A program made the position numbers and the translations under genes. The notes beneath the pieces are model-generated. The model saw only the letters and a program-made list of their open reading frames with translations. It was not told where the DNA came from and ran no database searches. From Shewanella sp. UCD-KL21 (GTDB lineage: Bacteria > Pseudomonadota > Gammaproteobacteria > Enterobacterales > Shewanellaceae), in the NCBI RefSeq assembly GCF_001957135.1, contig NZ_MPHK01000019.1:2012-66011 (forward strand): 64,000 nucleotides of DNA. Direction: 5' to 3'. Position 1 is the stretch's first letter. Every line of letters starts with the position of its first letter. Shown here piece by piece: positions 1-64,000 of the stretch.

Positions 1-162
1 TTTCCAACTGTTATCCCCCTCGACTGGGCAGATCCCTAGGCATTACTCACCCGTCCGCCGCTCGTCAGCAAATTAGCAAGCTAATTCCTGTTACCGCTCG
101 ACTTGCATGTGTTAGGCCTGCCGCCAGCGTTCAATCTGAGCCATGATCAAACTCTTCAATTA
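1..162 (-). rRNA. rrs: 16S ribosomal RNA, 5' end (partial)
   Basis: Read on the minus strand, this stretch is the conserved start of bacterial 16S rRNA: it begins near AATTGAAGAGTTTGATCATG and contains the GCAAGTCGAGCGG and GACGGGTGAGTAATGCCTAGG segments. The variable helix with AATTAGCTTGCTAATT and the TGCCTAGGGATCTGCCCAGTCGAGGGGGATAAC run resemble Shewanella 16S. The gene runs off the left edge, so only about the first 160 nt are present. The exact mature 5' end was judged by similarity to E. coli and could be off by a few bases. Confidence 0.97.
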
Positions 163-391
163 AAGTTTGTTGAAACATTCACTCTTATAAATAAAAGTAA
201 AGCTTCGGCTCAATGAATTCTGATTTCGATTTAAAGACTCGGAAGAATCTCTAAAACGTTTGTTACATATTGCTATGAACACTCATCGTTACATTGAGTA
301 ATAATTTTGATTGCATCATTCTTTACGAAAAAGAATGAGCAATTTCGATTAACTCAACACCTGTGAGTGTCCACACAGATTACTTGATAAA

Positions 392-404
392 TTGTTAAAG
401 AGCG
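392..404 (-). promoter_or_regulatory. rRNA leader boxA antitermination site
   Basis: On the minus strand this reads CGCTCTTTAACAA, which matches the boxA consensus TGCTCTTTAACAA at all but the first base. It lies in the leader between the promoter and the 16S start, where NusB/S10-dependent rRNA antitermination is known to be loaded. The leader also carries a long region, roughly 163-390, that would contribute to 16S precursor processing stems. Confidence 0.85.
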
Positions 405-452
405 GACTCGGTAACTAGCGTTAAGACGCTGCGTTCCGTGTCAGTGGTGCGC

Positions 453-480
453 ATTATAGGGAAACTAAATTTTCGCGCAA
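453..480 (-). promoter_or_regulatory. rRNA operon promoter (P1-like)
   Basis: On the minus strand a TTGCGC -35 (475-480) and a perfect TATAAT -10 (453-458) are separated by 16 bp. The -10 is followed directly by GCGCACC, a GC-rich discriminator typical of stringently controlled rRNA promoters. The sequence further upstream (481-545) is AT-rich, as expected of an UP element. The promoter lies about 290 bp upstream of the 16S start with boxA between. Confidence 0.85.
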
Positions 481-596
481 GGGCTTTTATAAACTAATTG
501 ACAAATATCGATTCAAGTGCGTTTTTTTTAAGCGTATCGATTCAAAACCAAGCAATAAAGCTGTTTTATGGCGGTTTAATTGCTTTTAATCCCCGA

Positions 597-668
597 TTAT
601 AGCTTCTGTTCAATATAAGCTGGCACGTCTGCAATACTATTAATTAACCCAGTGACTCATTGGTAGCT
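597..668 (-). pseudogene. gmhB 3'-end remnant (direct repeat of the end of the intact gmhB)
   Basis: On the minus strand, 641 down to 597 encodes [14 protein letters not shown] followed by a stop, nearly identical to the C-terminus of the intact gmhB at 18624 ([14 protein letters not shown]). Of 45 aligned bases 41 match, including 32 consecutive identical bases (610-641 against 18637-18668). Beyond 641 the similarity fades but is still traceable to about 668, with one base lost and an in-frame TGA. The fragment sits just upstream of the rRNA promoter, the place occupied by gmhB in E. coli (gmhB-rrnH). It is best read as the relic of an ancestral gmhB-rrn junction. Confidence 0.8.
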
Positions 669-754
669 GCTTAATCCATTACTTAAGTGCTTTTATTCGT
701 TATCGCTGCTGACTGGTTATCCCAAAGCCATTTCATAGTTAATAACGGTCAGTT

Positions 755-1750
755 TTAGTTAATCTTAGATGCTAAGGCTATTTTTAGATTTTTATGTGCT
801 CGCTCAAAATAGGTCGGTGAAGTATCAATGGCTTGCTTAAACAAACTTATCGCTTGTTCGTACTTTCCTTCTAGCATCAAAAAATAACCAAGATCATTCA
901 AAGCATCGGCTGTTGTCATGGTTTGCTCAAAACTTGCCAGTGCCCTTCTGTAATTTCCTTGACGGATATATACAAGGCCTAAATTTGACCATGCTCGGGT
1001 AAAACTCGGATCTGCTCTTAGTGCTTGCTTGAGGTATGACTCTGCATTATCAAAGTCTCCCACAAGATAAAATGAATACCCTAAATTGGTAGCGATAATT
1101 GCTGATTGAGGTTGGAAAGCTAATATCAGTCTAAAATATGTTCTCGCAGCTTCATTGTTATTCTCTAGATCTTCTAATATCGCCAGCGCGTTATAGACCC
1201 TTAATGGTGATAGTTCATCTAAAGGGAGGAATTTAGCTGCAACCGACTTACTCTTAATCGATGATAGGCGCTGTTGATCAAGTAATACGGTTTTTTCAAG
1301 ATGCTTTCTTGCTAACCTATATTGCCGTCTATCTATCTCGAGGATTCCAAGCTCTGCATTTGCTAATCTATGGTCAGGGTTAATTGTCAGCGCTTCGTTA
1401 TATGCCTTTAATGCAATTTCTTTATTACCTTTAGCAACGTGTATTCGTGCGATTTGATAAAATGTGTCAGCATTTAGCTGATTGAAGTCTAGTGCTTGTA
1501 TGTAAGCGTACAATGCTTTATCTAAATCACCAGAACGTTCTGCATCTTGAGCTTGATTAATCGCTTCCATTTCTGATTGTGGTGCTCCACCCACTGCAAT
1601 CTGAGACTTCCCTTGATATAAATCTTCACGTTGCGGTTTTTTTGTTACTTCAAGATCATCATCTACTGATGCACAACCTACCAAAAAAAGGCTGCAACTA
1701 AACATTGCCAGCATGAAAAAATAATATAGATTACGTTTCATCATTGACAT
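755..1750 (-). CDS. tadD: TadD-like TPR lipoprotein of the Tad pilus locus
   Basis: This is a tetratricopeptide-repeat lipoprotein expected to act as a pilotin or scaffold for Tad secretin assembly. After a signal peptide the lipobox is LVGC (SLFLVGCASVDDD), and the mature protein consists almost wholly of TPR units, for example AIRIHVAKGNKEIALKAYNE-like and TRAWSNLGLVYIRQGNYRRA. I chose the ATG at 1750 because AAGGAGT lies about 8 nt before it; an upstream in-frame start would lengthen the protein by 16 residues. It is the last gene of the tad run, 53 nt after tadC. The TadD role is inferred from TPR content, lipobox and position. Confidence 0.8.
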   Translation of the reverse strand: MSMMKRNLYYFFMLAMFSCSLFLVGCASVDDDLEVTKKPQREDLYQGKSQIAVGGAPQSEMEAINQAQDAERSGDLDKALYAYIQALDFNQLNADTFYQIARIHVAKGNKEIALKAYNEALTINPDHRLANAELGILEIDRRQYRLARKHLEKTVLLDQQRLSSIKSKSVAAKFLPLDELSPLRVYNALAILEDLENNNEAARTYFRLILAFQPQSAIIATNLGYSFYLVGDFDNAESYLKQALRADPSFTRAWSNLGLVYIRQGNYRRALASFEQTMTTADALNDLGYFLMLEGKYEQAISLFKQAIDTSPTYFERAHKNLKIALASKIN

Positions 1751-1803
1751 ATAGCCCACTCCTTGCTGAACCTTGTGTAAGAAATATCGATATAACATTC
1801 ATG

Positions 1804-2775
1804 TTAAAAGGCTTGCCCCCATACTTTCATTACTTTAAGTATCGCTGGGCCTACAGCGACAATAAAAAAGGATGGCCAGATACAAAACATCATCGGAAAA
1901 ATCATTTTTACCGCCATTTTTGCAGCTTGCTCTTCTGCTTGTTGTAACCGCTTATCTCGATATTCTTCTGAAAACACTCTTAATGTCGCAGCAATCCCCG
2001 TACCTAAGCGCATACTTTGTGAGATTGCTGAGTTAAGGCCTTTAATATCTTCTAGACCTGTTCGTTCGGTAAATTCACTTAAAGCCACCTTAATCGTGAG
2101 ACCTGCTCTAACTTTATTACACACTAACTCTAATTCACCGGATAAGTTGGGATGACTTAATGAGAGTTCACGAGCAACACGTTGCATTGCTGCTAATAGT
2201 CCTAAACCCGCTTCACAACATACCACTAGCAAATCAAGCGCATCAGGAAAGCCAACACGTAAAGAGCGCATACGTTTATTAGCTAAGTAGGTCAACACTA
2301 AAGAAGGCGCCAGAAAAAATCCTCCCATAATTAAACACACTAGGTAAATGCTAATTAATGTCGATAAATCTGGGAATAATTTCAAAACGGCAATAGAAAG
2401 TACTGCACCTATAAGTAACAGTAGTAAGCGTATGGCGCTGAAGACAGCCAATGCACTATCGGAATGCAGCCCTGCATGGATTAGCAGCCGTCTCGTTTCA
2501 TTATTAGATAAGTTTAAAAATGGCACTTTACCTAATCGGCCAATGCCATGCTCTAAGGTTTTATTTACCTCATGACTTTCAGCCGCTGCAGCCTGATTAT
2601 TACCCCCAGATATTTGTTGCAAACGTTTACGAACGGGTGAGTAAACACCGCTCACTAACAAAGAAATTGAAAGAGCAAAGGTAATACCTACTATTGCTGC
2701 AACAATGTAAATAGCCCACTCAACATGCTGAGGATTGTCAAATGTTTGATTAATAAGTCCAATTAAATAGTCCAT
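1804..2775 (-). CDS. tadC: Tad pilus inner-membrane platform protein TadC
   Basis: A T2SF-family (GspF-like) membrane protein, one half of the TadB/TadC inner-membrane platform that couples the TadA ATPase to Flp pilin extrusion. It has an N-terminal membrane segment, two further hydrophobic segments near residues 100-165, a cytoplasmic four-helix region with GFPDALDLLVVCCEAGLGL, and a C-terminal segment (MMFCIWPSFFIVAVGPAIL). The likely start is the ATG at 2775, directly after the TadB stop; a TTG 12 bp upstream would overlap tadB. The paired FPDALD motif is shared with TadB, confirming paralogy. Confidence 0.9.
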   Translation of the reverse strand: MDYLIGLINQTFDNPQHVEWAIYIVAAIVGITFALSISLLVSGVYSPVRKRLQQISGGNNQAAAAESHEVNKTLEHGIGRLGKVPFLNLSNNETRRLLIHAGLHSDSALAVFSAIRLLLLLIGAVLSIAVLKLFPDLSTLISIYLVCLIMGGFFLAPSLVLTYLANKRMRSLRVGFPDALDLLVVCCEAGLGLLAAMQRVARELSLSHPNLSGELELVCNKVRAGLTIKVALSEFTERTGLEDIKGLNSAISQSMRLGTGIAATLRVFSEEYRDKRLQQAEEQAAKMAVKMIFPMMFCIWPSFFIVAVGPAILKVMKVWGQAF

Positions 2776-2776
2776 A

Positions 2777-3754
2777 TCACATATCAATCCTAATCAATTT
2801 ACTGATCCAAAAGCCACCTATGGTCATCCCAATTGCGCCCCACATCAGCAAGCTCTTACCATCTTCAGTGCCGGTCAGCTCTCCTACATAGTCAGGAGTT
2901 TGTAAATAAATAACCGCAAATAATACAAACGGTAATAAAATTAAAATCCACGCAGATAAACGCCCCTCTGCCGACAATGTTCTTACTCGACGCCTAAACA
3001 TAAAACGTTTACGGATCACCTGTGCCAAGTTATCAATATTCTCAGCTAGATTACCGCCGGTTTCTTTCTGCACCATAACGGCACTGGAGAACGCCATCGC
3101 CGAAACACTTGGTACTCGCTCAATGAAGCCAAGAATCGCCCTTTTGGTATCTTTACTGTAATTGATGTTGGCAAACATCAAGCTAAATTCTTTGGCTAAT
3201 GGGCCTTCCATCTCTTCTGTAACCAGTTTTATCGCATCTGAAAACGAGTAACCGGCTTGTAAAGCGCGTCTTAATACATCAAGCGCATCCGGAAAACTTG
3301 CCTCTATCGCGTCCATTCTTTTTGCGATATCACGATTTAATTTCAAATAAAACAATAAAAATACTATGCATACAGCAAAAATAACCATTAGTGGCTGACG
3401 AAAATACCACCAACTTGCTAGCCCTATTGACGTTGCAACAAACAATGCTAAAAATAAAAATTGATGCCCTAACAGTCGATAATCGGCCAACTCGAGACGG
3501 TAACTTAAGTCTTCAATGAAACCTATGCTTTCTAAAGCTCGTCCCAGTTTGCCGACTTTACTTAACCGATTTTTTCTCAGTAAAGAAGTTTCAAGTACAC
3601 CATCACCAGACTCTTGGGATAATTGCTGTAATCGTTTACGTACTTGGGCAGTATTTGCTCGTTGTGGACTATAGACAGGTAAAAATAACGCCTGAGAAAG
3701 AAAAATAACTGCGATAAAAATTAAACCTAAGAAAATAATTTCATTGGAAGGCAT
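2777..3754 (-). CDS. tadB: Tad pilus inner-membrane platform protein TadB
   Basis: The second T2SF-family platform protein of the Tad machine. It begins with a membrane segment (IIFLGLIFIAVIFLSQALFL), has a hydrophobic pair in the middle (LFLALFVATSIGLASWWYF, LMVIFAVCIVFLLFYL), then the cytoplasmic domain with FPDALDVLRRALQAGYSF, and C-terminal membrane segments ending in IRIDM. At 325 aa it is of usual length. Its gene lies 9 nt after cpaF and abuts tadC, so the two platform subunits are probably translationally coupled. Confidence 0.92.
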   Translation of the reverse strand: MPSNEIIFLGLIFIAVIFLSQALFLPVYSPQRANTAQVRKRLQQLSQESGDGVLETSLLRKNRLSKVGKLGRALESIGFIEDLSYRLELADYRLLGHQFLFLALFVATSIGLASWWYFRQPLMVIFAVCIVFLLFYLKLNRDIAKRMDAIEASFPDALDVLRRALQAGYSFSDAIKLVTEEMEGPLAKEFSLMFANINYSKDTKRAILGFIERVPSVSAMAFSSAVMVQKETGGNLAENIDNLAQVIRKRFMFRRRVRTLSAEGRLSAWILILLPFVLFAVIYLQTPDYVGELTGTEDGKSLLMWGAIGMTIGGFWISKLIRIDM

Positions 3755-3763
3755 AAAAGACTC

Positions 3764-5092
3764 CTAAAAATTAGCGAATGGGTCACCGCAATTAAATAGC
3801 TTAAATGGCAGATCAATACCATGCTGCTTTAATTTAGAATGGAAGTTGGGCACAACACCTGTGGCATTAAAATGACCAATAATTTGACCTTGTTCATCAA
3901 CGCCTTCACGTGAAAAGCGAAATATCTCTGACATGGTTATGATGTCGCCTTCCATACCATTGATTTCTTGGATACTTATCACCCTTCTGCGGCCATCTTC
4001 TTGCCTTTCAAGCTGTACAACCAAGTCAATTGCCGATGCTATTTGTGTCCTGATATTACTCACAGGCATATCAAATCCGGCCATACAAACCATATACTCC
4101 AACCTGCCGAGGGCATCTCGTGGGCTGTTGGCATGCAATGTTGTTAGTGAACCTTCGTGACCGGTATTCATTGCGGTCAGCATATCCAACGCTTCTCCAC
4201 CACGCACCTCACCAATGACAATTCTGTCAGGGCGCATTCGAAGGCAATTTTTTACCAAGTCACGTTGGGTGATTTCGCCGCGACCTTCGATATTTTGTGG
4301 TCGAGTTTCTAAACGGACAGTATGCTCTTGCTGGAGTTGAAGTTCTGCTGAATCTTCAATGGTGACAATGCGTTCATTAGCTGGAATATAGCCCGAAAGC
4401 ATATTCAGTAACGTGGTTTTACCGCTACCAGTACCGCCAGACACCAGTACATTTAATTTACCTTTAACTGCACCTTGTAATAACTCCACCATATCGGCAG
4501 TGATTGAACCAAACTCAATTAATTCAGGTGCGGTTAATTTATCCACTGCAAATCGACGTATAGACAGAGATGGGCCATCTAACGCTAGAGGCGGGATAAT
4601 AGCATTAACCCTTGAGCCATCAGCGAGTCGAGCATCAACCATAGGGGATGATTCATCGATACGTCTACCGACGCTAGATACAATACGATCGATGATATTG
4701 AGCAGGTGAGCATCGCTATGAAACTTGATATTCACTTTTTCTAACTTACCTAGTCGTTCGACATAGACTCTGTCAAAGGAGTTAACCAAGATATCTGAGA
4801 TAGTTGGATCGGCTAATAATGTTTCTAACGGGCCTAGCCCCAAGACTTCATCAATAATTAATTTTATTAATTTCTTTCTAGAGGTCAGATTGATTGGTAC
4901 ATGCAAATCATTAATAAGCCTTTCGCATATTTCACTAATTTGAACACGTGCTTGATCTGAAGAAACCGTTTCGATTAAAGACAGGTCCATTACGCTCAGT
5001 AATCTGTCATATAACTTAATCTTAAGTTGCTGCTCTTCAATAGTTAGTGGCTGATACACGTCAGTGCTAGTTAGACTCGTTTGATTATCCAT
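3764..5092 (-). CDS. cpaF: Tad pilus assembly ATPase CpaF/TadA
   Basis: The hexameric secretion ATPase that powers Flp pilus assembly (GspE/VirB11 superfamily). Visible motifs are the Walker [10 protein letters not shown] (about residues 219-227), the Asp/His-box region EDSAELQLQ, the Walker B-like [19 protein letters not shown], and the [12 protein letters not shown] segment characteristic of TadA. The N-terminal 190 residues form the usual helical/N2 domain ([33 protein letters not shown]). The 442-aa length is normal and all catalytic motifs are intact. It lies 3 nt after cpaE. Confidence 0.95.
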
Positions 5093-5095
5093 ACT

Positions 5096-6343
5096 TTAAT
5101 TTCCCATTAAACGATCCCACAAACTCGATGATTTTTTTTGTAGATTACTGTTAGAAGGAATTAACTCTTGGGTTAATTTTTGCAAATCTAAATACATTCG
5201 TTGTTTTTTAGCAATTGATGTAATCGGTTTACCAATATCGACACATTCACTTGCTAACTTATAGTCATTCGCAACTACGGAAATCGAATCAATGCCAAGC
5301 GCTTTTTTTATATCATTTAACTTTATTTGCGTATTGGATTTATCATAACGATTAACAAGGATATGAATTCGGCTTCTTTCAATGCCGATAAGATTCACCA
5401 ATTGCTGTATTAACGCATTGACTTCTCTGATAATAATCAGGTTTTGCTGGGCAACGACCAAAATCTCTGCATTGCGGAGTAATTCAATATTCCAATATTC
5501 TGGTCCACGAGAGTAATCTAAAATGACTTGTTGATGATGCTGCCTGCATTTGGTTAACAGGTCATACATGTTCTCTAATTTGATATCGTTATTTAAATTT
5601 AATAATGAAAACGGCGCAGCTGCTAATAAATGTAACGACCCGATGGATGTCATTGCGCTTTGTAATGCAACCTCATCAAGATCGTCTAACGCTTGTAATG
5701 CATCCGAAAGATAATAATTGGGTTCCACCCCAAGAATGTGGGCTAAGGCCCCGTGATGCAGATCTGTATCAAGAAGCGCCACATCAACATTACCAAGTTC
5801 TGCTGAAATGGCCGCTAAGCATGAGGATATAAAGCTCGCTCCTGAGCCCCCTTTACCATTTATCACAGCTAGAACGGGTGCTAGCTCTGCTTGATCACTT
5901 TGCTTTACTGCAATTTGCTTCAGTGCATTGAGTAATTCTACATCAGGAGCATCAAGAGGAATAAAATCGCTTACACCAAATTGAAATGCATGACGAAGCA
6001 CATTTTGAGGAGTGTCTTGTCCCAATATAATGACATCGGTTTGATAACTGGAAGCACAAGCTAACACTTGTTTTGCTAACTCTTCGTCGTTAGGTATAAC
6101 AAGTAATATCAAATTAAATGGCTTACCAGTGACATCGACATTTTTACTGCCGCTTAAATCTGACGTTTTTTCCCAGTTTAATTTGACACATTGTGTCAAA
6201 TTAGCCTCTATCTGAGGTAAAAACGCCTTTTGTGCATTAATTAACAGCACATTAAGTGGCGAGGACATATAAAAATCCATTAAGTCACCTGCTTTTGAAG
6301 GAGCACTTGATGTTGTTGAAAACAATTCTAGTGGTTTTTCCAT
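5096..6343 (-). CDS. cpaE: Tad pilus localisation protein CpaE/TadZ
   Basis: A ParA/MinD-superfamily protein that directs the Tad apparatus to its site in the cell. An N-terminal receiver-like domain (about 28-150) is followed by the ATPase domain starting VLAVINGKGGSGAS. The deviant P-loop KGGSGAS (about 164-170) keeps the signature first lysine, but the second lysine of KGGxGKT is replaced by Ala; altered P-loops are known in TadZ proteins. The downstream motifs ALLDTDLHHGALAHILG and VILDYSRG fit the family. It is separated from the tadF-like gene by about 70 nt. Confidence 0.9.
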   Translation of the reverse strand: MEKPLELFSTTSSAPSKAGDLMDFYMSSPLNVLLINAQKAFLPQIEANLTQCVKLNWEKTSDLSGSKNVDVTGKPFNLILLVIPNDEELAKQVLACASSYQTDVIILGQDTPQNVLRHAFQFGVSDFIPLDAPDVELLNALKQIAVKQSDQAELAPVLAVINGKGGSGASFISSCLAAISAELGNVDVALLDTDLHHGALAHILGVEPNYYLSDALQALDDLDEVALQSAMTSIGSLHLLAAAPFSLLNLNNDIKLENMYDLLTKCRQHHQQVILDYSRGPEYWNIELLRNAEILVVAQQNLIIIREVNALIQQLVNLIGIERSRIHILVNRYDKSNTQIKLNDIKKALGIDSISVVANDYKLASECVDIGKPITSIAKKQRMYLDLQKLTQELIPSNSNLQKKSSSLWDRLMGN

Positions 6344-6414
6344 TTAATCAACCTTTGACTTACTTCTGTCAGTCATATATTTACTATAGTCGTTAATTTT
6401 ATTAATAAAGTTAT

Positions 6415-6849
6415 TTATTGACATACCGTCGTTCCTCCAGGAAATACACCAAGACTTTCCCGTGGAAGAATGGTGGTAAATACTGGTGAATTTAAGTTGA
6501 TAGATAACCCAGGTATCCAAAAATTAAATTGATAATCTTTTATCTCAGCCTTTACCAGTTCAATATCAGCGCCGGTAACAGGGGTGCCAGTCCGCGATAA
6601 ATAGCTAATATCAAGGTTAGCAGCTGATAAATTAGGCACTAACTTAGCACCGTTAAATAACGCTAAATTGTCGATATTGGTGATTGGCTGACAAACAATC
6701 GCCAGCCGCGCTGCTCGCCTCGATGCTTCTTGCAAAACACTATAGGTGTATAGCAACCTACCAACTTCTATCGCGCTAAACAGCAATAGAAAAAATACAC
6801 CGGCAACAATGGCAAACTCAACAGAGTAGATCCCCTTGACACGTTTCAT
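6415..6849 (-). CDS. TadE/TadF-like minor pseudopilin
   Basis: A small protein with the TadE-type N-terminus: a short basic leader (MKRVKG), then IYSVEFAIVAGVFFLLLFSAIEVGRLLYTY, a hydrophobic helix with the conserved Glu expected of prepilin-like substrates. The cleavage site would be just after the Gly preceding IYSVEFA. The roughly 100-residue soluble domain ends with a Cys (TTVCQ) that could pair with the Cys near residue 53. It overlaps the preceding tadE by 4 nt, so translation is probably coupled. TadF is an alternative name; both are minor pilins needed for pilus formation. Confidence 0.82.
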   Translation of the reverse strand: MKRVKGIYSVEFAIVAGVFFLLLFSAIEVGRLLYTYSVLQEASRRAARLAIVCQPITNIDNLALFNGAKLVPNLSAANLDISYLSRTGTPVTGADIELVKAEIKDYQFNFWIPGLSINLNSPVFTTILPRESLGVFPGGTTVCQ

Positions 6850-7319
6850 AATGCTGTCACCGCGTAATGAGTATTCAAATTAAAACTGAGATCGACATCA
6901 TCACCAAAACCAAACGACACCAACTTCTCGCCGAATAATGGCTGCCAATCATAAGACACCGAAATCACTAACCTACGGCTTCCTGCTGGAGATTCTGTAA
7001 TAGTAATATCGCTAGTTGTTAACCCGCTTAATTGAGGCGTTGTCCCTGTATTAGTAGAGCCATATACCAAGAGGTTTTTTGTTTCAGCAATGCAGTTCCC
7101 ACATTCCGCATCAATAAACGGGTTTGGTAAATTGCTAGTCTGACGAGTGTCTGCATGGGCACCTAAATACACTCCGGCATCACGTACCAATTTTGTCAGG
7201 GTATTATATTGATATAAAAAGCGTCCTAATTCAGCCGTTGCAAAAATCAGTAACAACATAATAGGCAATAGAATTGTCATCTCTACTGCCGCTACCCCTT
7301 GTTGTGATAAACACTTCAT
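6846..7319 (-). CDS. tadE: TadE-like minor pseudopilin
   Basis: TadE-family minor pilin. The N-terminus MKCLSQQGVAAVEMTILLPIMLLLIFATAELGRFLYQY has the leader, cleavage-site Gly, conserved Glu (VAAVEM) and the E-x-GR motif ending the hydrophobic helix. The soluble part holds a close Cys pair (DAECGNCIAE) and a beta-rich C-terminus. It lies 9 nt after the TadG-like gene and overlaps the second TadE-like gene by 4 nt. Presumably it is processed by the TadV peptidase encoded at 12692. Confidence 0.87.
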   Translation of the reverse strand: MKCLSQQGVAAVEMTILLPIMLLLIFATAELGRFLYQYNTLTKLVRDAGVYLGAHADTRQTSNLPNPFIDAECGNCIAETKNLLVYGSTNTGTTPQLSGLTTSDITITESPAGSRRLVISVSYDWQPLFGEKLVSFGFGDDVDLSFNLNTHYAVTAL

Positions 7320-7328
7320 AGCAATCTC

Positions 7329-8645
7329 CTAGGAATCAGGGCTATCGGGATCTCTATACAGCACAATGGTGTAATTGTTGCTGACAAAATTAGGGTCAAC
7401 AGACGCATTACCAGTGCCAGGACATTCATTCACAAACTCACCCACTATGAACGACTCTTGACCACCATTGGCAACATCCTGAACCAAGAAAAAACAACCT
7501 ATCGTTTTAACTTCTATATCGTTGCGTCCGTTAGTCATACCATCACAAACACCAATAACCACTGGCATTGCGCGGCGATTATTTGCGGCAATACTGTTAT
7601 CAATACAACTATTGGTATCGGTATCAGCTTGGTATTGAGAATAGTTATAATATGCCGCTGTTGGATTACTGATATTGCCATCGCCGTCAAGATTAATTCG
7701 GTCGCCTTGACAAATATTCCTATCTCTTGGGTGATCGGTTGAGTTCAGCCCTCCCCCTTGCCATTCACCAAAGCGGGTATTGATACCTTGAGACACTGGG
7801 CCGACATTATTACCAGGCTCGGTAGGAACAATATCGCCCGCGCCAATACAAGAATTAGGGGAATACTCACCACCAAGGGATGAGCGCAGTACACTTGCAC
7901 CTGTACCATCTAAAGCTAGAAGCTGAAAATTACCTGGGCCTATAGCAGGATCACTTGCTTGTGCCGAACCGGACTTCATGGCATATAAACTATTGGTTGC
8001 GATACCGTAAGGGGCAGGTACCGTTACGCCACTAGCATTTGTGGTCGTAAAATTAGGGTCATCATTAACTGCGCACACCAACAATGGCACCAACCTATTA
8101 TTACAAACAATGTCGGTACTGCGCCCCGCCACTGCCGAAGCTCTGACCCGTTTATTAAAACTGAGTAACTGTGCGAAAAAATTATCTAATCCGACATCTT
8201 CGACTCTGACGCGGACATATTCACTGTCAGCATTTGCAACGGGGATAAAAGGATCTGGTAATAGAGAAAACTCGACGACAATATTCGTCGTTACCGCATT
8301 ATTGCTGTAATTAGCTGGCGAGAAACTGATATTGGTTTCAAGTTCATTGTTTTCTTTAAATGCCATATTTTGTGACAACATACTCACTGCTGCTTGGCGG
8401 GCTTCAGCAAGCGTTGCGCCACCGTCAAGTGTCTTAGCAGCATGCAATGCCGATGCATCGACAGCATTTTGAAGCCGCCCTTTACTCAGCAGCAAATGAC
8501 CGCCATCGAGTGCTAATGCCGCAACGGCCAATAATGAAAATAAGCCGATGGTAAACATCACTAAAATCGCACCGCATTGACGTCTTTTGTCACCTAAGGT
8601 TCGCTTAGAATAACAATGAGTCGTGCTATACATTGCAACCCCCAA
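7329..8645 (-). CDS. tadG: TadG-like Flp pilus assembly protein
   Basis: The N-terminus carries the TadG-like pattern: a basic leader, then GAILVMFTIGLFSLLAVAALALDGGHLLLSKGRLQNAVDASALHAAKTLDGG, i.e. a single membrane helix followed by the DxGxLxLxKxxLQNAVDAAALAAA-type signature. The remaining 340 residues are soluble, Asn/Gly-rich and contain about ten Cys, suggesting disulphides in an exported domain. No von Willebrand A MIDAS motif is evident, unlike longer TadG proteins. The start codon is uncertain: MYSTTHCYS a few codons downstream is equally possible. It precedes tadE by 9 nt. Confidence 0.8.
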   Translation of the reverse strand: MGVAMYSTTHCYSKRTLGDKRRQCGAILVMFTIGLFSLLAVAALALDGGHLLLSKGRLQNAVDASALHAAKTLDGGATLAEARQAAVSMLSQNMAFKENNELETNISFSPANYSNNAVTTNIVVEFSLLPDPFIPVANADSEYVRVRVEDVGLDNFFAQLLSFNKRVRASAVAGRSTDIVCNNRLVPLLVCAVNDDPNFTTTNASGVTVPAPYGIATNSLYAMKSGSAQASDPAIGPGNFQLLALDGTGASVLRSSLGGEYSPNSCIGAGDIVPTEPGNNVGPVSQGINTRFGEWQGGGLNSTDHPRDRNICQGDRINLDGDGNISNPTAAYYNYSQYQADTDTNSCIDNSIAANNRRAMPVVIGVCDGMTNGRNDIEVKTIGCFFLVQDVANGGQESFIVGEFVNECPGTGNASVDPNFVSNNYTIVLYRDPDSPDS

Positions 8646-8654
8646 TACTTTTGA

Positions 8655-8948
8655 CTAATCCATGATGATAGATGACGAGCCCATTTCTTTTGCACTAATG
8701 GGAGCTTCGCTACTTTGACGGTATTTGAGCATCACCTGACGACCATAATTGCCTTCAAGGCTTAATACCAAACCATCGTTTCGCTCTGAGGCGTCGGGAT
8801 CAAGTATTTGGACATTTTTTAATTGGTGATAACTGTCATTCATAGTGAAATTATGGACACTCTCACAAGCAGATAAGAGCAAGACCATAGACAGCAATGC
8901 CAGCTTATTTATCAAGCTTGCTGTTACATTTAAGTTACTCATATTCAA
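8655..8948 (-). CDS. Small lipoprotein in the Tad locus (function unknown)
   Basis: A 97-residue protein with a signal peptide and lipobox LLSACESV, giving a mature lipoprotein of about 70 residues with no domain I recognise. It lies 9 nt after the secretin gene and 9 nt before the TadG-like gene, so it is clearly part of the operon. By position it may correspond to RcpB/CpaD-like accessory lipoproteins that help the secretin, but no sequence similarity to them is visible to me. MSNLN two codons later is an alternative start. Confidence 0.7.
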   Translation of the reverse strand: MNMSNLNVTASLINKLALLSMVLLLSACESVHNFTMNDSYHQLKNVQILDPDASERNDGLVLSLEGNYGRQVMLKYRQSSEAPISAKEMGSSSIIMD

Positions 8949-8957
8949 CGCTCCAAT

Positions 8958-10415
8958 CTAAAGTGAATGCCCATACTTTTGTTGGGTACCACTGTTTTCA
9001 ATTTTGACATTAGACATCACGGGTTCGTATGGCGTATCGACTTTCTGCTCAGGTTGCTTTTTGGTTGAAATCTTACCTAATAAGTAAAACTCCATATCTG
9101 ATGGGGAAACAAAGCCATCTGTTGGCAGGGCGATATCCTTTTTATTAAAAGGTCTAACAAGCCGAGGGGTCACTAAAATAACTAATTCAGTTTGGCCACT
9201 TCGAAAACTTTTACTGGAAAAAAGTTGACCTAAAACAGGAACATCGCCTAGACCGGGCACCTTATCAATATTTTCACGTAAGGTGTCGCTGATAAGGCCA
9301 CTGATGGCAATGGTTTGCCCATCAGCTAATTCAACCGTAGTAGCAGTGCTGCGCTTAACAAGTGACGGCACCACCATAATTGCCGAGGTATTACTACTCT
9401 GTATTGACACAGCGTTAGCATTACTGATTTCACTCACCACAACATTTAAATTTAGATTTATCTGACCAGAATCGAGAACCGTTGGGAGAAACTTAACCCC
9501 GACACCGAAATCACGATACTGAATGGTGGTACTGCCATCCCGATCGGGTACCGGAATAGGAAATTCGCCACCAGATAGAAACTCTGCTGTTTGACCGCTC
9601 ATTGCCGTCACGTTGGGCTCGGCTAATACTTTGGCTAAACCATTTTGTTTGGCGACATCTAACGCAAAGTTCATTAGCAAATCATTATTAATGTATTGGG
9701 CAAAAAAGCCTTTACTGATGACGCCGCCAATACCGGTGTCGACAACACCTCCTCCGCCACCAACAACACCACCTGAAAGGTTATCCCCTTGATTAAAAAT
9801 TAAAAACTTAGAGTCAAATTGACGGGCAACCTCTCGTTGAACTTCGGCAACAACCACCTCAAGCATCACTTGATGGCCTCCGCCAATCGTCATCATGTTC
9901 AGTACGGTACTTTTAGGTTTCCCTACTGTGGGGGCAGAATCTACATAGGCTTGCGCTAACTCAACTGCCGTATTCATTTTCTGTAAATTTGAGGCTTGCC
10001 CACTGAGTAATAGTTGGCCTTGTGAAGTTTGCACCGCTAGTTTCTCAGCAGGTAAAAACTCGTGTAATCGCAGCTTTAAACCATTCAAGTCATGGGTTAC
10101 TTCAATATCCATTACATTGGTAAGTACTTCGTTTTTGCCCCAAACCATGATGTTGGTACTGCCCAGTTTTTTACCTAATACATACAGTTCATTTTTAGGT
10201 AGCAACTTTATATCGGCAATATCAGGGTTACCCACTGACACTCGATGAACTGATTTAGGCAATACCAATACTCGTGATTTAAAAATAGGGATCAGTTTTA
10301 GTTCTTTTTCACCATCAATTGGCCCACCAGCCTGCGCTGATTGATTCACCGATATAGAGATGACTACTATTAGTAGGCACCCTAGCTGCCAAAGCTTGCC
10401 CGTTAAATGCAGCAT
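8958..10415 (-). CDS. cpaC: Tad pilus outer-membrane secretin CpaC/RcpA
   Basis: The outer-membrane channel for the Flp pilus. After a signal peptide (ending near NQSAQAGG) comes the pilus-type secretin N-domain (VLVLPKSVHRVSVGNPDIADIKLLPKNELYVLGKKLGSTNIMVW) with a following BON-like segment, then the secretin core with VEVVVAEVQREVARQF, AEPNVTAMSGQTAEFLSGGEFPIPVP and GVGVKFLPTVLDSGQINLNLNVVVSEIS, and the C-terminal VPGLGDVPVLGQLFSS and ELVILVTPRLVRP motifs. Length (485 aa) and motif order are normal for RcpA/CpaC. It follows cpaB by about 50 nt. Confidence 0.93.
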   Translation of the reverse strand: MLHLTGKLWQLGCLLIVVISISVNQSAQAGGPIDGEKELKLIPIFKSRVLVLPKSVHRVSVGNPDIADIKLLPKNELYVLGKKLGSTNIMVWGKNEVLTNVMDIEVTHDLNGLKLRLHEFLPAEKLAVQTSQGQLLLSGQASNLQKMNTAVELAQAYVDSAPTVGKPKSTVLNMMTIGGGHQVMLEVVVAEVQREVARQFDSKFLIFNQGDNLSGGVVGGGGGVVDTGIGGVISKGFFAQYINNDLLMNFALDVAKQNGLAKVLAEPNVTAMSGQTAEFLSGGEFPIPVPDRDGSTTIQYRDFGVGVKFLPTVLDSGQINLNLNVVVSEISNANAVSIQSSNTSAIMVVPSLVKRSTATTVELADGQTIAISGLISDTLRENIDKVPGLGDVPVLGQLFSSKSFRSGQTELVILVTPRLVRPFNKKDIALPTDGFVSPSDMEFYLLGKISTKKQPEQKVDTPYEPVMSNVKIENSGTQQKYGHSL

Positions 10416-10465
10416 ATCCGTCTCCTTTTCAACCCTTGGGTTGTATAAATTAAGTTTTCAAGCGA

Positions 10466-11305
10466 CTAATTATTTACCTTAATCTCTTGTTCATTCATTC
10501 CTTTAAGGACTAACACCTTGGCTTTAGAATTAGACTGAACAAATACAACTTTCTCTAATGGTGTGGAGGATGGAATAACTTCCTCCTGTGGAATAGCCGT
10601 GGTTGATGAAAGCTGTTCTTGAAGCTGGTTGTCGTCATCGAGCGACGCAACCTCAACTTGCGCATCATCATTAGGGTTTCTTAATGCTAACTGCAACGAG
10701 CCACGTCCTTTGGCAATTAACAGTAGCTCAGCTTGCTCCATGCTTAATTCCAATGTCACCGCACGCACTAACATTGGTTTATTCTCATCATTTGATGCGC
10801 GCTGATCGATGGCTAGAATCTTGACATTAGACAGTACGATATCGGTTTTATAATTACCTTCTTTATATAGGTTAATTACATCAACTCGATTACCCGGTAA
10901 TAAAAAACCTGCAACCCCGACAACATCATTGACCCTTATAGTCACGGCTCTCATATTATGTTTAATAAGGCTGGCTAAGGTACTTCCTTCACCTTTAGTG
11001 GTCAGTTTTTCATGACGTAGGATTTCACCAGGGTAAAGCTTTTGATTAACGACCTTGCCTTCAGCGTCTTCAAAATTAGTAACTGATCCTTTTGGCGCGA
11101 TATCATCAGGCACAGCTGTTAACACCAAATGCTTCCTATCAATAATGGTTCCCATTGGCACCAAGCTAGATAAAGTCACCACCGTAGTCGTTTGACCAGA
11201 ATTCGTCGTCGGGGTATTTGACTTGAGCCAGTTTTGAGCGAGGAAAACGGCAATCGCACCAAATACTAGCGACAAGACGATGAAAAGAATCGTTTTGCTA
11301 TTCAT
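10466..11305 (-). CDS. cpaB: Flp pilus assembly protein CpaB/RcpC
   Basis: A periplasmic, membrane-anchored SAF-domain protein that accompanies the secretin. It has an N-terminal anchor (TILFIVLSLVFGAIAVFLAQNWL), the SAF region (VVTLSSLVPMGTIIDRKHLVLTAVPDDIAPKGSV, then GKVVNQKLYPGEILRHEKL), and the RcpC segment VTIRVNDVVGVAGFLLPGNRVDVI, typical of the family. The C-terminal 80 residues are acidic and low in complexity. It sits between the AAA+ ATPase gene (44 nt upstream) and the secretin gene. Confidence 0.92.
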   Translation of the reverse strand: MNSKTILFIVLSLVFGAIAVFLAQNWLKSNTPTTNSGQTTTVVTLSSLVPMGTIIDRKHLVLTAVPDDIAPKGSVTNFEDAEGKVVNQKLYPGEILRHEKLTTKGEGSTLASLIKHNMRAVTIRVNDVVGVAGFLLPGNRVDVINLYKEGNYKTDIVLSNVKILAIDQRASNDENKPMLVRAVTLELSMEQAELLLIAKGRGSLQLALRNPNDDAQVEVASLDDDNQLQEQLSSTTAIPQEEVIPSSTPLEKVVFVQSNSKAKVLVLKGMNEQEIKVNN

Positions 11306-11349
11306 AGTGAACTCCTTATGTTAACTATAAAGTGCTATCTTATTGTTTA

Positions 11350-12690
11350 TTAAACAAAGTAAATTGACCAAGCTGAGTCAATGAGCGACTGAGTTACTAC
11401 TGATTCAAGTTTCATAAAGCAAATTTGATCTGACATGATCCCAAGTAGATCTCTTGGGTAACAGGGAATGAGAGGTTTATGGTATTTAATATGATATTCC
11501 CTGATGAGGTACTCATAATTGGCGTCACTACAAACAAGACCTAATTCATCGCAAACCCGAAACCAAATTTTTCGATATAACTCACTGTCTAGAGCATCAA
11601 AATGAATTTTATAACCAAGGCGACGTAAAAATGCTTCATCAACTAACTCCTTGGGATCAAGGTTAGTTGAAAAGAGTAAAATCAATTCAAATGGAATTTC
11701 AAAATGCTCACCAGACTGCAGACTTAAAAAGTCTCGGTGCTCTTCCATCGGAATAATCCAACGGTTAAATAATTGCTTCGCGCTGATACGTTGGCGCCCT
11801 AAATCATCAAGCAGCAAAATACCATTGTTGGCTTTGAGTTGCAGTGGTGCCATATAAGTACGACTATGGGTATCAAATTGTACTTCCAGCATTTCCGCTG
11901 TGAGTTCACCACCTGTAATCCGCAGTGGTCGCTGGCATTTAATCCACCTTGGATCATGACCACTGTTCAAATCTAACGGGTTATCACCTGAGTCCATTTC
12001 ACTGCGGTGATGTAACTCAGGGTCGTACACCTGAATAATTTCATTACCTATCGCAATGGCATAAGGAATCAATACATCATCCCCTAAGGTTAAATTAAGG
12101 TGGCGACATAGGTAACTTTTACCGGTTCCTGGTGGGCCATAAATTAATACAGGCCGACTGGAGTTCATCGCAGGGCCAATCTTAAAGAGTAAGTCTTCAG
12201 GCAAAACCAGATCTTTGAGCCCTCGTTCTAACATCTCGTAGGTTATCGGGCGTGCTCGACTCGATTGCTGCTTACAAATAGGAATATATTGCTTGAGAGG
12301 AATAGGCGCTAAACCGATGTAACCACTGCGGCTAAATACCAACTTTGCATGAATTTCACCAGTATGGCTTAATGCGTAACGCATTTGTCCATCAAGGGTG
12401 GTTTGTCGATTTTCAACCCAGCCCAATTTCTTGGCGGTATCCAGTAACTGTTGCAAAATGCCGCCTGTAATACCGATTTTTGCAACCATTTGCTCTTTGG
12501 TGAGTACACCTGAAGTAAAAATATGTTTGGTGACAAGATCAAGTAATAAAGACTCCGACAGCCCTGTCGCTTCGATGGTGATAGGTTTAGGCGCTAACTT
12601 ACTAACATCATTACTATCCGCTGTCTCAGTTTGGATATCATCAGATTCACGGTTAAAATCCGCAGTGTTATTTGATTCAGATTGCAACAT
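11350..12690 (-). CDS. AAA+ ATPase encoded within the Tad locus
   Basis: A 446-aa predicted AAA+ ATPase. An acidic, disordered N-terminus (about 1-45) leads into a winged-helix-like segment (LVTKHIFTSGVLTKEQMVAKIGITGGILQQLLDTAKKLGWVE), then the ATPase domain with Walker A YGPPGTGKSYL, Walker B GILLLDDLGRQ, sensor-1 ILLFSTNLDP and the arginine-bearing FLRRLGYKIHF. It resembles MoxR/RavA-like or DnaC-like remodellers more than the secretion ATPases. Its gene lies between prepilin peptidase (1 nt gap) and cpaB, so it is co-transcribed. The role in pilus biogenesis is unknown; remodelling or regulation is a guess. Confidence 0.8.
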   Translation of the reverse strand: MLQSESNNTADFNRESDDIQTETADSNDVSKLAPKPITIEATGLSESLLLDLVTKHIFTSGVLTKEQMVAKIGITGGILQQLLDTAKKLGWVENRQTTLDGQMRYALSHTGEIHAKLVFSRSGYIGLAPIPLKQYIPICKQQSSRARPITYEMLERGLKDLVLPEDLLFKIGPAMNSSRPVLIYGPPGTGKSYLCRHLNLTLGDDVLIPYAIAIGNEIIQVYDPELHHRSEMDSGDNPLDLNSGHDPRWIKCQRPLRITGGELTAEMLEVQFDTHSRTYMAPLQLKANNGILLLDDLGRQRISAKQLFNRWIIPMEEHRDFLSLQSGEHFEIPFELILLFSTNLDPKELVDEAFLRRLGYKIHFDALDSELYRKIWFRVCDELGLVCSDANYEYLIREYHIKYHKPLIPCYPRDLLGIMSDQICFMKLESVVTQSLIDSAWSIYFV

Positions 12691-12691
12691 A

Positions 12692-13264
12692 TCAGGCCTC
12701 CATTCCCAAATAATGACTTAGCTGAATATACACATTCTGTAAGTCATAATTTATGCTACACGCCACAGCCCAGCCAATAGCTAAAGCAGGTGCGTAGGGG
12801 ACTTTTTGACCCGCGGCCTCACCCATTTCGGGCTTAAAATAAGTTTTACAGTAAATACAATCCCAGTAACGTTTCAGTGTCTTTGCTAATCCTGCTATCC
12901 CAGTTCGCCAAATCACTAACAATAAGCTGGTGATTGAGCCTGCGGCGATGCCATACAATATGCTCCAAAGCAGCAGTTCTGGTCCCATCAAGGCGCCAAT
13001 CCCCATCATCAGTTTGACATCTCCCGCCCCCAATACCCGTATAACAAATACTGGAAAAAGCATTAAAAATGCCAAGCCAAAACCAAAGCTTGCAAGCAAC
13101 AAACCATTCAGCTGTGCGTAATAACCATTAATGGCAAAACCAGTAAAGATAGCAATTAAACATAATAGATTGGGAATACGCTGGGTCGCTAAATCTGAGG
13201 CTATGGCGATTAAAAAGAATAGCCCAGCTAAACACAACTGCAGTAAGAGTTGATATTCACTCAT
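12692..13264 (-). CDS. cpaA: Flp prepilin peptidase CpaA/TadV (A24 family)
   Basis: An integral-membrane aspartic peptidase that would process the Flp prepilin and the TadE-like pseudopilins. The two catalytic Asp motifs are visible: SDLATQRIPN near the N-terminus and GAGDVKLMMGIGALMG in the middle. About five to six hydrophobic segments span the protein. It lacks the N-terminal methylase domain of PilD, as TadV does. I use the ATG at 13264 (MSEYQLL); an in-frame TTG at 13282 would add six residues. The coding end abuts the AAA+ gene. Confidence 0.9.
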   Translation of the reverse strand: MSEYQLLLQLCLAGLFFLIAIASDLATQRIPNLLCLIAIFTGFAINGYYAQLNGLLLASFGFGLAFLMLFPVFVIRVLGAGDVKLMMGIGALMGPELLLWSILYGIAAGSITSLLLVIWRTGIAGLAKTLKRYWDCIYCKTYFKPEMGEAAGQKVPYAPALAIGWAVACSINYDLQNVYIQLSHYLGMEA

Positions 13265-13357
13265 GGCGTTAACCTGATTCAAGGGAAATAAATGAGAGAA
13301 TTGCCCAGATAAAAAGCGAAGCTGGGCAAATTTATAGCTTAAAATTAACTACCGTAG

Positions 13358-13558
13358 CTAACCACCAGTAGTACAATCTGTGCTTGCGCCATTCACTGCT
13401 GACGCTAAACACTCAATTTTAGTTGTTGCGTTATCACCTAAAAGGTTAAATGCTGCAATCATACCGCCAACAACTAAGCCACCAGCAATTGCATACTCAA
13501 CAGCAGTCAAACCACTTTCATCTTCAACAAAATCTTTCAGTAAATTAGTAAGGTTCAT
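13358..13558 (-). CDS. flp: Flp/Fap major pilin
   Basis: The 66-aa Flp prepilin. The leader MNLTNLLKDFVEDESG precedes LTAVEYAIAGGLVVGGMIAAF, with the conserved Glu-Tyr at mature positions 4-5 to 5-6 and cleavage after Gly, as in other Flp pilins. The short C-terminus carries a Cys pair (IECLASAVNGASTDCTTGG) that could form a disulphide loop. The start at 13558 is supported by GGAGAA immediately upstream; reading from further upstream would add an implausible extension. It is the first gene of the run, 93 nt ahead of the peptidase gene, and normally the most highly expressed. Confidence 0.95.
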   Translation of the reverse strand: MNLTNLLKDFVEDESGLTAVEYAIAGGLVVGGMIAAFNLLGDNATTKIECLASAVNGASTDCTTGG

Positions 13559-14090
13559 AATATTCTCCAAACAGCTAAATGGGGCACCATAATACGGGTA
13601 TCCCACCCCTTTACTTACTTGATCCTTAATGGCGGTGCCATTGTTTATTGCCGACAGCTAAATATTGATATTTTAGACCGTCTTTTTAACCAGCAACCTT
13701 AACAACGCACCACTAACACTGGGTTGTCACACCGTCATTACATTGCCGCTACATTTAAAGGTAGCAAAGTATTGTTTATTTAGTAGGCGATATTGAAAAT
13801 ATATTTTAAATATTCACAACTTTTTTTGAAATAATTAAAATTAGAAAATTTCCATAGTAGTAAAGTCTATAAATTACACTTTGCTGATCTAGATCAATGA
13901 CAGCAGCAAGGTTAAATCTACAAATTAAACGTTATCTTTAGCTAGATAAATTAAAGCAAAAATGACGACTGCCTTATATCTAATATTCATTAGGAACTGT
14001 TGAAGTAACTTTGTGCCATTTCAAAAATAACAGCATGAAAACGATGATGATTAATGCGTTAAATATCCATCAACTCAAGTTATATCAGCA
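13559..14090. other. Intergenic region upstream of flp
   Basis: About 530 bp without a gene, between flp and the L,D-transpeptidase gene (both minus). It must contain the flp promoter. Visible elements are a short inverted repeat AATGGC-GGT-GCCATT (13628-13642), an Fnr/EtrA-like box at 13884-13897, and an AT-rich tract at 13800-13860. An inverted repeat (TATATCAGC 14081-14089, GCTGATATA 14111-14119) straddles the stop codon of the transpeptidase gene and might form part of its terminator, though no T-run follows. Confidence 0.6.
13884..13897. promoter_or_regulatory. Fnr/EtrA-type box upstream of flp
   Basis: The sequence CTGATCTAGATCAA differs from the Fnr consensus TTGAT-N4-ATCAA by one base and has the CTAG centre often seen in Shewanella EtrA sites. 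It lies about 330 bp upstream of the flp start codon and 190 bp after the preceding gene's end. A role in oxygen-dependent control of the tad operon is an inference; the distance implies either a long leader or no connection. Confidence 0.4.
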
Positions 14091-15650
14091 TTACAGCACA
14101 TCTGAGTTAAGCTGATATATATCTGGCCGAAACTGTAAAACGCCCTTGCCATCAATCCAAGTCGTTAGGTATGTCATTAAAACGGGTAGAGGCTTTGATA
14201 ACGAAAAAGACTTTGGACGCTTTTGCTGTATCGCATTATCGATAGAGAAAGCTGGTTGATTAATATGACGACCCAGCAAGTAATTGACTAGGCCGCGCGC
14301 ATTTTCTAGCCGCACACAACCATGACTCAGGGCTCGCTGCGAATGAGAAAACAATGATTTTGCTGGGGTATCATGCAGGAATATCGCTTCATCGTTGGGT
14401 ATTGAAAATCGATATTTTCCGAGAGAATTATTGGTACCAGGTTGCTGCACCAACTGATACTCCTTTAGTAAACTAACGACTTGCTGACGCGGGATATTTC
14501 CTATAGGCAGCACAGACGAATGACCAGCTGAGTGCTTACGTAACTCAAACCCATGGCTGGCTAAATAACCGGGTGACTGACTATTTTTAGGTAATAATTC
14601 ACCATAGACAATACTAGCAGGTGGCGTCCATGTGGGGTTTACGGTAAGCAAGGTTAATTGGGTCTGCATTGGCGGCGTGGGGGTATCAGGTTTACCTACA
14701 ATGACCCTCATACTCATAATGCTCGCTTCATTTTCCATCACATGTAGCTGATATGATGGAATATTTACCCAAATGTAGTTGAAAGGTAATTGAGCTGGTA
14801 ATTCAAACCAACGATATAGCGCTTGTCGCATTTGAGCAATACGATGAGATGGCGGCATATTTAAGGCCTGCAACGTTTGCTTGTCTAATTCCCCACTAAC
14901 ATCCAGACCATGCCTTGATTGAAAATGTTTAATTCCGTTTGAAATTATTGGATCATATATCGCATCTCGATAGCCATTGGACTCCTTGGGCGGAATATCC
15001 TCTAGCTGGGTGAGCATCCATCTTAGTTTAGCAATATCAGTATTTCGCTGCCCTAATCGAAAATCCATTTGAGTGATTGATGGCCAAACATAGGCTTCGA
15101 GTTGTTGATATTGCCTAATTTTTTCGCGGAGTAATATTACCTGCTTATGCTCGGGCAACATATTTGCAAGTAGTATTGGCAACTGCTGCCTATCTGATGC
15201 TTGCTGTAACTGTTCAAGGCTGAGTAGGTTTTTAGTACTGCCTTTGACTGTTGGCTGATTAAGTATATTAATTAAAAGCTGTGAGTAATGGCGATCTAAA
15301 TCACTCAAAGAAGTACTATCTGTCATGGCTAACATAATCGACTTTTGCTCGCTAAGCCCCATGTCCTTAGCTAAGGTAAAAAGTTTTTTTACAACAGGTT
15401 TAGGGCCTTTATCATTAAACCAAATTAGCGCTGTATTGCTATTGAGTGAAGAAAGTTGCTGTTGAGGTAGATTAAGATCTCGCTCATTTTCTACAGCGGC
15501 GAATAAAAAGTGATTAAAACTGAATAATAAACAGGTTGTAATAAAGACATTTTTAAAAAACCAAACGTTGTTCAAAACCGTGCGATTAACCAGATTATAA
15601 AAATAACAACCAATAAGACCGCTAAGCAGAGGTAATTTCATAGCACCCAA
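14091..15650 (-). CDS. YcbB-like L,D-transpeptidase
   Basis: A periplasmic L,D-transpeptidase that would form 3-3 peptidoglycan cross-links or attach proteins to the wall. An N-terminal hydrophobic segment (signal or anchor, about 25-50) precedes a long helical region, a peptidoglycan-binding domain (IISNGIKHFQSRHGLDVSGELDKQTLQALN) and the YkuD catalytic domain, in which the SHGCVRL motif with catalytic Cys445 is intact. At 519 aa it matches YcbB/LdtD-type enzymes. It is on the same strand as the tad genes but separated from flp by 530 bp, so it is probably an independent unit. Confidence 0.88.
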   Translation of the reverse strand: MGAMKLPLLSGLIGCYFYNLVNRTVLNNVWFFKNVFITTCLLFSFNHFLFAAVENERDLNLPQQQLSSLNSNTALIWFNDKGPKPVVKKLFTLAKDMGLSEQKSIMLAMTDSTSLSDLDRHYSQLLINILNQPTVKGSTKNLLSLEQLQQASDRQQLPILLANMLPEHKQVILLREKIRQYQQLEAYVWPSITQMDFRLGQRNTDIAKLRWMLTQLEDIPPKESNGYRDAIYDPIISNGIKHFQSRHGLDVSGELDKQTLQALNMPPSHRIAQMRQALYRWFELPAQLPFNYIWVNIPSYQLHVMENEASIMSMRVIVGKPDTPTPPMQTQLTLLTVNPTWTPPASIVYGELLPKNSQSPGYLASHGFELRKHSAGHSSVLPIGNIPRQQVVSLLKEYQLVQQPGTNNSLGKYRFSIPNDEAIFLHDTPAKSLFSHSQRALSHGCVRLENARGLVNYLLGRHINQPAFSIDNAIQQKRPKSFSLSKPLPVLMTYLTTWIDGKGVLQFRPDIYQLNSDVL

Positions 15651-15930
15651 CCTTAATATAACTATGCTTAAGCATAACTAATTAGCATAACTGCACTGAT
15701 TAATATAATAGGCTAATAACCAGGTTCAGCCGTAGTTCAAGGTTTAGTACACAACAGGGTTTATCACAAGGGTGCTCGCTAATTAGCGTCTTTATAACCA
15801 TTTTAATGACTATTTTTAAATCGTTTGTCCGTTGTTAATCTATACTTTGATTATTATTTCCCAGTTTGAGTGATCCCTAGTCTATTTACTTGGGCGGATA
15901 TTTTTACATCAGATGAGTGAATAAACGGGT

Positions 15931-16311
15931 ATGTTGAAAACTAACCTTAATACAGATCATTTTATACAAGCGGCATTAATTGCGTTGATCAGTCTATTGT
16001 TAATGCTAATCCTTTACCCTGCATGGACTGTTGCCGATGCAAGACTGACGCTTAAGACAGAAAAAGCATCAGGGGCAACATTGGCCGAAAGATACCTTAT
16101 TCTCGGTGATTGGCCTTCGGGTAATGAAGATATATTACTCACACATTTCGATGATTTTCAGATTAATATTGACTCTAACGCTAGCCAATCATCTCTCAGT
16201 AACATGCCAGCATCGCAATTCAGCCAAACACAAGTTCAATCAAACATGCAGCATCAAGCCAAAGATGATGTCCGAAGGCGACACCTAACAACTAATGAAA
16301 CTCCAGATTAA
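15931..16311 (+). CDS. Small single-pass membrane protein, unknown function
   Basis: A 126-aa protein with one strong membrane helix near the N-terminus (AALIALISLLLMLILYPAW) and a Gln/Ser-rich, probably disordered C-terminal half. No domain is recognised. It ends 32 nt before the sulfatase-superfamily gene on the same strand and the two are probably co-transcribed, which suggests a partner or anchor role. Start ATG at 15931 lacks a strong Shine-Dalgarno sequence. Confidence 0.6.
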   Translation: MLKTNLNTDHFIQAALIALISLLLMLILYPAWTVADARLTLKTEKASGATLAERYLILGDWPSGNEDILLTHFDDFQINIDSNASQSSLSNMPASQFSQTQVQSNMQHQAKDDVRRRHLTTNETPD

Positions 16312-16343
16312 AATGACTCGCTATAAAACATAAGAGATAAGCC

Positions 16344-18443
16344 ATGCCTAAAACCGCAACAAGCAAAGCTCAGCATAGCGCCCCATCGATATCTATGATG
16401 CGCACGTATTTTAGAACGCTTGCGGTATTAATTTTTCTTATTGTGATTGCATTTAACTATAAACAGTTAATACAGGATCACTCTCCCTTCTCCATTGCCA
16501 CTGCAATGACACATATCAAAACCCAGCACTTGTTAAGTCAAGGTTTACTGTTCGATCTAGGATTCTTCGCTGCTATGGTCGTCACCTTACATGCTTGCTG
16601 GGCGGCAATTATCACCCTCTCATGCCGCCCTTGGTTTCAGTATTGCCACAATGACAATATTAAGACCCAGATCTGGATTGTGATCCTATTACTTCACTGT
16701 ATTTTGGTCGTTGCGGCAAACTCTTATTTATACCCCACATCTTTACTGGGTATATTTAGAGGCACAATTTTAGTAGAACCTTGGCTGCTATGGGGGCTGT
16801 TATTTTTACTCCTGAGCAACTTTATGTATGCCCTTTTCAGCAGCTTATCCAGTTATAAAACCCGTGCTTTATTAAGTTTACTCATTATTACCATTGGCTC
16901 TGTTTACGTGTTTAGTAACAACACACTTTCAAGCAGTAACAAGCAGGTTAATGAACTTCCGAATATTTTTGTTATCGGGATTGACGGACTGCGCCCTGAC
17001 CACCTTGCTCACAGAGGTGCAGATTATGCAATCGCGCCAAAACTCAATCAGCTATTAGCAAAATCATTAATCTACGATAAAGCATATACACCTCAAGCTC
17101 GAACATATGTGGCCTGGATGGGGATATTATCGGGACAATATCCTGTCAATAATGGAGCAAGGTTTAACTTAGCCCCACCGGAATTAGTTAATACAAATTT
17201 GCCACTCCTTAATTCACTTTCAAGTAAAGGCTATCAAACAACCTATGCAATGGATGAGCGCCGCTTTAATCAAATAGATGAGCAATATGGCTTTGATAGG
17301 ATTGTTGGTCCTAAGGTTGGCGCAGCTGATGCCATAATAGCCAATGTGGCTGATATTCCTCTGGTAAACCTAGCCATAAACACCCCAATTTCTGGCTATA
17401 TGTTTCCCTATTTATATATTAATCGCGCCTATGGTAAAGCCTATGATCCTATGCGGTTTAATCAAGAAGTACTCAATGCGTTATCTACTGAATCGCCTAA
17501 TTTTTTAGCAGTACATTTTTGTCAGCTACATTGGCCATTTACCTCAAAAGACTTCATTGAATTAGATAAGTCACGCTGGGATGGTAACTACAATCATTAT
17601 ATGCACCGAGAATTGATCAAAACGGTCGATGTACAAATAGCCGATTTCATCAGCGGCTTACGCCAACGTGGCATGTTAGATAATGCCATTGTGTATCTAT
17701 TATCAGACCACGGTGAAGGTTTTTTATTACCTCAAGATAGATTGACTGCAGCAACGGAAATACAAGATGACAATAACAACCCTAGGGATAAAATTGAAAA
17801 GCTCAATGTGGCCGCATGGGGCCATGGCACCAATATCTTGTCTCAAGAGCAATCACAAGTCTTGCTTGCAAGTTTGCGATATCACCATGGCGAACCGATT
17901 AACCACACAGGTAAGGTGCCAGGGTTATTCTCTCTTATTGATATTGCGCCCACTATCGTGGCTAGTTTTAAATCAGATTCGACAAATAATGATTGGCAAT
18001 TTGACGGGATAGCGCTTCCACAGATGCAGACAGCTTTAGATGATAGCCGATTTGTTTTTGTCGAGTCTTCACTACCTGTTCGCGCTATCAATACCAGCTT
18101 CATCGATGATAATAAAGTCATGTCAGAAACCGCGTCACAATATGAGGTAAGAGACAACGGCCGAGCGGTGATGAAACCCGAGTTTTATAAAAACAACATC
18201 GCTTTAAAGCAGCGTTCTGTATATGCAAAGCAGTGGCAGCTCGCCATGTTGCCTAAGGATGAACGGCTCATTTTAATCAATACTGACACCATGCAATGGC
18301 ACAACCTAGCCAATTATCAAGGCAATGCCCCGTGGCAAAAAATGTTAACCGCTCTGTGTAACCATTACCAAACTGATTTGGTTAACATGCCAAAAACGCC
18401 ATGTCAGAATGCATTGGGGTTATACTCTCAGTTAGAGAATTAA
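16344..18443 (+). CDS. Membrane-anchored sulfatase/alkaline phosphatase-superfamily enzyme
   Basis: Five membrane segments occupy roughly residues 20-190 (e.g. LAVLIFLIVIAFNY, IWIVILLLHCILVVA, ILVEPWLLWGLLFLLLSNFMY), followed by a large periplasmic catalytic domain. Metal and catalytic elements include FVIGIDGLRPDHL, QARTYVAWMGILSGQYP (the Thr is the likely nucleophile, since no CxPSR sulfatase motif is present), LSDHGEGF and WGHGT. The Thr nucleophile and topology resemble phosphoethanolamine or phosphoglycerol transferases (EptA/LtaS/YejM type), so a lipid or cell-envelope glycan phosphotransferase is as likely as a sulfatase. Substrate unknown. It follows a 126-aa membrane protein gene. 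Confidence 0.75.
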   Translation: MPKTATSKAQHSAPSISMMRTYFRTLAVLIFLIVIAFNYKQLIQDHSPFSIATAMTHIKTQHLLSQGLLFDLGFFAAMVVTLHACWAAIITLSCRPWFQYCHNDNIKTQIWIVILLLHCILVVAANSYLYPTSLLGIFRGTILVEPWLLWGLLFLLLSNFMYALFSSLSSYKTRALLSLLIITIGSVYVFSNNTLSSSNKQVNELPNIFVIGIDGLRPDHLAHRGADYAIAPKLNQLLAKSLIYDKAYTPQARTYVAWMGILSGQYPVNNGARFNLAPPELVNTNLPLLNSLSSKGYQTTYAMDERRFNQIDEQYGFDRIVGPKVGAADAIIANVADIPLVNLAINTPISGYMFPYLYINRAYGKAYDPMRFNQEVLNALSTESPNFLAVHFCQLHWPFTSKDFIELDKSRWDGNYNHYMHRELIKTVDVQIADFISGLRQRGMLDNAIVYLLSDHGEGFLLPQDRLTAATEIQDDNNNPRDKIEKLNVAAWGHGTNILSQEQSQVLLASLRYHHGEPINHTGKVPGLFSLIDIAPTIVASFKSDSTNNDWQFDGIALPQMQTALDDSRFVFVESSLPVRAINTSFIDDNKVMSETASQYEVRDNGRAVMKPEFYKNNIALKQRSVYAKQWQLAMLPKDERLILINTDTMQWHNLANYQGNAPWQKMLTALCNHYQTDLVNMPKTPCQNALGLYSQLEN

Positions 18444-18623
18444 GGATGAGTTTGCAAGGCTGTGGACTAAAGTTATTTAGTTACAGCGTAAATAGACATA
18501 ACGCGCTTTATTAGCGACCTAATTAGCAACCTAAGCCGTTAGGTTTATGGTAACGAATTAACGACAAGGCTAGCATCGGCAAGCTAGCCTGTTTGTCGTG
18601 AAAATAGCCATGTATCAGTAAAA

Positions 18624-19178
18624 CTATAACGTCTGCTCAATATAAGCTGGCACGTCTGCAATACTATTTACGACTGCAGTGGCTTCATTGATCCCGGCAT
18701 CATCAACTACTTTACCTGTTTTAACTAAAATCGATGTTGGAATTCCTGCCGCTTTAGCAGCGCGCATATCATCGGCTTTATCACCCACCATGATAGATTG
18801 ACTCATATCGATTTTTAAAAATTCTGCAGCACTATTTAGCATACCGGGTTTAGGTTTACGGCAATCACAATCTTGTTTGTAATCACCAAGGCCTTTTTCT
18901 GGGTGATGTGGGCAATAATAGATGCCGTCCAACTCCACACCTTTGTCTGCAAAGTTCCAATCCATCCATTCAGTTAAATGGTGAAAGTCATCTTCACTAT
19001 ACATACCGCGAGCAATACCAGATTGGTTTGTCACCACCACGACCATGTAGCCCATTTTTTTAAATGCTAAGCATGCTTCAAACACACCTTCAATGTATTC
19101 AAAGTCATCAACCAAGTGCACGTAGCCTTTATCGATATTGATAACGCCGTCACGGTCTAAAAAAATGGCTTTATTCAC
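18624..19178 (-). CDS. gmhB: D-glycero-beta-D-manno-heptose 1,7-bisphosphate 7-phosphatase
   Basis: A HAD-superfamily phosphatase of the ADP-heptose pathway for LPS inner core. It begins with the nucleophile motif FLDRDGVIN (DxD near residues 8-10), then [15 protein letters not shown], the zinc-binding Cys/His set [26 protein letters not shown], and the Mg-binding [14 protein letters not shown]. At 184 aa it is full length. The last 14 codons recur, nearly identical, at 597-641 beside the rRNA promoter, so this gene was probably next to the rRNA operon before the intervening pilus segment arrived. It is divergent from the GntR gene at 19335. Confidence 0.96.
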
Positions 19179-19334
19179 GGTACTACTCCTAAAATTTCAA
19201 TTACAGTGATTATCCCACTACTTAGTTAAATATGCACATGTATTATAAAAGGAAGATTTTTTACATCGATACTTTATAATAACGCCAGTAAAGGTTACCC
19301 TTCCGTAGATATTTTGTGACAATTATAAGAAGTA

Positions 19335-20006
19335 ATGAGTCAAATAACGCCAATAATTCATAAAACTCGTACCCAAGCTGTAGTAGAAGTGTTGAGAGAA
19401 CAATTACTTTCAGGCTATATCAAAGCAGGTGAACCGCTTAGACAGTCAGCGATTGCAGCACAACTTAATGTCAGTCGTATTCCTGTTCGTGAGGCTTTAG
19501 TACAGTTAGAGGCTGAAGGGTTAGTCAAGTTTGAAGCCCATAAAGGTGCCACTGCGACAATGCTTTCTGTTGAGCAGGTCACAGAATTATTTGAGCTACG
19601 CGCTATGATAGAGAGTGATTTGCTTGCAAAAGCAATTCCTAATCTACAAGATGATGATTTTGAGCGGGCTGACAAGGTGCTAGCCAAACTCGAGTCGGCT
19701 TTTAAGCAAGAGGACTCAGTTGCTACTTGGAGCGAACTCAATATCCAGTTCCATACGTGCTTATATGAAGCAGCTAATCGACCTCATACTCTCGACGTTG
19801 TACATGGCTTAAATAATAACTGTGATCGTTATATCCGCTTACAGCTACTTTTAACCGGTGGCATACCAACGGCGGAACGAGAGCATCGCGAACTCTTCGA
19901 ATTGTGCAAACGCAAAGATATAGACAGCGCGACCCAATTATTACAGCGGCATATTTTACATGCGGCAGAAGCCATTAAGGCACTTGTTGTCCAGCATTTA
20001 AAGTAG
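19335..20006 (+). CDS. GntR-family transcriptional regulator (FCD domain)
   Basis: A 223-aa regulator with an N-terminal winged helix (EVLREQLLSGYIKAGEPLRQSAIAAQLNVSRIPVREALVQLEAEGLVKFEAHKGATATMLS) and an all-helical FCD ligand-binding domain (ELFELRAMIESDLLAKAIP, then a His in WSELNIQFHTCLYEAA and REHRELFELCKRKD and HILHAAEAI as metal-binding His candidates). It is of VanR/FadR subfamily type. It is followed 87 nt later by a ketoacyl-ACP synthase III gene, which it might control. A TATAAT hexamer lies at 19275-19280. The ligand is unknown. Confidence 0.88.
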   Translation: MSQITPIIHKTRTQAVVEVLREQLLSGYIKAGEPLRQSAIAAQLNVSRIPVREALVQLEAEGLVKFEAHKGATATMLSVEQVTELFELRAMIESDLLAKAIPNLQDDDFERADKVLAKLESAFKQEDSVATWSELNIQFHTCLYEAANRPHTLDVVHGLNNNCDRYIRLQLLLTGGIPTAEREHRELFELCKRKDIDSATQLLQRHILHAAEAIKALVVQHLK

Positions 20007-20093
20007 GTTTAAAGGGGCAATGACAGTAGTCCCTAATAATAAAGACATTTTATTACCAGATTATTTTTTAATTTTTATTTGAGAGATCACCAC

Positions 20094-21167
20094 ATGCAGT
20101 ATGCTCATATTACCGGCTGGGGAAAATGTGTCCCACCAGCAACTCTGACCAATGACGATTTAGCCACATTTATGGAAACGTCAGACGAGTGGATTAAAAC
20201 TCGTACCGGGATCAGTGAAAGACGTATTAGCCACGTTAACACCTCAGAACTTGCAACCGTTGCGGCGCAAAATGCGTTATCAGCTGCAGGTATTGATGGC
20301 AGTGAGATTGATTTAATCATTCTAGCAACAGCAAGCGCTGACACTTTAATTCCAAACATCGCTTCTACAGTGCAAGCTAATATTGGTGCAACTTGCGGCG
20401 CGTTTGATATCAACGCAGCCTGCAGTGGCTTCTTATATGGTCTTGGTCTTGGTAGCTCGCTAATAAAAAGTGGCCAAAATAAAAAAGTGTTGGTGATTGG
20501 TGCTGAGCGTTTGTCTTTTTACCTTGACTGGTCTCGCCGTGAAACCGCGGTATTATTTGGTGATGGCGCCGGCGCGGTTGTTTTAGAAGTAAGCGACCAA
20601 CCAGGTGGTGTTTTAGGTTACGAGTTAAATAATGACCCTGCAGCACGTGATATTTTAGCCTCTGGCTTTGGTACCAAAATGGATCGCTTTGATTCAGCAT
20701 CTTTAGACTTCTTTATTCATTTAAATGGCCAAGAAGTGTTTAAACGCGCGATTCATGGCATGGGTGGTCTAAGCACTAAAGTGCTTGAAAAGTGCAATAT
20801 CAATAAAGAAGACGTGGATTTTGTTATTCCTCATCAAGCTAACGAACGTATTATTGATACCTTAATCGGCCGCATGAAAATTCCAAAAGAAAAAGCCTTT
20901 GTTAATATTGCAAAATATGGCAATACCTCAGCAGCCACTATCCCTATTGCGATTTGTGATGCCCTTGAGCAAGGTAAGTTGAAAGCGGGTCAAACTGTTT
21001 TATCATGTGCCTTTGGCGCAGGTTTAACCTCAGCGGCAGCATTAGTTAAGTGGGGCGAGCGTACTACACCCATTAACCCACCGACTGCCGAGCTTCCACC
21101 TTGTGAAGTCACTGCCTTAGAGCTTATTAAGCCAGCGGTTGATTTTTTCATGAATAAATCAAAGTAA
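20094..21167 (+). CDS. Beta-ketoacyl-ACP synthase III (stand-alone, FabH2-like)
   Basis: A thiolase-fold condensing enzyme for initiating fatty acid synthesis from an acyl-CoA and malonyl-ACP. The Cys-His-Asn triad is visible: AACSGFLYG (Cys110), [10 protein letters not shown] and [10 protein letters not shown]. The start ATG at 20094 ([10 protein letters not shown]) is preferred over an in-frame TTG five codons upstream. At 357 aa it is longer than E. coli FabH (about 317) because of a C-terminal tail after the last core strand ([12 protein letters not shown] onward). It stands apart from any fab cluster and next to a GntR regulator, suggesting a specialised second FabH. A terminator follows. 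Confidence 0.88.
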
Positions 21168-21187
21168 ACTCAGCTTGCTAAACCATT

Positions 21188-21212
21188 AAACCAGCCTTGT
21201 GCTGGTTTTTTT
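21188..21212 (+). terminator. Intrinsic terminator after ketoacyl-ACP synthase III gene
   Basis: AACCAGC-CTTGT-GCTGGTT forms a 7-bp stem followed directly by a run of seven T. It begins 21 bp after the stop codon. Confidence 0.9.
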
Positions 21213-21263
21213 ATCTATGATTACTGGAATTAATCTGCTTGATTTACGTTCAGGGGACTAAAA

Positions 21264-21941
21264 TTACATACTAATAAATTGCGCCGCCTTCATGGTTTTA
21301 CTGTCGCCAATCGAGGCTATTTGCGCCACAAATAATTCAGCGCACGCTAGTGCATCAGTAAGGGCATCATGACCATAATAGGTTGGTAGACCGTATCGAT
21401 TTCGACAAGCATCCAGTCGTAAACTACCTTCTTGCAGCACATCATGTTGGCGTAAAAGTCGTTGTTTTTCTATCGCTAAGGTATCAATAAAAGGTAATTT
21501 AATGCTTCTTTTATAGACTTTTTCTAAATGGGTTTGGATAAAACTGATGTCCATTGGTGCATGATGAGCTAACAAAATTGAACCTTGAGTTTGTGCAAGC
21601 AACCAGGCCATGGCTTGTGTTAGTGATAACGCTTCGGTTAAATGATTATCGATAATCCCATGCACTGCTGCGCTCTGCCCTACACTTCCATCTATGGTTA
21701 CCATCACTTGCTGGGCTTTTGATAACGGAATGGCGCCATGTTCAATCGGCACGATACCAATACTGATTATTTGGTCGTGGTGAGGATCTAACCCAGTCAT
21801 TTCTAGATCTATTGCCATAATCGGTAGATCCGAAATCGTGGCACTAAGGCATGGCTTAACGCTCGACTGGTAAGCGGCAAGCTCGTCTTTTTGACCGAGA
21901 AGTTCTAACTGTAAGCGCGTTTTAAGCCATAACTCATTCAC
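21264..21941 (-). CDS. DnaQ-like 3'-5' exonuclease domain protein
   Basis: A 225-aa DEDDh-family exonuclease. Exo I is AIDLEMTGL (Asp45/Glu47), Exo II lies around HHAPMDISFIQTHL, and Exo III is YGHDALTDALACAELF with the catalytic His and Asp. It resembles the proofreading epsilon subunit of DNA polymerase III but lacks the C-terminal polymerase-binding tail of DnaQ. Its gene lies about 70 bp after that for the CBS/nucleotidyltransferase protein on the same strand; this pairing recurs next to the sodium symporter in related bacteria, although its meaning is unclear. The nucleic acid substrate is unknown. Confidence 0.86.
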   Translation of the reverse strand: MNELWLKTRLQLELLGQKDELAAYQSSVKPCLSATISDLPIMAIDLEMTGLDPHHDQIISIGIVPIEHGAIPLSKAQQVMVTIDGSVGQSAAVHGIIDNHLTEALSLTQAMAWLLAQTQGSILLAHHAPMDISFIQTHLEKVYKRSIKLPFIDTLAIEKQRLLRQHDVLQEGSLRLDACRNRYGLPTYYGHDALTDALACAELFVAQIASIGDSKTMKAAQFISM

Positions 21942-21961
21942 TAAGTTGTTTACTCCACACT

Positions 21962-21997
21962 ATTAACATCACAAGCTAAATTAACATCACAGGCTAA
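21962..21997. repeat. 18-bp tandem duplication
   Basis: Two adjacent copies of an 18-bp unit (ATTAACATCACAAGCTAA and ATTAACATCACAGGCTAA, 17 of 18 identical) lie between the exonuclease start and the end of the upstream gene. Confidence 0.85.
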
Positions 21998-22014
21998 CCC
22001 ACATAGAAATACCA

Positions 22015-23889
22015 TTAATAACTTCGCATAAACTTCATTCTTAAGCCCGATTGCGCATCATGGACTACTTTAAAAGCATCCCTGAGCTGATGTCGCAATA
22101 ACGATGACATTTGCTGCGGTTTTAAGTAATTGGTGACTTCTTGCTGTTGTGTATGCTGCAGGCCTTGATTGGATAAACGCATATGCGCAATAAACTCTAA
22201 GGCATCCGCTAGATTAAGGGCATCTTTACGGTTAATGATATTGGCTTCCATCAGTGCCCTAATGCGTTTTGGGGTATTCACTTCAGTAATGCCGGCGCTT
22301 AATGCATACACTCTGGCGATATCGTTAATTAACGCTACGCCTTTATGTTTCAAATCCATGCCTTTTACTTCAGTGCCATCACGCTCTAAGACAAACTTTC
22401 TAAAAAAGCCTAGCGGCGGCGTCTCAACCAGTGAGTTACCCGCCATTCCCGCAAGAAAAATATCATTGTCTTTGGTGTTACTTAAGACGTGCTGTTGTAA
22501 TTGATCAAATAAATTCTGCGGCCCATAAACGGAGCGCATATCAAAAAATATACTGGCATGCATTAAGGCTTTAGGTTCGGGCGATAGCACCCACTTTTCA
22601 AAGTGTTGTTGCCATTGGGACAGCGACAAACGCCATTTGGGGTTTTGCGCCATAATATCCCCAGGGCAATATATATAGCCGCATTGATCTAGCCCTTTAC
22701 AAACCGCATGGGTTAAGGCGTCAAAATAGCCTTTTGCATGCTCATCGGGCTCATGAGCCAGTAAAATACCGTTATCTTGATCTGAACAGGCCGCTTGATC
22801 TTGCCTGCCTTGTGAGCCAAACGCTAACCAGCAAAAGGCCATTGGTGCTTCACCTAAAATTTGCTGATTTAAAATAATTAATCGCCGAGTTAATGCATCA
22901 GTAACCGAGGTTAATACCCTGCCCACTTCTTCAGCTCGGGCATCTGCACTGATCAGATTTTGCAATAATACTGGAATTTGTTTACTGACATTGATCAGGC
23001 TATCGATATTGGTTTGCCGCTCGATTTCGCCGATTAATAACAAGGGCTGTGAACTCTGGCCGCGTAAAATATCAGTGCTGGTTAATATCCCCACCACATT
23101 GTCTTGCTGCATAATCGGTAAGTGGTGAATACCATGTTCACTCATCAACAGCATAGCTTCAAACACTAAGGCATTGGCTTCAAGTTTGGTGGGATTGGCA
23201 GTCATCGCTTGATGAACCGGCAAGTTGCCATCAAAGCCTTCAGCAAGCACTCGATTACGTAAATCTCGGTCGGTAAGAATACCAATCAATTGCTGATTAT
23301 CCATCACTAGCACTGATGACACTCTGGCTAAACGCATTTTCTTCGCCGCTTCACTGACACTGGCATTACAATTTATAATTAGAGGATCGGCAGACATTAA
23401 ACTATTGATACGATTGGTCGTGGTTAACTCTTTTGCTTTAAATCTAGCTTGATGACGCATTCGTCTAGCAAAGGCGCGATTAAAAAAGCGATCGAAGCTG
23501 CGGCTTTCACTACGCAAAAAATCAAAGGTTTCGGGATCTAAGTGATACACCAAACTGTCTTCTAAAACCTGCACTTGGTTACTGACTTTTTCACCAGATA
23601 GCAAAGACGGAAAACCAAAGTAGTCTCCTTCGCCCAACCTATCTAATAACTCACCTTGATTATCTCTGACCTCAAATGCGCCTGAGCGAACGATATAAAG
23701 TTGCGGGTGACTGGCATCTAAGGGCACCACAGCCGATGCCTTACTGTAATAACCAATGGTGATTTGCTTGCAGCAGCGGGTTAAATTTGCCTCTGAAAGA
23801 CTATCAAATGGCACTAACTCTTTTATAAATTGAACAATGGGTTGCAGTTCACTGGCATCTTTCATCGCGGGCCTCTTACTTGCTGCCAA
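22015..23889 (-). CDS. cNMP-binding / CBS / DUF294 nucleotidyltransferase-like signalling protein
   Basis: A 624-aa cytoplasmic protein with a cyclic-nucleotide-binding-like domain (about 15-140: YIVRSGAFEVRDNQGELLDRLGEGDYFGFPSLL), a pair of CBS domains (about 160-290: ADPLIINCNASVSEAAKKM, VVGILTSTDILRG), a GlnD-like nucleotidyltransferase domain with FGSQGRQDQAACSDQDNGIL (GSxxR and Asp pair), and the DUF294 C-terminal helical domain. The family is taken to be a regulator that senses nucleotides, and it neighbours the acetate-type symporter genes here as elsewhere. Whether it modifies the symporter is not known. Confidence 0.9.
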   Translation of the reverse strand: MAASKRPAMKDASELQPIVQFIKELVPFDSLSEANLTRCCKQITIGYYSKASAVVPLDASHPQLYIVRSGAFEVRDNQGELLDRLGEGDYFGFPSLLSGEKVSNQVQVLEDSLVYHLDPETFDFLRSESRSFDRFFNRAFARRMRHQARFKAKELTTTNRINSLMSADPLIINCNASVSEAAKKMRLARVSSVLVMDNQQLIGILTDRDLRNRVLAEGFDGNLPVHQAMTANPTKLEANALVFEAMLLMSEHGIHHLPIMQQDNVVGILTSTDILRGQSSQPLLLIGEIERQTNIDSLINVSKQIPVLLQNLISADARAEEVGRVLTSVTDALTRRLIILNQQILGEAPMAFCWLAFGSQGRQDQAACSDQDNGILLAHEPDEHAKGYFDALTHAVCKGLDQCGYIYCPGDIMAQNPKWRLSLSQWQQHFEKWVLSPEPKALMHASIFFDMRSVYGPQNLFDQLQQHVLSNTKDNDIFLAGMAGNSLVETPPLGFFRKFVLERDGTEVKGMDLKHKGVALINDIARVYALSAGITEVNTPKRIRALMEANIINRKDALNLADALEFIAHMRLSNQGLQHTQQQEVTNYLKPQQMSSLLRHQLRDAFKVVHDAQSGLRMKFMRSY

Positions 23890-24039
23890 ATCATCTTCTG
23901 TCTTATTAATTTAATATACGTAAATTCTATTGAGGCTGATATTCGACCAATGGCCATAAGTGGCATTATTTAACTCACTGATATTAAACACTTGCTAACA
24001 GCATTTGCTCATAACAATAATTAATCTCTGTCACCAATA

Positions 24040-24063
24040 AAAAAAGCGCCGAAGCGCTTTTTT
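24040..24063 (-). terminator. Intrinsic terminator after symporter operon
   Basis: AAAAAAGCGC-CGAA-GCGCTTTTTT is a perfect 10-bp stem with a stable CGAA-type loop and A/T flanks, so it can act on both strands. It lies 48 bp beyond the symporter stop codon. Confidence 0.9.
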
Positions 24064-24110
24064 ATCCGTGAGTTAAATACTCACATTTTATAGCTCATAT
24101 TGTATAAAGC

Positions 24111-25829
24111 TTAATGGTCGTGCGCTTCACCTGAGCCTTTCGGGAATCGAATAGACTCAACCATAGCAACCACGTCAGCAGGAACCGCAGCAGTGACTTT
24201 GCTAACAGCAAATGCAACACCAAAGTTAATCATCATACCTAGCATACCAATACCTTCAGGCGAAATACCTAAGAACCAGTTTTCACTGCTATTGGCACTT
24301 GGATTAACAAATTTAAAGTACACGATATAACTAGCGGTAAATAGTAAACCTAATACCATCCCTGAAATCGCACCTTCTTTGTTAACGGTTCTTGAGAAGA
24401 TCCCCATAACAATGGCAGGAAACAATGACGATGCCGCTAGACCAAATGCAATCGCAACAACCGCGGCCACAAACCCTGGTGGATTAATACCAAAGTAACC
24501 CGCCATGACAATACCTAGCGCCGCTGCAATGCGTGCAAATAAAAGCTCTTTCTTATCTGAGATATCTGGCATGAAGTTTTTCTTCAGTAAATCATGGGAT
24601 ACCGAGGTAGAAATAACCAATAATAAACCCGCAGATGTAGACAGTGCCGCCGCAAGACCACCAGCAGCAACCAATGCAATGACCCATGCTGGCAGAGATG
24701 CAATTTCTGGCGTCGCTAATACCATGATATCGCGGTCAATTTTCATTTCATTGCTATCGCCTTTAGCATAATAGATATTGCCATCAGCATTTTTATCATC
24801 CCAAGTAATTAAGCCGGTTTTTTCCCAGTTTTTAATCCATTCAGGCGCAGTTTCATATGAAACCCCAGTAGAGTCAGGCCCATTAATGGTTTCAATCATG
24901 TTCACACGAGAGAATGCCGCTAATGCAGGAATAGTGGTATACATAATCGCGATAAATACTAATGCCCAGCCTGCAGACACACGCGCATCTTTTACCTTAG
25001 GTACTGTAAAGAAACGCACGATAACATGGGGTAAACCTGCAGTACCAAACATCAAGGCACCAGTAATAAAGAACACATCAATCATGCTCTTTGAGCCTTC
25101 GGTATATTGAGAGAAGCCAAGTTCTGCTGACAAGCCATCAAGCTTATCTAACAGGTAAACCCCTGTTCCATTACCTGCTGCATCAACAAGTTCAGCACCA
25201 AAGCCAATTTGCGGTAACACATGACCTGTCATCATTACCGAGATAAAAATAGCTGGCACCATAAAGGCAAAAATAAGCACACAATACTGCGCAACCTGAG
25301 TGTAAGTAATCCCTTTCATGCCGCCTAATACAGCATAAAAGAACACCACTGCCATACCAATATAAACCCCAGTTTCAACTTCGACTTCTAAGAAACGGGA
25401 GAAAACCACCCCAACACCACGCATTTGACCAGCGATGTAAGTGAAACAGATGAAAATCGCACACACGACTGCAACAGTTCGCGCAGCTTGTGAGTAATAG
25501 CGATCACCAATAAAGTCGGGCACAGTAAATTTACCGAACTTACGTAAGTATGGAGCCATGCAAAGCGCTAGCAGAACATAACCACCGGTCCAGCCCATTA
25601 AATAGACTGAACCATCATAACCAGTAAATGAAACAATACCGGCAAGTGATATAAATGATGCCGCAGACATCCAATCCGCCGCTGTTGCCATACCGTTCAT
25701 AACTGGCGGCACGCCGCCACCAGCGACATAAAACTCTTTAGTTGAGCCAGCACGAGACCATATGGCGATACCGATGTACAGGGCAAACGTCAAGCCCACG
25801 ATAATATAAGTTAAAGTTTGAACATCCAT
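24111..25829 (-). CDS. Sodium:solute symporter large subunit (VC_2705 family, ActP-like)
   Basis: A 572-aa polytopic transporter of the SSS family with about 13 membrane segments. Family hallmarks include SRAGSTKEFYVAGGGVPPVMNGMATAADWMSAASFISLAG at the N-terminus and LAAALSTSAGLLLVISTSVSHDLLKK in the middle. An insertion of about 60 polar residues (INGPDSTGVSYETAP through DRDIMVLATPE) is present, as in the VC_2705 branch. It would take up acetate or a similar short carboxylate with Na+. It is encoded 10 nt after the small DUF4212 subunit gene, with which it forms a two-component symporter. Confidence 0.92.
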   Translation of the reverse strand: MDVQTLTYIIVGLTFALYIGIAIWSRAGSTKEFYVAGGGVPPVMNGMATAADWMSAASFISLAGIVSFTGYDGSVYLMGWTGGYVLLALCMAPYLRKFGKFTVPDFIGDRYYSQAARTVAVVCAIFICFTYIAGQMRGVGVVFSRFLEVEVETGVYIGMAVVFFYAVLGGMKGITYTQVAQYCVLIFAFMVPAIFISVMMTGHVLPQIGFGAELVDAAGNGTGVYLLDKLDGLSAELGFSQYTEGSKSMIDVFFITGALMFGTAGLPHVIVRFFTVPKVKDARVSAGWALVFIAIMYTTIPALAAFSRVNMIETINGPDSTGVSYETAPEWIKNWEKTGLITWDDKNADGNIYYAKGDSNEMKIDRDIMVLATPEIASLPAWVIALVAAGGLAAALSTSAGLLLVISTSVSHDLLKKNFMPDISDKKELLFARIAAALGIVMAGYFGINPPGFVAAVVAIAFGLAASSLFPAIVMGIFSRTVNKEGAISGMVLGLLFTASYIVYFKFVNPSANSSENWFLGISPEGIGMLGMMINFGVAFAVSKVTAAVPADVVAMVESIRFPKGSGEAHDH

Positions 25830-25839
25830 GATTTATTCC

Positions 25840-26106
25840 TCAGTCTTCGTGTACGTTATATTTTTTATCTAAAGCATTCGCTTTCGCTACATACACAAAA
25901 ATCAGTGCAACAAACACATACATGGCACCTTGTTGTGCAAACCAGAATCCCAATTTAAAGCCCATGAAGTGGACTTCATTAAGAACATCAACCAGTAAAA
26001 TACCGCAGCCAAATGATACTGCAGCCCAAATTGCCAGCAGCCCCAATACTAAACGTAAATTCTCACGCCAGTACCCGCTTGCTGTATCTTGATTTTCAAA
26101 ACTCAT
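25840..26106 (-). CDS. DUF4212 small subunit of the sodium/solute symporter
   Basis: An 88-aa protein with two membrane helices (LVLGLLAIWAAVSFGCGILLVDVL and GAMYVFVALIFVYVAKANAL), a short loop with FMGFKLGFWFAQQG, and a YNVHED end. This is the invariant partner of VC_2705-type symporters and immediately precedes the large subunit gene. It is first in the operon and lies about 60 bp downstream of a CRP-like site. Confidence 0.92.
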   Translation of the reverse strand: MSFENQDTASGYWRENLRLVLGLLAIWAAVSFGCGILLVDVLNEVHFMGFKLGFWFAQQGAMYVFVALIFVYVAKANALDKKYNVHED

Positions 26107-26163
26107 AGTGACTCCCCAGTGCTAATTATTTTTTAAGTCGATAGTTAATCTAACAACTCAAAA

Positions 26164-26179
26164 TGTGACCACAATCACG
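26164..26179. promoter_or_regulatory. CRP-like binding site upstream of the symporter operon
   Basis: TGTGACCACAATCACG fits the CRP consensus TGTGA-N6-TCACA at nine of ten positions. It lies 58 bp upstream of the small-subunit start codon, a position compatible with activation. In gammaproteobacteria acetate symporter genes are known CRP targets; that this site is used here is inferred. Confidence 0.55.
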
Positions 26180-26488
26180 ACCTTAGTCTAAGATTTGCTT
26201 TAGCTCGCCATAGAAAAAACAAAATAGTTGATTATTAACAATAGTTTAACTCGATAAATACTTAAGTTATGTCTAGATCCCCAATTAGGCTAATGTAGAC
26301 CAAGGTCGAACTGAATTTAGTGATTGACTAAGATAAACAGCAGGAAAGTATTGCCTCAAATGGCTATTGAGCTCACAAGCAGAATTCAGATTTTTCACAT
26401 TACCGGGGCCACAATATCGTTTCCACTTGAGTTAAATGCTTGACGAGTATAAAATTTTTACATAACAGTTCGATCACATGGTATTCGA
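26180..26488. other. Intergenic region between symporter operon and diguanylate cyclase gene
   Basis: About 310 bp between divergent genes. Apart from the adjacent CRP-like site I see no convincing promoter pair, repeat or small ORF. Confidence 0.5.
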
Positions 26489-28672
26489 TTGCAGTTTCCT
26501 ATAATAAATAAAAAAAACCTCCTGATTGCACTCTGTTTTGGCCTATTAGGAATGGTAATTAATTGCTACCCCATTCCAATATTCGCCAATGTCCAATTAG
26601 TGCTAGGTAATACTTTTACCGTTATTTCAGCTGTGCTTTTAGGCCCTTGGTATGGTTTAGTCACCGCCATACTCAGCGCAAGTGGATTAATGCTCACTTG
26701 GGGTAGCCCCCATGTATATTTACTATTTTGTACCGAAGCAATATTCATTGGCATTGCTCGCAGAAAAGGCCTGTTTCCCTTATATAGCAGTGGTATTTAT
26801 TGGTTAGCTCTTGGTATGCCATTAACCTATATATACATGGTGACACTTGCTGATTTTCCAGATAGCCACATGTTATTCGCCATTATCAAGCAAAGCATCA
26901 ACGGTTTAATTTACGCTGGCTTGGCGTCACTGTTCATCTTGTTTATTCCTAATACGTGGCAGTTAAACGACACAAAAACCAACCAAAAACGTCGTAGTTT
27001 TAACGCTCAAGTCACCTACTTTATGACGTTAATGATCACCCTTTGCTTGTTATTATCAGCACTGACTTTTAATTATTTGTTTCTTGAAAAACAACAAGAG
27101 TTACTGAAGCGAAATTTAACTGACACCACCGAACATATTAGTACGGCAACCGAGCAATACCTTAATGAACATAAAATGGTCATTGATTATGCGGCAGATT
27201 TAATCAGCTTAACGACGTCATCCTACAGTGAATTACAACAAGTTTTAATCAAACTGCATCAGCATTATCCTAGTTTTATTACTATGCTGCTGGCAGACAC
27301 TGATGCTCAAGTGATTGCCGCAAGCCCCAGCAGTATTATGCTCAATAAAACAGGGCAACCACTGGATTTATCAATTTCAGATAGAGACTACTTTATTGAG
27401 TCTTTTTATAATCAGCGCTTGTTTGTTTCGCCTGTGTTTAAAGGCCGCGGTTTTGGTGACGATTCAATTATCGCCATTAGTGCGCCTTTTTATCACAATA
27501 ATGATCAATCAAAGGTCAGTGGAATTATTGAAGGCTCGCTGGATTTAGCGTTCTTTTCTAAGATAGATAATCAAAATGGAACAGGGGATAAAGAGTTTAT
27601 TATCATCGTTGATAACAATAACAACATCATTTATTCCACCCCTTCTCTAAACTTAAGCACTCACGTAGAATTTACCTATTCAAATGAAAAAGGAAATTAC
27701 CGCACCAGTTTAAATGTGATCAATATTCACAACTTAACCGCCACATCACCTGAATACGTGTACATCAGTAATCGACTAAACAATGGTTGGAAGTTGTATG
27801 TATTACAGCCACTGTCTCCGTTAGTTAAAACCGCCGAAACACAAATGCTAGGCACCTACTTGATGCTATTCATCTCCATCATTTTGACCTTTTTAATCTC
27901 CTCCAGAGTGTGTCGTTTACTCACTAACTCATTAGAAATTGTGGCTAATCAATTCGGACAAATCAGTGGTACTGAATTAAAAGAACAAATTGATAATGAA
28001 AGTACATCAGAGGAAGTATATAACCTGTACAAGAGCCTCACCGCCAGTAAACGTGACTTACTTAAGCACCAACTGGAGCTAGAAGAAACTGTCGCGATTC
28101 GCACCGATGAGCTTGAAAAAGCCAATCAAAAGTTATTGGCATTAGTGGATAAAGATCCACTAACTGGGCTTTATAATCGCCGTTATGCAGAAGATAGATT
28201 TGATAGCTTGCTGGATTTTTGTCTGCGAGGTGAGCATGCCATTACCATTGCTATCCTTGACTTAGATTACTTTAAACAGGTCAATGATAGCTACGGTCAT
28301 TTGGCTGGGGACGAATGCTTAAGAGTCGTATCTAAACTATTAAAACAGCAATTTAAACGCGATACCGATATCGTTTCTCGCTATGGTGGTGAAGAGTTTA
28401 TTTTGATATTGCCTTTATCCAATGCCCTTAAAATTGAGCAGCATCTCAATCATTTTAGAGAACAGTTAGCCAAAGTAATAATTAACTCGCCAACGGATGA
28501 ACAGCACTTTTCAGTCACCACCAGTATTGGCGCGATAACGGCTAACGCCAACTTTTCTAAAGACATTGATCACTGGATAAAAGTTGCAGATGACAACCTA
28601 TACAAAGCAAAAGAGCAAGGGCGAAATAAAGTCATTATTGATGTGATTAATGATCCAAGTGACCCAGAGTAG
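26489..28672 (+). CDS. Membrane diguanylate cyclase with dCache sensor
   Basis: A 727-aa predicted c-di-GMP synthase. The N-terminus carries about five membrane helices (LLIALCFGLLGMVINCY onward to LASLFILFIP), followed by another helix, a periplasmic dCache sensor with ISDRDYFIESFYNQRLFVSPVFKGRGFGDDSIIAISAPFY, a second anchor near residue 450, a HAMP-like/coiled segment, and a GGDEF domain (DPLTGLYNRRYAEDRF; active site GGEEF at 633-637). The inhibitory I-site RDTD precedes GGEEF by the canonical five residues, so product inhibition is likely. The start is a TTG codon. It seems to be a single-gene unit. Confidence 0.92.
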   Translation: MQFPIINKKNLLIALCFGLLGMVINCYPIPIFANVQLVLGNTFTVISAVLLGPWYGLVTAILSASGLMLTWGSPHVYLLFCTEAIFIGIARRKGLFPLYSSGIYWLALGMPLTYIYMVTLADFPDSHMLFAIIKQSINGLIYAGLASLFILFIPNTWQLNDTKTNQKRRSFNAQVTYFMTLMITLCLLLSALTFNYLFLEKQQELLKRNLTDTTEHISTATEQYLNEHKMVIDYAADLISLTTSSYSELQQVLIKLHQHYPSFITMLLADTDAQVIAASPSSIMLNKTGQPLDLSISDRDYFIESFYNQRLFVSPVFKGRGFGDDSIIAISAPFYHNNDQSKVSGIIEGSLDLAFFSKIDNQNGTGDKEFIIIVDNNNNIIYSTPSLNLSTHVEFTYSNEKGNYRTSLNVINIHNLTATSPEYVYISNRLNNGWKLYVLQPLSPLVKTAETQMLGTYLMLFISIILTFLISSRVCRLLTNSLEIVANQFGQISGTELKEQIDNESTSEEVYNLYKSLTASKRDLLKHQLELEETVAIRTDELEKANQKLLALVDKDPLTGLYNRRYAEDRFDSLLDFCLRGEHAITIAILDLDYFKQVNDSYGHLAGDECLRVVSKLLKQQFKRDTDIVSRYGGEEFILILPLSNALKIEQHLNHFREQLAKVIINSPTDEQHFSVTTSIGAITANANFSKDIDHWIKVADDNLYKAKEQGRNKVIIDVINDPSDPE

Positions 28673-28737
28673 CCCACTAACGTTTCATATCAAAACCATA
28701 ATCGCTAAGCTAGTGACGAGTTTAGCTACCGCGATAA

Positions 28738-30183
28738 TCACGGCTCAATAAACTGCTCCAATCTATCTAACATATACGGATAAAATGGATTCCATTTCTG
28801 TCTTAACATTTCTGCGGCGGGGATCCCAAACAAGCCCCGCTCACCTTTAAAGATTGCCTGCCCTATCTGAATATGCTGACTTTGAGGCTGATAATGTGGC
28901 CCGTATAAGGGATCATTTTCAGGAAAAGGTAAGGCAACATGGGATAATGAAAACACCCCAGCAGGCCACTTCAGCGCTAACTCTACAGCATCTAGCTCCT
29001 TGCTCTCAATCAAGTTTTGCTCTTGCACTCCATGCTCAGATTGCTGGCTATTTTCAATTAAACTTAAACGGTAGTTCATGGGCATATTGAGCCAAAGTGG
29101 CCCCATTTCGTTTAACAAGTTTTTAGTGATCAATTGATGATTATTACGGTTACGATTGATATCAAATATCACTAAGCTATGCTTATCTGAGGGTAAATAT
29201 TGATACAAATGCTCGACCACCGCGTTAGTAGAAACGGTATCATCTGCAATTGACTGGAAGGTTAAAATAGGAGGAATATTGGCTAATTGCTGCTTTTCAA
29301 ATTGTTTTATTAAATTTTGATTTCTTTCAGCCAGTTGATAAACAACGTCACCGGCATTGACTGCAAATGAGATATATTTAAAAGGGTCGTATTCAACCTC
29401 AATGGTATTCCAAAACAGCTTTTCTTGATTGATTAAACGCCCTAACCTCGCTTGCCACTTTGCGCCTGCAGCAATGGGCGCTAAGCCTATGGCTGGCGAA
29501 AGAAATATCATTGCTTGATAATCTGTAGGGTTATTTACAGCAATCGCTTCCAGTTGAAGATTTAATGCCAGTGCTGCACCGGTAGAAAAGCCCACCACAT
29601 ATAAAGGTTTGCCGGCCAGTTTTTGCTTCATGTGCTCGGTCGCTAATGCTACGGCACTGGCTAGATCTGGCCAAGTGATATCTGCCAAGCCTGCAGGAAT
29701 AGTGCCGTGCCCTGGTAAACGTAACCCTAAAACATCGGCTGAAGCGCTAAAATGTCGCGCTAGGTTTGAAATCGCATAAGGGGAGTCTGACATACCATGG
29801 ATAAATAAAATGCCATATTTGGCATCGGGGTTTGACCACTCAAAAGAGCGATTCCAGTTTATATCCCATTGATTTGGATCAGATAAGCTATTGGCTTCGT
29901 AACGATTAATAGGTGAAGCCAGCTTAGGAGTGTATTGCTGGTATATTTTGCGGTCTAACTCATCAAATAGCTTTTGTTCAAGGTCAAGGTATTGGGAAAA
30001 CGCTGTTAAGCCAGACTGTTGATGATATTCACTTTTCAAGCGTGTTGTATGCCAAATCTCTAATTCTGAGCGAGCCGTTAAAAACCACACCACGGCGGCG
30101 ATAAAAAGCAGTAAACTGGCAATAAAACCATAAATAGCAAAAAATAACAGATGTTTAGTCGAACCGATTACTATTGCTTTCAT
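28738..30183 (-). CDS. Membrane-anchored alpha/beta hydrolase
   Basis: A 481-aa protein with an N-terminal membrane helix (LLFFAIYGFIASLLLFIAAVVWFL) and an alpha/beta-hydrolase domain. Motifs are the oxyanion region LFIHGMSDSPYAISNLARHF, RLPGHGTIPAG, the nucleophile elbow GFSTG (Ser200), a likely catalytic Asp in TFQSIADDTVSTNAVV and a His in NRNNHQLI. It resembles the S33/monoacylglycerol-lipase group, so an esterase or lipase role at the inner membrane is likely. The C-terminal 120 residues are an extension without recognisable motif. Substrate unknown. Confidence 0.82.
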   Translation of the reverse strand: MKAIVIGSTKHLLFFAIYGFIASLLLFIAAVVWFLTARSELEIWHTTRLKSEYHQQSGLTAFSQYLDLEQKLFDELDRKIYQQYTPKLASPINRYEANSLSDPNQWDINWNRSFEWSNPDAKYGILFIHGMSDSPYAISNLARHFSASADVLGLRLPGHGTIPAGLADITWPDLASAVALATEHMKQKLAGKPLYVVGFSTGAALALNLQLEAIAVNNPTDYQAMIFLSPAIGLAPIAAGAKWQARLGRLINQEKLFWNTIEVEYDPFKYISFAVNAGDVVYQLAERNQNLIKQFEKQQLANIPPILTFQSIADDTVSTNAVVEHLYQYLPSDKHSLVIFDINRNRNNHQLITKNLLNEMGPLWLNMPMNYRLSLIENSQQSEHGVQEQNLIESKELDAVELALKWPAGVFSLSHVALPFPENDPLYGPHYQPQSQHIQIGQAIFKGERGLFGIPAAEMLRQKWNPFYPYMLDRLEQFIEP

Positions 30184-30301
30184 TCGCCAGTCCTATGGAA
30201 TTAATTTTTGTCCGTATAGTTTTAATGATAGTCTAAAAAGAGTCTGAATTTACAAATAATAATATGCCATCAGGCCGAAAATATTGAGTAGCAAACCCAC
30301 A

Positions 30302-30889
30302 ATGAAACCAACTCAACCAAGCATTCATACAAAGCCTGCTGATATCGCAAATAACGCGACTAAGCCAAACGCCGAGCTTAGCTCAAAAGCTATTTTATTA
30401 GGCTCTGAAAAAGCTGAAATCACATTCTATTTGCCAACGCCACCTAAAGTCTCCAAAGCATGGCATTGGCAAAATACAAATGCTATCGAGCAAATCATTA
30501 ACGATAATGGCAATCATTGGCGAAAAATATTTACTATCATGGCTAAGATTGCTGTTACTGCTAAAGCACCAGATACATGGCGAGATTGCCGCAACCAATT
30601 ATTTAATCCGCACGCTGCTGATGATTTAAAGCGGGTAGATTTTAGTCAATGTAACATTATCATTAATGCCACTAAGCTTAGTGTGAATAGCCAAATTCAT
30701 ATCATTTGTGGCCAAGCGGCATTGGCTAATATAAGCGATAAATCGTTTATAGCTGCGTTAACTGCCATAGACGAAAGCCAAAAAATAATGGCGCATGAGC
30801 AGATACTCATCACGCCATATTTAGATTACCGCCAGTTTCCCAATGTATTAATTGAGCAGCTTAGGCGCTATTTATTTAAGCTCACTTAA
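30302..30889 (+). CDS. Conserved hypothetical protein
   Basis: About 195 aa with no domain I recognise. A polar, Pro/Thr/Lys-rich N-terminal 35 residues are probably disordered; the rest is a mixed alpha/beta globular protein with WHWQNTNAIEQIINDNGNHWRKIFTIMAKIA and ILITPYLDYRQFPNVLIEQLRRYLFKL at the end. The ATG at 30302 is used; an in-frame TTG at 30284 would add six residues. No signal or membrane segment. It is convergent with nadE, ending 33 bp from it, and divergent from the hydrolase gene. Confidence 0.65.
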   Translation: MKPTQPSIHTKPADIANNATKPNAELSSKAILLGSEKAEITFYLPTPPKVSKAWHWQNTNAIEQIINDNGNHWRKIFTIMAKIAVTAKAPDTWRDCRNQLFNPHAADDLKRVDFSQCNIIINATKLSVNSQIHIICGQAALANISDKSFIAALTAIDESQKIMAHEQILITPYLDYRQFPNVLIEQLRRYLFKLT

Positions 30890-30922
30890 ACAATCATTGC
30901 TCTAAGCTAGTGGGAAGTTAAA

Positions 30923-31765
30923 TTAGTCATAAATCGTCGGGATAGGTTGACGCTTATGTTGAGTGCGCTGGTAAATCGCAATAAGTTTATCTTCAACATA
31001 GCTATCAACCTCTTTGCCTTCTAGGAAGTCATCGATTTGATCATAGCTTAGCCCCAATGCCACCTCATCTTCTAATTGCGGTTTATCCTCTTCTAAATCC
31101 GCCGTTGGCGCTTTGGTTACTAATATCTCTGGCGCGCCAAGGTAACTGGCTAATTGGCGAACTTGACGCTTATTAAGACCAAACAAGGGCGCTAAGTCAC
31201 AGGCGCCATCACCAAATTTAGTATAAAAACCGGTAATATTTTCAGCGCTATGATCGGTGCCAATCACTAAGCCGCCAGTCAGGCCTGCAATATGATATTG
31301 AGCAATCATTCGCATACGGGCTTTGACGTTACCTTTAATGAAATCAACATTATCATTATTAGCGACTTGAATGCCGGCATCCTCAAGACCTGAAACCGTT
31401 GCGTTATGCACACCAATAACCCCATCAGCAATATTCACTGTTACCTGCTTTGAGGGTTGTATAAATTGACATGCAAGCTGAGCTTCATCTTCATCTTTTT
31501 GCACTTGATATGGTAAACGCACCGCAATGAATTGGTAAGCCTGCTGTGGGTTTTCAGCATTTAAGCTGTCTACCGTTAACTGGCATAATCTGCCGGTTAC
31601 AGATGAGTCAACACCACCACTAATCCCTAATACCAAACAATGGCTATGAGCCTCTATAAGTTTGGTTTTAAGAAATGCTACTCGGCGCTCGACTTCATAA
31701 GCAGGTTCAATCGCCTTAAGTACTTTCATTTCTCTTAAGATTTGTCCCTTCACAATGCTCTCCAA
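30923..31765 (-). CDS. nadE: NH3-dependent NAD+ synthetase
   Basis: Converts deamido-NAD+ to NAD+ with ammonia and ATP. The PP-loop ATP-pyrophosphatase motif [10 protein letters not shown] lies near residue 45, followed by the Mg/NaAD-binding region with [50 protein letters not shown] and KAPTADLE. At 280 aa with no glutaminase domain it is the short, ammonia-dependent form as in E. coli. The gene is alone on the minus strand. Confidence 0.96.
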
Positions 31766-31873
31766 TGTATTTTTAAAACCAGAATTACTTAAAATGAGGT
31801 ATGTTTCTGTATATTCAACATCCTACTGAATTTTTCAGCGTCTACCAAGTACTTGTTTATCTTGATGCAAACA

Positions 31874-31905
31874 AAAAGGGCAATCACCACTTGGTGATTG
31901 CCCTT
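31874..31905 (-). terminator. Intrinsic terminator after gsk
   Basis: AAGGGCAATCACC-ACTT-GGTGATTGCCCTT is a long perfect hairpin; on the minus strand it is followed by TTTTTGTTT. It lies about 40 bp beyond the gsk stop codon. Confidence 0.9.
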
Positions 31906-31944
31906 GATTTTGTCACTGATTATATAAGTATAAAACCTGTCTGG

Positions 31945-33249
31945 TTATCTTTCCCAGTATGACTCTTCTAAGCTATCTTCGCGCTCAGGTAAACCACGAG
32001 ATAATCGTGGGCTATGCTGGGCTAATACTTCATAAGCAACGCGGTTAGCATATTTACAGACTTGCGAGAAAGATGAGTAACACAGGCCATCACGCTGATG
32101 CTTACTTGAACCCGGCACATTGGTTTTATGGAAGGTATTAGCAGCTAAATCATGGAGTAACGCTGATAGCGCCCCATCACCGGCACCGTTGGTATTGCGA
32201 ATATAATCTGGTCCACCCATATAAGGCGAGATATGAGCGTACACTTTAATCGGTGTGGTGCAATCAGCTTTACGCTTAGGGCGCGAGAACTCATAACGGT
32301 TAAATTCAGGAATTGCGCCCGGTAATAATAAATGGGCTGTGGCTCTTTTTTCAGAGTCTTCAGTATAGCCTGCGGTATATAAGCCTAACGGCCCTGCGGT
32401 ACACAACACCATATCACACCACTCTAAGGCCGCTTCGCTGGCTAATAGCGGATCGCTGAAACCCGTTAAGGCTTCGCCTTCGTCTTCATTCATCGCCAAA
32501 ATTGTCACATTATCACGAATGAAATCTTGCCACCATTTAGGGTCTTCTTGAATTAAGAAGCGGGTACCTAAGGTCAATACCACTGGCACATCGGCTTCTT
32601 TGGCAAATTTAATTGCTGTCATTGCCGCTTCAGTGATTAAATCACCTTCGCTGGCACGCATTAAATACGCGGTTAAAACTAGCGCTGAACTACCTTGAAC
32701 CACGTCTTTATTAATATATTCTGGGGTTAGCTTATCCATTGCACCTTTGCTAATTGCAAAGGTACGTTCACCTTCAGCAGAGATCAAAGTAAAACAACGA
32801 CCGATAGGGCCATCGACTGGCTGCAGGTAGTTTAGATCCACTTTAGAGGAGGTATTACAAAGGTAGCGATAGGCATAACTACCGACCATGATATTTTGGC
32901 TCATCACGCCAAATAATACCGAACGGTCATCAGCTAAAATAGAGTAGTTATGAACGGTATTACCAATGGTGCCACCAGCAAATTCATCGCTGATCATCTC
33001 ATTGTTTTTTAGTTCATTATAAAGTTCGTGAGCTTGCTGATCATCAATAAGAGTTGAGTTGCCTTTTGGAAGCCCATAACGGCCCAATAGCTCATCTTCG
33101 ACTTTTGCTTCAATATCCACAAGAGTTTGGTCAATACCACAAATATAGGTCGATACAGACTGCTCTTGCTGGGTTAACTGAGCCAACAATGGGTCTCGGT
33201 TGTTTACTGGGAAATAGTGCTTAGATTTGCGTTGACCAGGGAACTTCAT
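31945..33249 (-). CDS. gsk: Inosine/guanosine kinase
   Basis: A PfkB-family kinase of purine salvage, phosphorylating guanosine and inosine. The start ATG at 33249 gives MKFPGQRKSKHYFPVNNRDPLL, which aligns with the start of E. coli Gsk and gives the same 434-aa length. The PfkB signatures are GGTIGNTVHNYSIL and the catalytic NTNGAGDGALSALLHD. It lies about 250 bp from adk on the same strand, in the order known from E. coli adk-hemH-aes-gsk but without hemH between. Confidence 0.95.
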   Translation of the reverse strand: MKFPGQRKSKHYFPVNNRDPLLAQLTQQEQSVSTYICGIDQTLVDIEAKVEDELLGRYGLPKGNSTLIDDQQAHELYNELKNNEMISDEFAGGTIGNTVHNYSILADDRSVLFGVMSQNIMVGSYAYRYLCNTSSKVDLNYLQPVDGPIGRCFTLISAEGERTFAISKGAMDKLTPEYINKDVVQGSSALVLTAYLMRASEGDLITEAAMTAIKFAKEADVPVVLTLGTRFLIQEDPKWWQDFIRDNVTILAMNEDEGEALTGFSDPLLASEAALEWCDMVLCTAGPLGLYTAGYTEDSEKRATAHLLLPGAIPEFNRYEFSRPKRKADCTTPIKVYAHISPYMGGPDYIRNTNGAGDGALSALLHDLAANTFHKTNVPGSSKHQRDGLCYSSFSQVCKYANRVAYEVLAQHSPRLSRGLPEREDSLEESYWER

Positions 33250-33434
33250 CTTAAACTCTCTTGAGTAGGCATCCATGCAATAAGGATTATGGGTTATTCA
33301 CAGCTTTTGAAAACAGTAACGCTTTAATAGAAACGTTCTTATTACCAAACGCTAATTTTAACACAAATACAATCAACACCAAGATAGATGTCAATCATTC
33401 TCAGTTTTTGTGACGACGATTTTATTTATGACAT

Positions 33435-33462
33435 AAAAAAACCTGCAATGCAGGTTTTTTTT
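33435..33462 (-). terminator. Intrinsic terminator after adk
   Basis: AAAAAAACCTGC-AAT-GCAGGTTTTTTT forms a stem of six GC-containing pairs extended by A/T pairs and is symmetrical, so both strands could use it. It lies 37 bp beyond the adk stop codon. Confidence 0.88.
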
Positions 33463-33498
33463 ATAATTCAACAGTATAAAAATACTACTTTGTAGGTA

Positions 33499-34155
<657 letters not shown>

Positions 34156-34263
34156 CTATATTGCTTTCATATTTTTAGGCGGCGATTTTCGCACATTTAG
34201 ACTGTCTTTAGAAGGTAAAACCTCAAGATTTAGACCAATATCTAATACGAAAATTTTCCGTGT

Positions 34264-35136
34264 TTAATACAGTAAACTGTATAAACGGCGGCGATACTGA
34301 CTGGCTATGGCGTTGCCTTGCCCTAGTGCTGTCAATATTTCCATAAACACTTGTTTAACTTTTCCATCCGCAGCGGATAAATCTTTTTCTAAAATGGCAA
34401 ATAAACACTCAAGTGCCTCTTCGCCGCGATTAGCTTGATTCAATGCTTTGGCCAAATCGATACTCAGTTCAATATTATCCGGCTGCTGTTGTAATGATTG
34501 TTGTAACTGACGAATTTCAGGGGTATCAGCGGCGTCTTCAGCTAAGGCTAACTTGGCTTTTAAGTTTTGATAGTAACTGTCTTGATCTGCAAGGCCTATG
34601 GTATCCAATAAAGTCTTAGCTTCAGCCAGTATGCCTAATTGTAAATAGACATCGATGAGCACTAAGGCCACTTGCGCTTGTTGCTGAGATTCAGCAAAGG
34701 CACTTTTCAGTAATGCTAAGGCTTGTTCTAGTTTTTCATCGCTTGGCTTTTCAATACCTGCTTCAACCAAAATCGCTTTGGCAGCATTAAAATCTGTTAC
34801 CCATAACGCAGGAAGATGCTTATCAAGTAATTCATTCACTTGCGCTGCACTTTGCACCCCAGCAAAACCATCAACCGGCTGACCTTTACTCAGCACTAAG
34901 TGCGTAGGTAAACTCTGAATTTGGAAGTAATTAGCAATTTCTAACTCAGCTTCACAGTTCACTTTGGCAAGGATAAAGCGCCCAGCTTGCTCATTGGCAA
35001 TCTGTTCCATCACTTGTAGCATTTGTACACTTTGCGGTTGCTGCTGTGCCCAAAATGACATCACCACAAAGTTATCCATCGAAGCATCAACAATCTGCTG
35101 AATGTTTTCTTTAGTTAAATTAATAATATGTTCCAT
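34264..35136 (-). CDS. cnoX: Thioredoxin-fold co-chaperone CnoX (YbbN)
   Basis: A thioredoxin-like domain (about 1-110) fused to TPR-like helical repeats, the architecture of CnoX/YbbN, which holds unfolding proteins for GroEL and DnaK under oxidative stress. The active-site dipeptide region reads WAQQQPQS, with no Cys, so it cannot be a disulphide reductase; E. coli CnoX likewise lacks the CxxC pair. Length 290 aa is normal. It lies between htpG and adk, consistent with a proteostasis neighbourhood. Confidence 0.9.
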   Translation of the reverse strand: MEHIINLTKENIQQIVDASMDNFVVMSFWAQQQPQSVQMLQVMEQIANEQAGRFILAKVNCEAELEIANYFQIQSLPTHLVLSKGQPVDGFAGVQSAAQVNELLDKHLPALWVTDFNAAKAILVEAGIEKPSDEKLEQALALLKSAFAESQQQAQVALVLIDVYLQLGILAEAKTLLDTIGLADQDSYYQNLKAKLALAEDAADTPEIRQLQQSLQQQPDNIELSIDLAKALNQANRGEEALECLFAILEKDLSAADGKVKQVFMEILTALGQGNAIASQYRRRLYSLLY

Positions 35137-35172
35137 ATTGATTCCTTTTAACTATTTCGTGATAGCTAACAA

Positions 35173-35194
35173 AAAGCGGGCCTAAGCCCGCTTT
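35173..35194 (-). terminator. Intrinsic terminator after htpG
   Basis: AAAGCGGGC-CTAA-GCCCGCTTT forms a 9-bp GC-rich stem; reading on the minus strand the 3' side continues as CTTTTTGTTAGC. It lies 17 bp beyond the htpG stop codon. Confidence 0.9.
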
Positions 35195-35210
35195 ATTGCA
35201 ATACTAATGA

Positions 35211-37124
35211 CTATTTTAAGCTCGCCACTAGCATTTGGTTGGTTAACTTAATGAATGCAGATGGATCCGCTAAGCTGCCCTTTTCTGAAAGCTGAGCTTG
35301 TTGTAATAACAAATCTGCCCAGTTAGCAAATGCTAGCTCATCTTGCTCGTCGTTTAGACGCTCAACCAGCGGATGCTGCGGGTTAATTTCAAATGTCGGC
35401 TTAGACTCAGGTACAGGCTGACCAGCTGATTGCATAAGCTTAATCATTTGCGATGACATTTCACCTTCACCGGCAACCACACATGCAGGGGTATCGGTTA
35501 AGCGAGAAGTCACTTTAACGTCTGATACTTTACCTTCTAGCGCAGTTTTAATACGTGATACTAATGACTCAGCTTCGCCAGCTAACTTTTCTTGAGCTTC
35601 TTTTTCAGCAGCATCTTCAAGTTCACCTAGCTCTAAATCACCACGCGTCACTGAATGCAATTTCTTGTCTTTAAATTCTGTTAAGTGGTTAATTAGCCAT
35701 TCATCGATTCGCTCTGACATTAATAGCACTTCAATGTCTTTCTTACGCAGTAGCTCTAGATGCGGGCTGTTTGCTGCCGCTTCATAGCTATCAGCCACGA
35801 TATAGTAAATCTTATCTTGGCCTTCTTTCATGCGGCTGATGTAATCATCTAATGACACATCTGTCACTGCTGAATTGTTATGGGTTGAAGCAAAACGCAG
35901 TAAACCAGAAATACGCTCACGGTTTGCGAAATCTTCAGCTGGGCCTTCTTTTAATACTTGACCAAATTCAGCCCAGAAAGCTTGATACTTTTCAGCATCG
36001 TTTTTAGCCATTTTTTCTAGCATGCCAAGTACGCGCTTAGTCACACCAGTGCGCAGTGCTTTCGTTACACTGTTATCTTGTAAGATTTCACGCGATACGT
36101 TGAGTGGCAAATCATTTGAATCGATTAAGCCTTTAACAAAACGTAAGTAAGTTGGCATAAACTGTTCAGCATCATCCAGTACAAATACACGCTGTACAAA
36201 AAGTTTTAGACCATGCTTAACGTCGCGGTTAAACATATCCCAAGGGGCTTTAGTTGGGATGTATAATAAGCTGGTATATTCTTGCTTACCTTCAACACGG
36301 TTGTGAGACCAAGTCGCTGCATCAGCATAGTCGTGAGAAATATGCTTGTAGAACTCTTGATATTCTTCATCTGAGATATCTGATTTGCTACGAGTCCAAA
36401 GCGCAGTGGCTTTGTTCATTGGCTTCCACTCGCCTTCAGTCGCTGGGATTTTCTCGCCATCTTCGCCATCAGTTTCTGGTAGGCCAGCTTCAAACATTTC
36501 TACTGGTACTGAGATATGATCAGAGTACTTGGTAATGATTGAACGTAGACGCGTATCATCAGCGAATTCTTTTTCTTCATCACGTAGATGAAGGGTAATT
36601 TCAGTACCACGGCTGTTTTTAGTGATGGTATCAACGGTAAAGTCACCTTCACCTGCTGACTCCCACAGTACCGCTTGATCAACTGCTGCAGCTGCTGCGC
36701 GGGTACGTACAGTTACTTTATCAGCAACGATAAAAGCAGAATAAAAACCTACACCAAATTGACCGATAAGCTGCGAATCTTTTGACTCTTCACCTGATAA
36801 ATTTTTAAAGAAGTCTGCAGTACCTGATTTTGCAATCGTACCTAAATGTTCAATCACACCATCACGTGTCATACCGATACCGTTATCTTCAATAGTAACA
36901 GTGCCTTTTTCTTGATCGGTACTAATACGAACACGCAGTTCAGTATCGCTTTCGTATAATGCGTTATCAGTTAATGCTAAGTAACGTAGCTTGTCTGCTG
37001 CATCCGCAGCATTTGAGACTAGTTCACGTAAGAAAATTTCTTTATTTGAATATAAAGAATGGATCATCAGATGTAGAAGCTGTTTTACTTCGGTTTGAAA
37101 GCCATGCGTTTCTTGTTGAGACAT
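35211..37124 (-). CDS. htpG: Hsp90-family chaperone HtpG
   Basis: A 637-aa ATP-dependent chaperone of the GHKL ATPase group. Motifs include [20 protein letters not shown] (catalytic Glu and ATP-binding Asn), [25 protein letters not shown] and [20 protein letters not shown], the middle-domain [41 protein letters not shown], and the C-terminal dimerisation region. Terminators lie on both sides and it is probably its own transcription unit, downstream of recR as in E. coli. Confidence 0.97.
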
Positions 37125-37325
37125 GAAAATTTCCCTTGTTTACGTTAATACATCAACCATGTTGTAACCAACACGGTATAAAAATCTTTGTTACCTAGGA
37201 AATGGGGCGCGATAAATAGAATTCAAGGGGAAATTATTTTATTGCTGAAAAAAAACCATGAACTGGCGAAATAACTAGCGATTAGCAATCGATTTAAGCT
37301 AAAAACAGCCAATTTTGAAAACAAA

Positions 37326-37359
37326 AAAGCCCAGCTTACTAACTCATAAGCTGGGCTTT
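37326..37359 (-). terminator. Intrinsic terminator after recR
   Basis: AAAGCCCAGCTTA and TAAGCTGGGCTTT form a perfect 13-bp stem around an 8-nt loop, with A/T-rich flanks on both sides. It lies about 60 bp beyond the recR stop codon. Confidence 0.9.
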
Positions 37360-37374
37360 AAAATAAGATACAAG

Positions 37375-37426
37375 TTCACAACTACAGTTCGCAACTACAG
37401 TCCGCAACTATCATTCATAACTACAG
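37375..37426. repeat. 13-bp tandem repeat (four units) across the recR stop codon
   Basis: Four consecutive 13-bp units: TTCACAACTACAG, TTCGCAACTACAG, TCCGCAACTATCA and TTCATAACTACAG. The last unit contains the recR stop codon (TAG on the minus strand, 37421-37423), and the array continues into the 3' UTR toward the terminator. Confidence 0.9.
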
Positions 37427-38020
37427 CGGAATACGGCCATTAAATGATAATGCTAACGTGGTGCTATCAACATACTCAAGCTCGCCGCCAACAGGTACAC
37501 CGTGGGCGATTCGGCTGATCACTACATTATGTCTACGGGCCATATCGGCAATAAAATGCGCCGTGGCATCACCTTCTACTGTCGGGTTAGTCGCTAAAAT
37601 CAACTCTGTGACATCATCTGATGCAAGGTGTTGCTCTAATAACGCTAAGCCAAGCTCTTCAGGGCCCACACCATCAAGGGGTGATAAATGCCCAAGTAAC
37701 ACAAAATAGCGGCCGCTAAAATGGCCACCGGCTTCAATGGCTAACACATCCGCTGGGGTTTCAACCACACAAATCACTTCTGAATTACCCCGTTTAGGGC
37801 TACTACAGATCGGACAAAGCTGCTCTTCTGTAAAGGTACGACAGGCTTGGCAATGCCCCACTTCACTCATTGAACGTTCTAACGCACTGGCTAATTTATG
37901 GCCTTGTTTGCGGTTACGCTCTAATAATTGAAACGCCATGCGTTGGGCTGATTTAGGTCCGACACCCGGTAAGCAGCGCAAAGATTCGATAAGCTCATCA
38001 ACCAGTGGACTAAATTTCAT
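37421..38020 (-). CDS. recR: Recombination mediator RecR
   Basis: A 199-aa recombination protein that with RecO/RecF loads RecA on gapped DNA. It shows the N-terminal helix-hairpin-helix ([22 protein letters not shown]), the four-Cys zinc motif ([18 protein letters not shown]), the Toprim domain ([44 protein letters not shown]) and the Walker-like C-terminus [18 protein letters not shown]. It is intact. Upstream, the usual partners ybaB and dnaX are absent; instead 280 bp of repeat-rich DNA and an XRE gene precede it. Confidence 0.96.
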
Positions 38021-38191
38021 AAATACTTCATTGCCTTATTTTATTAATTAAGCGTGCTGTTTTAAGTTAATAAACCATTCAATCAGCATCAATGTGCGTA
38101 TGGTACTGTAATTATGATTGCGACAAAAGAATGATGTTATCGCTAATGCTATTCACAACACCGATCTCGTCAGCTCGGTTAGCGTTTCTTT

Positions 38192-38219
38192 GTCAGTATT
38201 AACTGGTCAGTATTAACTG
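38192..38219. repeat. 14-bp tandem duplication
   Basis: GTCAGTATTAACTG occurs twice in direct succession (38192-38205, 38206-38219) with perfect identity. Confidence 0.95.
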
Positions 38220-38241
38220 TTGCCAAGGCTAGCTTGCTAAC

Positions 38242-38280
38242 TATTAGCGCTTGGTATTAGCGCTAGCTATTGGTGCTAGC
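38242..38280. repeat. 13-bp tandem repeat (three units)
   Basis: TATTAGCGCTTGG, TATTAGCGCTAGC and TATTGGTGCTAGC follow each other without gaps. Each unit contains an AGCGCT/AGC-like palindromic core. The period equals that of the recR-stop array 860 bp away, but the unit sequence differs. Confidence 0.9.
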
Positions 38281-38286
38281 TAAAAT

Positions 38287-38312
38287 CACTAGGACTTAGC
38301 ACTAGGAGTTAG
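38287..38312. repeat. 13-bp tandem duplication across the XRE stop codon
   Basis: CACTAGGACTTAG and CACTAGGAGTTAG (12 of 13 identical). The second copy includes the stop codon (38302-38304) and the last codons of the XRE gene, so the C-terminal residues are encoded by the repeat. Confidence 0.88.
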
Positions 38313-38532
38313 TATCACTTTCGGGGTGATAACTGAATACCTGATCTAGCGGCAGTTCAAACACTTCAGCAATTTTAAAAGCCACTTCAAGGGTGGGTGA
38401 ATACTTATTAGACTCAATAGCCATCACCGTTTGCCTAGTGACACCAATTAATTCAGCAAGCTGTTTTTGTGTCATTTCACCATTTAAAAAACGCAAGGTG
38501 CGGATAGCGTTAGAAATCGCCGGTTTACTCAT
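38302..38532 (-). CDS. XRE-family helix-turn-helix regulator
   Basis: A 76-aa Cro/CI-type DNA-binding protein; the HTH is MTQKQLAELIGVTRQTVMAIESNKYSPTLEVAFKIAEVF, preceded by ISNAIRTLRFLNGE. The start ATG at 38532 overlaps the stop of the upstream membrane-protein gene by 8 nt, indicating translational coupling. Small XRE proteins of this kind commonly regulate a co-encoded membrane protein or their own operon. The final residues (SDTNS) come from a tandem repeat. Confidence 0.88.
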   Translation of the reverse strand: MSKPAISNAIRTLRFLNGEMTQKQLAELIGVTRQTVMAIESNKYSPTLEVAFKIAEVFELPLDQVFSYHPESDTNS

Positions 38533-39022
38533 AAATATCCCCTGTACGCCCCTTGTATAGCTGCACCCCATAAAATGCCAGCTCAGCACACAAAAAAGCC
38601 ACCACTAAAATATGCAGCGGCGCATGGGCAAAGCCCAATTGTGATAGACCAAGCTCATTGGCTTCAACACTGTATTGCACTATGGCCAGTATCACGCCCA
38701 CATTCAAAATAATCGCTGAATACTTATAGCCAATGAGATTAATTTGTTTTTCGCGTACATCCATAGGTTGTGACAGTTCATCATCTGTGATTAGCGCCAA
38801 AGCAATGTAGCTCACCACCATTAGCACTACTGAATAGATAATAATTTCTAAGAAAACACCAGAGAGCCACTGTATTGAAGCTAATTCTTCTGGGCTAGCA
38901 TGAAATAAGCTGCTGCCATAAAAATAGAAAATATAGCCCGTTACCAGTAAATCAACGGATAAAGTGACTTCTCTAAAACTGGTTTCTTGCAGCCATTGTA
39001 GCAATTTTTTTGCATTACTCAT
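38525..39022 (-). CDS. Four-helix membrane protein paired with the XRE regulator
   Basis: About 165 aa with four hydrophobic helices (LSVDLLVTGYIFYFYG, VFLEIIIYSVVLMVVSYIALAL, YSAIILNVGVILAIVQYSV, LHILVVAFLCAELAFYGVQLYKG). No named domain is recognised; the topology recalls DUF2178-like proteins, which also pair with small XRE regulators. I favour the ATG at 39022 (MSNAKKLLQWL) preceded by GGGG; an in-frame start at 39061 would add 13 residues. The gene overlaps the regulator gene downstream by 8 nt. Confidence 0.72.
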   Translation of the reverse strand: MSNAKKLLQWLQETSFREVTLSVDLLVTGYIFYFYGSSLFHASPEELASIQWLSGVFLEIIIYSVVLMVVSYIALALITDDELSQPMDVREKQINLIGYKYSAIILNVGVILAIVQYSVEANELGLSQLGFAHAPLHILVVAFLCAELAFYGVQLYKGRTGDIYE

Positions 39023-39135
39023 GTTAATTAAACCCCACTTGATGTTAACTATTTTTGACATGCGTTTAGTTTAGGATAATAAATAACCATGTCAAATATT
39101 TTTAACCTCGGGTTAACAAATTAATACTTTCTCAC

Positions 39136-39531
39136 TTATCTATCTGCGGGGTGATTAACGCCATCATTGAGGACAACATCATCAATATCAAAAGGATTAA
39201 CGCCTTCTAAGCAGCCAATATTATAGCCATATTCAGTGGGGTTAGAGCGGCGTTGATGGTGGGTATAAATGCCGCAATGGCGACAAAAATAGTGTTTAGC
39301 GGTGTGGCTATTAAATTGATATAGCTTAAGCGCATCTGCGCCTGTTATTATTTGAATTCCGTCTAATGGGACAGAACCTACAATGGCGCCTTTTCTGCGA
39401 CAAATTGAACAATCACAGCGTCTTGGCTTTTCAATTCCATTGGGTAAACTCAGCGCAAGTACCACTGCACCGCAATGACAACTGGCTTGATGTGTAGGCT
39501 TGATAACGGTTTTACCGACCTGCTTCAACAT
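39136..39531 (-). CDS. GFA-family (DUF636) zinc-binding protein
   Basis: A 131-aa protein of the glutathione-dependent formaldehyde-activating enzyme/CENP-V fold. The zinc-binding pattern is clear: SCHCGAVVLAL, RRCDCSICRRKGA and YFCRHCGIYTHHQRRS. These proteins are mostly of unknown activity; the name reflects the fold and not proof of formaldehyde chemistry. It is on the minus strand, alone. Confidence 0.88.
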   Translation of the reverse strand: MLKQVGKTVIKPTHQASCHCGAVVLALSLPNGIEKPRRCDCSICRRKGAIVGSVPLDGIQIITGADALKLYQFNSHTAKHYFCRHCGIYTHHQRRSNPTEYGYNIGCLEGVNPFDIDDVVLNDGVNHPADR

Positions 39532-39839
39532 ACAATATCCTTATAATTATCTTATATTTATCTGAGCGTTATCTGAATTCTGCTCTAAGTCATTTTTGAT
39601 TTTCTGCTAACACAATTATTACTAACTCGCGTCCCTTTAGAGTTCACTTTATCATCATTGTAATTGTCACAAATTCTAAAAAGTTTAAATTCTTTTCCAC
39701 TCACTAAGTTCTGAGCAAAATTATTAGAATAATGATACCCGAATAAAAACATCGACATAAAAAGTCGCCAGTTATTGACTTAATTGTGAGAAAATACCTT
39801 AAAAGCTACATCAACTGAATAGTTAACAGAGAAACACCT
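39532..39839. other. Intergenic region upstream of the SSB-like gene
   Basis: About 310 AT-rich bp between divergent genes. A TTGACT hexamer at 39775-39780 could be a -35 for the SSB-like gene, but no good -10 is spaced from it. I see nothing else. Confidence 0.4.
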
Positions 39840-40352
39840 ATGTCTAAAACATTTGAAATGACCGGTATCATCCATAGTAAAGGCGATACTACAACCTTCG
39901 GTAATAACGGCTTTACCAAGCGCGAGTTTGTCTTAAAAGCGACAGGGCCGGATGAAAATTCGAGTTACCCTAACTATGTCGCTCTTGAACTGATTAAAGA
40001 TAAATGTGCTTTACTAGACCAATATAATATTGGCGATGAACTTGAAGTCTCATTCAACATCAGTGGCCGATTATGGCAGGGACAAGGTAAACCTGAAAAG
40101 TGTTTTACAAGCCTACAAGCATGGAAAATCAGCCACGCTCAACAATCAAATGATCAGTTCAACAATGACAATCAAATGGATCAGTCATTTGATGAACAAA
40201 TGGACCAGTCATACGATGAACAATCATTTAGTAACCAACCAGCTGGAAATCAATCATATGGTAATAAAGCATCTCAAAATACACCATCGCCTTCCAAGCC
40301 AATAACTACCCCAAGCTCAGATAACATTTGGGAAGACGATATCCCGTTTTAA
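39840..40352 (+). CDS. SSB-like OB-fold protein (DUF3127-like)
   Basis: A 170-aa protein whose N-terminal 100 residues look like a single OB-fold (MTGIIHSKGDTTTFGNNGFTKREFVLKATG, NYVALELIKDKCALLDQYNIGDELEVSFNISGRLWQGQGKPEKCFTSLQAWKI), resembling DUF3127. A Gln/Asn/Ser-rich linker with an eight-residue duplication (QMDQSFDE, QMDQSYDE) leads to the tail IWEDDIPF. This end matches the C-terminal protein-interaction tip of E. coli SSB (DDDIPF). It therefore looks like an SSB paralogue that binds single-stranded nucleic acid and SSB-partner proteins. A terminator follows. Confidence 0.75.
   Translation: MSKTFEMTGIIHSKGDTTTFGNNGFTKREFVLKATGPDENSSYPNYVALELIKDKCALLDQYNIGDELEVSFNISGRLWQGQGKPEKCFTSLQAWKISHAQQSNDQFNNDNQMDQSFDEQMDQSYDEQSFSNQPAGNQSYGNKASQNTPSPSKPITTPSSDNIWEDDIPF
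40173..40220. repeat. 24-bp in-frame duplication in the SSB-like gene linker
   Basis: Two adjacent 24-bp copies (40173-40196, 40197-40220) differ at only a few bases and encode QMDQSFDE and QMDQSYDE in the disordered linker. Confidence 0.85.
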
Positions 40353-40423
40353 CAGACGGTTAATTTATAAGTGTCAAAACAACAATGTTATACCTTTGCT
40401 GATGGGTAATTATATTCAACTAG

Positions 40424-40448
40424 CGAACCCTTAGGGTTCGTTTTTTTT
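40424..40448 (+). terminator. Intrinsic terminator after the SSB-like gene
   Basis: CGAACCC-TTA-GGGTTCG followed by eight T. It lies about 70 bp beyond the stop codon. Confidence 0.9.
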
Positions 40449-40527
40449 ATCCAAAAATGATGTTCTGCCATCAATCTTCAAACTAGTCCAAACCAACTAA
40501 GTAATGATGCGAGTTATTTACGCAAAC

Positions 40528-40561
40528 AAAAAAGCTCAAGCAAATTGCTTGAGCTTTTTTT
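40528..40561. terminator. Bidirectional intrinsic terminator
   Basis: AAAAAAGCTCAAGC and GCTTGAGCTTTTTT form a long stem with a 5-nt loop (AAATT) and A/T tracts on both sides. It lies between the SSB-like gene and the end of the DUF4861 gene (40710) and can serve either. The other parts of the 40353-40709 gap show nothing further. Confidence 0.85.
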
Positions 40562-40709
40562 AGCTAGTTTGCCCCCCTATTTGACCCCAACGCTACGAAC
40601 CTGCTGGCATAACTAATAGAAACAACACGATAGCGATTATAACGGCATTTTCATTCCTGTTAGTGACATAGTTTTAAAGCTATCCAATTTTCAGTAAAAG
40701 CTCAGTTAA

Positions 40710-41636
40710 TTATTGGTTATCCAGATAACGATTCCATTGTGAAGCCTTGATGATCTCATTAGCACCAGCCCATGCAAAGCCTGCCCGATAACTAAAATGA
40801 CCTTCAGTATCGCTGGTAGTCATTATCCACAGGTGACTTTCATCTTTAACATCACTTGCGACATGTTTAATCTCGTTCACTAATTTGGGCTCGACTATTG
40901 CGCCAGTGCCAACACCTATCCCGTCAATTAATTCCCATGTTGATATACGCCCGGTTTCTGGGTTGCTAAAAACGTTAGCTTTTTCATCATGAGTGGTAAC
41001 ACCCAGTGCGATGGGTAAAACAGCAGCTTTACCATTTAGTAAGAATACCGAGTTAACTTCAAATAACTGCTGCCCTAACTTTAATGAAATATTCTTGCTC
41101 TCATTAACCAAACCAAGCGGAGTATCCCACTCATATAACAAGGTAAAGTTAACTTCAGCACCCTTATTCTTATGTATATTATAGCTTTTATAACTATGAG
41201 AATAATAAGGTTTACCTTCGAACCAAATAGCAGTACTGCCCACACCTCGGCTTGTTCCTGTATGGTATGGATCATAGCCTTCGCCGCGGTCAGTATGGTA
41301 TGACAGCCCCTCTAAGTGTGCTTTATACCACTTATCGATAATCGGATAATCCACTTTTTTAAACCATGCATCGACACCACTTGCATGACCTTTAAGTGGC
41401 GCCGCTGGCCCATAAACCCTAAAAGCAACTTTGTCATTTTCCCAAGCAAAATCATCACTTCTTTCAGGTACAAAACGTCCGTAAGCCATTACCTTAGGCT
41501 TTACGATATTAGCCTCGGTTGTATCTAGTTTATTATTTACAGATTGGTTATTTACGGATTTATCGTAACTACAGCCTACAAAAGTTAAGCCAATCAATAC
41601 CGTAAAAACGCAGCTACAAAATTTATTAATAGACAT
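40710..41636 (-). CDS. DUF4861-family lipoprotein of uronate utilisation
   Basis: About 308 aa. A signal peptide with lipobox FVGC precedes a beta-rich domain of the DUF4861 type: YGRFVPERSDDFAWENDKVAFRVYGPAA, KAHLEGLSYHTDRGEGYDPYHTGTSRGVGSTAIW and FAWAGANEI near the end. The family is repeatedly found beside pectin or uronate polysaccharide degradation genes and may bind or process oligosaccharides; its activity has not been clear. The start ATG at 41636 has GGAG about 9 nt ahead. The gene lies 33 nt after the GH88 gene and shares its operon. Confidence 0.8.
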   Translation of the reverse strand: MSINKFCSCVFTVLIGLTFVGCSYDKSVNNQSVNNKLDTTEANIVKPKVMAYGRFVPERSDDFAWENDKVAFRVYGPAAPLKGHASGVDAWFKKVDYPIIDKWYKAHLEGLSYHTDRGEGYDPYHTGTSRGVGSTAIWFEGKPYYSHSYKSYNIHKNKGAEVNFTLLYEWDTPLGLVNESKNISLKLGQQLFEVNSVFLLNGKAAVLPIALGVTTHDEKANVFSNPETGRISTWELIDGIGVGTGAIVEPKLVNEIKHVASDVKDESHLWIMTTSDTEGHFSYRAGFAWAGANEIIKASQWNRYLDNQ

Positions 41637-41669
41637 GTCTATTATCTCCATGCTGGATAAATTGAAGCT

Positions 41670-43319
41670 CTATTGAGCTAATGCTAATTTACGGATATTG
41701 GCCTCTAAGAAATAAAAATCAGCGTAAACAATAGAGGTATTTATTTCACTCGCATTGGGCATGTTGCCAGTGGCTTGTACCAAGGCAAAACCCAGTTCAA
41801 AGTCACGACCTTTGTTGCTAAGCGTTAAATATTTTGCAGTTAATTCAGCCATAATTCTATCGCCAAGTTTAATGGATTGATCACGAAGATCTGTATTAGT
41901 CGTAAACTTTGCTAGACGATAAAGAGCTGATGCATAAAGTGCTGCTGCTGAGGTATCTTTTGGAATATGATTAGCATTTCGTTGATAGGACTGACTTCCA
42001 CAAGGCAATACTTTATCGCCTTGAATGAATGGCTGATTATAAGCTGAAGTCATAGTTGATAATTCATTAATAGTCGCTGTAGATAAAATGTCTTTATCTA
42101 TTTTTACCGGCTTATAGCCATTATATGGCAAAATATCAGCAGCTATTTCAAAGTCACACAAATCTAATATCCGAGAATAATGTGTGGTATCACGACTTTG
42201 ATCTTCGGCTATTTCAAAAGCATTCTCTGCCGAAGCATAATAATCCCAAATAGGCACTGGATCATTTTTCAAAAAATGTTCAATAGCGTTAACTAAGTTT
42301 GCAACATGGATATCAAAATTAGGCAAAGACATTTCAGCGTCTTGTTGTTTAAGAGCCTCAATTACAGTGACATAACCATATAATGACCAGCCCTGTCCTC
42401 TCGCCCATGCTGAAATATTGCCTACCCCCTGCCAGTTTCCAGGACGCATAGAGTCATAGTCAAATAAATGGTAAGCGATGGGATATTGATCTTTTTTGTC
42501 ATCCGCAGCATAAAAATATTGGTGATAATAAGTTTGATCTGCATGGCTAAAGGCAAGTTCTCTATATTCAGTGTTACTGCTACTCATTAAGAACTCTAAA
42601 TTCATCATATTGTCTACGATGACAGGAAAAGTCCAAGGGTCTGCCAGTTCCATATTTTTACTTAATACTTTACCGTTCTCTAGGTAATGAGCTGGATATG
42701 TCGGCCCCCAATCCCATGATTTAATCACACCTTTATCTTTATCAAACCTCGACGCCAAGGTGGCTCGGCCTACATCTAATGCTTTAGTGTACGCATTCCT
42801 TTCAGCAGTCGTTAGGCCATCATATTCAAGTGCTTCACCAAAAGAGTCATACAATATAAAACCCAAATCATGAGTTGAACCTCTTTGTGTTTCAGGCATT
42901 AAGGCATCTTGATAGAATTTAGCTTTTGCTAATACTAATTGTTGTTCGTCAGCAGGAAAGTTCTTTATTTTATCGTTAGCAGCTAATAGCTTCCATAATA
43001 AACCGGGATAAAAACCATTAGTCCACTTTGCAGGCTGCTCTAGATATATTTCTCCGTCCTCTTCTGCACGCGGAAAACATATATTGTTGTCATTAGCACA
43101 GGCAGCAGCAAATTTTACATGGTTATTATTATCTATATGACCAATCATTTTCACATATTGATCTTTTATAAACGCTAAATTTTCCTTAGCCATCGTATCT
43201 GTAAATTGTGTTTCTAGAATAGAATCACTTTTTATACCCAATTGAGAAGTATATTCATTATCATGATTTGCACATCCCCAAAGACTGATACTGATAAGTA
43301 AACAAAGTGTTTTTTTCAT
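41670..43319 (-). CDS. GH88 unsaturated glucuronyl hydrolase, lipoprotein
   Basis: A 549-aa exported glycoside hydrolase predicted to cleave the terminal 4,5-unsaturated uronic acid from oligosaccharides left by a polysaccharide lyase. The lipobox is LWGC. GH88 features are KWTNGFYPGLLW, STHDLGFILYDSFG (Asp151) and PVIVDNMMNLEFL (Asp236), which match the two catalytic Asp of Bacillus UGL, and GQGWSLYGYV near residue 360. GH105 is the closest alternative. It is first in an operon with the DUF4861 gene, and a 19-bp putative operator lies 53-71 bp upstream of the start. Confidence 0.85.
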   Translation of the reverse strand: MKKTLCLLISISLWGCANHDNEYTSQLGIKSDSILETQFTDTMAKENLAFIKDQYVKMIGHIDNNNHVKFAAACANDNNICFPRAEEDGEIYLEQPAKWTNGFYPGLLWKLLAANDKIKNFPADEQQLVLAKAKFYQDALMPETQRGSTHDLGFILYDSFGEALEYDGLTTAERNAYTKALDVGRATLASRFDKDKGVIKSWDWGPTYPAHYLENGKVLSKNMELADPWTFPVIVDNMMNLEFLMSSSNTEYRELAFSHADQTYYHQYFYAADDKKDQYPIAYHLFDYDSMRPGNWQGVGNISAWARGQGWSLYGYVTVIEALKQQDAEMSLPNFDIHVANLVNAIEHFLKNDPVPIWDYYASAENAFEIAEDQSRDTTHYSRILDLCDFEIAADILPYNGYKPVKIDKDILSTATINELSTMTSAYNQPFIQGDKVLPCGSQSYQRNANHIPKDTSAAALYASALYRLAKFTTNTDLRDQSIKLGDRIMAELTAKYLTLSNKGRDFELGFALVQATGNMPNASEINTSIVYADFYFLEANIRKLALAQ

Positions 43320-43743
43320 ATTATAGACCTTTATTAATACTTTAATTTTGTAATTTTTACGATGTTAATATTGGTAATACCACCATACCACACGACCCAA
43401 TTAATTAACAAGCGGATAGCATTACGAACTTCATATAATTTACTATTAATTCATACAGATAGCTTTCACACACTGCACATAGAGGTGTAGTTATCTTATT
43501 TGTGGTAGTGTGTTTTAATGAAAGATGGGGATTCACCACGTTTAAAAACTGATTTCATTTAAAAGAACGAAAATATTGAGATATAAAATAATACCTTATG
43601 ATTATAAAGATATGACTTCATTAATTTAGAGGGAGTAATTAATAATAAGTAATACTTAATAACAGTGCTTTAGACGCTATAGGCGGATGTTTATATTAAA
43701 ACAAACTCACCTATAACGAATAAAGCATATTAAGAGTTAGTGC
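43320..43743. other. Intergenic region between TonB-receptor and GH88 genes
   Basis: About 420 bp between two minus-strand genes. It holds the GH88 operator (43372-43390) and, nearer the receptor stop, two imperfect inverted repeats: CACACT... AGTGTG around 43469-43512 and TATAGG...CCTATA around 43678-43714. Neither has a T-run typical of a terminator. Confidence 0.5.
43372..43390. promoter_or_regulatory. Putative uronate operator, site 1 (GH88-DUF4861 operon)
   Basis: TGGTAATACCACCATACCA, a member of a five-site family with consensus TGGTAAkGCCACyTTACCA (TGGT and CCAC invariant). It lies 53-71 bp upstream of the GH88 start codon. The likely binder is the GntR/FadR-type regulator at 58495. 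Confidence 0.75.
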
Positions 43744-46700
43744 TTATAAAAATTTATATTTCATCGATAGCGCATATACTCGTCCATCATAATTCGTAGC
43801 ACGTGGTTGCCATTCATTATTTTGATACTCTTCATAAAGGGTATCTGTTAAGTTATATGCTTTTAAACTCACGGTGAAACTGTCAGTGAAGTTATAATAT
43901 GCAGAGGCATCTAAACGCCCAGCGGCTTTTACACTTCGATCACCTGAACCATTTGACGTTCCTACTGTTCTTAAATCATATTCAGAACGGTAGTTATAGG
44001 CTAAACGAACACCGTAGTTCTCTTGCTCGTAATAACCAATAACATTGAAGGTGTCTTCAGAAATCCCTGGCACACGAACTTCATCAGAATCATCTTGGGT
44101 TGTTTTTGAGTAGTTAAATACACCACCAAAGCCATTCCATGGATACGATAAAAAGTCTAGATTTTGCTGTATAGATAATTCATAACCTTGAACTTTGATC
44201 GTGTCTTCGATGTTAACGGTTCCACTTAGGCGTACTTCATCGCCTGCTGAAACTAAATCTGCATCACTTAAATTATCATTGCCATCTGTACGACAAGTAC
44301 CATCAGGATCTAACGTTAATGCCCCTAAATCTACCCCAGTTTCACTTAAGGCTGATGAGTCGCAAATAGATTGTGAATCAAATAAGTTTTCAATTTCTTT
44401 TTGGAATACCGCAAAACTGATTGAGCTACCTGGGCGGTTATACCATTCAAGCGATAAATCAAACGATTCAGCTTCAAATGGCTTAATACCAACCCCTGGT
44501 AAACTAACCGTAGTAAGTCCTGGAATATAATTGAAAGAGGCTGATGGATTTGCTGCGCGTAAATCCGGACGAACAAGTGACTGCCCATAGGCAAAACGTA
44601 ACAGTAAATCATCGTCTTCATCTAAGTTGATCGCTGCATTGAAGGTCGGTAAGAAATGATCATAATCATCAGGGTATACGCCCTCTTCTAAATCATTAAT
44701 ATCACCTTGGCCTGCAAGTGGTGCTCGAGATTCAGTTTTAGATTCAATATAGCGACCACCTAAATTACCGCGTAAATAGTGATCACCGAATTCGAACTCA
44801 TAATTAGCCATTAAATAGGCTGCATTGGTTTCAAGAGTGGATGAATACACTAAACCATCAGCTTGACGCCCGCCTCGAGTAATATAACCCGTTGGCGAAA
44901 ATACTGGCTGCTCACCATCATTTGATGGTGAAATTTGATTAATATCAATGGTTGATAGCAACGCATTATTAACAGAATTAAAGTCAAATGAACGCCAACC
45001 ATCTGCAGCACTTACAAAACCAGGAGCATCACCACCAAAAAATGAGTTTTCACTAACATAAGACGGATCAATCATCGCGTCTGACGTTAAAATACCAGTA
45101 GGGTCTACGCCAACTGGAGAACCTTTAGCATATTCAGAATCTAATGACGTATCAGCATAACGGTAACCAAAACGAACACTCTTGATGAAGCCCTCTTCGA
45201 AATCACGTTCAGCATTAATTTCAAATGCATTGCTTTCATGTTCAATTTTTTCATAGTTACCGGTTAGTAACATGTACAAGCCATTGGCACCTGTGGTGTT
45301 AGTCACTGCAGTATTTGCAACTTGTGTTTTAGGTACCCATGTTGCGCCATCCCAATCCATTGAAGTATCGGTTCCGGTCAAATCCATGTTGAAGTCACCA
45401 ATATCACCTTCACCAGTATAAATACTGCCATCAACGCCTGATGGACTATTTATACGTGAAGAAATAAGGACTTGAGACCACTCATTCTCAGCAGATGATA
45501 AGGTTAATGCACCATCAAGCTTCCACATCCCGATTACGTATTCAGCATCAAAAATATAAGCTTCAGCTTCTTCTTTTTGACCTTCACCGCGATTATCAAA
45601 GTAATAACGGCTATTATTAAAATCTACCCCTGATAATGTGTAAATAGGTTCACCATCGGTACCTACTTGACCTGTATCACGTGGAGCATATTCAGAACGC
45701 GGTGTAATACCAACCGTTTTTTGGTCCAAACGCATTTCAAGTTGCTCAAGGCGAGACTCATCAAGTTCACGTTTAGTGATAATGGTATTAAAACCCAGTT
45801 TTAAGGCATCAGTCGCTTGGTATTCTATACCGCCTGAAAATGAGAAACGGTTACCTGAGTTGGTTTCGCTTTGTTGGCGATATTCACCAGGCATTTGTAT
45901 AATAGCATTGTCAGGTAAATTGTTTGCAGCTTTATATTCTGCAAAAGTGCCGCTGTTATTACCTTGATCAAATTGTTGTTCTGATATGGTGTCATAAGCA
46001 TTAATACGTACAACATCACGTCTAAAAGATTGATCTGAATAAGCAAATGTACCATTGATGGCTAATTTATCTTCGATAAGGTGCTTACTACCTGATATAA
46101 CGCCTTCACCATCGACTTTATCTGCTAATTCTTCGTAACGGCCACCAAGCTGTAAAACTAACGAATCTTTTCGGCTTAATGCACCTTTTAAACCTTGGTC
46201 GATAGTACCTGAGATACCACCTTCAATCATATCCGCAGACAGTGACTTAACCACTTTTAGGCCACTAAATACTGACGGGTCATATGCACCAAAAGGGTTA
46301 CCTGGACCAAATGCGTTACCGCTAGCATTTCGGGTTGGTGTTGCGATTGCTTGACCATTTGCTGTCGTTAATACAAAACCAGAAGGTAATCCGCGTAAGT
46401 TAACACTAGATTCTCGTCGAGAACCTTCACGGTTTAATTGCACACCGGGAACGGCTTGTAATGCTTCGCCCATATCTAGAGCAGGCAAAGAACCAATGTC
46501 TTCTGCTGAAATACTATCGCTAATTTCATCAGAAGATTTTTTATCAAAAAGTGCTGATTCTAGATTTTGCTTAAATACACTTCTGACTTCTAAAACTTCA
46601 ATATCATCTTGTTTTTTTGTAACTGACTTATTTTCCGCATCGTTGACGACATCGGTAACAGCATCAGCTGCGAAGCCATTACAACAATAAAGTGCGATTA

Positions 46701-46758
46701 CACTACTCAGTAGAGTGCGTTTAAACGTCATCGACTTTTTAGGTTTAATTAAATCCAT
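43744..46758 (-). CDS. TonB-dependent receptor for oligosaccharides
   Basis: An outer-membrane TonB-dependent transporter of about 1004 aa (TIGR01782-like group used for carbohydrates). After a signal peptide (ending near CCNGFAADA) comes a plug domain (LESALFDKKSSDEISDSISAEDIGSLPALDMGEALQAVPGVQLNREGSRRESSVNLRGLPSGFV) and a beta-barrel ending in MKYKFL with terminal Phe-Leu. The ATG at 46758 (MDLIKPKKSMTF) is preferred because GGGGA lies 5 nt before it; an in-frame start four codons upstream is possible. It has its own operator 104-122 bp upstream and probably imports the uronate-containing oligosaccharide. Confidence 0.93.
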   Translation of the reverse strand: MDLIKPKKSMTFKRTLLSSVIALYCCNGFAADAVTDVVNDAENKSVTKKQDDIEVLEVRSVFKQNLESALFDKKSSDEISDSISAEDIGSLPALDMGEALQAVPGVQLNREGSRRESSVNLRGLPSGFVLTTANGQAIATPTRNASGNAFGPGNPFGAYDPSVFSGLKVVKSLSADMIEGGISGTIDQGLKGALSRKDSLVLQLGGRYEELADKVDGEGVISGSKHLIEDKLAINGTFAYSDQSFRRDVVRINAYDTISEQQFDQGNNSGTFAEYKAANNLPDNAIIQMPGEYRQQSETNSGNRFSFSGGIEYQATDALKLGFNTIITKRELDESRLEQLEMRLDQKTVGITPRSEYAPRDTGQVGTDGEPIYTLSGVDFNNSRYYFDNRGEGQKEEAEAYIFDAEYVIGMWKLDGALTLSSAENEWSQVLISSRINSPSGVDGSIYTGEGDIGDFNMDLTGTDTSMDWDGATWVPKTQVANTAVTNTTGANGLYMLLTGNYEKIEHESNAFEINAERDFEEGFIKSVRFGYRYADTSLDSEYAKGSPVGVDPTGILTSDAMIDPSYVSENSFFGGDAPGFVSAADGWRSFDFNSVNNALLSTIDINQISPSNDGEQPVFSPTGYITRGGRQADGLVYSSTLETNAAYLMANYEFEFGDHYLRGNLGGRYIESKTESRAPLAGQGDINDLEEGVYPDDYDHFLPTFNAAINLDEDDDLLLRFAYGQSLVRPDLRAANPSASFNYIPGLTTVSLPGVGIKPFEAESFDLSLEWYNRPGSSISFAVFQKEIENLFDSQSICDSSALSETGVDLGALTLDPDGTCRTDGNDNLSDADLVSAGDEVRLSGTVNIEDTIKVQGYELSIQQNLDFLSYPWNGFGGVFNYSKTTQDDSDEVRVPGISEDTFNVIGYYEQENYGVRLAYNYRSEYDLRTVGTSNGSGDRSVKAAGRLDASAYYNFTDSFTVSLKAYNLTDTLYEEYQNNEWQPRATNYDGRVYALSMKYKFL

Positions 46759-46861
46759 TACATTCCCCATTATTTTTGTTTAATTATCATTTCTATGCAT
46801 ACAGCTCCCCCTGCACATAGGTTAATTTATCACCTAAAAAACAAAAGGCAAGGCGGCCGTA

Positions 46862-46880
46862 TGGCAAAGTGGCCTTACCA
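46862..46880. promoter_or_regulatory. Putative uronate operator, site 2 (TonB receptor)
   Basis: Plus strand TGGCAAAGTGGCCTTACCA; read on the minus strand TGGTAAGGCCACTTTGCCA, matching the consensus of the family with one changed half-site base. It lies 104-122 bp upstream of the receptor start codon. Confidence 0.75.
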
Positions 46881-47160
46881 AAATACAAGTGTAACGATAA
46901 CTACATGATATTAATTAACATTTAAAGCTAAAAAAATTAACATTTATTTTCTGTTTTTAAGCCGATTTGCGTGAATTTGACATTTTTAGCTGTAAAAACG
47001 TTACTTGGGAGTGTTTAAAATGGTCAATAAAATGTATGAAGCCAGGCAATAAAAAAATGTTAAGCCCTTGAGGTAGGTATAGTCATCATTGATAATATTA
47101 ATGATTAGAATAATTAAAGGCTGAGATGAGAAGCAGATATAAGGGGAAAATTAATTGCTG

Positions 47161-47205
47161 ATGGTATTAGTTCAAATGGTACTGGAACAGATGATACTAG
47201 AACAA
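47161..47205. repeat. 15-bp tandem repeat (three units)
   Basis: ATGGTATTAGTTCAA, ATGGTACTGGAACAG and ATGATACTAGAACAA follow one another. The units have diverged but keep ATGrTAyTrGwwCAr. Confidence 0.8.
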
Positions 47206-47235
47206 ATTCATAGCTAGGCTAAAAGTTATAAAAAC

Positions 47236-47266
47236 AGCAGCCAATCAGATATATAAATTGGCTGCT
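47236..47266 (-). terminator. Intrinsic terminator after pntB
   Basis: AGCAGCCAAT and ATTGGCTGCT form a 10-bp stem around an 11-nt loop; on the minus strand GTTTTTATAACTTTT follows. It lies 7 bp beyond the pntB stop codon. Confidence 0.88.
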
Positions 47267-47272
47267 TGTGTT

Positions 47273-48643
47273 TTAATCTGCAAATTGGTGCACAAGCTTA
47301 TTAAGGGTCTCTTTCGCGTCACCAAAAATCATCCGGCAATTGGGTTTAAAAAATAATGGATTATCAATACCAGCAAACCCTGTTGCCATACCGCGTTTCA
47401 ACACAAATACATTTTTAGCTAAGTCAGCATTAATGACAGGCATTCCATAAATAGGACTACCTTGCATTTCTCTGGCAGCCGGGTTTACCACATCATTGGC
47501 GCCTATCACGATAGCAACATCATAATGTGCTATCTGCGGGTTGACGTCATCCATTTCAAACAGTTGCTCATATGAAACATCGGCTTCTGCCAATAGGACA
47601 TTCATATGTCCAGGCATTCGTCCTGCGACTGGATGTATCGCATAAGCGACTTCAGCACCATTTTTTTCAAGTATCTCCTGTAGTTCTTTCATTGCATGCT
47701 GCGCTTGTGCAACCGCAAGACCATAACCAGGAATGACCAATACCGATTGAGCCGCCTCAAGTACAAAAAAAGCGTCATCAGCTGATAGCGGCTTTATTTC
47801 TCCTTCTATTTTTATGTCATTGGTGACAACAGCTTTAAAACCAGACGTTAATACATTAACCAAAGAACGATTCATCGCTTTACACATAATATTGGTTAAA
47901 ATAATCCCACTGGCGCCCACCAGAGCTCCTGCGACAATCAATAAGTTATTTTCCAAGGCAAAGCCTGCTGCACAGGCCGCTAAGCCAGAATAACTATTGA
48001 GTAATGAAATGACGACCGGCATATCCGCCCCGCCAATTGGCAATACCAACATCACGCCCATTAACAATGCCAAGCCAATGGCCAAGTAATGCCAGGTTGT
48101 TAACTCAGGCTGTGTAATGACCAAATAACCTACAACACAAATCGCAATAATTAGGGCCACATTAGCAAATGCTTGACCTTTAAATACAATGGGTCGACCC
48201 ACTATACGTTCACTAAGCTTTGCCCATGCAACAATACTCCCAGAAAACGTAACTGCGCCAATAAGTAAGGCAAGGTAACTCACAAAGAGCACAAAATAAC
48301 TCAACTGGCTTTCGCTAATAATCGCTGCGTAAGCTATCGCTAAACTTGCTAAACCTCCAACGCCATTAAATAATGATACCAGCTCAGGCATAGAGGTCAT
48401 CGCCACTTTTTTTGCTGCGAAAACGCCTATCGCAGACCCAACAACGATAGAGGCTAAAATGAGTTCAAATGAAATAATACTACGGTCGAGTAAAGTCACC
48501 ACCACCCCAACGAGCATGGCTAGCGCAGATAACAAGTTGCCCTTGCGTGCCGTTGATGGATGACCTAACAACTTTAATCCAAAAATAAATAGCAAAGTAC
48601 ATATAACGTATACTGCATTGATAAGTATAGAAAAATCATTCAT
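47273..48643 (-). CDS. pntB: NAD(P) transhydrogenase beta subunit PntB
   Basis: A 456-aa subunit of the proton-translocating transhydrogenase. The N-terminal half has about nine membrane helices (LGHPSTARKGNLLSALAMLVG, VSLFNGVGGLASLAIAYAA, SLLNSYSGLAACAAGFALENNLLIVAGALVGASGIILT), and the C-terminal dIII NADP-binding domain shows VIPGYGLAVAQAQHAMKEL, YAIHPVAGRMPGHMNVLLAEA and VVIGANDVVNPAA. It is full length. Its gene is 9 nt after pntAB, in a three-gene run inside the uronate locus. Confidence 0.95.
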   Translation of the reverse strand: MNDFSILINAVYVICTLLFIFGLKLLGHPSTARKGNLLSALAMLVGVVVTLLDRSIISFELILASIVVGSAIGVFAAKKVAMTSMPELVSLFNGVGGLASLAIAYAAIISESQLSYFVLFVSYLALLIGAVTFSGSIVAWAKLSERIVGRPIVFKGQAFANVALIIAICVVGYLVITQPELTTWHYLAIGLALLMGVMLVLPIGGADMPVVISLLNSYSGLAACAAGFALENNLLIVAGALVGASGIILTNIMCKAMNRSLVNVLTSGFKAVVTNDIKIEGEIKPLSADDAFFVLEAAQSVLVIPGYGLAVAQAQHAMKELQEILEKNGAEVAYAIHPVAGRMPGHMNVLLAEADVSYEQLFEMDDVNPQIAHYDVAIVIGANDVVNPAAREMQGSPIYGMPVINADLAKNVFVLKRGMATGFAGIDNPLFFKPNCRMIFGDAKETLNKLVHQFAD

Positions 48644-48652
48644 GTCTTTATC

Positions 48653-48928
48653 CTATCGCTTTTTAAACATGGCAAGCATGCGATCTGTAACCAAATAACC
48701 ACCCACAACATTGACTGTTGCTAGCATTACTGCAAAAGCACTTAACCATGTAGCCATCTCATTAGATTCTCCACCTGCTAAGCTCAATGCACCGACAACG
48801 GTGATACCAGATATCGCATTGGCACCAGACATCAGTGGTGTGTGCAAGGTAGCGGGCACTTTTCTAATAAGTTCAAATCCAACGAAGATGGTTAACAATA
48901 AAATTAACGATAAATAAATAGCTATCAT
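48653..48928 (-). CDS. pntAB: NAD(P) transhydrogenase alpha subunit, membrane part (PntAB/alpha-2)
   Basis: A 91-aa protein with three membrane helices (IYLSLILLLTIFVGFELI, LMSGANAISGITVVGALSLAG, FAVMLATVNVVGGYLVTDRML). This is the separate alpha-2 subunit found in three-subunit transhydrogenases (Rhodospirillum type), in contrast to the fused PntA of E. coli. Its gene starts 1 nt into the pntAA stop region and precedes pntB by 9 nt. Confidence 0.92.
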   Translation of the reverse strand: MIAIYLSLILLLTIFVGFELIRKVPATLHTPLMSGANAISGITVVGALSLAGGESNEMATWLSAFAVMLATVNVVGGYLVTDRMLAMFKKR

Positions 48929-50166
48929 TATGCTGGCTCCACAGTTTTTTGATTTAATGATTCAGCCATAAGCGGAGTCAAGGTAGTTAATTCAATCTCT
49001 GAGTCTTTAATAGATGCCACATCTAATGGTGGCAAATGAAGAAATTTACGGATGGTCTCATTGGTAATATGACCTTGATGAGTTATGACAGCGCTTTTCA
49101 GAATGTCATCGTTTAAATCAATCTTCAGTTGATTCGATTCTTTGTTCCAAAACTCACTAACCAAACTCATAAGGTTGTTAGCGTACATTTGTGAGGCATT
49201 GAGTGGAACTTCATTGGACCAATTACCAGTGCCAATAATTTTTACTCCGTAAACAGAGTTCGTTTTACCCGCTATAGAACCATCAACATTACCACCGCTT
49301 AACGCAGCCATATCGACGATGACAGATCCTGGTTTCATCAAAGCAATTGTAGATTGATTGATAAGCTGTGGCGGTTTACGACCAAATAATTGTGCTGTAG
49401 TGATTACAATATCTGATTCCGCAATGCACTTTTCTTGCGCTTGTTGTTGTATTTTAATCTGTACTTCAGTTAACGCTTGCGCATATCCTTGCGCAGTTTG
49501 ACCCGTCTCACCTAAATCAATATCTAAAAATTTTGCCCCGAGTGAACGCACTTGTTCTGCCACAATTTCTCGCGTATCAAAAGCGGTGACTGCAGCGCCT
49601 AAACGTTTCGCTGTCGCTATAGCCTGTAGCCCAGCAACCCCTGCGCCGATAATAAAAACCTTGGCTGGTTTAATCGTTCCTGCGGCCGTCATCATCATAG
49701 GCAAAATGCTATGTAGTTCAGCAATGGCTTTGGTCACCATGACGTAGCCCGCAAGGCTTGCTTGGGAACTTAAGGCATCCATTTTTTGACAACGAGTACT
49801 TCTTGGGATCATTTCCATACTCAAACTTGTAATCTGTTGGCGACATAACAAATCGGTATAACCGCTATCATTAAATGGGTCTAAAAAACTAATAACAATT
49901 TTATCGCTGATATTGTCAATATCAGCTTCAGTTAATGGATTAACTGACAAAATAACATCAGCTAACGATAAAACTTGTTGACGATCAGCTAATACACTCG
50001 CACCAGCATTAATATATTCTTCATCTGAAATATGAAGGCCTTTTCCAAGGCCTGATTCAATAATAACGTCAGCGCCTAAATGCTTGTATGCTTTTACATT
50101 TACAGGCATTAATGCGCAACGCCGCTCATTAGCTGTCGCTTCTCTAACACAGGCAATGGTTGCCAT
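48928..50166 (-). CDS. pntAA: NAD(P) transhydrogenase alpha subunit, NAD-binding part (PntAA/alpha-1)
   Basis: A 412-aa alanine dehydrogenase/PNT-family protein, the cytoplasmic NAD(H)-binding dI of transhydrogenase. It begins CVREATANERRCALMPVNVKAY and carries the Rossmann motif FIIGAGVAGLQAIATAKRLGAAVTAFDTR and the RQD-loop region MIPRSTRCQKMDALSSQASLAGY. Alanine dehydrogenase is ruled out by the adjoining pntAB and pntB. The gene lies 143 bp after kduI with a hairpin between, so it may be read partly from the kduI promoter. The ATG has GAGGAC ahead. Confidence 0.92.
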   Translation of the reverse strand: MATIACVREATANERRCALMPVNVKAYKHLGADVIIESGLGKGLHISDEEYINAGASVLADRQQVLSLADVILSVNPLTEADIDNISDKIVISFLDPFNDSGYTDLLCRQQITSLSMEMIPRSTRCQKMDALSSQASLAGYVMVTKAIAELHSILPMMMTAAGTIKPAKVFIIGAGVAGLQAIATAKRLGAAVTAFDTREIVAEQVRSLGAKFLDIDLGETGQTAQGYAQALTEVQIKIQQQAQEKCIAESDIVITTAQLFGRKPPQLINQSTIALMKPGSVIVDMAALSGGNVDGSIAGKTNSVYGVKIIGTGNWSNEVPLNASQMYANNLMSLVSEFWNKESNQLKIDLNDDILKSAVITHQGHITNETIRKFLHLPPLDVASIKDSEIELTTLTPLMAESLNQKTVEPA

Positions 50167-50247
50167 ATAATTGTCCTCATCGTTAAATTAATGATGCAGT
50201 TATCCCTCCGACATGTTCAATGTCAGATAAGGTCAAGTGTGGTGATA

Positions 50248-50273
50248 AACCTGCTGACGGCCGCCAGCAGGTT
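50248..50273 (-). terminator. Hairpin between kduI and pntAA (weak terminator or attenuator)
   Basis: AACCTGCTG and CAGCAGGTT form a 9-bp stem around an 8-nt GC-rich loop. On the minus strand the sequence continues TTTATC, a short T-run, so termination would be partial at most. Confidence 0.6.
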
Positions 50274-50309
50274 ATTAAATCAAGTGAGGTTTACTTATGT
50301 ACCTCAGCG

Positions 50310-51140
50310 TTAACGCAGTGTCTTAACTTCGATATGGTCCATATCGTCAAACTCTTGGTTTTCGCCGCCCATCGCCCAGATAAAGGTATAGTTTGATGTA
50401 CCAACACCACTGTGAATAGACCAACTTGGTGAAGCTATTGCAACTTCACTATCAATAGGTAATGTACGAACTTCAGTAGGCTCACCCATTAAATGAAAAA
50501 CCTTCTCTTCTTCAGGTAAATCAAAGTACATATAGACTTCAGTACGTCTGAAGTGTGTGTGTGGCGGTTTAGTGTTCCAGACACTGCCTTTTTTAAGCTC
50601 TGTAATCCCCATCACAAGCTGACAGCTATCTACAATACCAGGACGAATAGATTGAAAAATGGTCCGTTCATTAGAGGTTTCTTGTGAGCCGAGCTCTATA
50701 AACTTGGCTTTACTTTTTGGTACATGTACCGTTTTAGTCACTCTATGAGCAGGGTATGACACTAAATAAAACTTAGCAGGCTCAGCTGAATTATTTGATG
50801 AAAATATTATTTTTTGGCTTTCTTTGGCAATATATAAACTATCGCGGTTCGCCATAGCATATGAAATACCATCAACCTCAACAGCACCTTCACCACCAAT
50901 ATTAATAACCCCAACTTCTCGGCGCTGGCAGAAATAGTCAGCAGCAAGTTCTTTATGTGTTGGTAGTTCGATTGCTTGTGCTAATGGTGTTATTCCACCA
51001 ATAACTGCGCGGTCAACATCGGTATATGTAAGGTTTATTTTACCGCCTTCAAACAAAGGAGCTGTGGTAAATGCCTCACGTAATTCGTCATTACGCATTG
51101 TTTTGTAACTTCTAATGTCTGCCGAGAACATAAAATCCAT
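50310..51140 (-). CDS. kduI: 5-dehydro-4-deoxy-D-glucuronate isomerase (4-deoxy-L-threo-5-hexosulose-uronate ketol-isomerase)
   Basis: Isomerises the 4-deoxy-hexosulose-uronate that forms from unsaturated uronic acid into 3-deoxy-D-glycero-2,5-hexodiulosonate, the KduD substrate. At 276 aa it is of usual length. Zinc-binding residues of the cupin fold are visible in PPHTHFRRTEVYMYFDL (two His and a Glu) and in PSWSIHSGVGTSNYTFIWAMGGEN. The gene has an operator 108-126 bp upstream of its start and is followed by pntAA. Confidence 0.95.
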   Translation of the reverse strand: MDFMFSADIRSYKTMRNDELREAFTTAPLFEGGKINLTYTDVDRAVIGGITPLAQAIELPTHKELAADYFCQRREVGVINIGGEGAVEVDGISYAMANRDSLYIAKESQKIIFSSNNSAEPAKFYLVSYPAHRVTKTVHVPKSKAKFIELGSQETSNERTIFQSIRPGIVDSCQLVMGITELKKGSVWNTKPPHTHFRRTEVYMYFDLPEEEKVFHLMGEPTEVRTLPIDSEVAIASPSWSIHSGVGTSNYTFIWAMGGENQEFDDMDHIEVKTLR

Positions 51141-51247
51141 AATGAATCCTTAATCATGCTTAACTAGTTTATTTTAGAGAGAACTGAGACCGCAACAGCG
51201 AGGCAACTCAAGCACTCAAAGTTATTAACAATATACTTCATGTGAAT

Positions 51248-51266
51248 TGGTAATGCCACTTTACCA
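51248..51266. promoter_or_regulatory. Putative uronate operator, site 3 (kduI-pnt)
   Basis: TGGTAATGCCACTTTACCA, the site closest to the consensus, a near-perfect inverted repeat TGGTAA-N7-TTACCA. It lies 108-126 bp upstream of kduI, in the kduI-GH2 gap. Confidence 0.8.
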
Positions 51267-51284
51267 GTGTGTTTTTTTGAAAAA

Positions 51285-51308
51285 AAATGACCCATATTTA
51301 GGCCATTT
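51285..51308 (-). terminator. Possible terminator after the GH2 gene
   Basis: AAATGACC and GGCCATTT pair through one G-T wobble around a short loop; on the minus strand a long T-rich run (ATTTTTTTTCAAAAAAAC) follows. It lies 22 bp beyond the GH2 stop. The stem is weak. Confidence 0.5.
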
Positions 51309-51329
51309 TTCAAAAATATATATCACTCA

Positions 51330-53750
51330 TTAAAGAGCTAAATAAACCCCTTTAACATTTTGATTTCTATATTCGATTGTTGTTGGTTTTTGACCTGGAA
51401 TAAACTCTATCGCCGCGTAACCACTGGTCATTTCAATAATGCTACTCCCCGTTGGTGTTCCTTGATTCTCAATTAACTGTCCATGGCTGGTCATATTAAA
51501 AAAATAACTACGTTTATTATAATCCAGTACACGATTACCTTTAGTATCTACAGCTTGTGCTTCAATCAATACATTGCCATTAGATAATGGTTTAGAGGAT
51601 AGCTTTATTTGGGCTATTTCCCCGTGTGAACCAATCAAATAGTTAACATTAAGAGTATCTTTAACTTCGACACCATTAGCAGTGCGCCCATGGACTCGTA
51701 AGGTATTTTCACCATTTTCAAAAGGAACCTGCCACACCAAACCGCCAGCAGGGAATTGTTCAGCATCACGCTTTTTTTTCCCTAAACTTTTATTATTTAA
51801 TGATAGTTCTGCAGTCTCGGTATTACAGTAAACGGTGACCTTTTGCCCTTCTTTTGGTCCATTTCTATGTGTCCAAGTTTTAGATTCGATATAACAAAAT
51901 GGCTTAGTTGACCAATGGCTGGCAAAAACATAATAAGCATCTTTTGGATTACCGTTACGATCAACTAAGCCTTTTTGATTCATATAAGGAATAGGATTCT
52001 CTGGTCGTAATGGTGTACCGAAGTCTTTAAAGGCCCATTGTGCATTACCTGCAAAATTATCGGTATTTTCAGTCACTATGGTGTGCCAATCAAATAAATC
52101 TACCGCATAATTTTCATTCCAATCGCTATCTTTAGCGACACTTTTAACAACGGCTTGATTCATTGCTTCATCAACACTGACTTGCGCCCCCTGCATACCA
52201 TCTTTACTAATCGGGGTTTCGGTATGGCGCCCTACATGGCTTGATGCACCATACTCCATATGTAAAAAAGTGGGATATTTCTGCATCGATGACTTTATAG
52301 CATCTGCATACTGGCCGTAAGATCCACCATACCAACCAGCCCAAATAGAAGGTGAAAAGGCATCAACGATATCTGCACCAGGATAATATTTACGTATCGT
52401 GGTAATACGGCTGGGATCGAGCTGCTTGGTTAATTGATTAAGCTTTTCAAGGTATGGTGTAATTTTAGCCGGATCACCACCGCCTTCAAAATCTTCTTCC
52501 CAATACATCTCATTCCCTAATGACCAAAATGCGATACTTGGCTCATTACGGTTTTGTTTGATTTGTGCTTTTAATAAATATTCAGTATTGCTTTTCCACT
52601 CATCGCCGCCAATACCTCCACGACACCACGGCAACTCATCCCAAATAACCAAACCCAGTTCATTAGCGGCTTTGTAAACTTCAGGATCCTGAGGGTAATG
52701 CCCTAAACGGACAAAGTTAGCTCCCATATCTTTAATTTGTTGCATATCTTTATAATGCAATTTGTTGGATAAGGCGGCCCCTATCCCTGCATGTTCTTCA
52801 TGCCTATGGGTACCACGGATAAGCATTTTTTCACCATTGACATAAAAACCTTTATTAGGCTTCATTTCAAACCAGCGATAACCTACAACTTGATTAATTG
52901 TTTGTAGCTCTTTGTCATCGGCTGTTAACGTTATTGCTAAGTTATAGAGGTTAGGAGCAGCAGGAGACCACAATTGAGGCTTATTGATTTGATTCAATGC
53001 TTGGCTAACTTGCTGCTTCCCTAAGCGTAAATCAACCTGTTGATTTTGTGATAAAACCTCTGTACCCGATGGATCGGTTAACGAATAAGTTAATTTAACA
53101 GTCTGATTATGTTCAGCATCAATCTCAGAAATAATCAAGGTATCCGCAGTTTCGGTAGAGACTTTGGGCATATCCACCTGGACACGACTAATAAAGTTTT
53201 GTGGCAATGTTTTTAACCATACATCACGAGTTATGCCACCGTGTATAAAGAAGTCAGACTTCTGAGATGGGATCAAGTCTCGGTTATATTCATTACTGGC
53301 GCGGACGAGAATTTCGTTATCGCCCGTTTTGCTTAAGAACCGGGTAATTTCAACATCGAACCCTACATATCCACCTATGTGTTCAAAGGCTTTTTCACCG
53401 TTAACAAAAACCTCAGCCTGCATATTTACCCCTTCAAAATACACAACAAAGCGATTATTAGTATTTTTAGGTAAAGTGAGGGTTTTACGATACCAACTCG
53501 CATCACGGCGGTACCCAGGCATCGAATCGACTGTATCGGTGGCATTCCATGTATGCGGTATCACAACAGTTTGCCATTCAGAATGCTTCAATGCTTCTGA
53601 TACACTTTTTACGTTACTTTCTAGATATTGCCAGTCACTATTTATAGTAATATTTTGTGCATTTGAATAAAAAGAGAACATTGCCGCAAAGCTTAATACA
53701 ATCGCTTTTAATGCTGGTAATGACACTAGGTGTTTAATGTAATTCATCAT
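51330..53750 (-). CDS. Exported GH2 glycoside hydrolase (beta-glucuronidase or beta-galactosidase)
   Basis: About 806 aa with an N-terminal signal peptide (ALKAIVLSFAAMFSFYSNAQ), a sugar-binding jelly-roll (MPGYRRDASWYRKTLTLP, GGITRDVWLKT), an Ig-like domain, the TIM barrel, and C-terminal beta domains. Catalytic acid/base is Glu414 in SLGNEMYW and the nucleophile Glu499 in FLHMEY. The start ATG at 53750 is set by AAGGA overlapping the kduD stop; a longer reading is unlikely. It is the last gene of the kdgK-TRAP-kduD operon. Beta-glucuronidase fits the glucuronate genes, but beta-galactosidase cannot be excluded. Confidence 0.88.
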   Translation of the reverse strand: MMNYIKHLVSLPALKAIVLSFAAMFSFYSNAQNITINSDWQYLESNVKSVSEALKHSEWQTVVIPHTWNATDTVDSMPGYRRDASWYRKTLTLPKNTNNRFVVYFEGVNMQAEVFVNGEKAFEHIGGYVGFDVEITRFLSKTGDNEILVRASNEYNRDLIPSQKSDFFIHGGITRDVWLKTLPQNFISRVQVDMPKVSTETADTLIISEIDAEHNQTVKLTYSLTDPSGTEVLSQNQQVDLRLGKQQVSQALNQINKPQLWSPAAPNLYNLAITLTADDKELQTINQVVGYRWFEMKPNKGFYVNGEKMLIRGTHRHEEHAGIGAALSNKLHYKDMQQIKDMGANFVRLGHYPQDPEVYKAANELGLVIWDELPWCRGGIGGDEWKSNTEYLLKAQIKQNRNEPSIAFWSLGNEMYWEEDFEGGGDPAKITPYLEKLNQLTKQLDPSRITTIRKYYPGADIVDAFSPSIWAGWYGGSYGQYADAIKSSMQKYPTFLHMEYGASSHVGRHTETPISKDGMQGAQVSVDEAMNQAVVKSVAKDSDWNENYAVDLFDWHTIVTENTDNFAGNAQWAFKDFGTPLRPENPIPYMNQKGLVDRNGNPKDAYYVFASHWSTKPFCYIESKTWTHRNGPKEGQKVTVYCNTETAELSLNNKSLGKKKRDAEQFPAGGLVWQVPFENGENTLRVHGRTANGVEVKDTLNVNYLIGSHGEIAQIKLSSKPLSNGNVLIEAQAVDTKGNRVLDYNKRSYFFNMTSHGQLIENQGTPTGSSIIEMTSGYAAIEFIPGQKPTTIEYRNQNVKGVYLAL

Positions 53751-53757
53751 CTTTTCC

Positions 53758-54531
53758 TTAGCGTGCCATCCATCCGCCATCAACCAGCATAATATGTCCG
53801 TTCATGTAATTAGCTGCTCGTGACGATAAAAAAACTGTTGCGCCAGCTAAATCTTCCGGTTTGCCCCAAACACCACTCGGTATACGATCAGTAATACTTT
53901 TTAAGCGAGCCTCATCTTTTCGAATATTGACAGTATTGTCAGTTTCAAAATAACCGGGTGCAATCGCATTAACCTGAATATTATGTGCCGCCCATTCATT
54001 GGCTAATGCTTTAGTAATTTGTGCTACACCGCCCTTACTTGCTGCGTAAGCCGGTACTGTAATACCACCAGAAAAACTTAATAAAGAGGCGATGTTAATG
54101 ATTTTACCGGAGCGCTGCTTAAGCATATGTTTGCCAGCTTCACGGCAAAATTTAAATACCCCGTTTAAGTTAACGTTGATGACTTCGTTCCAATCTTCAT
54201 CTGTAAATTCATGGGCAGGCGCGCGCTTAATGGTACCGGCATTATTAACTAAAATATCAACACGACCATACGCTGCTACTGTGGTTGCAACAGTTTGCTT
54301 AATTTGTTCAGAATCAGCTTGATTACAACCCAGTGCCAAGCACTCAATACCTTTGCTTTTAAGTTGTTCAATGGTGGTAGCCACATTTTCAGCTTTAGAG
54401 CCTACCGCAACAACAACCGCGCCAGCTTCACCCAGTGCAATGGCCATAGCTTGCCCCAAACCTCGACTTGCACCAGTGACAATCGCGACTTTGTTTTCTA
54501 AACCAAATTGTTGTTGTAAATATGTATTCAT
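53758..54531 (-). CDS. kduD: 2-dehydro-3-deoxy-D-gluconate 5-dehydrogenase
   Basis: A 257-aa short-chain dehydrogenase that reduces 3-deoxy-2,5-hexodiulosonate to 2-keto-3-deoxygluconate with NADH. It has the TGASRGLGQA cofactor loop, NNAGTIKRAPAHEFTDEDW, catalytic Ser/Tyr/Lys (IASLLSFSGGITVPAYAASKGG) and the KduD-type C-terminus IPSGVWGKPEDLAGATVFLSSRAANYMNGHIMLVDGGWMAR, close to E. coli KduD. It lies 51 nt after dctM and abuts the GH2 gene by a Shine-Dalgarno overlap, which places both in one operon. Confidence 0.93.
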   Translation of the reverse strand: MNTYLQQQFGLENKVAIVTGASRGLGQAMAIALGEAGAVVVAVGSKAENVATTIEQLKSKGIECLALGCNQADSEQIKQTVATTVAAYGRVDILVNNAGTIKRAPAHEFTDEDWNEVINVNLNGVFKFCREAGKHMLKQRSGKIINIASLLSFSGGITVPAYAASKGGVAQITKALANEWAAHNIQVNAIAPGYFETDNTVNIRKDEARLKSITDRIPSGVWGKPEDLAGATVFLSSRAANYMNGHIMLVDGGWMAR

Positions 54532-54582
54532 TGCTTATTCCTACTAATCTGAAATTAATGATAAAGGTGAATATTTAACACA

Positions 54583-55875
54583 TTAAATCAACCCTAAAAC
54601 TTGAGGTAAAAACTCACTAATTGCAGGGAAAATTGTCACAAGAACCAATGCTAAAACCATTGCTGCATACAAAGGAAGAATAGGTTTAACGACTTGACTG
54701 ATGGGCACTTTACCAATACTACAACCCACAAATAACACGCTCCCAACTGGTGGCGTACAAAGACCTATGGATAAGTTTAAAATAACCATAATGCCAAAAT
54801 GTAAGGGTGATATACCTAGGCTTTCTGCAACAGGTAAGAAAATAGGGGTAAAGATAAGTACTGCAGGCGTCATATCCATAAACGTACCAATAACAAGCAA
54901 GGTTAAGTTTATAATTAATAATATGATTAATGGATTTTGTGATAGCGCTAATAAAGACTCGCTGATTGTTTGTGGAATTAATTCATAAGACATTAACCAA
55001 GACATTGCTGAAGATGCGCCAATCAGTAACATCACTATTGCAGTGGTGTTAACCGCCTTTAGTAAAATTGGAAAAAGGTCTCTAACACTCAATTCACGGT
55101 AAAAGACCAGTGACAATGCCAATGAATATAATACCGCTAATGCGCCGGCTTCAGTAGGCGTGAATATGCCGCCAATAATGCCACCAATAATCAAAAAGAT
55201 AAGGAACAAACTCGGCACAGCACCAAATAGTGCAGGCCAAAAAGGTTCAATACTTTCTGCAGACAGTGGTTTAATTTTCTTTTTTGTCACATAGATAAAA
55301 CAGGCAACAATTAACAGTAAAGTCACCAGTAAGCCAGGCAAGTATCCTGCAATAAACAATGCAGCAATTGATACGCCACCAGATGCTAGAGAATAAATAA
55401 TTAAGATATTACTTGGTGGGATTAACATACCAGTTGTCGCCGCTGTTACCGTGACTGCAGTACTAAATGGTTTATCGTAGCCTTCTTTTTCCATGGCTGG
55501 GATCATAAAGCCACCAATAGCAGACGTTGCAGCAACAGCCGAACCTGATATAGAGCCAAAAAGTGCGCAAGATATCACATTCACAAAAGCAAGTCCGCCT
55601 GGGAGACGCCCGACCAAAACTTTTGCAAATGCGATAAGCCTCGCCGCAATTCCGCCTTGACCCATTAAATATCCTGACAGAATAAAATAAGGTATGGCGA
55701 GTAAAGCAAAACTATCGATACCAGCAGTCAAGCGCTGCGCAATTGTGGTTAACGCTGGCAAAGTATCTATGGTGGTTAACATCGTCACTAGCGTGGCAAA
55801 AATAATCGCCAGTGCAATGGGTAAATTAATAAATAGCAGTAGAGCAAAGATGCCGAATAAGATAACAGCGGTCAT
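54583..55875 (-). CDS. dctM: TRAP transporter large permease DctM
   Basis: The 430-aa, 12-helix membrane subunit of a tripartite ATP-independent periplasmic transporter. Typical segments are FALLAIPYFILSGYLMGQGGIAARLIAFAKVLVGRLPGGLAFVNVISCALFGSISGSAVAATSAIG and LIPPSNILIIYSLASGGVSIAALFIAGYLPG, near identical in pattern to DctM/UxuM proteins. It couples Na+ entry to substrate uptake. It overlaps the dctQ stop by one base. Confidence 0.95.
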   Translation of the reverse strand: MTAVILFGIFALLLFINLPIALAIIFATLVTMLTTIDTLPALTTIAQRLTAGIDSFALLAIPYFILSGYLMGQGGIAARLIAFAKVLVGRLPGGLAFVNVISCALFGSISGSAVAATSAIGGFMIPAMEKEGYDKPFSTAVTVTAATTGMLIPPSNILIIYSLASGGVSIAALFIAGYLPGLLVTLLLIVACFIYVTKKKIKPLSAESIEPFWPALFGAVPSLFLIFLIIGGIIGGIFTPTEAGALAVLYSLALSLVFYRELSVRDLFPILLKAVNTTAIVMLLIGASSAMSWLMSYELIPQTISESLLALSQNPLIILLIINLTLLVIGTFMDMTPAVLIFTPIFLPVAESLGISPLHFGIMVILNLSIGLCTPPVGSVLFVGCSIGKVPISQVVKPILPLYAAMVLALVLVTIFPAISEFLPQVLGLI

Positions 55876-56375
55876 TATGAAAACTCCTTTGTTGCCATTT
55901 GCTGATCAGCATTAATAAAAAAATAACTGCTATATAAAAGGAATAACAACCCGCTTATAGGTAAAACGATATATATCGCAGCCATGGGAATATTTAATAC
56001 CGGCGATTCCTGCCCCAGTAACCAGGTAAGATAAACTAAATTAGAGCCACCAATAATTAATACTGATATGGCAAATACCGCGACTAAAAAGCAACATAAT
56101 TTGAAAACAAAGCGTGCTTTAGCTGCTGATAACTTACTAACAAAAAGATCAAAACCTAAATGACTGTGCTCTCTATAAGCAAATGCTCCACCTAATAGGC
56201 TTACCCATATCAATAAAAATCTAGCCACCTCTTCAGTGAAGGAACTTGGCTGAGGTAAAATGAACCTTGTGAGTACTTGCCAAGTAACATCTAACACCAG
56301 TAACGCCATCATTGAGGCTAACAATACCCTCAAAACAACATCACTTTTTAATACAGCTTGTTCGAGTAACTTCAT
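55875..56375 (-). CDS. dctQ: TRAP transporter small permease DctQ
   Basis: A 166-aa four-helix subunit (LRVLLASMMALLVLDVTWQVLTRF, FLLIWVSLLGGAFAYREHSHLGFDLFV, LCCFLVAVFAISVLIIGGSNLV, IYIVLPISGLLFLLYSSYFF) with the QPSSFTEEVARFLLIWV motif of DctQ. It overlaps dctP by 4 nt and dctM by one, so the three are translationally coupled. Confidence 0.93.
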   Translation of the reverse strand: MKLLEQAVLKSDVVLRVLLASMMALLVLDVTWQVLTRFILPQPSSFTEEVARFLLIWVSLLGGAFAYREHSHLGFDLFVSKLSAAKARFVFKLCCFLVAVFAISVLIIGGSNLVYLTWLLGQESPVLNIPMAAIYIVLPISGLLFLLYSSYFFINADQQMATKEFS

Positions 56376-57367
56376 TGTTGTTCCCTTAACGCTTTGATAC
56401 TAGCAACCAATGGCTCAAGTGCAGTCCCTTTTAGTTGTTCGTATATTGGGGCAACACTTTTTTGAAAATGAGATTTATCAGCGGTAATAACTTCTACCCC
56501 AGCTTCTTTTACTTTTTGTAATGACATTGCCGTTGATTCTGCCCACAAGCCTTTTTGGTAAATGCTGGCCTGTTCCATGGCTTGATTGAGCCAGTATTGT
56601 TGCTGTTTGCTAAGGCTATTCCACATATGTGTGCCGATCACAACCACATCTGGAATTGATGTATGTTCATCCAATAAATAATATTGACTGACTTCATAAT
56701 GTTTGGAGTAGTAAAAACTAGGGGGATTGTTCTCAGCACCTTCAACAATGCCTTGCTGTAATGCGGTATATAACTCGCCCCAACTCACTGGTGTAGCTGC
56801 GGCGCCCATGGTATTAACCATGTCGACTGCTGACTCACTATTCATCACCCGAATCTTCAAACCTTCAAGGTGTTCAGGTGTTATGACTTTGTCTTCAGTG
56901 GTGTAAAAGCTGCGGCTTCCCGCATCAAAATAGCCTAATCCTTTGATTCGATAAGCCACACCTTCATCTAACAATGTTTGCCCTATCTCACTATTAAGCG
57001 TTTGCCAGAAATGCTCATGATCGGTAAATAAATAAGGCAAACTAAAAATTTCCATTTGCGGTACAAACGCTTCTAAAGAACTTGCAGACACTTTTGTCAT
57101 TCCTAAGCTACCTATTTGAAGTAGCTCTAAAACCTCACGTTCAGAACCAAGTTGCCCAGATGGATAAATGACTAATGACATTTCTCCACTAGAAACGTCA
57201 TTAAGCACTTCATTCATATACACTACCGATTTATGAACCGGATGCTGCATATCTAAACCATGTGAAAATCGAATAGAGACTTTATGAGTTTGCTTGTCTG
57301 CACAAGATGAAAGCACAACCGTAGCCACAATGAAAAGCAGCATATGAACCATAGGAAAAAGCTTCAT
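56372..57367 (-). CDS. dctP: TRAP transporter solute-binding lipoprotein DctP (uronate type)
   Basis: A 331-aa periplasmic binding protein that delivers the monomer to DctQM. Its lipobox LSSC (VVLSSCADKQTHKVSIRFSHGLD) makes it a lipoprotein, which is common in gram-negative TRAP systems. DctP features are SSGEMSLVIYPSGQLGSEREVLELLQIGSLGM, FSLPYLF, and GLKIRVMNSESAVDMVNTMGAAATPVSWGELYTALQQGIVEGAENNPPSFY; the Arg in LKIRVM is the usual carboxylate-binding residue. The context implies uronates or their unsaturated derivative as ligand. Confidence 0.92.
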   Translation of the reverse strand: MKLFPMVHMLLFIVATVVLSSCADKQTHKVSIRFSHGLDMQHPVHKSVVYMNEVLNDVSSGEMSLVIYPSGQLGSEREVLELLQIGSLGMTKVSASSLEAFVPQMEIFSLPYLFTDHEHFWQTLNSEIGQTLLDEGVAYRIKGLGYFDAGSRSFYTTEDKVITPEHLEGLKIRVMNSESAVDMVNTMGAAATPVSWGELYTALQQGIVEGAENNPPSFYYSKHYEVSQYYLLDEHTSIPDVVVIGTHMWNSLSKQQQYWLNQAMEQASIYQKGLWAESTAMSLQKVKEAGVEVITADKSHFQKSVAPIYEQLKGTALEPLVASIKALREQQ

Positions 57368-58278
57368 ATTGCCTCCTTCAACAATGAAATTGATTTATCA
57401 ATAACCGCACCTTTATACATAATGACGGTACTGGCACAAGACTGAGCATCTACAATCGATTGGGATAAAGATTTATTTTTAGATTTAGCTGCGAGGTAGG
57501 CACCATTAAAAGAGTCACCCGCAGCAGTCGTATCGATTGGCGATAATACTGCATCGAGTGGGTAGAAATATCGTTGATTATCAATATAAACATGGCAACC
57601 ATTGTGGCCGTTTTTAACAACAACCTCATTGACGCCAGCTTGGCTCCAACGTTGGATACAATCATCAATGGAATGTTCGCCATACATTAAACATTCATCA
57701 TCAAAACTGATTAATCCTATATCTGTCAGGCTCCTCATTTTATTAAATATGCTGACAGAATGAGAAAAATCGGGCCAATTATTAGGTCGATAATTATTAT
57801 CAAAAGCGACAATGCCGCCCGCTTTTCTATATTGATTTAAAAAAGCAAATAAGGTCACTAAATCTTCGTTAGAATAAAGTGATAAGGTGATACCACTGAG
57901 GAATATGACGTCATAATGAATTAAGCTATCCAGTACTTCTGGGTAATCAGAAAGTAAAGTTCGAGCTGCTGAATTTTCACGCCAATAATTAAAATATCGC
58001 TCGCCATGCTCATCATTATTAATCACATAGAGCCCTGGAAGTTTGTTATCATTAATTTTAACTTGCTCAGTGCCAACACCTTCTTGTTGCCATTGTGAAA
58101 GCATTTGTTGACTATAAATGTCGTCACTGAGCACAGTAAAATAATCAGCATGGCCACCACAGCGAGTTAAATAGATAGCGGTATTTAATGTATCGCCGCC
58201 AAATCCCATCTTATACTGACCATTAGCTTGCTTACTTAATTCCACCATGCACTCGCCGATCACTGCTACTTTCAACAT
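57364..58278 (-). CDS. kdgK: 2-dehydro-3-deoxygluconokinase
   Basis: A 304-aa PfkB-family kinase that phosphorylates 2-keto-3-deoxygluconate to KDPG. Visible motifs are GECMVELSKQANGQYKMGFGGDTLNTAIYLTRCGG near the N-terminus, GLYVINNDEHGERYFNYWRENSAAR, and the catalytic DTTAAGDSFNGAYLAAK near the C-terminus. It is first in the operon kdgK-dctPQM-kduD-GH2 and overlaps dctP by 4 nt. An operator lies 36-54 bp upstream of its start. No KDPG aldolase gene is in the window, so the next step must be encoded elsewhere. Confidence 0.95.
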   Translation of the reverse strand: MLKVAVIGECMVELSKQANGQYKMGFGGDTLNTAIYLTRCGGHADYFTVLSDDIYSQQMLSQWQQEGVGTEQVKINDNKLPGLYVINNDEHGERYFNYWRENSAARTLLSDYPEVLDSLIHYDVIFLSGITLSLYSNEDLVTLFAFLNQYRKAGGIVAFDNNYRPNNWPDFSHSVSIFNKMRSLTDIGLISFDDECLMYGEHSIDDCIQRWSQAGVNEVVVKNGHNGCHVYIDNQRYFYPLDAVLSPIDTTAAGDSFNGAYLAAKSKNKSLSQSIVDAQSCASTVIMYKGAVIDKSISLLKEAI

Positions 58279-58313
58279 ACCCTTCCTTAGCTATTACAAA
58301 GCCCTTGCAAAAT

Positions 58314-58332
58314 TGGTCATGCCACCTTACTA
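58314..58332. promoter_or_regulatory. Putative uronate operator, site 4 (kdgK operon / regulator)
   Basis: TGGTCATGCCACCTTACTA lies between divergent kdgK (start 58278) and the GntR gene (start 58495), so one site could govern both. It is one of the two weaker matches to the consensus. Confidence 0.7.
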
Positions 58333-58388
58333 TCTTTCCATACTAACAAGTTATTTATTTGTAACGCAACTGTAAACTGACTGTATTT

Positions 58389-58424
58389 GCAAAAGTTGTT
58401 ATCCCTAAACAGGACAACCTTTGC
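58389..58424. repeat. 11-bp inverted repeat upstream of the GntR gene
   Basis: GCAAAAGTTGT (58389-58399) and ACAACCTTTGC (58414-58424) are inverted copies with one mismatch, 14 bp apart. A TAGAAT hexamer (58425-58430), a candidate -10 for the regulator gene, follows immediately, so the repeat occupies the -35 region. Confidence 0.7.
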
Positions 58425-58494
58425 TAGAATACCAATGCTACTGATGCTTATTGAGAAAGTTCTGGCGAAATGTCGCACAGAGTTAAGGAAAACT

Positions 58495-59208
58495 ATGGAA
58501 TTACAAGCAATAAAAACTGACCGACTATACGTGAAAGTGGCCGCTCAACTGTCAAAACTAGTTAGTGATGGCATAATAGTACCTGGTGACCGATTACCTT
58601 CTGAACGAGAGTTAGCTGAAAAATTAAATGTCAGTCGCCCTACAATCCGCGAGGCAATGATCGCGTTAGAATTATCAGGTATTGTAGAAATCAGAACGGG
58701 GTCAGGTATTTTCGTCAATGAGAAGAAACCTTTTATCACTTCCGAAGATAAAGGGGTTGGTCCGTTTGAGATATTACAAATAAGAGGCATCATTGAGTCA
58801 GAAGCTTGCTCAATTGCCGCAAAACATATTTCTGATGAACAAATCAAACAATTGAAAGATACGATTGTTGAAATGGAAGAAGAAGAAAAACGCCCAGATA
58901 GCTCTGAAAAAGCGGATTGGAAATTCCATAGTATTATTGCTGATGCCACTCAAAATAGTGCCATTACTTCCATTGTCAATTGGCTATGGGAATTAAGAAG
59001 TAAATCAGATTTAAGTTCTGCCTTTGCCCAAAGACTGCGTGCAGAAGGTGTCCACCCTTCTATTCAAGATCACACTGATATTGTTGAAGCATTGGAAAAA
59101 CGTGATGCAGAACAAGCTAGAATTGCGATGAAAAAACATATTGAGAATGCAACAGAAGCTGCTGCGACTTATTTTGATAATGACCCATTCAGTAATATCA
59201 AACTTTAA
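58495..59208 (+). CDS. GntR/FadR-family regulator of uronate catabolism (UxuR/ExuR-like)
   Basis: A 237-aa repressor-type protein. The winged helix is LYVKVAAQLSKLVSDGIIVPGDRLPSERELAEKLNVSRPTIREAMIALELSGIVEIRTGSGIFV; the FCD domain follows (GPFEILQIRGIIESEACSIAAKHIS, ADWKFHSIIADATQNSAITSIV, DHTDIVEALEKRDAEQARIAMKKHIENA) with Asp/His residues for metal or ligand. The start ATG at 58495 has TAAGGA ahead; reading further upstream would run through its own promoter region. It is flanked on both sides by uronate operons, and is the best candidate to bind the five 19-bp operators. The ligand is likely a uronate intermediate. Confidence 0.9.
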   Translation: MELQAIKTDRLYVKVAAQLSKLVSDGIIVPGDRLPSERELAEKLNVSRPTIREAMIALELSGIVEIRTGSGIFVNEKKPFITSEDKGVGPFEILQIRGIIESEACSIAAKHISDEQIKQLKDTIVEMEEEEKRPDSSEKADWKFHSIIADATQNSAITSIVNWLWELRSKSDLSSAFAQRLRAEGVHPSIQDHTDIVEALEKRDAEQARIAMKKHIENATEAAATYFDNDPFSNIKL

Positions 59209-59215
59209 CTCAATA

Positions 59216-59240
59216 ATTGAGGTAGTGTAACTACCTCAAT
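59216..59240 (+). terminator. Hairpin after the GntR gene
   Basis: ATTGAGGTAGT and ACTACCTCAAT form a perfect 11-bp stem around GTA, starting 7 bp after the stop codon. No T-run follows, so it may stabilise the mRNA end or terminate weakly. Confidence 0.65.
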
Positions 59241-59405
59241 TACTGACTGATATAACATTCATATCAATTATATCGCACCTAAATGCTTAAAATAGACAAA
59301 ATCATATCAACCCGCCGATACAACCTGCCGTTACACTAGACTTCCTCAACAGATTAAATGTCAAATCTTAGTGTAATAAATCACCCGTTATACCAAGCTA
59401 GATAA

Positions 59406-60890
59406 TTAACATTCTAACGTTAACGTTTTTTTTAATGCTTGCTCTATACCTAGGGTATGAATCGCTGTTAAATGTTTTTCAACAGACGTGATAAATAACT
59501 CATTTTCTAATATAGCTGCAGAACAAATACCTGAATCTCGTAATATACTATGCACTTGCTTACATTCATCATCAGCATGTTGAGTTGCTAATTGAGTTAA
59601 CTCTTTTGCTAGTGGATCAACTACATTAAAATGATTACCTTCACTGTCTCGCCCTTCTAAAAAGCAGCACCATGACGCTAATACAAAGGATATCAAGCGA
59701 GACTGCTTACCATTTTTAAGTAAGGTATCTAACGGCTTCACCAGTCTTTGTGACAACTTTTGTGAGCCATCACAGGCTACTTGAGTTGTCTTATAAGGCA
59801 CCCTCGCATTAGCAAAACGCACTAAAATAGTGTCGGCATAACTTGCTAAATCAATACCCGGCACATCATCCAATGTCGCTAATAATTCCGTTTGTAATGC
59901 TTTTACAAACTGTAAGCAATATTCATCTTCAATTGCTTGATGGATATATTCATAACCTTTTAAAAAACCGATGTAAGCAAGTGTTGAATGAATGCCATTA
60001 AGTAATCGTAACTTCATATCCTCGTAGGCCTCAACATCATCAACAAATAATACACCTACACTGTCCCATTCAGGCCTATCATTGATAAAATTATCTTCTA
60101 TAACCCATTGTTTAAAGGGCTCAGTTATCACTGTACTATGATCAACTACGCCAAGCGTTTGAGATACAAAATCGATATCTTGTTGTGTGGTTGCAGGGAC
60201 TATCCTATCAACCATTGAGTTACAAAAACTGACGTTTTCTTGTATCCATTGGGCGACTTTTATATCTACTCGTTGCGCAAATTGTAATACAACCTTCTGG
60301 GTTACTCGGCCATTAGCGGGTAAGTTATCACAACTAATAATGGTTAATTTATCATCGTTAAGCATACGCACTTTACATGCCGCGACTATAAATCCAACCA
60401 ACGAGCAAGGCTGCGAAAGGTTAGCTAAATCATGTACTATCGCTGGATTAGTGAAATCGAGGTTTTCACCGGTTTTATCACGGCAATAGCCTTTCTCTGT
60501 CACCGTTAAAGTGACAACTTTAGTCTTTGATTGAGCTAAAACATTAATGACTTTATGCGGTTCTTCAGGCGCAACCAAAACATCACTAATAGCCCCAATT
60601 ATTCGCAGCTTATCCTGTTGGGAACTACAACGCTCAACCACGCTATAGAGGTTATCTTGCGGTGCCATAGCATTGCGAATATTTGCAGAACGTAAACTAA
60701 CAGCGGTAATCTTCCAACGATCTGATTGATTGAGTAAATCATCAGTAAAAACCGCTTGATGCGCACGATGAAATGCCCCGATACCAATATGAACAATACC
60801 CACTGTACTACTTTTATAGTCATAGCTTGGTTTAGTAATTCCTGACTTAACGGAATTAAGAGTATGATTAGAAAGCAATTCATCCATCAT
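59406..60890 (-). CDS. uxuB: Fructuronate reductase (mannitol dehydrogenase family)
   Basis: Reduces D-fructuronate to D-mannonate with NADH. The 494-aa protein has the N-terminal cofactor fold (VGIVHIGIGAFHRAHQAVFTDDLL), the conserved VTEKGYC, SCDNLPANGRVTQKVVLQFA and the MKLRLLNGIHSTLAYIGFLKG substrate/catalytic-Lys region (KxxxLNxxHS). Mannitol dehydrogenase and tagaturonate reductase are less likely given neighbouring uxaC and uxuA, whose products complete the glucuronate branch. It overlaps uxaC by 4 nt and is last of the three. Confidence 0.92.
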   Translation of the reverse strand: MMDELLSNHTLNSVKSGITKPSYDYKSSTVGIVHIGIGAFHRAHQAVFTDDLLNQSDRWKITAVSLRSANIRNAMAPQDNLYSVVERCSSQQDKLRIIGAISDVLVAPEEPHKVINVLAQSKTKVVTLTVTEKGYCRDKTGENLDFTNPAIVHDLANLSQPCSLVGFIVAACKVRMLNDDKLTIISCDNLPANGRVTQKVVLQFAQRVDIKVAQWIQENVSFCNSMVDRIVPATTQQDIDFVSQTLGVVDHSTVITEPFKQWVIEDNFINDRPEWDSVGVLFVDDVEAYEDMKLRLLNGIHSTLAYIGFLKGYEYIHQAIEDEYCLQFVKALQTELLATLDDVPGIDLASYADTILVRFANARVPYKTTQVACDGSQKLSQRLVKPLDTLLKNGKQSRLISFVLASWCCFLEGRDSEGNHFNVVDPLAKELTQLATQHADDECKQVHSILRDSGICSAAILENELFITSVEKHLTAIHTLGIEQALKKTLTLEC

Positions 60891-62296
60891 AGTTTGTAAG
60901 CCTGTTTAACAAGTGTGTAAGTTAAGTCGTATGCTATTTGTTTAGCTTGTGGCTCAGTTAAACGATGCTCTGCCACCAATTGTGCTAAAAAGGCGCAATC
61001 CATCCGCCTTGCTACGTCGTGTCTCGCTGGAATTGACAAAAATGCACGTGTGTCATCATTAAAACCAACAGTATTATAAAAACCCGCAGTTTCAGTTGTT
61101 TGCTCTCTAAATCTTCGCATTCCTTCAGGGCTGTCATTAAACCACCAAGCTGGGCCTAGCTTTAATGCGGGATAATGACCAGCCAAAGGCGCTAACTCAC
61201 GAGCATATGACGTTTCATCAAGGGTAAAGATAATTAGACTAAAGTTTGGATTATTACCAAATCGATTGAGTAGTGGTTTTAAGTTTTGAACATATTCGCT
61301 GGCAACCGGAATATCAGCCCCTTTATCTCGGCCAAATTTATCAAATAATTGTTGATTATGATTACGATGAACACCTGGGTGGATCTGCATGACTAACCCA
61401 TCATCTAAACTCATTAAAGCCATTTCAGTTAACATTTGAGCGCGAAAACAATCAGCATCTTCAGCGTCAAAGGTACCTGTTCGTATTTGCGTATATAACA
61501 GCTCTTTTTCAGCCTTTGATAGATCAAGTGTACGTGCACTTAAGTGTCCATGATCAGTCGATGTCGCGCCCATTTCTTTAAAATATGCACGACGTTTATA
61601 CAAACTCATTAAGTAGCTTTCAAAAGTATCTAGTGGCTCATTGGTCAATGTTGATAAGCGCACTAAATTAGCCTCAAAGCCCTCAAATTCAGGATCGATA
61701 ACATTATCAGGCCTAAAAGCGGTAATGACTTTACCTTGCCAACCACTTTCTTTAATTGTTTTATGATGCGATAAATCATCAATTGCAGACTCTGTCGTTG
61801 CAATCACTTCAATATTAAAGCGTTCAAATAAAGCCCTTGGTGTGAACTCTTTTTTTTGCAATGACGCCGTAATATGATCATAAAAAGTATCGGCCGTTAA
61901 CTCTGATAAATCTTCATGTAAATCAAAGACATTTTCAAAAACATAATCCATCCACATTCGAGTTGGAGTACCTAGAAAAAGATAGTAATGAGTCGCAAAT
62001 AAAAGCCAAATATCTTTAGGTTCGACCTGACTTTTACTACCATCAGCAGTAAAACCCAAAGCTTCCATGCTAATACCTTGACTGTGAAGCATACGCAACA
62101 AGTAATGGTCAGGTTGTATTAGCAATTCTGTCGCATTGGAGAAGCACTGGTTTTCAGCAAACCAGCGAGGATCTGTGTGTCCATGAGGGCTAACTATAGG
62201 TAAGTCTTTTATGTCAGCGTAAAGACGCTTTGCAATGTTTCGCTGCTCAATGTCTGAACTAAATAGCCTGTCCGGATGTAATAAATTCTGACTCAC
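60887..62296 (-). CDS. uxaC: Uronate isomerase
   Basis: Isomerises D-glucuronate to D-fructuronate (and D-galacturonate to D-tagaturonate). A 469-aa amidohydrolase-fold enzyme with LPIVSPHGHTDPRWFAENQ (metal-binding HxH), WMDYVFENVFDL, LVMQIHPGVHRNHN and GWNDD-like VGFNDDTRAFLSIPARHDVARR. Length and motifs are normal. It overlaps uxuB by 4 nt and follows uxuA by 15 nt, in a three-gene operon. Confidence 0.95.
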   Translation of the reverse strand: MSQNLLHPDRLFSSDIEQRNIAKRLYADIKDLPIVSPHGHTDPRWFAENQCFSNATELLIQPDHYLLRMLHSQGISMEALGFTADGSKSQVEPKDIWLLFATHYYLFLGTPTRMWMDYVFENVFDLHEDLSELTADTFYDHITASLQKKEFTPRALFERFNIEVIATTESAIDDLSHHKTIKESGWQGKVITAFRPDNVIDPEFEGFEANLVRLSTLTNEPLDTFESYLMSLYKRRAYFKEMGATSTDHGHLSARTLDLSKAEKELLYTQIRTGTFDAEDADCFRAQMLTEMALMSLDDGLVMQIHPGVHRNHNQQLFDKFGRDKGADIPVASEYVQNLKPLLNRFGNNPNFSLIIFTLDETSYARELAPLAGHYPALKLGPAWWFNDSPEGMRRFREQTTETAGFYNTVGFNDDTRAFLSIPARHDVARRMDCAFLAQLVAEHRLTEPQAKQIAYDLTYTLVKQAYKL

Positions 62297-62311
62297 AAAT
62301 CCTCCTTTTTA

Positions 62312-63493
62312 TTATTTTTTAAATTGTGAAATTGCATGAATTACGCCGCGCAACTCTGCTAGCCCTTTTAAGCGACCTAAATACGAATAACCTGGTTTAA
62401 CATCGGGTTGCGACGCTTCATCCTCTAATAAGTGTCCGTGATCAGGTCGCATAGGGATTAAAGCATCTCTATCGCCTGCTATTTTTCTTCGATTTTCTTC
62501 TGTTAATAGAGCATCTATTAAGCCAACCATATCATTATCACCATCGAGGTGTTCGGCTTCATAAAATGAACCATTAGGCTCACGAACCACATTTCTGAGA
62601 TGAACAAAATGAATTTTATGCCCAAACTCACTGACCATATCAACAAGATTATTATCAGCCCTAGCTCCAAAGGAACCAGCGCACAGTGTTAAACCATTTG
62701 CAGGACTATCAACTGCAGATAAAATTTTACGAACATCTTCTTGAGTTGATACAACTCGAGGCAACCCAAAAAGTGAAAATGGTGGATCATCAGGATGCAC
62801 ACATAAGTTAACACCACTTGTTTCTGCTACAGGGACAATTTCTGCTAAAAATGCGATAAGATTTTGTCGTAAGCCTTCTTCACCCAACTCAATGAACTCA
62901 GCAATAGCAGTTTTAATAGATTCCCGATTGTATGAACCTTCGCCGCCAGGTAAGCCCGCAATGATATTTTTTTCAAGTAAGGCGATTTGAGCTGTGCTCA
63001 TTTGTTCAAAATAATTACGAGCTTCTTCAATAAGATCTGCGTTATAACTTACTTTGGCATCTGGACGCTTAAGAATAAATATGTCGTAAGCGACAAAATC
63101 GACCATATCAAAACGTAATGCTGAGCCTGTATTCTCGAGTAAGTAGTCTAAATTTGTTCTTGTCCAATCCACTACAGGCATAAAGTTATAACATACGGTG
63201 CCAATACCCGCTTTACCGACATTAATAATGGATTGCTTATAGTTCTCAATTAACTGTAAAAAATTACCTGTGCGAGTCTTGATATCGTTATGTACCGGTA
63301 TACTTTCAACAACACTCCATGTTAATCCAGCACCTTCAATTGCTAGCTTACGAGATAACAAATTAGCCATTGGCCAAATGTCACCCGTTGGGATCTCATT
63401 CAAGGAGCTGACAATCCCTTTCGCTCCAGTTTGTGCCACTTTACGAAGAGAAATAGGATCATTTAAATCAAACCATCGCCATGTTTCTAACAT
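62312..63493 (-). CDS. uxuA: D-mannonate dehydratase
   Basis: Dehydrates D-mannonate to 2-keto-3-deoxygluconate. The ATG at 63493 gives MLETWRWFDLNDPISLRKVAQTGAKGIVSSLNEIPTGDIWP, which aligns with E. coli UxuA; any longer reading would run through the operator at 63521. The 393-aa enzyme keeps the metal-binding and active-site regions (VCYNFMPVVDWTRTNLDYLLENTGSALRFD, NLCVHPDDPPFSLFGLPRVVS, LCAGSFGARADNNLVDMV, HFVHLRNV, MRPDHGHLL). First gene of uxuA-uxaC-uxuB. Confidence 0.95.
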   Translation of the reverse strand: MLETWRWFDLNDPISLRKVAQTGAKGIVSSLNEIPTGDIWPMANLLSRKLAIEGAGLTWSVVESIPVHNDIKTRTGNFLQLIENYKQSIINVGKAGIGTVCYNFMPVVDWTRTNLDYLLENTGSALRFDMVDFVAYDIFILKRPDAKVSYNADLIEEARNYFEQMSTAQIALLEKNIIAGLPGGEGSYNRESIKTAIAEFIELGEEGLRQNLIAFLAEIVPVAETSGVNLCVHPDDPPFSLFGLPRVVSTQEDVRKILSAVDSPANGLTLCAGSFGARADNNLVDMVSEFGHKIHFVHLRNVVREPNGSFYEAEHLDGDNDMVGLIDALLTEENRRKIAGDRDALIPMRPDHGHLLEDEASQPDVKPGYSYLGRLKGLAELRGVIHAISQFKK

Positions 63494-63520
63494 TAATATC
63501 TCACTATATAATCGGTAAAT

Positions 63521-63539
63521 TGGTAAGGCCACCTACCTA
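63521..63539. promoter_or_regulatory. Putative uronate operator, site 5 (uxuA operon)
   Basis: TGGTAAGGCCACCTACCTA lies 28-46 bp upstream of the uxuA start codon. The left half (TGGTAAGGCCAC) is fully conserved while the right half is degenerate. Confidence 0.7.
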
Positions 63540-64000
63540 TTTAACCAAAACAAAAAGTTAACAGCAAGTTATTTTTTGAACAATCTAGTTGCTCACTTAT
63601 AACTTAATCAAAGTGAAAACCTAAAATATTAAAATAGTAATCCTAAAAAATTAAATAACATCTAAAAATTAGCATTAAGCACTAGTCAGTTAGAGTCCCT
63701 GAAATTAAAGGTTAACTATCTGATATAAAAGATGAGTTACATTTTCATAGTTGAACTAGTTTTTGAATATAGAATGAATAAATCAATTTTATAATAGGCT
63801 TAGACGGTCCATTAAAATAACCAACTACCCGCTATAAATACTACGAACCCATTTTGTAAGCTGAGAAAACAAATGTTGAGGCAACTAGCGTTAACGACAA
63901 CTCACATGCAATACCAGCGTTAGTAACAACAAATAAACTAGCTTATTAAGCAGGGATCAGCTTAATGATACTTTCTAGTAAACTAGTTCTTTAGTGGTTA
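63540..64000. other. Gene-free AT-rich end of window
   Basis: About 460 bp beyond the uxuA operator with no ORF, terminator or repeat I can support. It may be upstream or downstream sequence of a gene outside the window. Confidence 0.5.

Follow-up and report, generated by a model that had tools for sequence, protein, structure and literature searches.

A family of asymmetric FadR-type operators predicted to tie a uronate-use gene island of Shewanella to its own GntR regulator

In a 64,000-nt stretch of the Shewanella sp. UCD-KL21 genome (the window), five related sites very likely serve as operators for a GntR/FadR-subfamily regulator encoded in the same gene island (58495–59208). Judging from motif, gene context and conservation, this regulator would hold all five adjoining transcription units off until uronate arrives. 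The island is flanked by ybaB and recR, which are close neighbors in 19 of 24 relatives, and such islands for uronic acid use are rare. Its genes and candidate operators are as follows.

40710–41648, minus strand: DUF4861 (BT3233-like) protein (PF16153), adjoining the GH88-like gene
41670–43319, minus: GH88-like protein (PF07470)
43370–43390, plus: candidate operator 1 (core and arm), upstream of the GH88-like/DUF4861 genes, in the orientation opposite to the gene
43744–46770, minus: TonB-dependent receptor (TIGR01782, 491.7 bits, above the cut-off of 310)
46862–46882, minus: candidate operator 2, upstream of the TonB-dependent receptor, oriented as the gene
47273–50166, minus: pntB, pntA C-terminal part and pntA N-terminal part (split NAD(P) transhydrogenase)
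50310–51140, minus: kduI, 5-dehydro-4-deoxy-D-glucuronate isomerase (NF002091, 388.9 bits, above the cut-off of 250)
51246–51266, plus: candidate operator 3, 105 bp upstream of the kduI–pnt genes
51330–53783, minus: GH2 beta-glucuronidase/galactosidase-like protein
53758–54531, minus: kduD (TIGR01832, 334.4 bits, just below the cut-off of 338.85)
54583–57367, minus: TRAP transporter DctM, small permease (55875–56375, named by position) and DctP
57364–58278, minus: kdgK, KDG kinase (NF052444, 326.2 bits, below the cut-off of 400)
58312–58332, plus: candidate operator 4, between the divergent kdgK and gntR
58495–59208, plus: gntR, FadR-subfamily (GntR and FCD) regulator, 237 aa, nearest NCBIfam model ExuR
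59406–60890, minus: uxuB, fructuronate reductase-like (PF01232/PF08125; NF011611, 392.7 bits, below the cut-off of 603)
60887–62296, minus: uxaC, glucuronate isomerase (NF002794, 569.3 bits, above the cut-off of 387)
62312–63493, minus: uxuA, mannonate dehydratase (TIGR00695, 484.8 bits, above the cut-off of 199.55)
63519–63539, plus: candidate operator 5, 28 bp upstream of the uxuA ATG at 63493

A scan of the window located the 19-bp sites at 43372 (+), 46862 (–), 51248 (+), 58314 (+) and 63521 (+), with 2, 1, 0, 2 and 3 mismatches to TGGTAAKGCCACYTTACCA, respectively. These are the coordinates and strands given in the sequence-only reading of this DNA, and the TGGT and CCAC that it called invariant, with a T before each site, are indeed present in 5/5. 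At up to three mismatches, 0.08 sites per window are expected by chance, and five were reached in none of 100 shuffles. No sixth copy had been noticed, and the scan found none in the window within three mismatches of the 19-mer; with a 23-column matrix, the five sites scored 29.8–32.8 versus 19.0 for the next-best window match, which lies inside uxaC. For uxuA, the listed GTG start at 63532 would overlap the operator, and UxuA models match from the ATG at 63493. The label GH88, also taken over from that reading, holds only loosely: the family match is present but weak (23.9 bits versus a Pfam cut-off of 26.6). Comparison of this protein with PHROGs gave no match.

The regulator itself is an ordinary member of its family; it is the lopsided design of the operator that is unusual. 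Both FadR-subfamily domains are present, PF00392 at 75.0 bits and PF07729 at 94.1 bits (scored on the longer ORF from 58387). The island regulator shares this architecture with ExuR and UxuR of Gammaproteobacteria, which are its best NCBIfam models, and the pathway genes uxaC, uxuA, uxuB and kdgK are common to these systems. Yet it falls far below the equivalog cut-offs, with 154.8 bits versus 396 for ExuR (NF008571) and 135.7 versus 442 for UxuR (NF007588), and the island regulon adds a TonB receptor, GH2, a GH88-like protein, a TRAP transporter and a transhydrogenase. A 2011 comparative study reportedly treated the ExuR/UxuR regulons. In passages of PMC4494728, the ExuR/UxuR operators are palindromes, GT-N3-AC for ExuR and N2 for UxuR, whereas CCAC and an arm make the island operator asymmetric. 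The TGG-N5-CCA spacing is retained, but 4/5 window sites have GC in place of the AC of the published FadR-subfamily pattern; AC occurs in 1/5 window sites and 4/44 other sites, with GC in the remainder. The Rhodobacteraceae UxuR, as described in part of PMC5507952, is likewise a GntR-family regulator of the glucuronate pathway, with predicted control of the route from UxaC to KDG. That system belongs to another lineage and has an ABC transporter, and the likeness noted here is one of regulator and pathway. A literature search by operator strings returned, among the papers listed, no title on this regulon; RegPrecise lay outside the search, and an entry there is possible. Among the papers listed for AusR, UxuR/Alteromonadales and hexuronate/Alteromonas, no title or abstract dealt with the motif.

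Within the genome, the strict pattern is confined to the uronate cluster. The only matches of TGGTNNNRCCACNNTNCYA are four of the five sites; the fifth departs from this string. The 20-mer TTGGTMAKRCCACYTTACCA, at up to three mismatches, occurs at 17 places versus 2 for its reversed control. Besides the five sites, these comprise 12 further matches, eight inside ORFs and four outside. Three of these four resemble PdhR operators, and the fourth is C1:75833. The motif thus passes a test proposed beforehand, that many matches at unrelated genes would speak against a regulon; strict copies are absent there, and most of the looser matches either fall within ORFs or resemble PdhR operators. A relaxed 12-base core gave 61 genome matches versus 41 for its reversed control and is uninformative within one genome. 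One such relaxed match lies at C8:100702.

Alternatively, the sites might be bound by PdhR, a paralogue with operators that have the left half in common with them, a reading that we consider very improbable. PdhR-type sites of the same genome read ATTGGTAAGACCAAT and stand in front of pdhR-aceE and in the pflB–focA intergenic region. They share the left half ATTGGT and the N3 spacing with the island operators, and one adjoins TTGAC, but they are symmetric, with an ACCAAT right half and no CCAC half, and lie at pyruvate-metabolism genes. The PdhR model (NF007001, cut-off 330) gives the island regulator 91.3 bits versus 415.8 for the C34 protein of the same genome, and across genomes the uronate motif tracks the island regulator. 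PdhR was rejected as the binder on the basis of these model scores and of this co-occurrence.

Conservation in relatives argues for the island's own regulator. Of the 27 regulator-bearing loci of relatives, 22 have sites of the same form. At the other five, none was found at threshold 15; three of the genomes concerned (those of L100, L108 and L110) have sites elsewhere. In the window and the 27 loci together, 48 matches fall in 102.6 kb of non-coding DNA versus 11 in 447.5 kb of coding DNA. (L006 and L007 were excluded as duplicates of L094 and L095, and L011, with 27% identity, was also excluded; L101 and L109 are loci of a single genome. L018:8553, coding by a simple gene caller, was treated as non-coding in the column, orientation, ORF-location and arm tests.) Among 395 genomes of the relatives' family, the motif is present in 19/22 with the regulator versus 27/373 without (Fisher, 5e-17, a value that overstates independence because the genomes are related). 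This table (19, 3, 27, 346) was tallied by hand, and absence of the regulator is not certain, because at most seven candidates were scored per genome. A strict match was missing in three of the 22 regulator-bearing genomes. By hand count, these 22 genomes have 35 matches versus 5 for the reversed control, and all 395 have 64 versus roughly 100, that is, fewer; the excess is limited to regulator-bearing genomes.

Fifteen matches in regulator-bearing genomes lie away from the regulator loci. Of the 14 inspected, 12 precede uxaC, uxuA, uxuB, GH88, TonB-receptor or lyase-like genes. Some sites at the loci L101, L102 and L111 precede genes with no evident uronate role. Further sites next to a lyase or KDPG aldolase had been predicted. 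In the Shewanella genome itself, neither the two KDPG aldolases (PF01081) nor the three PF05426 lyase matches have an adjacent TTGGTMAKRCCACYTTACCA match at up to three mismatches; in relatives, the prediction was borne out before lyase-like genes, those for a PF05426 protein (L103) and for a protein resembling chondroitinase B (L143). Thus, the motif is kept at orthologous and other loci of relatives and tracks the regulator, with one operator per uronate catabolism transcription unit, as expected of a hexuronate regulon. Together with the location of the distant sites, this supports the earlier view that the sites define a putative uronate regulon. For marine uronate-polysaccharide islands, this gives a regulon logic that can be looked for in further genomes and that links genes of obscure role (DUF4861, transhydrogenase, GH88-like) to uronate use.

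Judged from the aligned sites, the operator is a FadR-type core, TTGGT-N3-RCCA, with one outer arm, and no simple palindrome. One core half usually ends in CCAAT; the other is CCAC followed by an outer arm T-N-N-C, typically TTACC or TTGAC. Columns 16 and 19, which were not used in site picking, carry T in 40 and C in 33 of the 44 non-window sites (1.1 bits each), versus 0.33–0.51 bits for columns 17, 18 and 20 and 0.40 for the best other flank column (the core center is column 8). An arm accompanies 31/36 CCAC halves versus 6/44 CCAA halves; 18 core matches from L142–L153 were omitted here because these loci had been chosen with the arm in the pattern. When TTGAC arms and identical halves were removed along with the two closest loci, 16/21 versus 4/34 remained (p = 2e-6). 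The sequence-only reading had described the whole site as an imperfect 19-bp inverted repeat. Its FadR-type part stands, and the site is better described as an 11–13-bp core with one outer arm. Set beside a core-only TTGGTAATACCAAT, the alternative is that the 19 bp form a single inverted repeat, TGGTAA-N7-TTACCA, to which one dimer binds through widely spaced half-sites, with the central CCA incidental. This seems improbable. Some sites are near-perfect 19-bp palindromes (L099:8219, L106:2580), yet the central CC is found in 44/44 non-window sites while the arm varies (the central columns were part of the selection), and 5/40 sites have CCAAT on both sides, three of these five being armless on both sides. 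Column conservation and the coupling of arm to CCAC ranked the single-dimer palindrome below the core with one arm.

Extra boxes have precedents in this family. Passages of Suvorova et al. 2015 (PMC4494728) describe a weaker extra box 7–12 nt from the core center in 13 FadR-subfamily groups, and the arm columns 16–20 seen here lie 8–12 nt from the center. The coupling of the arm to the adjacent half (CCAC versus CCAAT) is absent from section 17 of that paper. E. coli NanR, also an FCD regulator with an operator of more than two boxes, is described in part of PMC8012715 as binding the direct repeats (GGTATA)3, with a 32-residue N-terminal extension for cooperativity. NanR-like triple binding was rejected here: the five sites contain no direct GGTATA repeats, and the island regulator lacks most of the extension, since the alignment begins at its residue 14 and NanR residue 35. 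The asymmetry offers a sharp, testable rule in a very common regulator family whose sites are usually modelled as symmetric.

In the mechanism that we propose, a repressor dimer would occupy both halves of the core, and the arm may add affinity or contact a further subunit. In the window, the dimer would cover the start site that closely follows the –10 box at uxuA, and probably at kdgK; in relatives, it would cover the –35 box at TonB-receptor, uxaC and uxuB promoters. All five transcription units would be repressed without uronate, and an acid intermediate would bind the FCD domain and release the repressor. The ligand would most likely be 2-keto-3-deoxygluconate, since the KduI/KduD and UxaC/UxuB/UxuA branches both end there. 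Between them, kdgK and gntR have one site, which would act on both genes, so we propose that gntR is autoregulated.

The TTGAC arm of some relatives is probably a –35 box, as its spacing to –10-like sequence suggests. The –10 boxes are better 16–18 bp after TTGAC arms (mean best match 4.1 of 6) than at six control spacings (2.7–3.05), over 19 sequences. The signal comes mainly from spacing 16 (mean 2.89), with 2.05 at 17, 2.11 at 18 and up to 2.53 at other spacings. (L009:9925 was omitted from these 19 TTGAC sites, and three reversed-core sites, in L020, L103 and L106, were added by eye; L096 has no listed gene in range, the nearest gene of L109 is opposite, and L009:9756 lies between divergent genes.) TTGAC arms also favor the orientation of the gene, with 7/13 gene-oriented versus 1/15 counter-oriented sites (p = 0.011); divergent (2/18) and gene-less (1/3) sites were counted apart. 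These data, and a PdhR-type operator of the same genome that also runs directly into TTGAC (C34:13733), would fit an arm that is promoter sequence adjoining the operator by happenstance, with no repressor contact. We regard this as rather unlikely, because coupling of the arm to CCAC survives removal of all TTGAC arms (23/28 versus 5/43), and TTACC-type arms occur in either orientation relative to the gene. Possibly, and we offer this tentatively, the regulator recognizes half-sites of two types, namely a short ATTGGY and an extended form with an outer arm ahead of GTGGY; how these are paired, and whether the arm doubles as a –35 box, might set the strength of the hold on each promoter and separate these operators from those of the paralogue PdhR. 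At the five window sites, a promoter scanner found nothing above shuffles, including a weak –35/–10 pair adjoining the gene side of operator 1 and a promoter-like match with its –35 inside operator 3. On visual inspection, TTGMTG-17 bp-TTAAAT adjoins the operator at the uxuA promoter in the window, in L005 and in L094 alike.

The uronate cluster reads as five transcription units, judged from strand and spacing, and the sequence-only reading had placed one predicted operator before each. All five positions were verified in the window, where 0.08 would be expected by chance, and reading of their flanks showed TTGG to be common to all five.

43372, forward strand: predicted operator, GH88-like/DUF4861 unit
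46862, reverse strand: predicted operator, TonB receptor unit
51248, forward strand: predicted operator, unit of kduI with a split transhydrogenase
58314, forward strand: predicted operator, kdgK-TRAP-kduD-GH2 unit, divergent from gntR
58495-59208, forward strand: gntR, GntR/FadR-subfamily regulator, predicted binder
63521, forward strand: predicted operator, uxuA-uxaC-uxuB unit

Across the host genome (84 contigs, 4.6 Mb), a strict pattern matched only window sites, four of the five. A 20-mer allowing up to 3 mismatches gave 17 matches, and its reversed control 2. The window sites account for five of the 17; of the remaining 12, eight lay within ORFs and four outside, three of the latter being PdhR-type and the fourth lying at C1:75833. 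PdhR-type operators of this genome, by contig, are:

C34:13733: just upstream of pdhR-aceE
C67:155733 and C67:156036: between pflB and focA
C19:22087: upstream of oadA

Contig C8 holds another cluster at ~80.9-97.3 kb (L155-L158), in which a KDPG aldolase accompanies three PF05426 matches; no operator copy was found there among the 20-mer matches.

The regulator's nearest named relative (89% identity) is from Pseudoalteromonas haloplanktis, in a separate collection outside our family, order and class samples; this match suggests Pseudoalteromonas as the host's genus. At E ≤ 1e-60 the regulator is rare, occurring in 1/152 genomes of the family (the host itself), 6/394 of the order sample and 1/369 of the class sample. 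We scanned 27 relatives' loci holding the regulator (51-89% identity) with a 15-bp matrix built from the window cores. With the window included, there were 48 non-coding matches in 102.6 kb versus 11 coding matches in 447.5 kb. The motif is kept at orthologous loci, as the sequence-only reading had required: 22 of the 27 carry at least one non-coding site, and L095, L010, L100, L108 and L110 have none at the threshold used. Genes adjoining sites include uxuA, kdgK, uxaC, uxuB, GH2 and TonB receptors. Searches with ten further adjoining proteins identified DUF4861 (three), GH88 (two), a PF05426 lyase and a beta-helix protein; the other three, a 6-phosphogluconate dehydrogenase (L101), a nickel-insertion protein (L111) and an unassigned protein (L102), have no evident uronate role.

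We also searched 395 whole genomes of the relatives' family for TTGGTMAKRCCACNTNNC. There were 64 matches in 46 genomes, with roughly 100 for the reversed control (hand count). Matches occurred in 19/22 regulator-bearing genomes (35 matches versus 5 for the reversed control) versus 27/373 genomes in which the regulator was not found (29 matches; Fisher 5e-17, hand tally); presence was called from at most 7 scored candidates in each genome, and the regulator may therefore have been overlooked in some. Fifteen of the 35 matches lay outside loci already read, and all but one (G1083:C14:11053, in a relative's genome) were examined, in 12 stretches:

L142: before GH88 and a TonB receptor
L143: before a chondroitinase-B-like protein
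L144: before a GH88-like gene
L145: before uxaC-TRAP; a second before a 174-aa ORF without family
L146: before a TonB receptor, sulfatase nearby
L147, L148: before uxuB-uxaC
L149: before uxaC-kduD-kduI
L150: before uxuA-uxaC
L151: between a 471-aa protein without family and a 3-keto-disaccharide hydrolase
L152, L153: before TonB receptors

These sequence comparisons show that the predicted operator family goes together with the regulator and with genes of uronate use.

Beyond the selected core (TTGGT-N3-RCCA, centred on column 8), two columns stand out in 44 non-window sites: column 16, where 40 sites have T, and column 19, where 33 have C. Each of the two carries 1.1 bits; values are lower at columns 17, 18 and 20 (0.33-0.51 bits), and no other flank column exceeds 0.40. 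When the core was searched for a second time, without regard to orientation, 45 matches were non-coding and 11 coding. With the window excluded, an outer T-N-N-C arm followed 31/36 CCAC halves versus 6/44 CCAA halves (p = 4e-11). Among the coding matches the figures were 0/7 and 1/15, and the arm's background rate was 176/2800. With TTGAC arms dropped, the counts were 23/28 versus 5/43, and with identical halves and the two closest loci dropped as well, 16/21 versus 4/34. An armed extended half paired with an armless short half in 25/40 non-window sites; CCAAT stood on both sides in five, three of them armless. The arm agrees with the extra half-sites, 7-12 nt from the centre, described for 13 FadR-subfamily groups (Suvorova et al. 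2015, PMC4494728), whose extra-half-site section does not mention coupling of arm to CCAC. The island regulator lacks most of the N-terminal extension described for NanR (PMC8012715).

TTGAC arms were found at 7/13 sites oriented with the gene versus 1/15 against it (p = 0.011), at 2/18 between divergent genes and at 1/3 without a gene in range. Downstream of 19 TTGAC sites, the best TATAAT match averaged 4.1/6 at 16-18 bp versus 2.7-3.05 at six control spacings; the signal came mostly from spacing 16, and TATAAT was perfect at two sites. The host's PdhR-type operator at pdhR likewise abuts TTGAC, a feature shared with the uronate operators of certain relatives. Next to the uxuA operator stands a TTGMTG-17-TTAAAT pair, read by eye in the window, L005 and L094, and it would place the operator on the start site; a promoter scanner found no consensus promoter at the window uxuA site. 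The regulator would repress by occluding the -35 element or the start site and would be released by an acid intermediate, KDG being the likeliest.

Two other parts of the cluster recur in relatives:

47273-50166: split-subunit NAD(P) transhydrogenase (PntA in two pieces, PntB), after kduI, under the third predicted operator
40710-41648: DUF4861 (BT3233-like) gene

Both pntA and pntB are present in regulator loci L094 and L098. DUF4861 genes adjoin predicted operators again in L019, L020 and L094, and this recurrence suggests a role in uronate-polysaccharide breakdown.

The cluster is part of ~26 kb (38021-64000 and just beyond) lying between recR and ybaB:

37421-38020: recR
39840-40352, forward strand: DUF3127 protein, close to the left end of this interval
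just past the window's right end: ybaB, then dnaX

Of 24 other genomes in the genus, five lack ybaB within 1.5 kb of recR. In the remaining 19 the fetched stretch contains both genes, no more than 24 bp apart in 17 and ~290 bp apart in two. Given these two arrangements, the interval may be an insertion hot spot.
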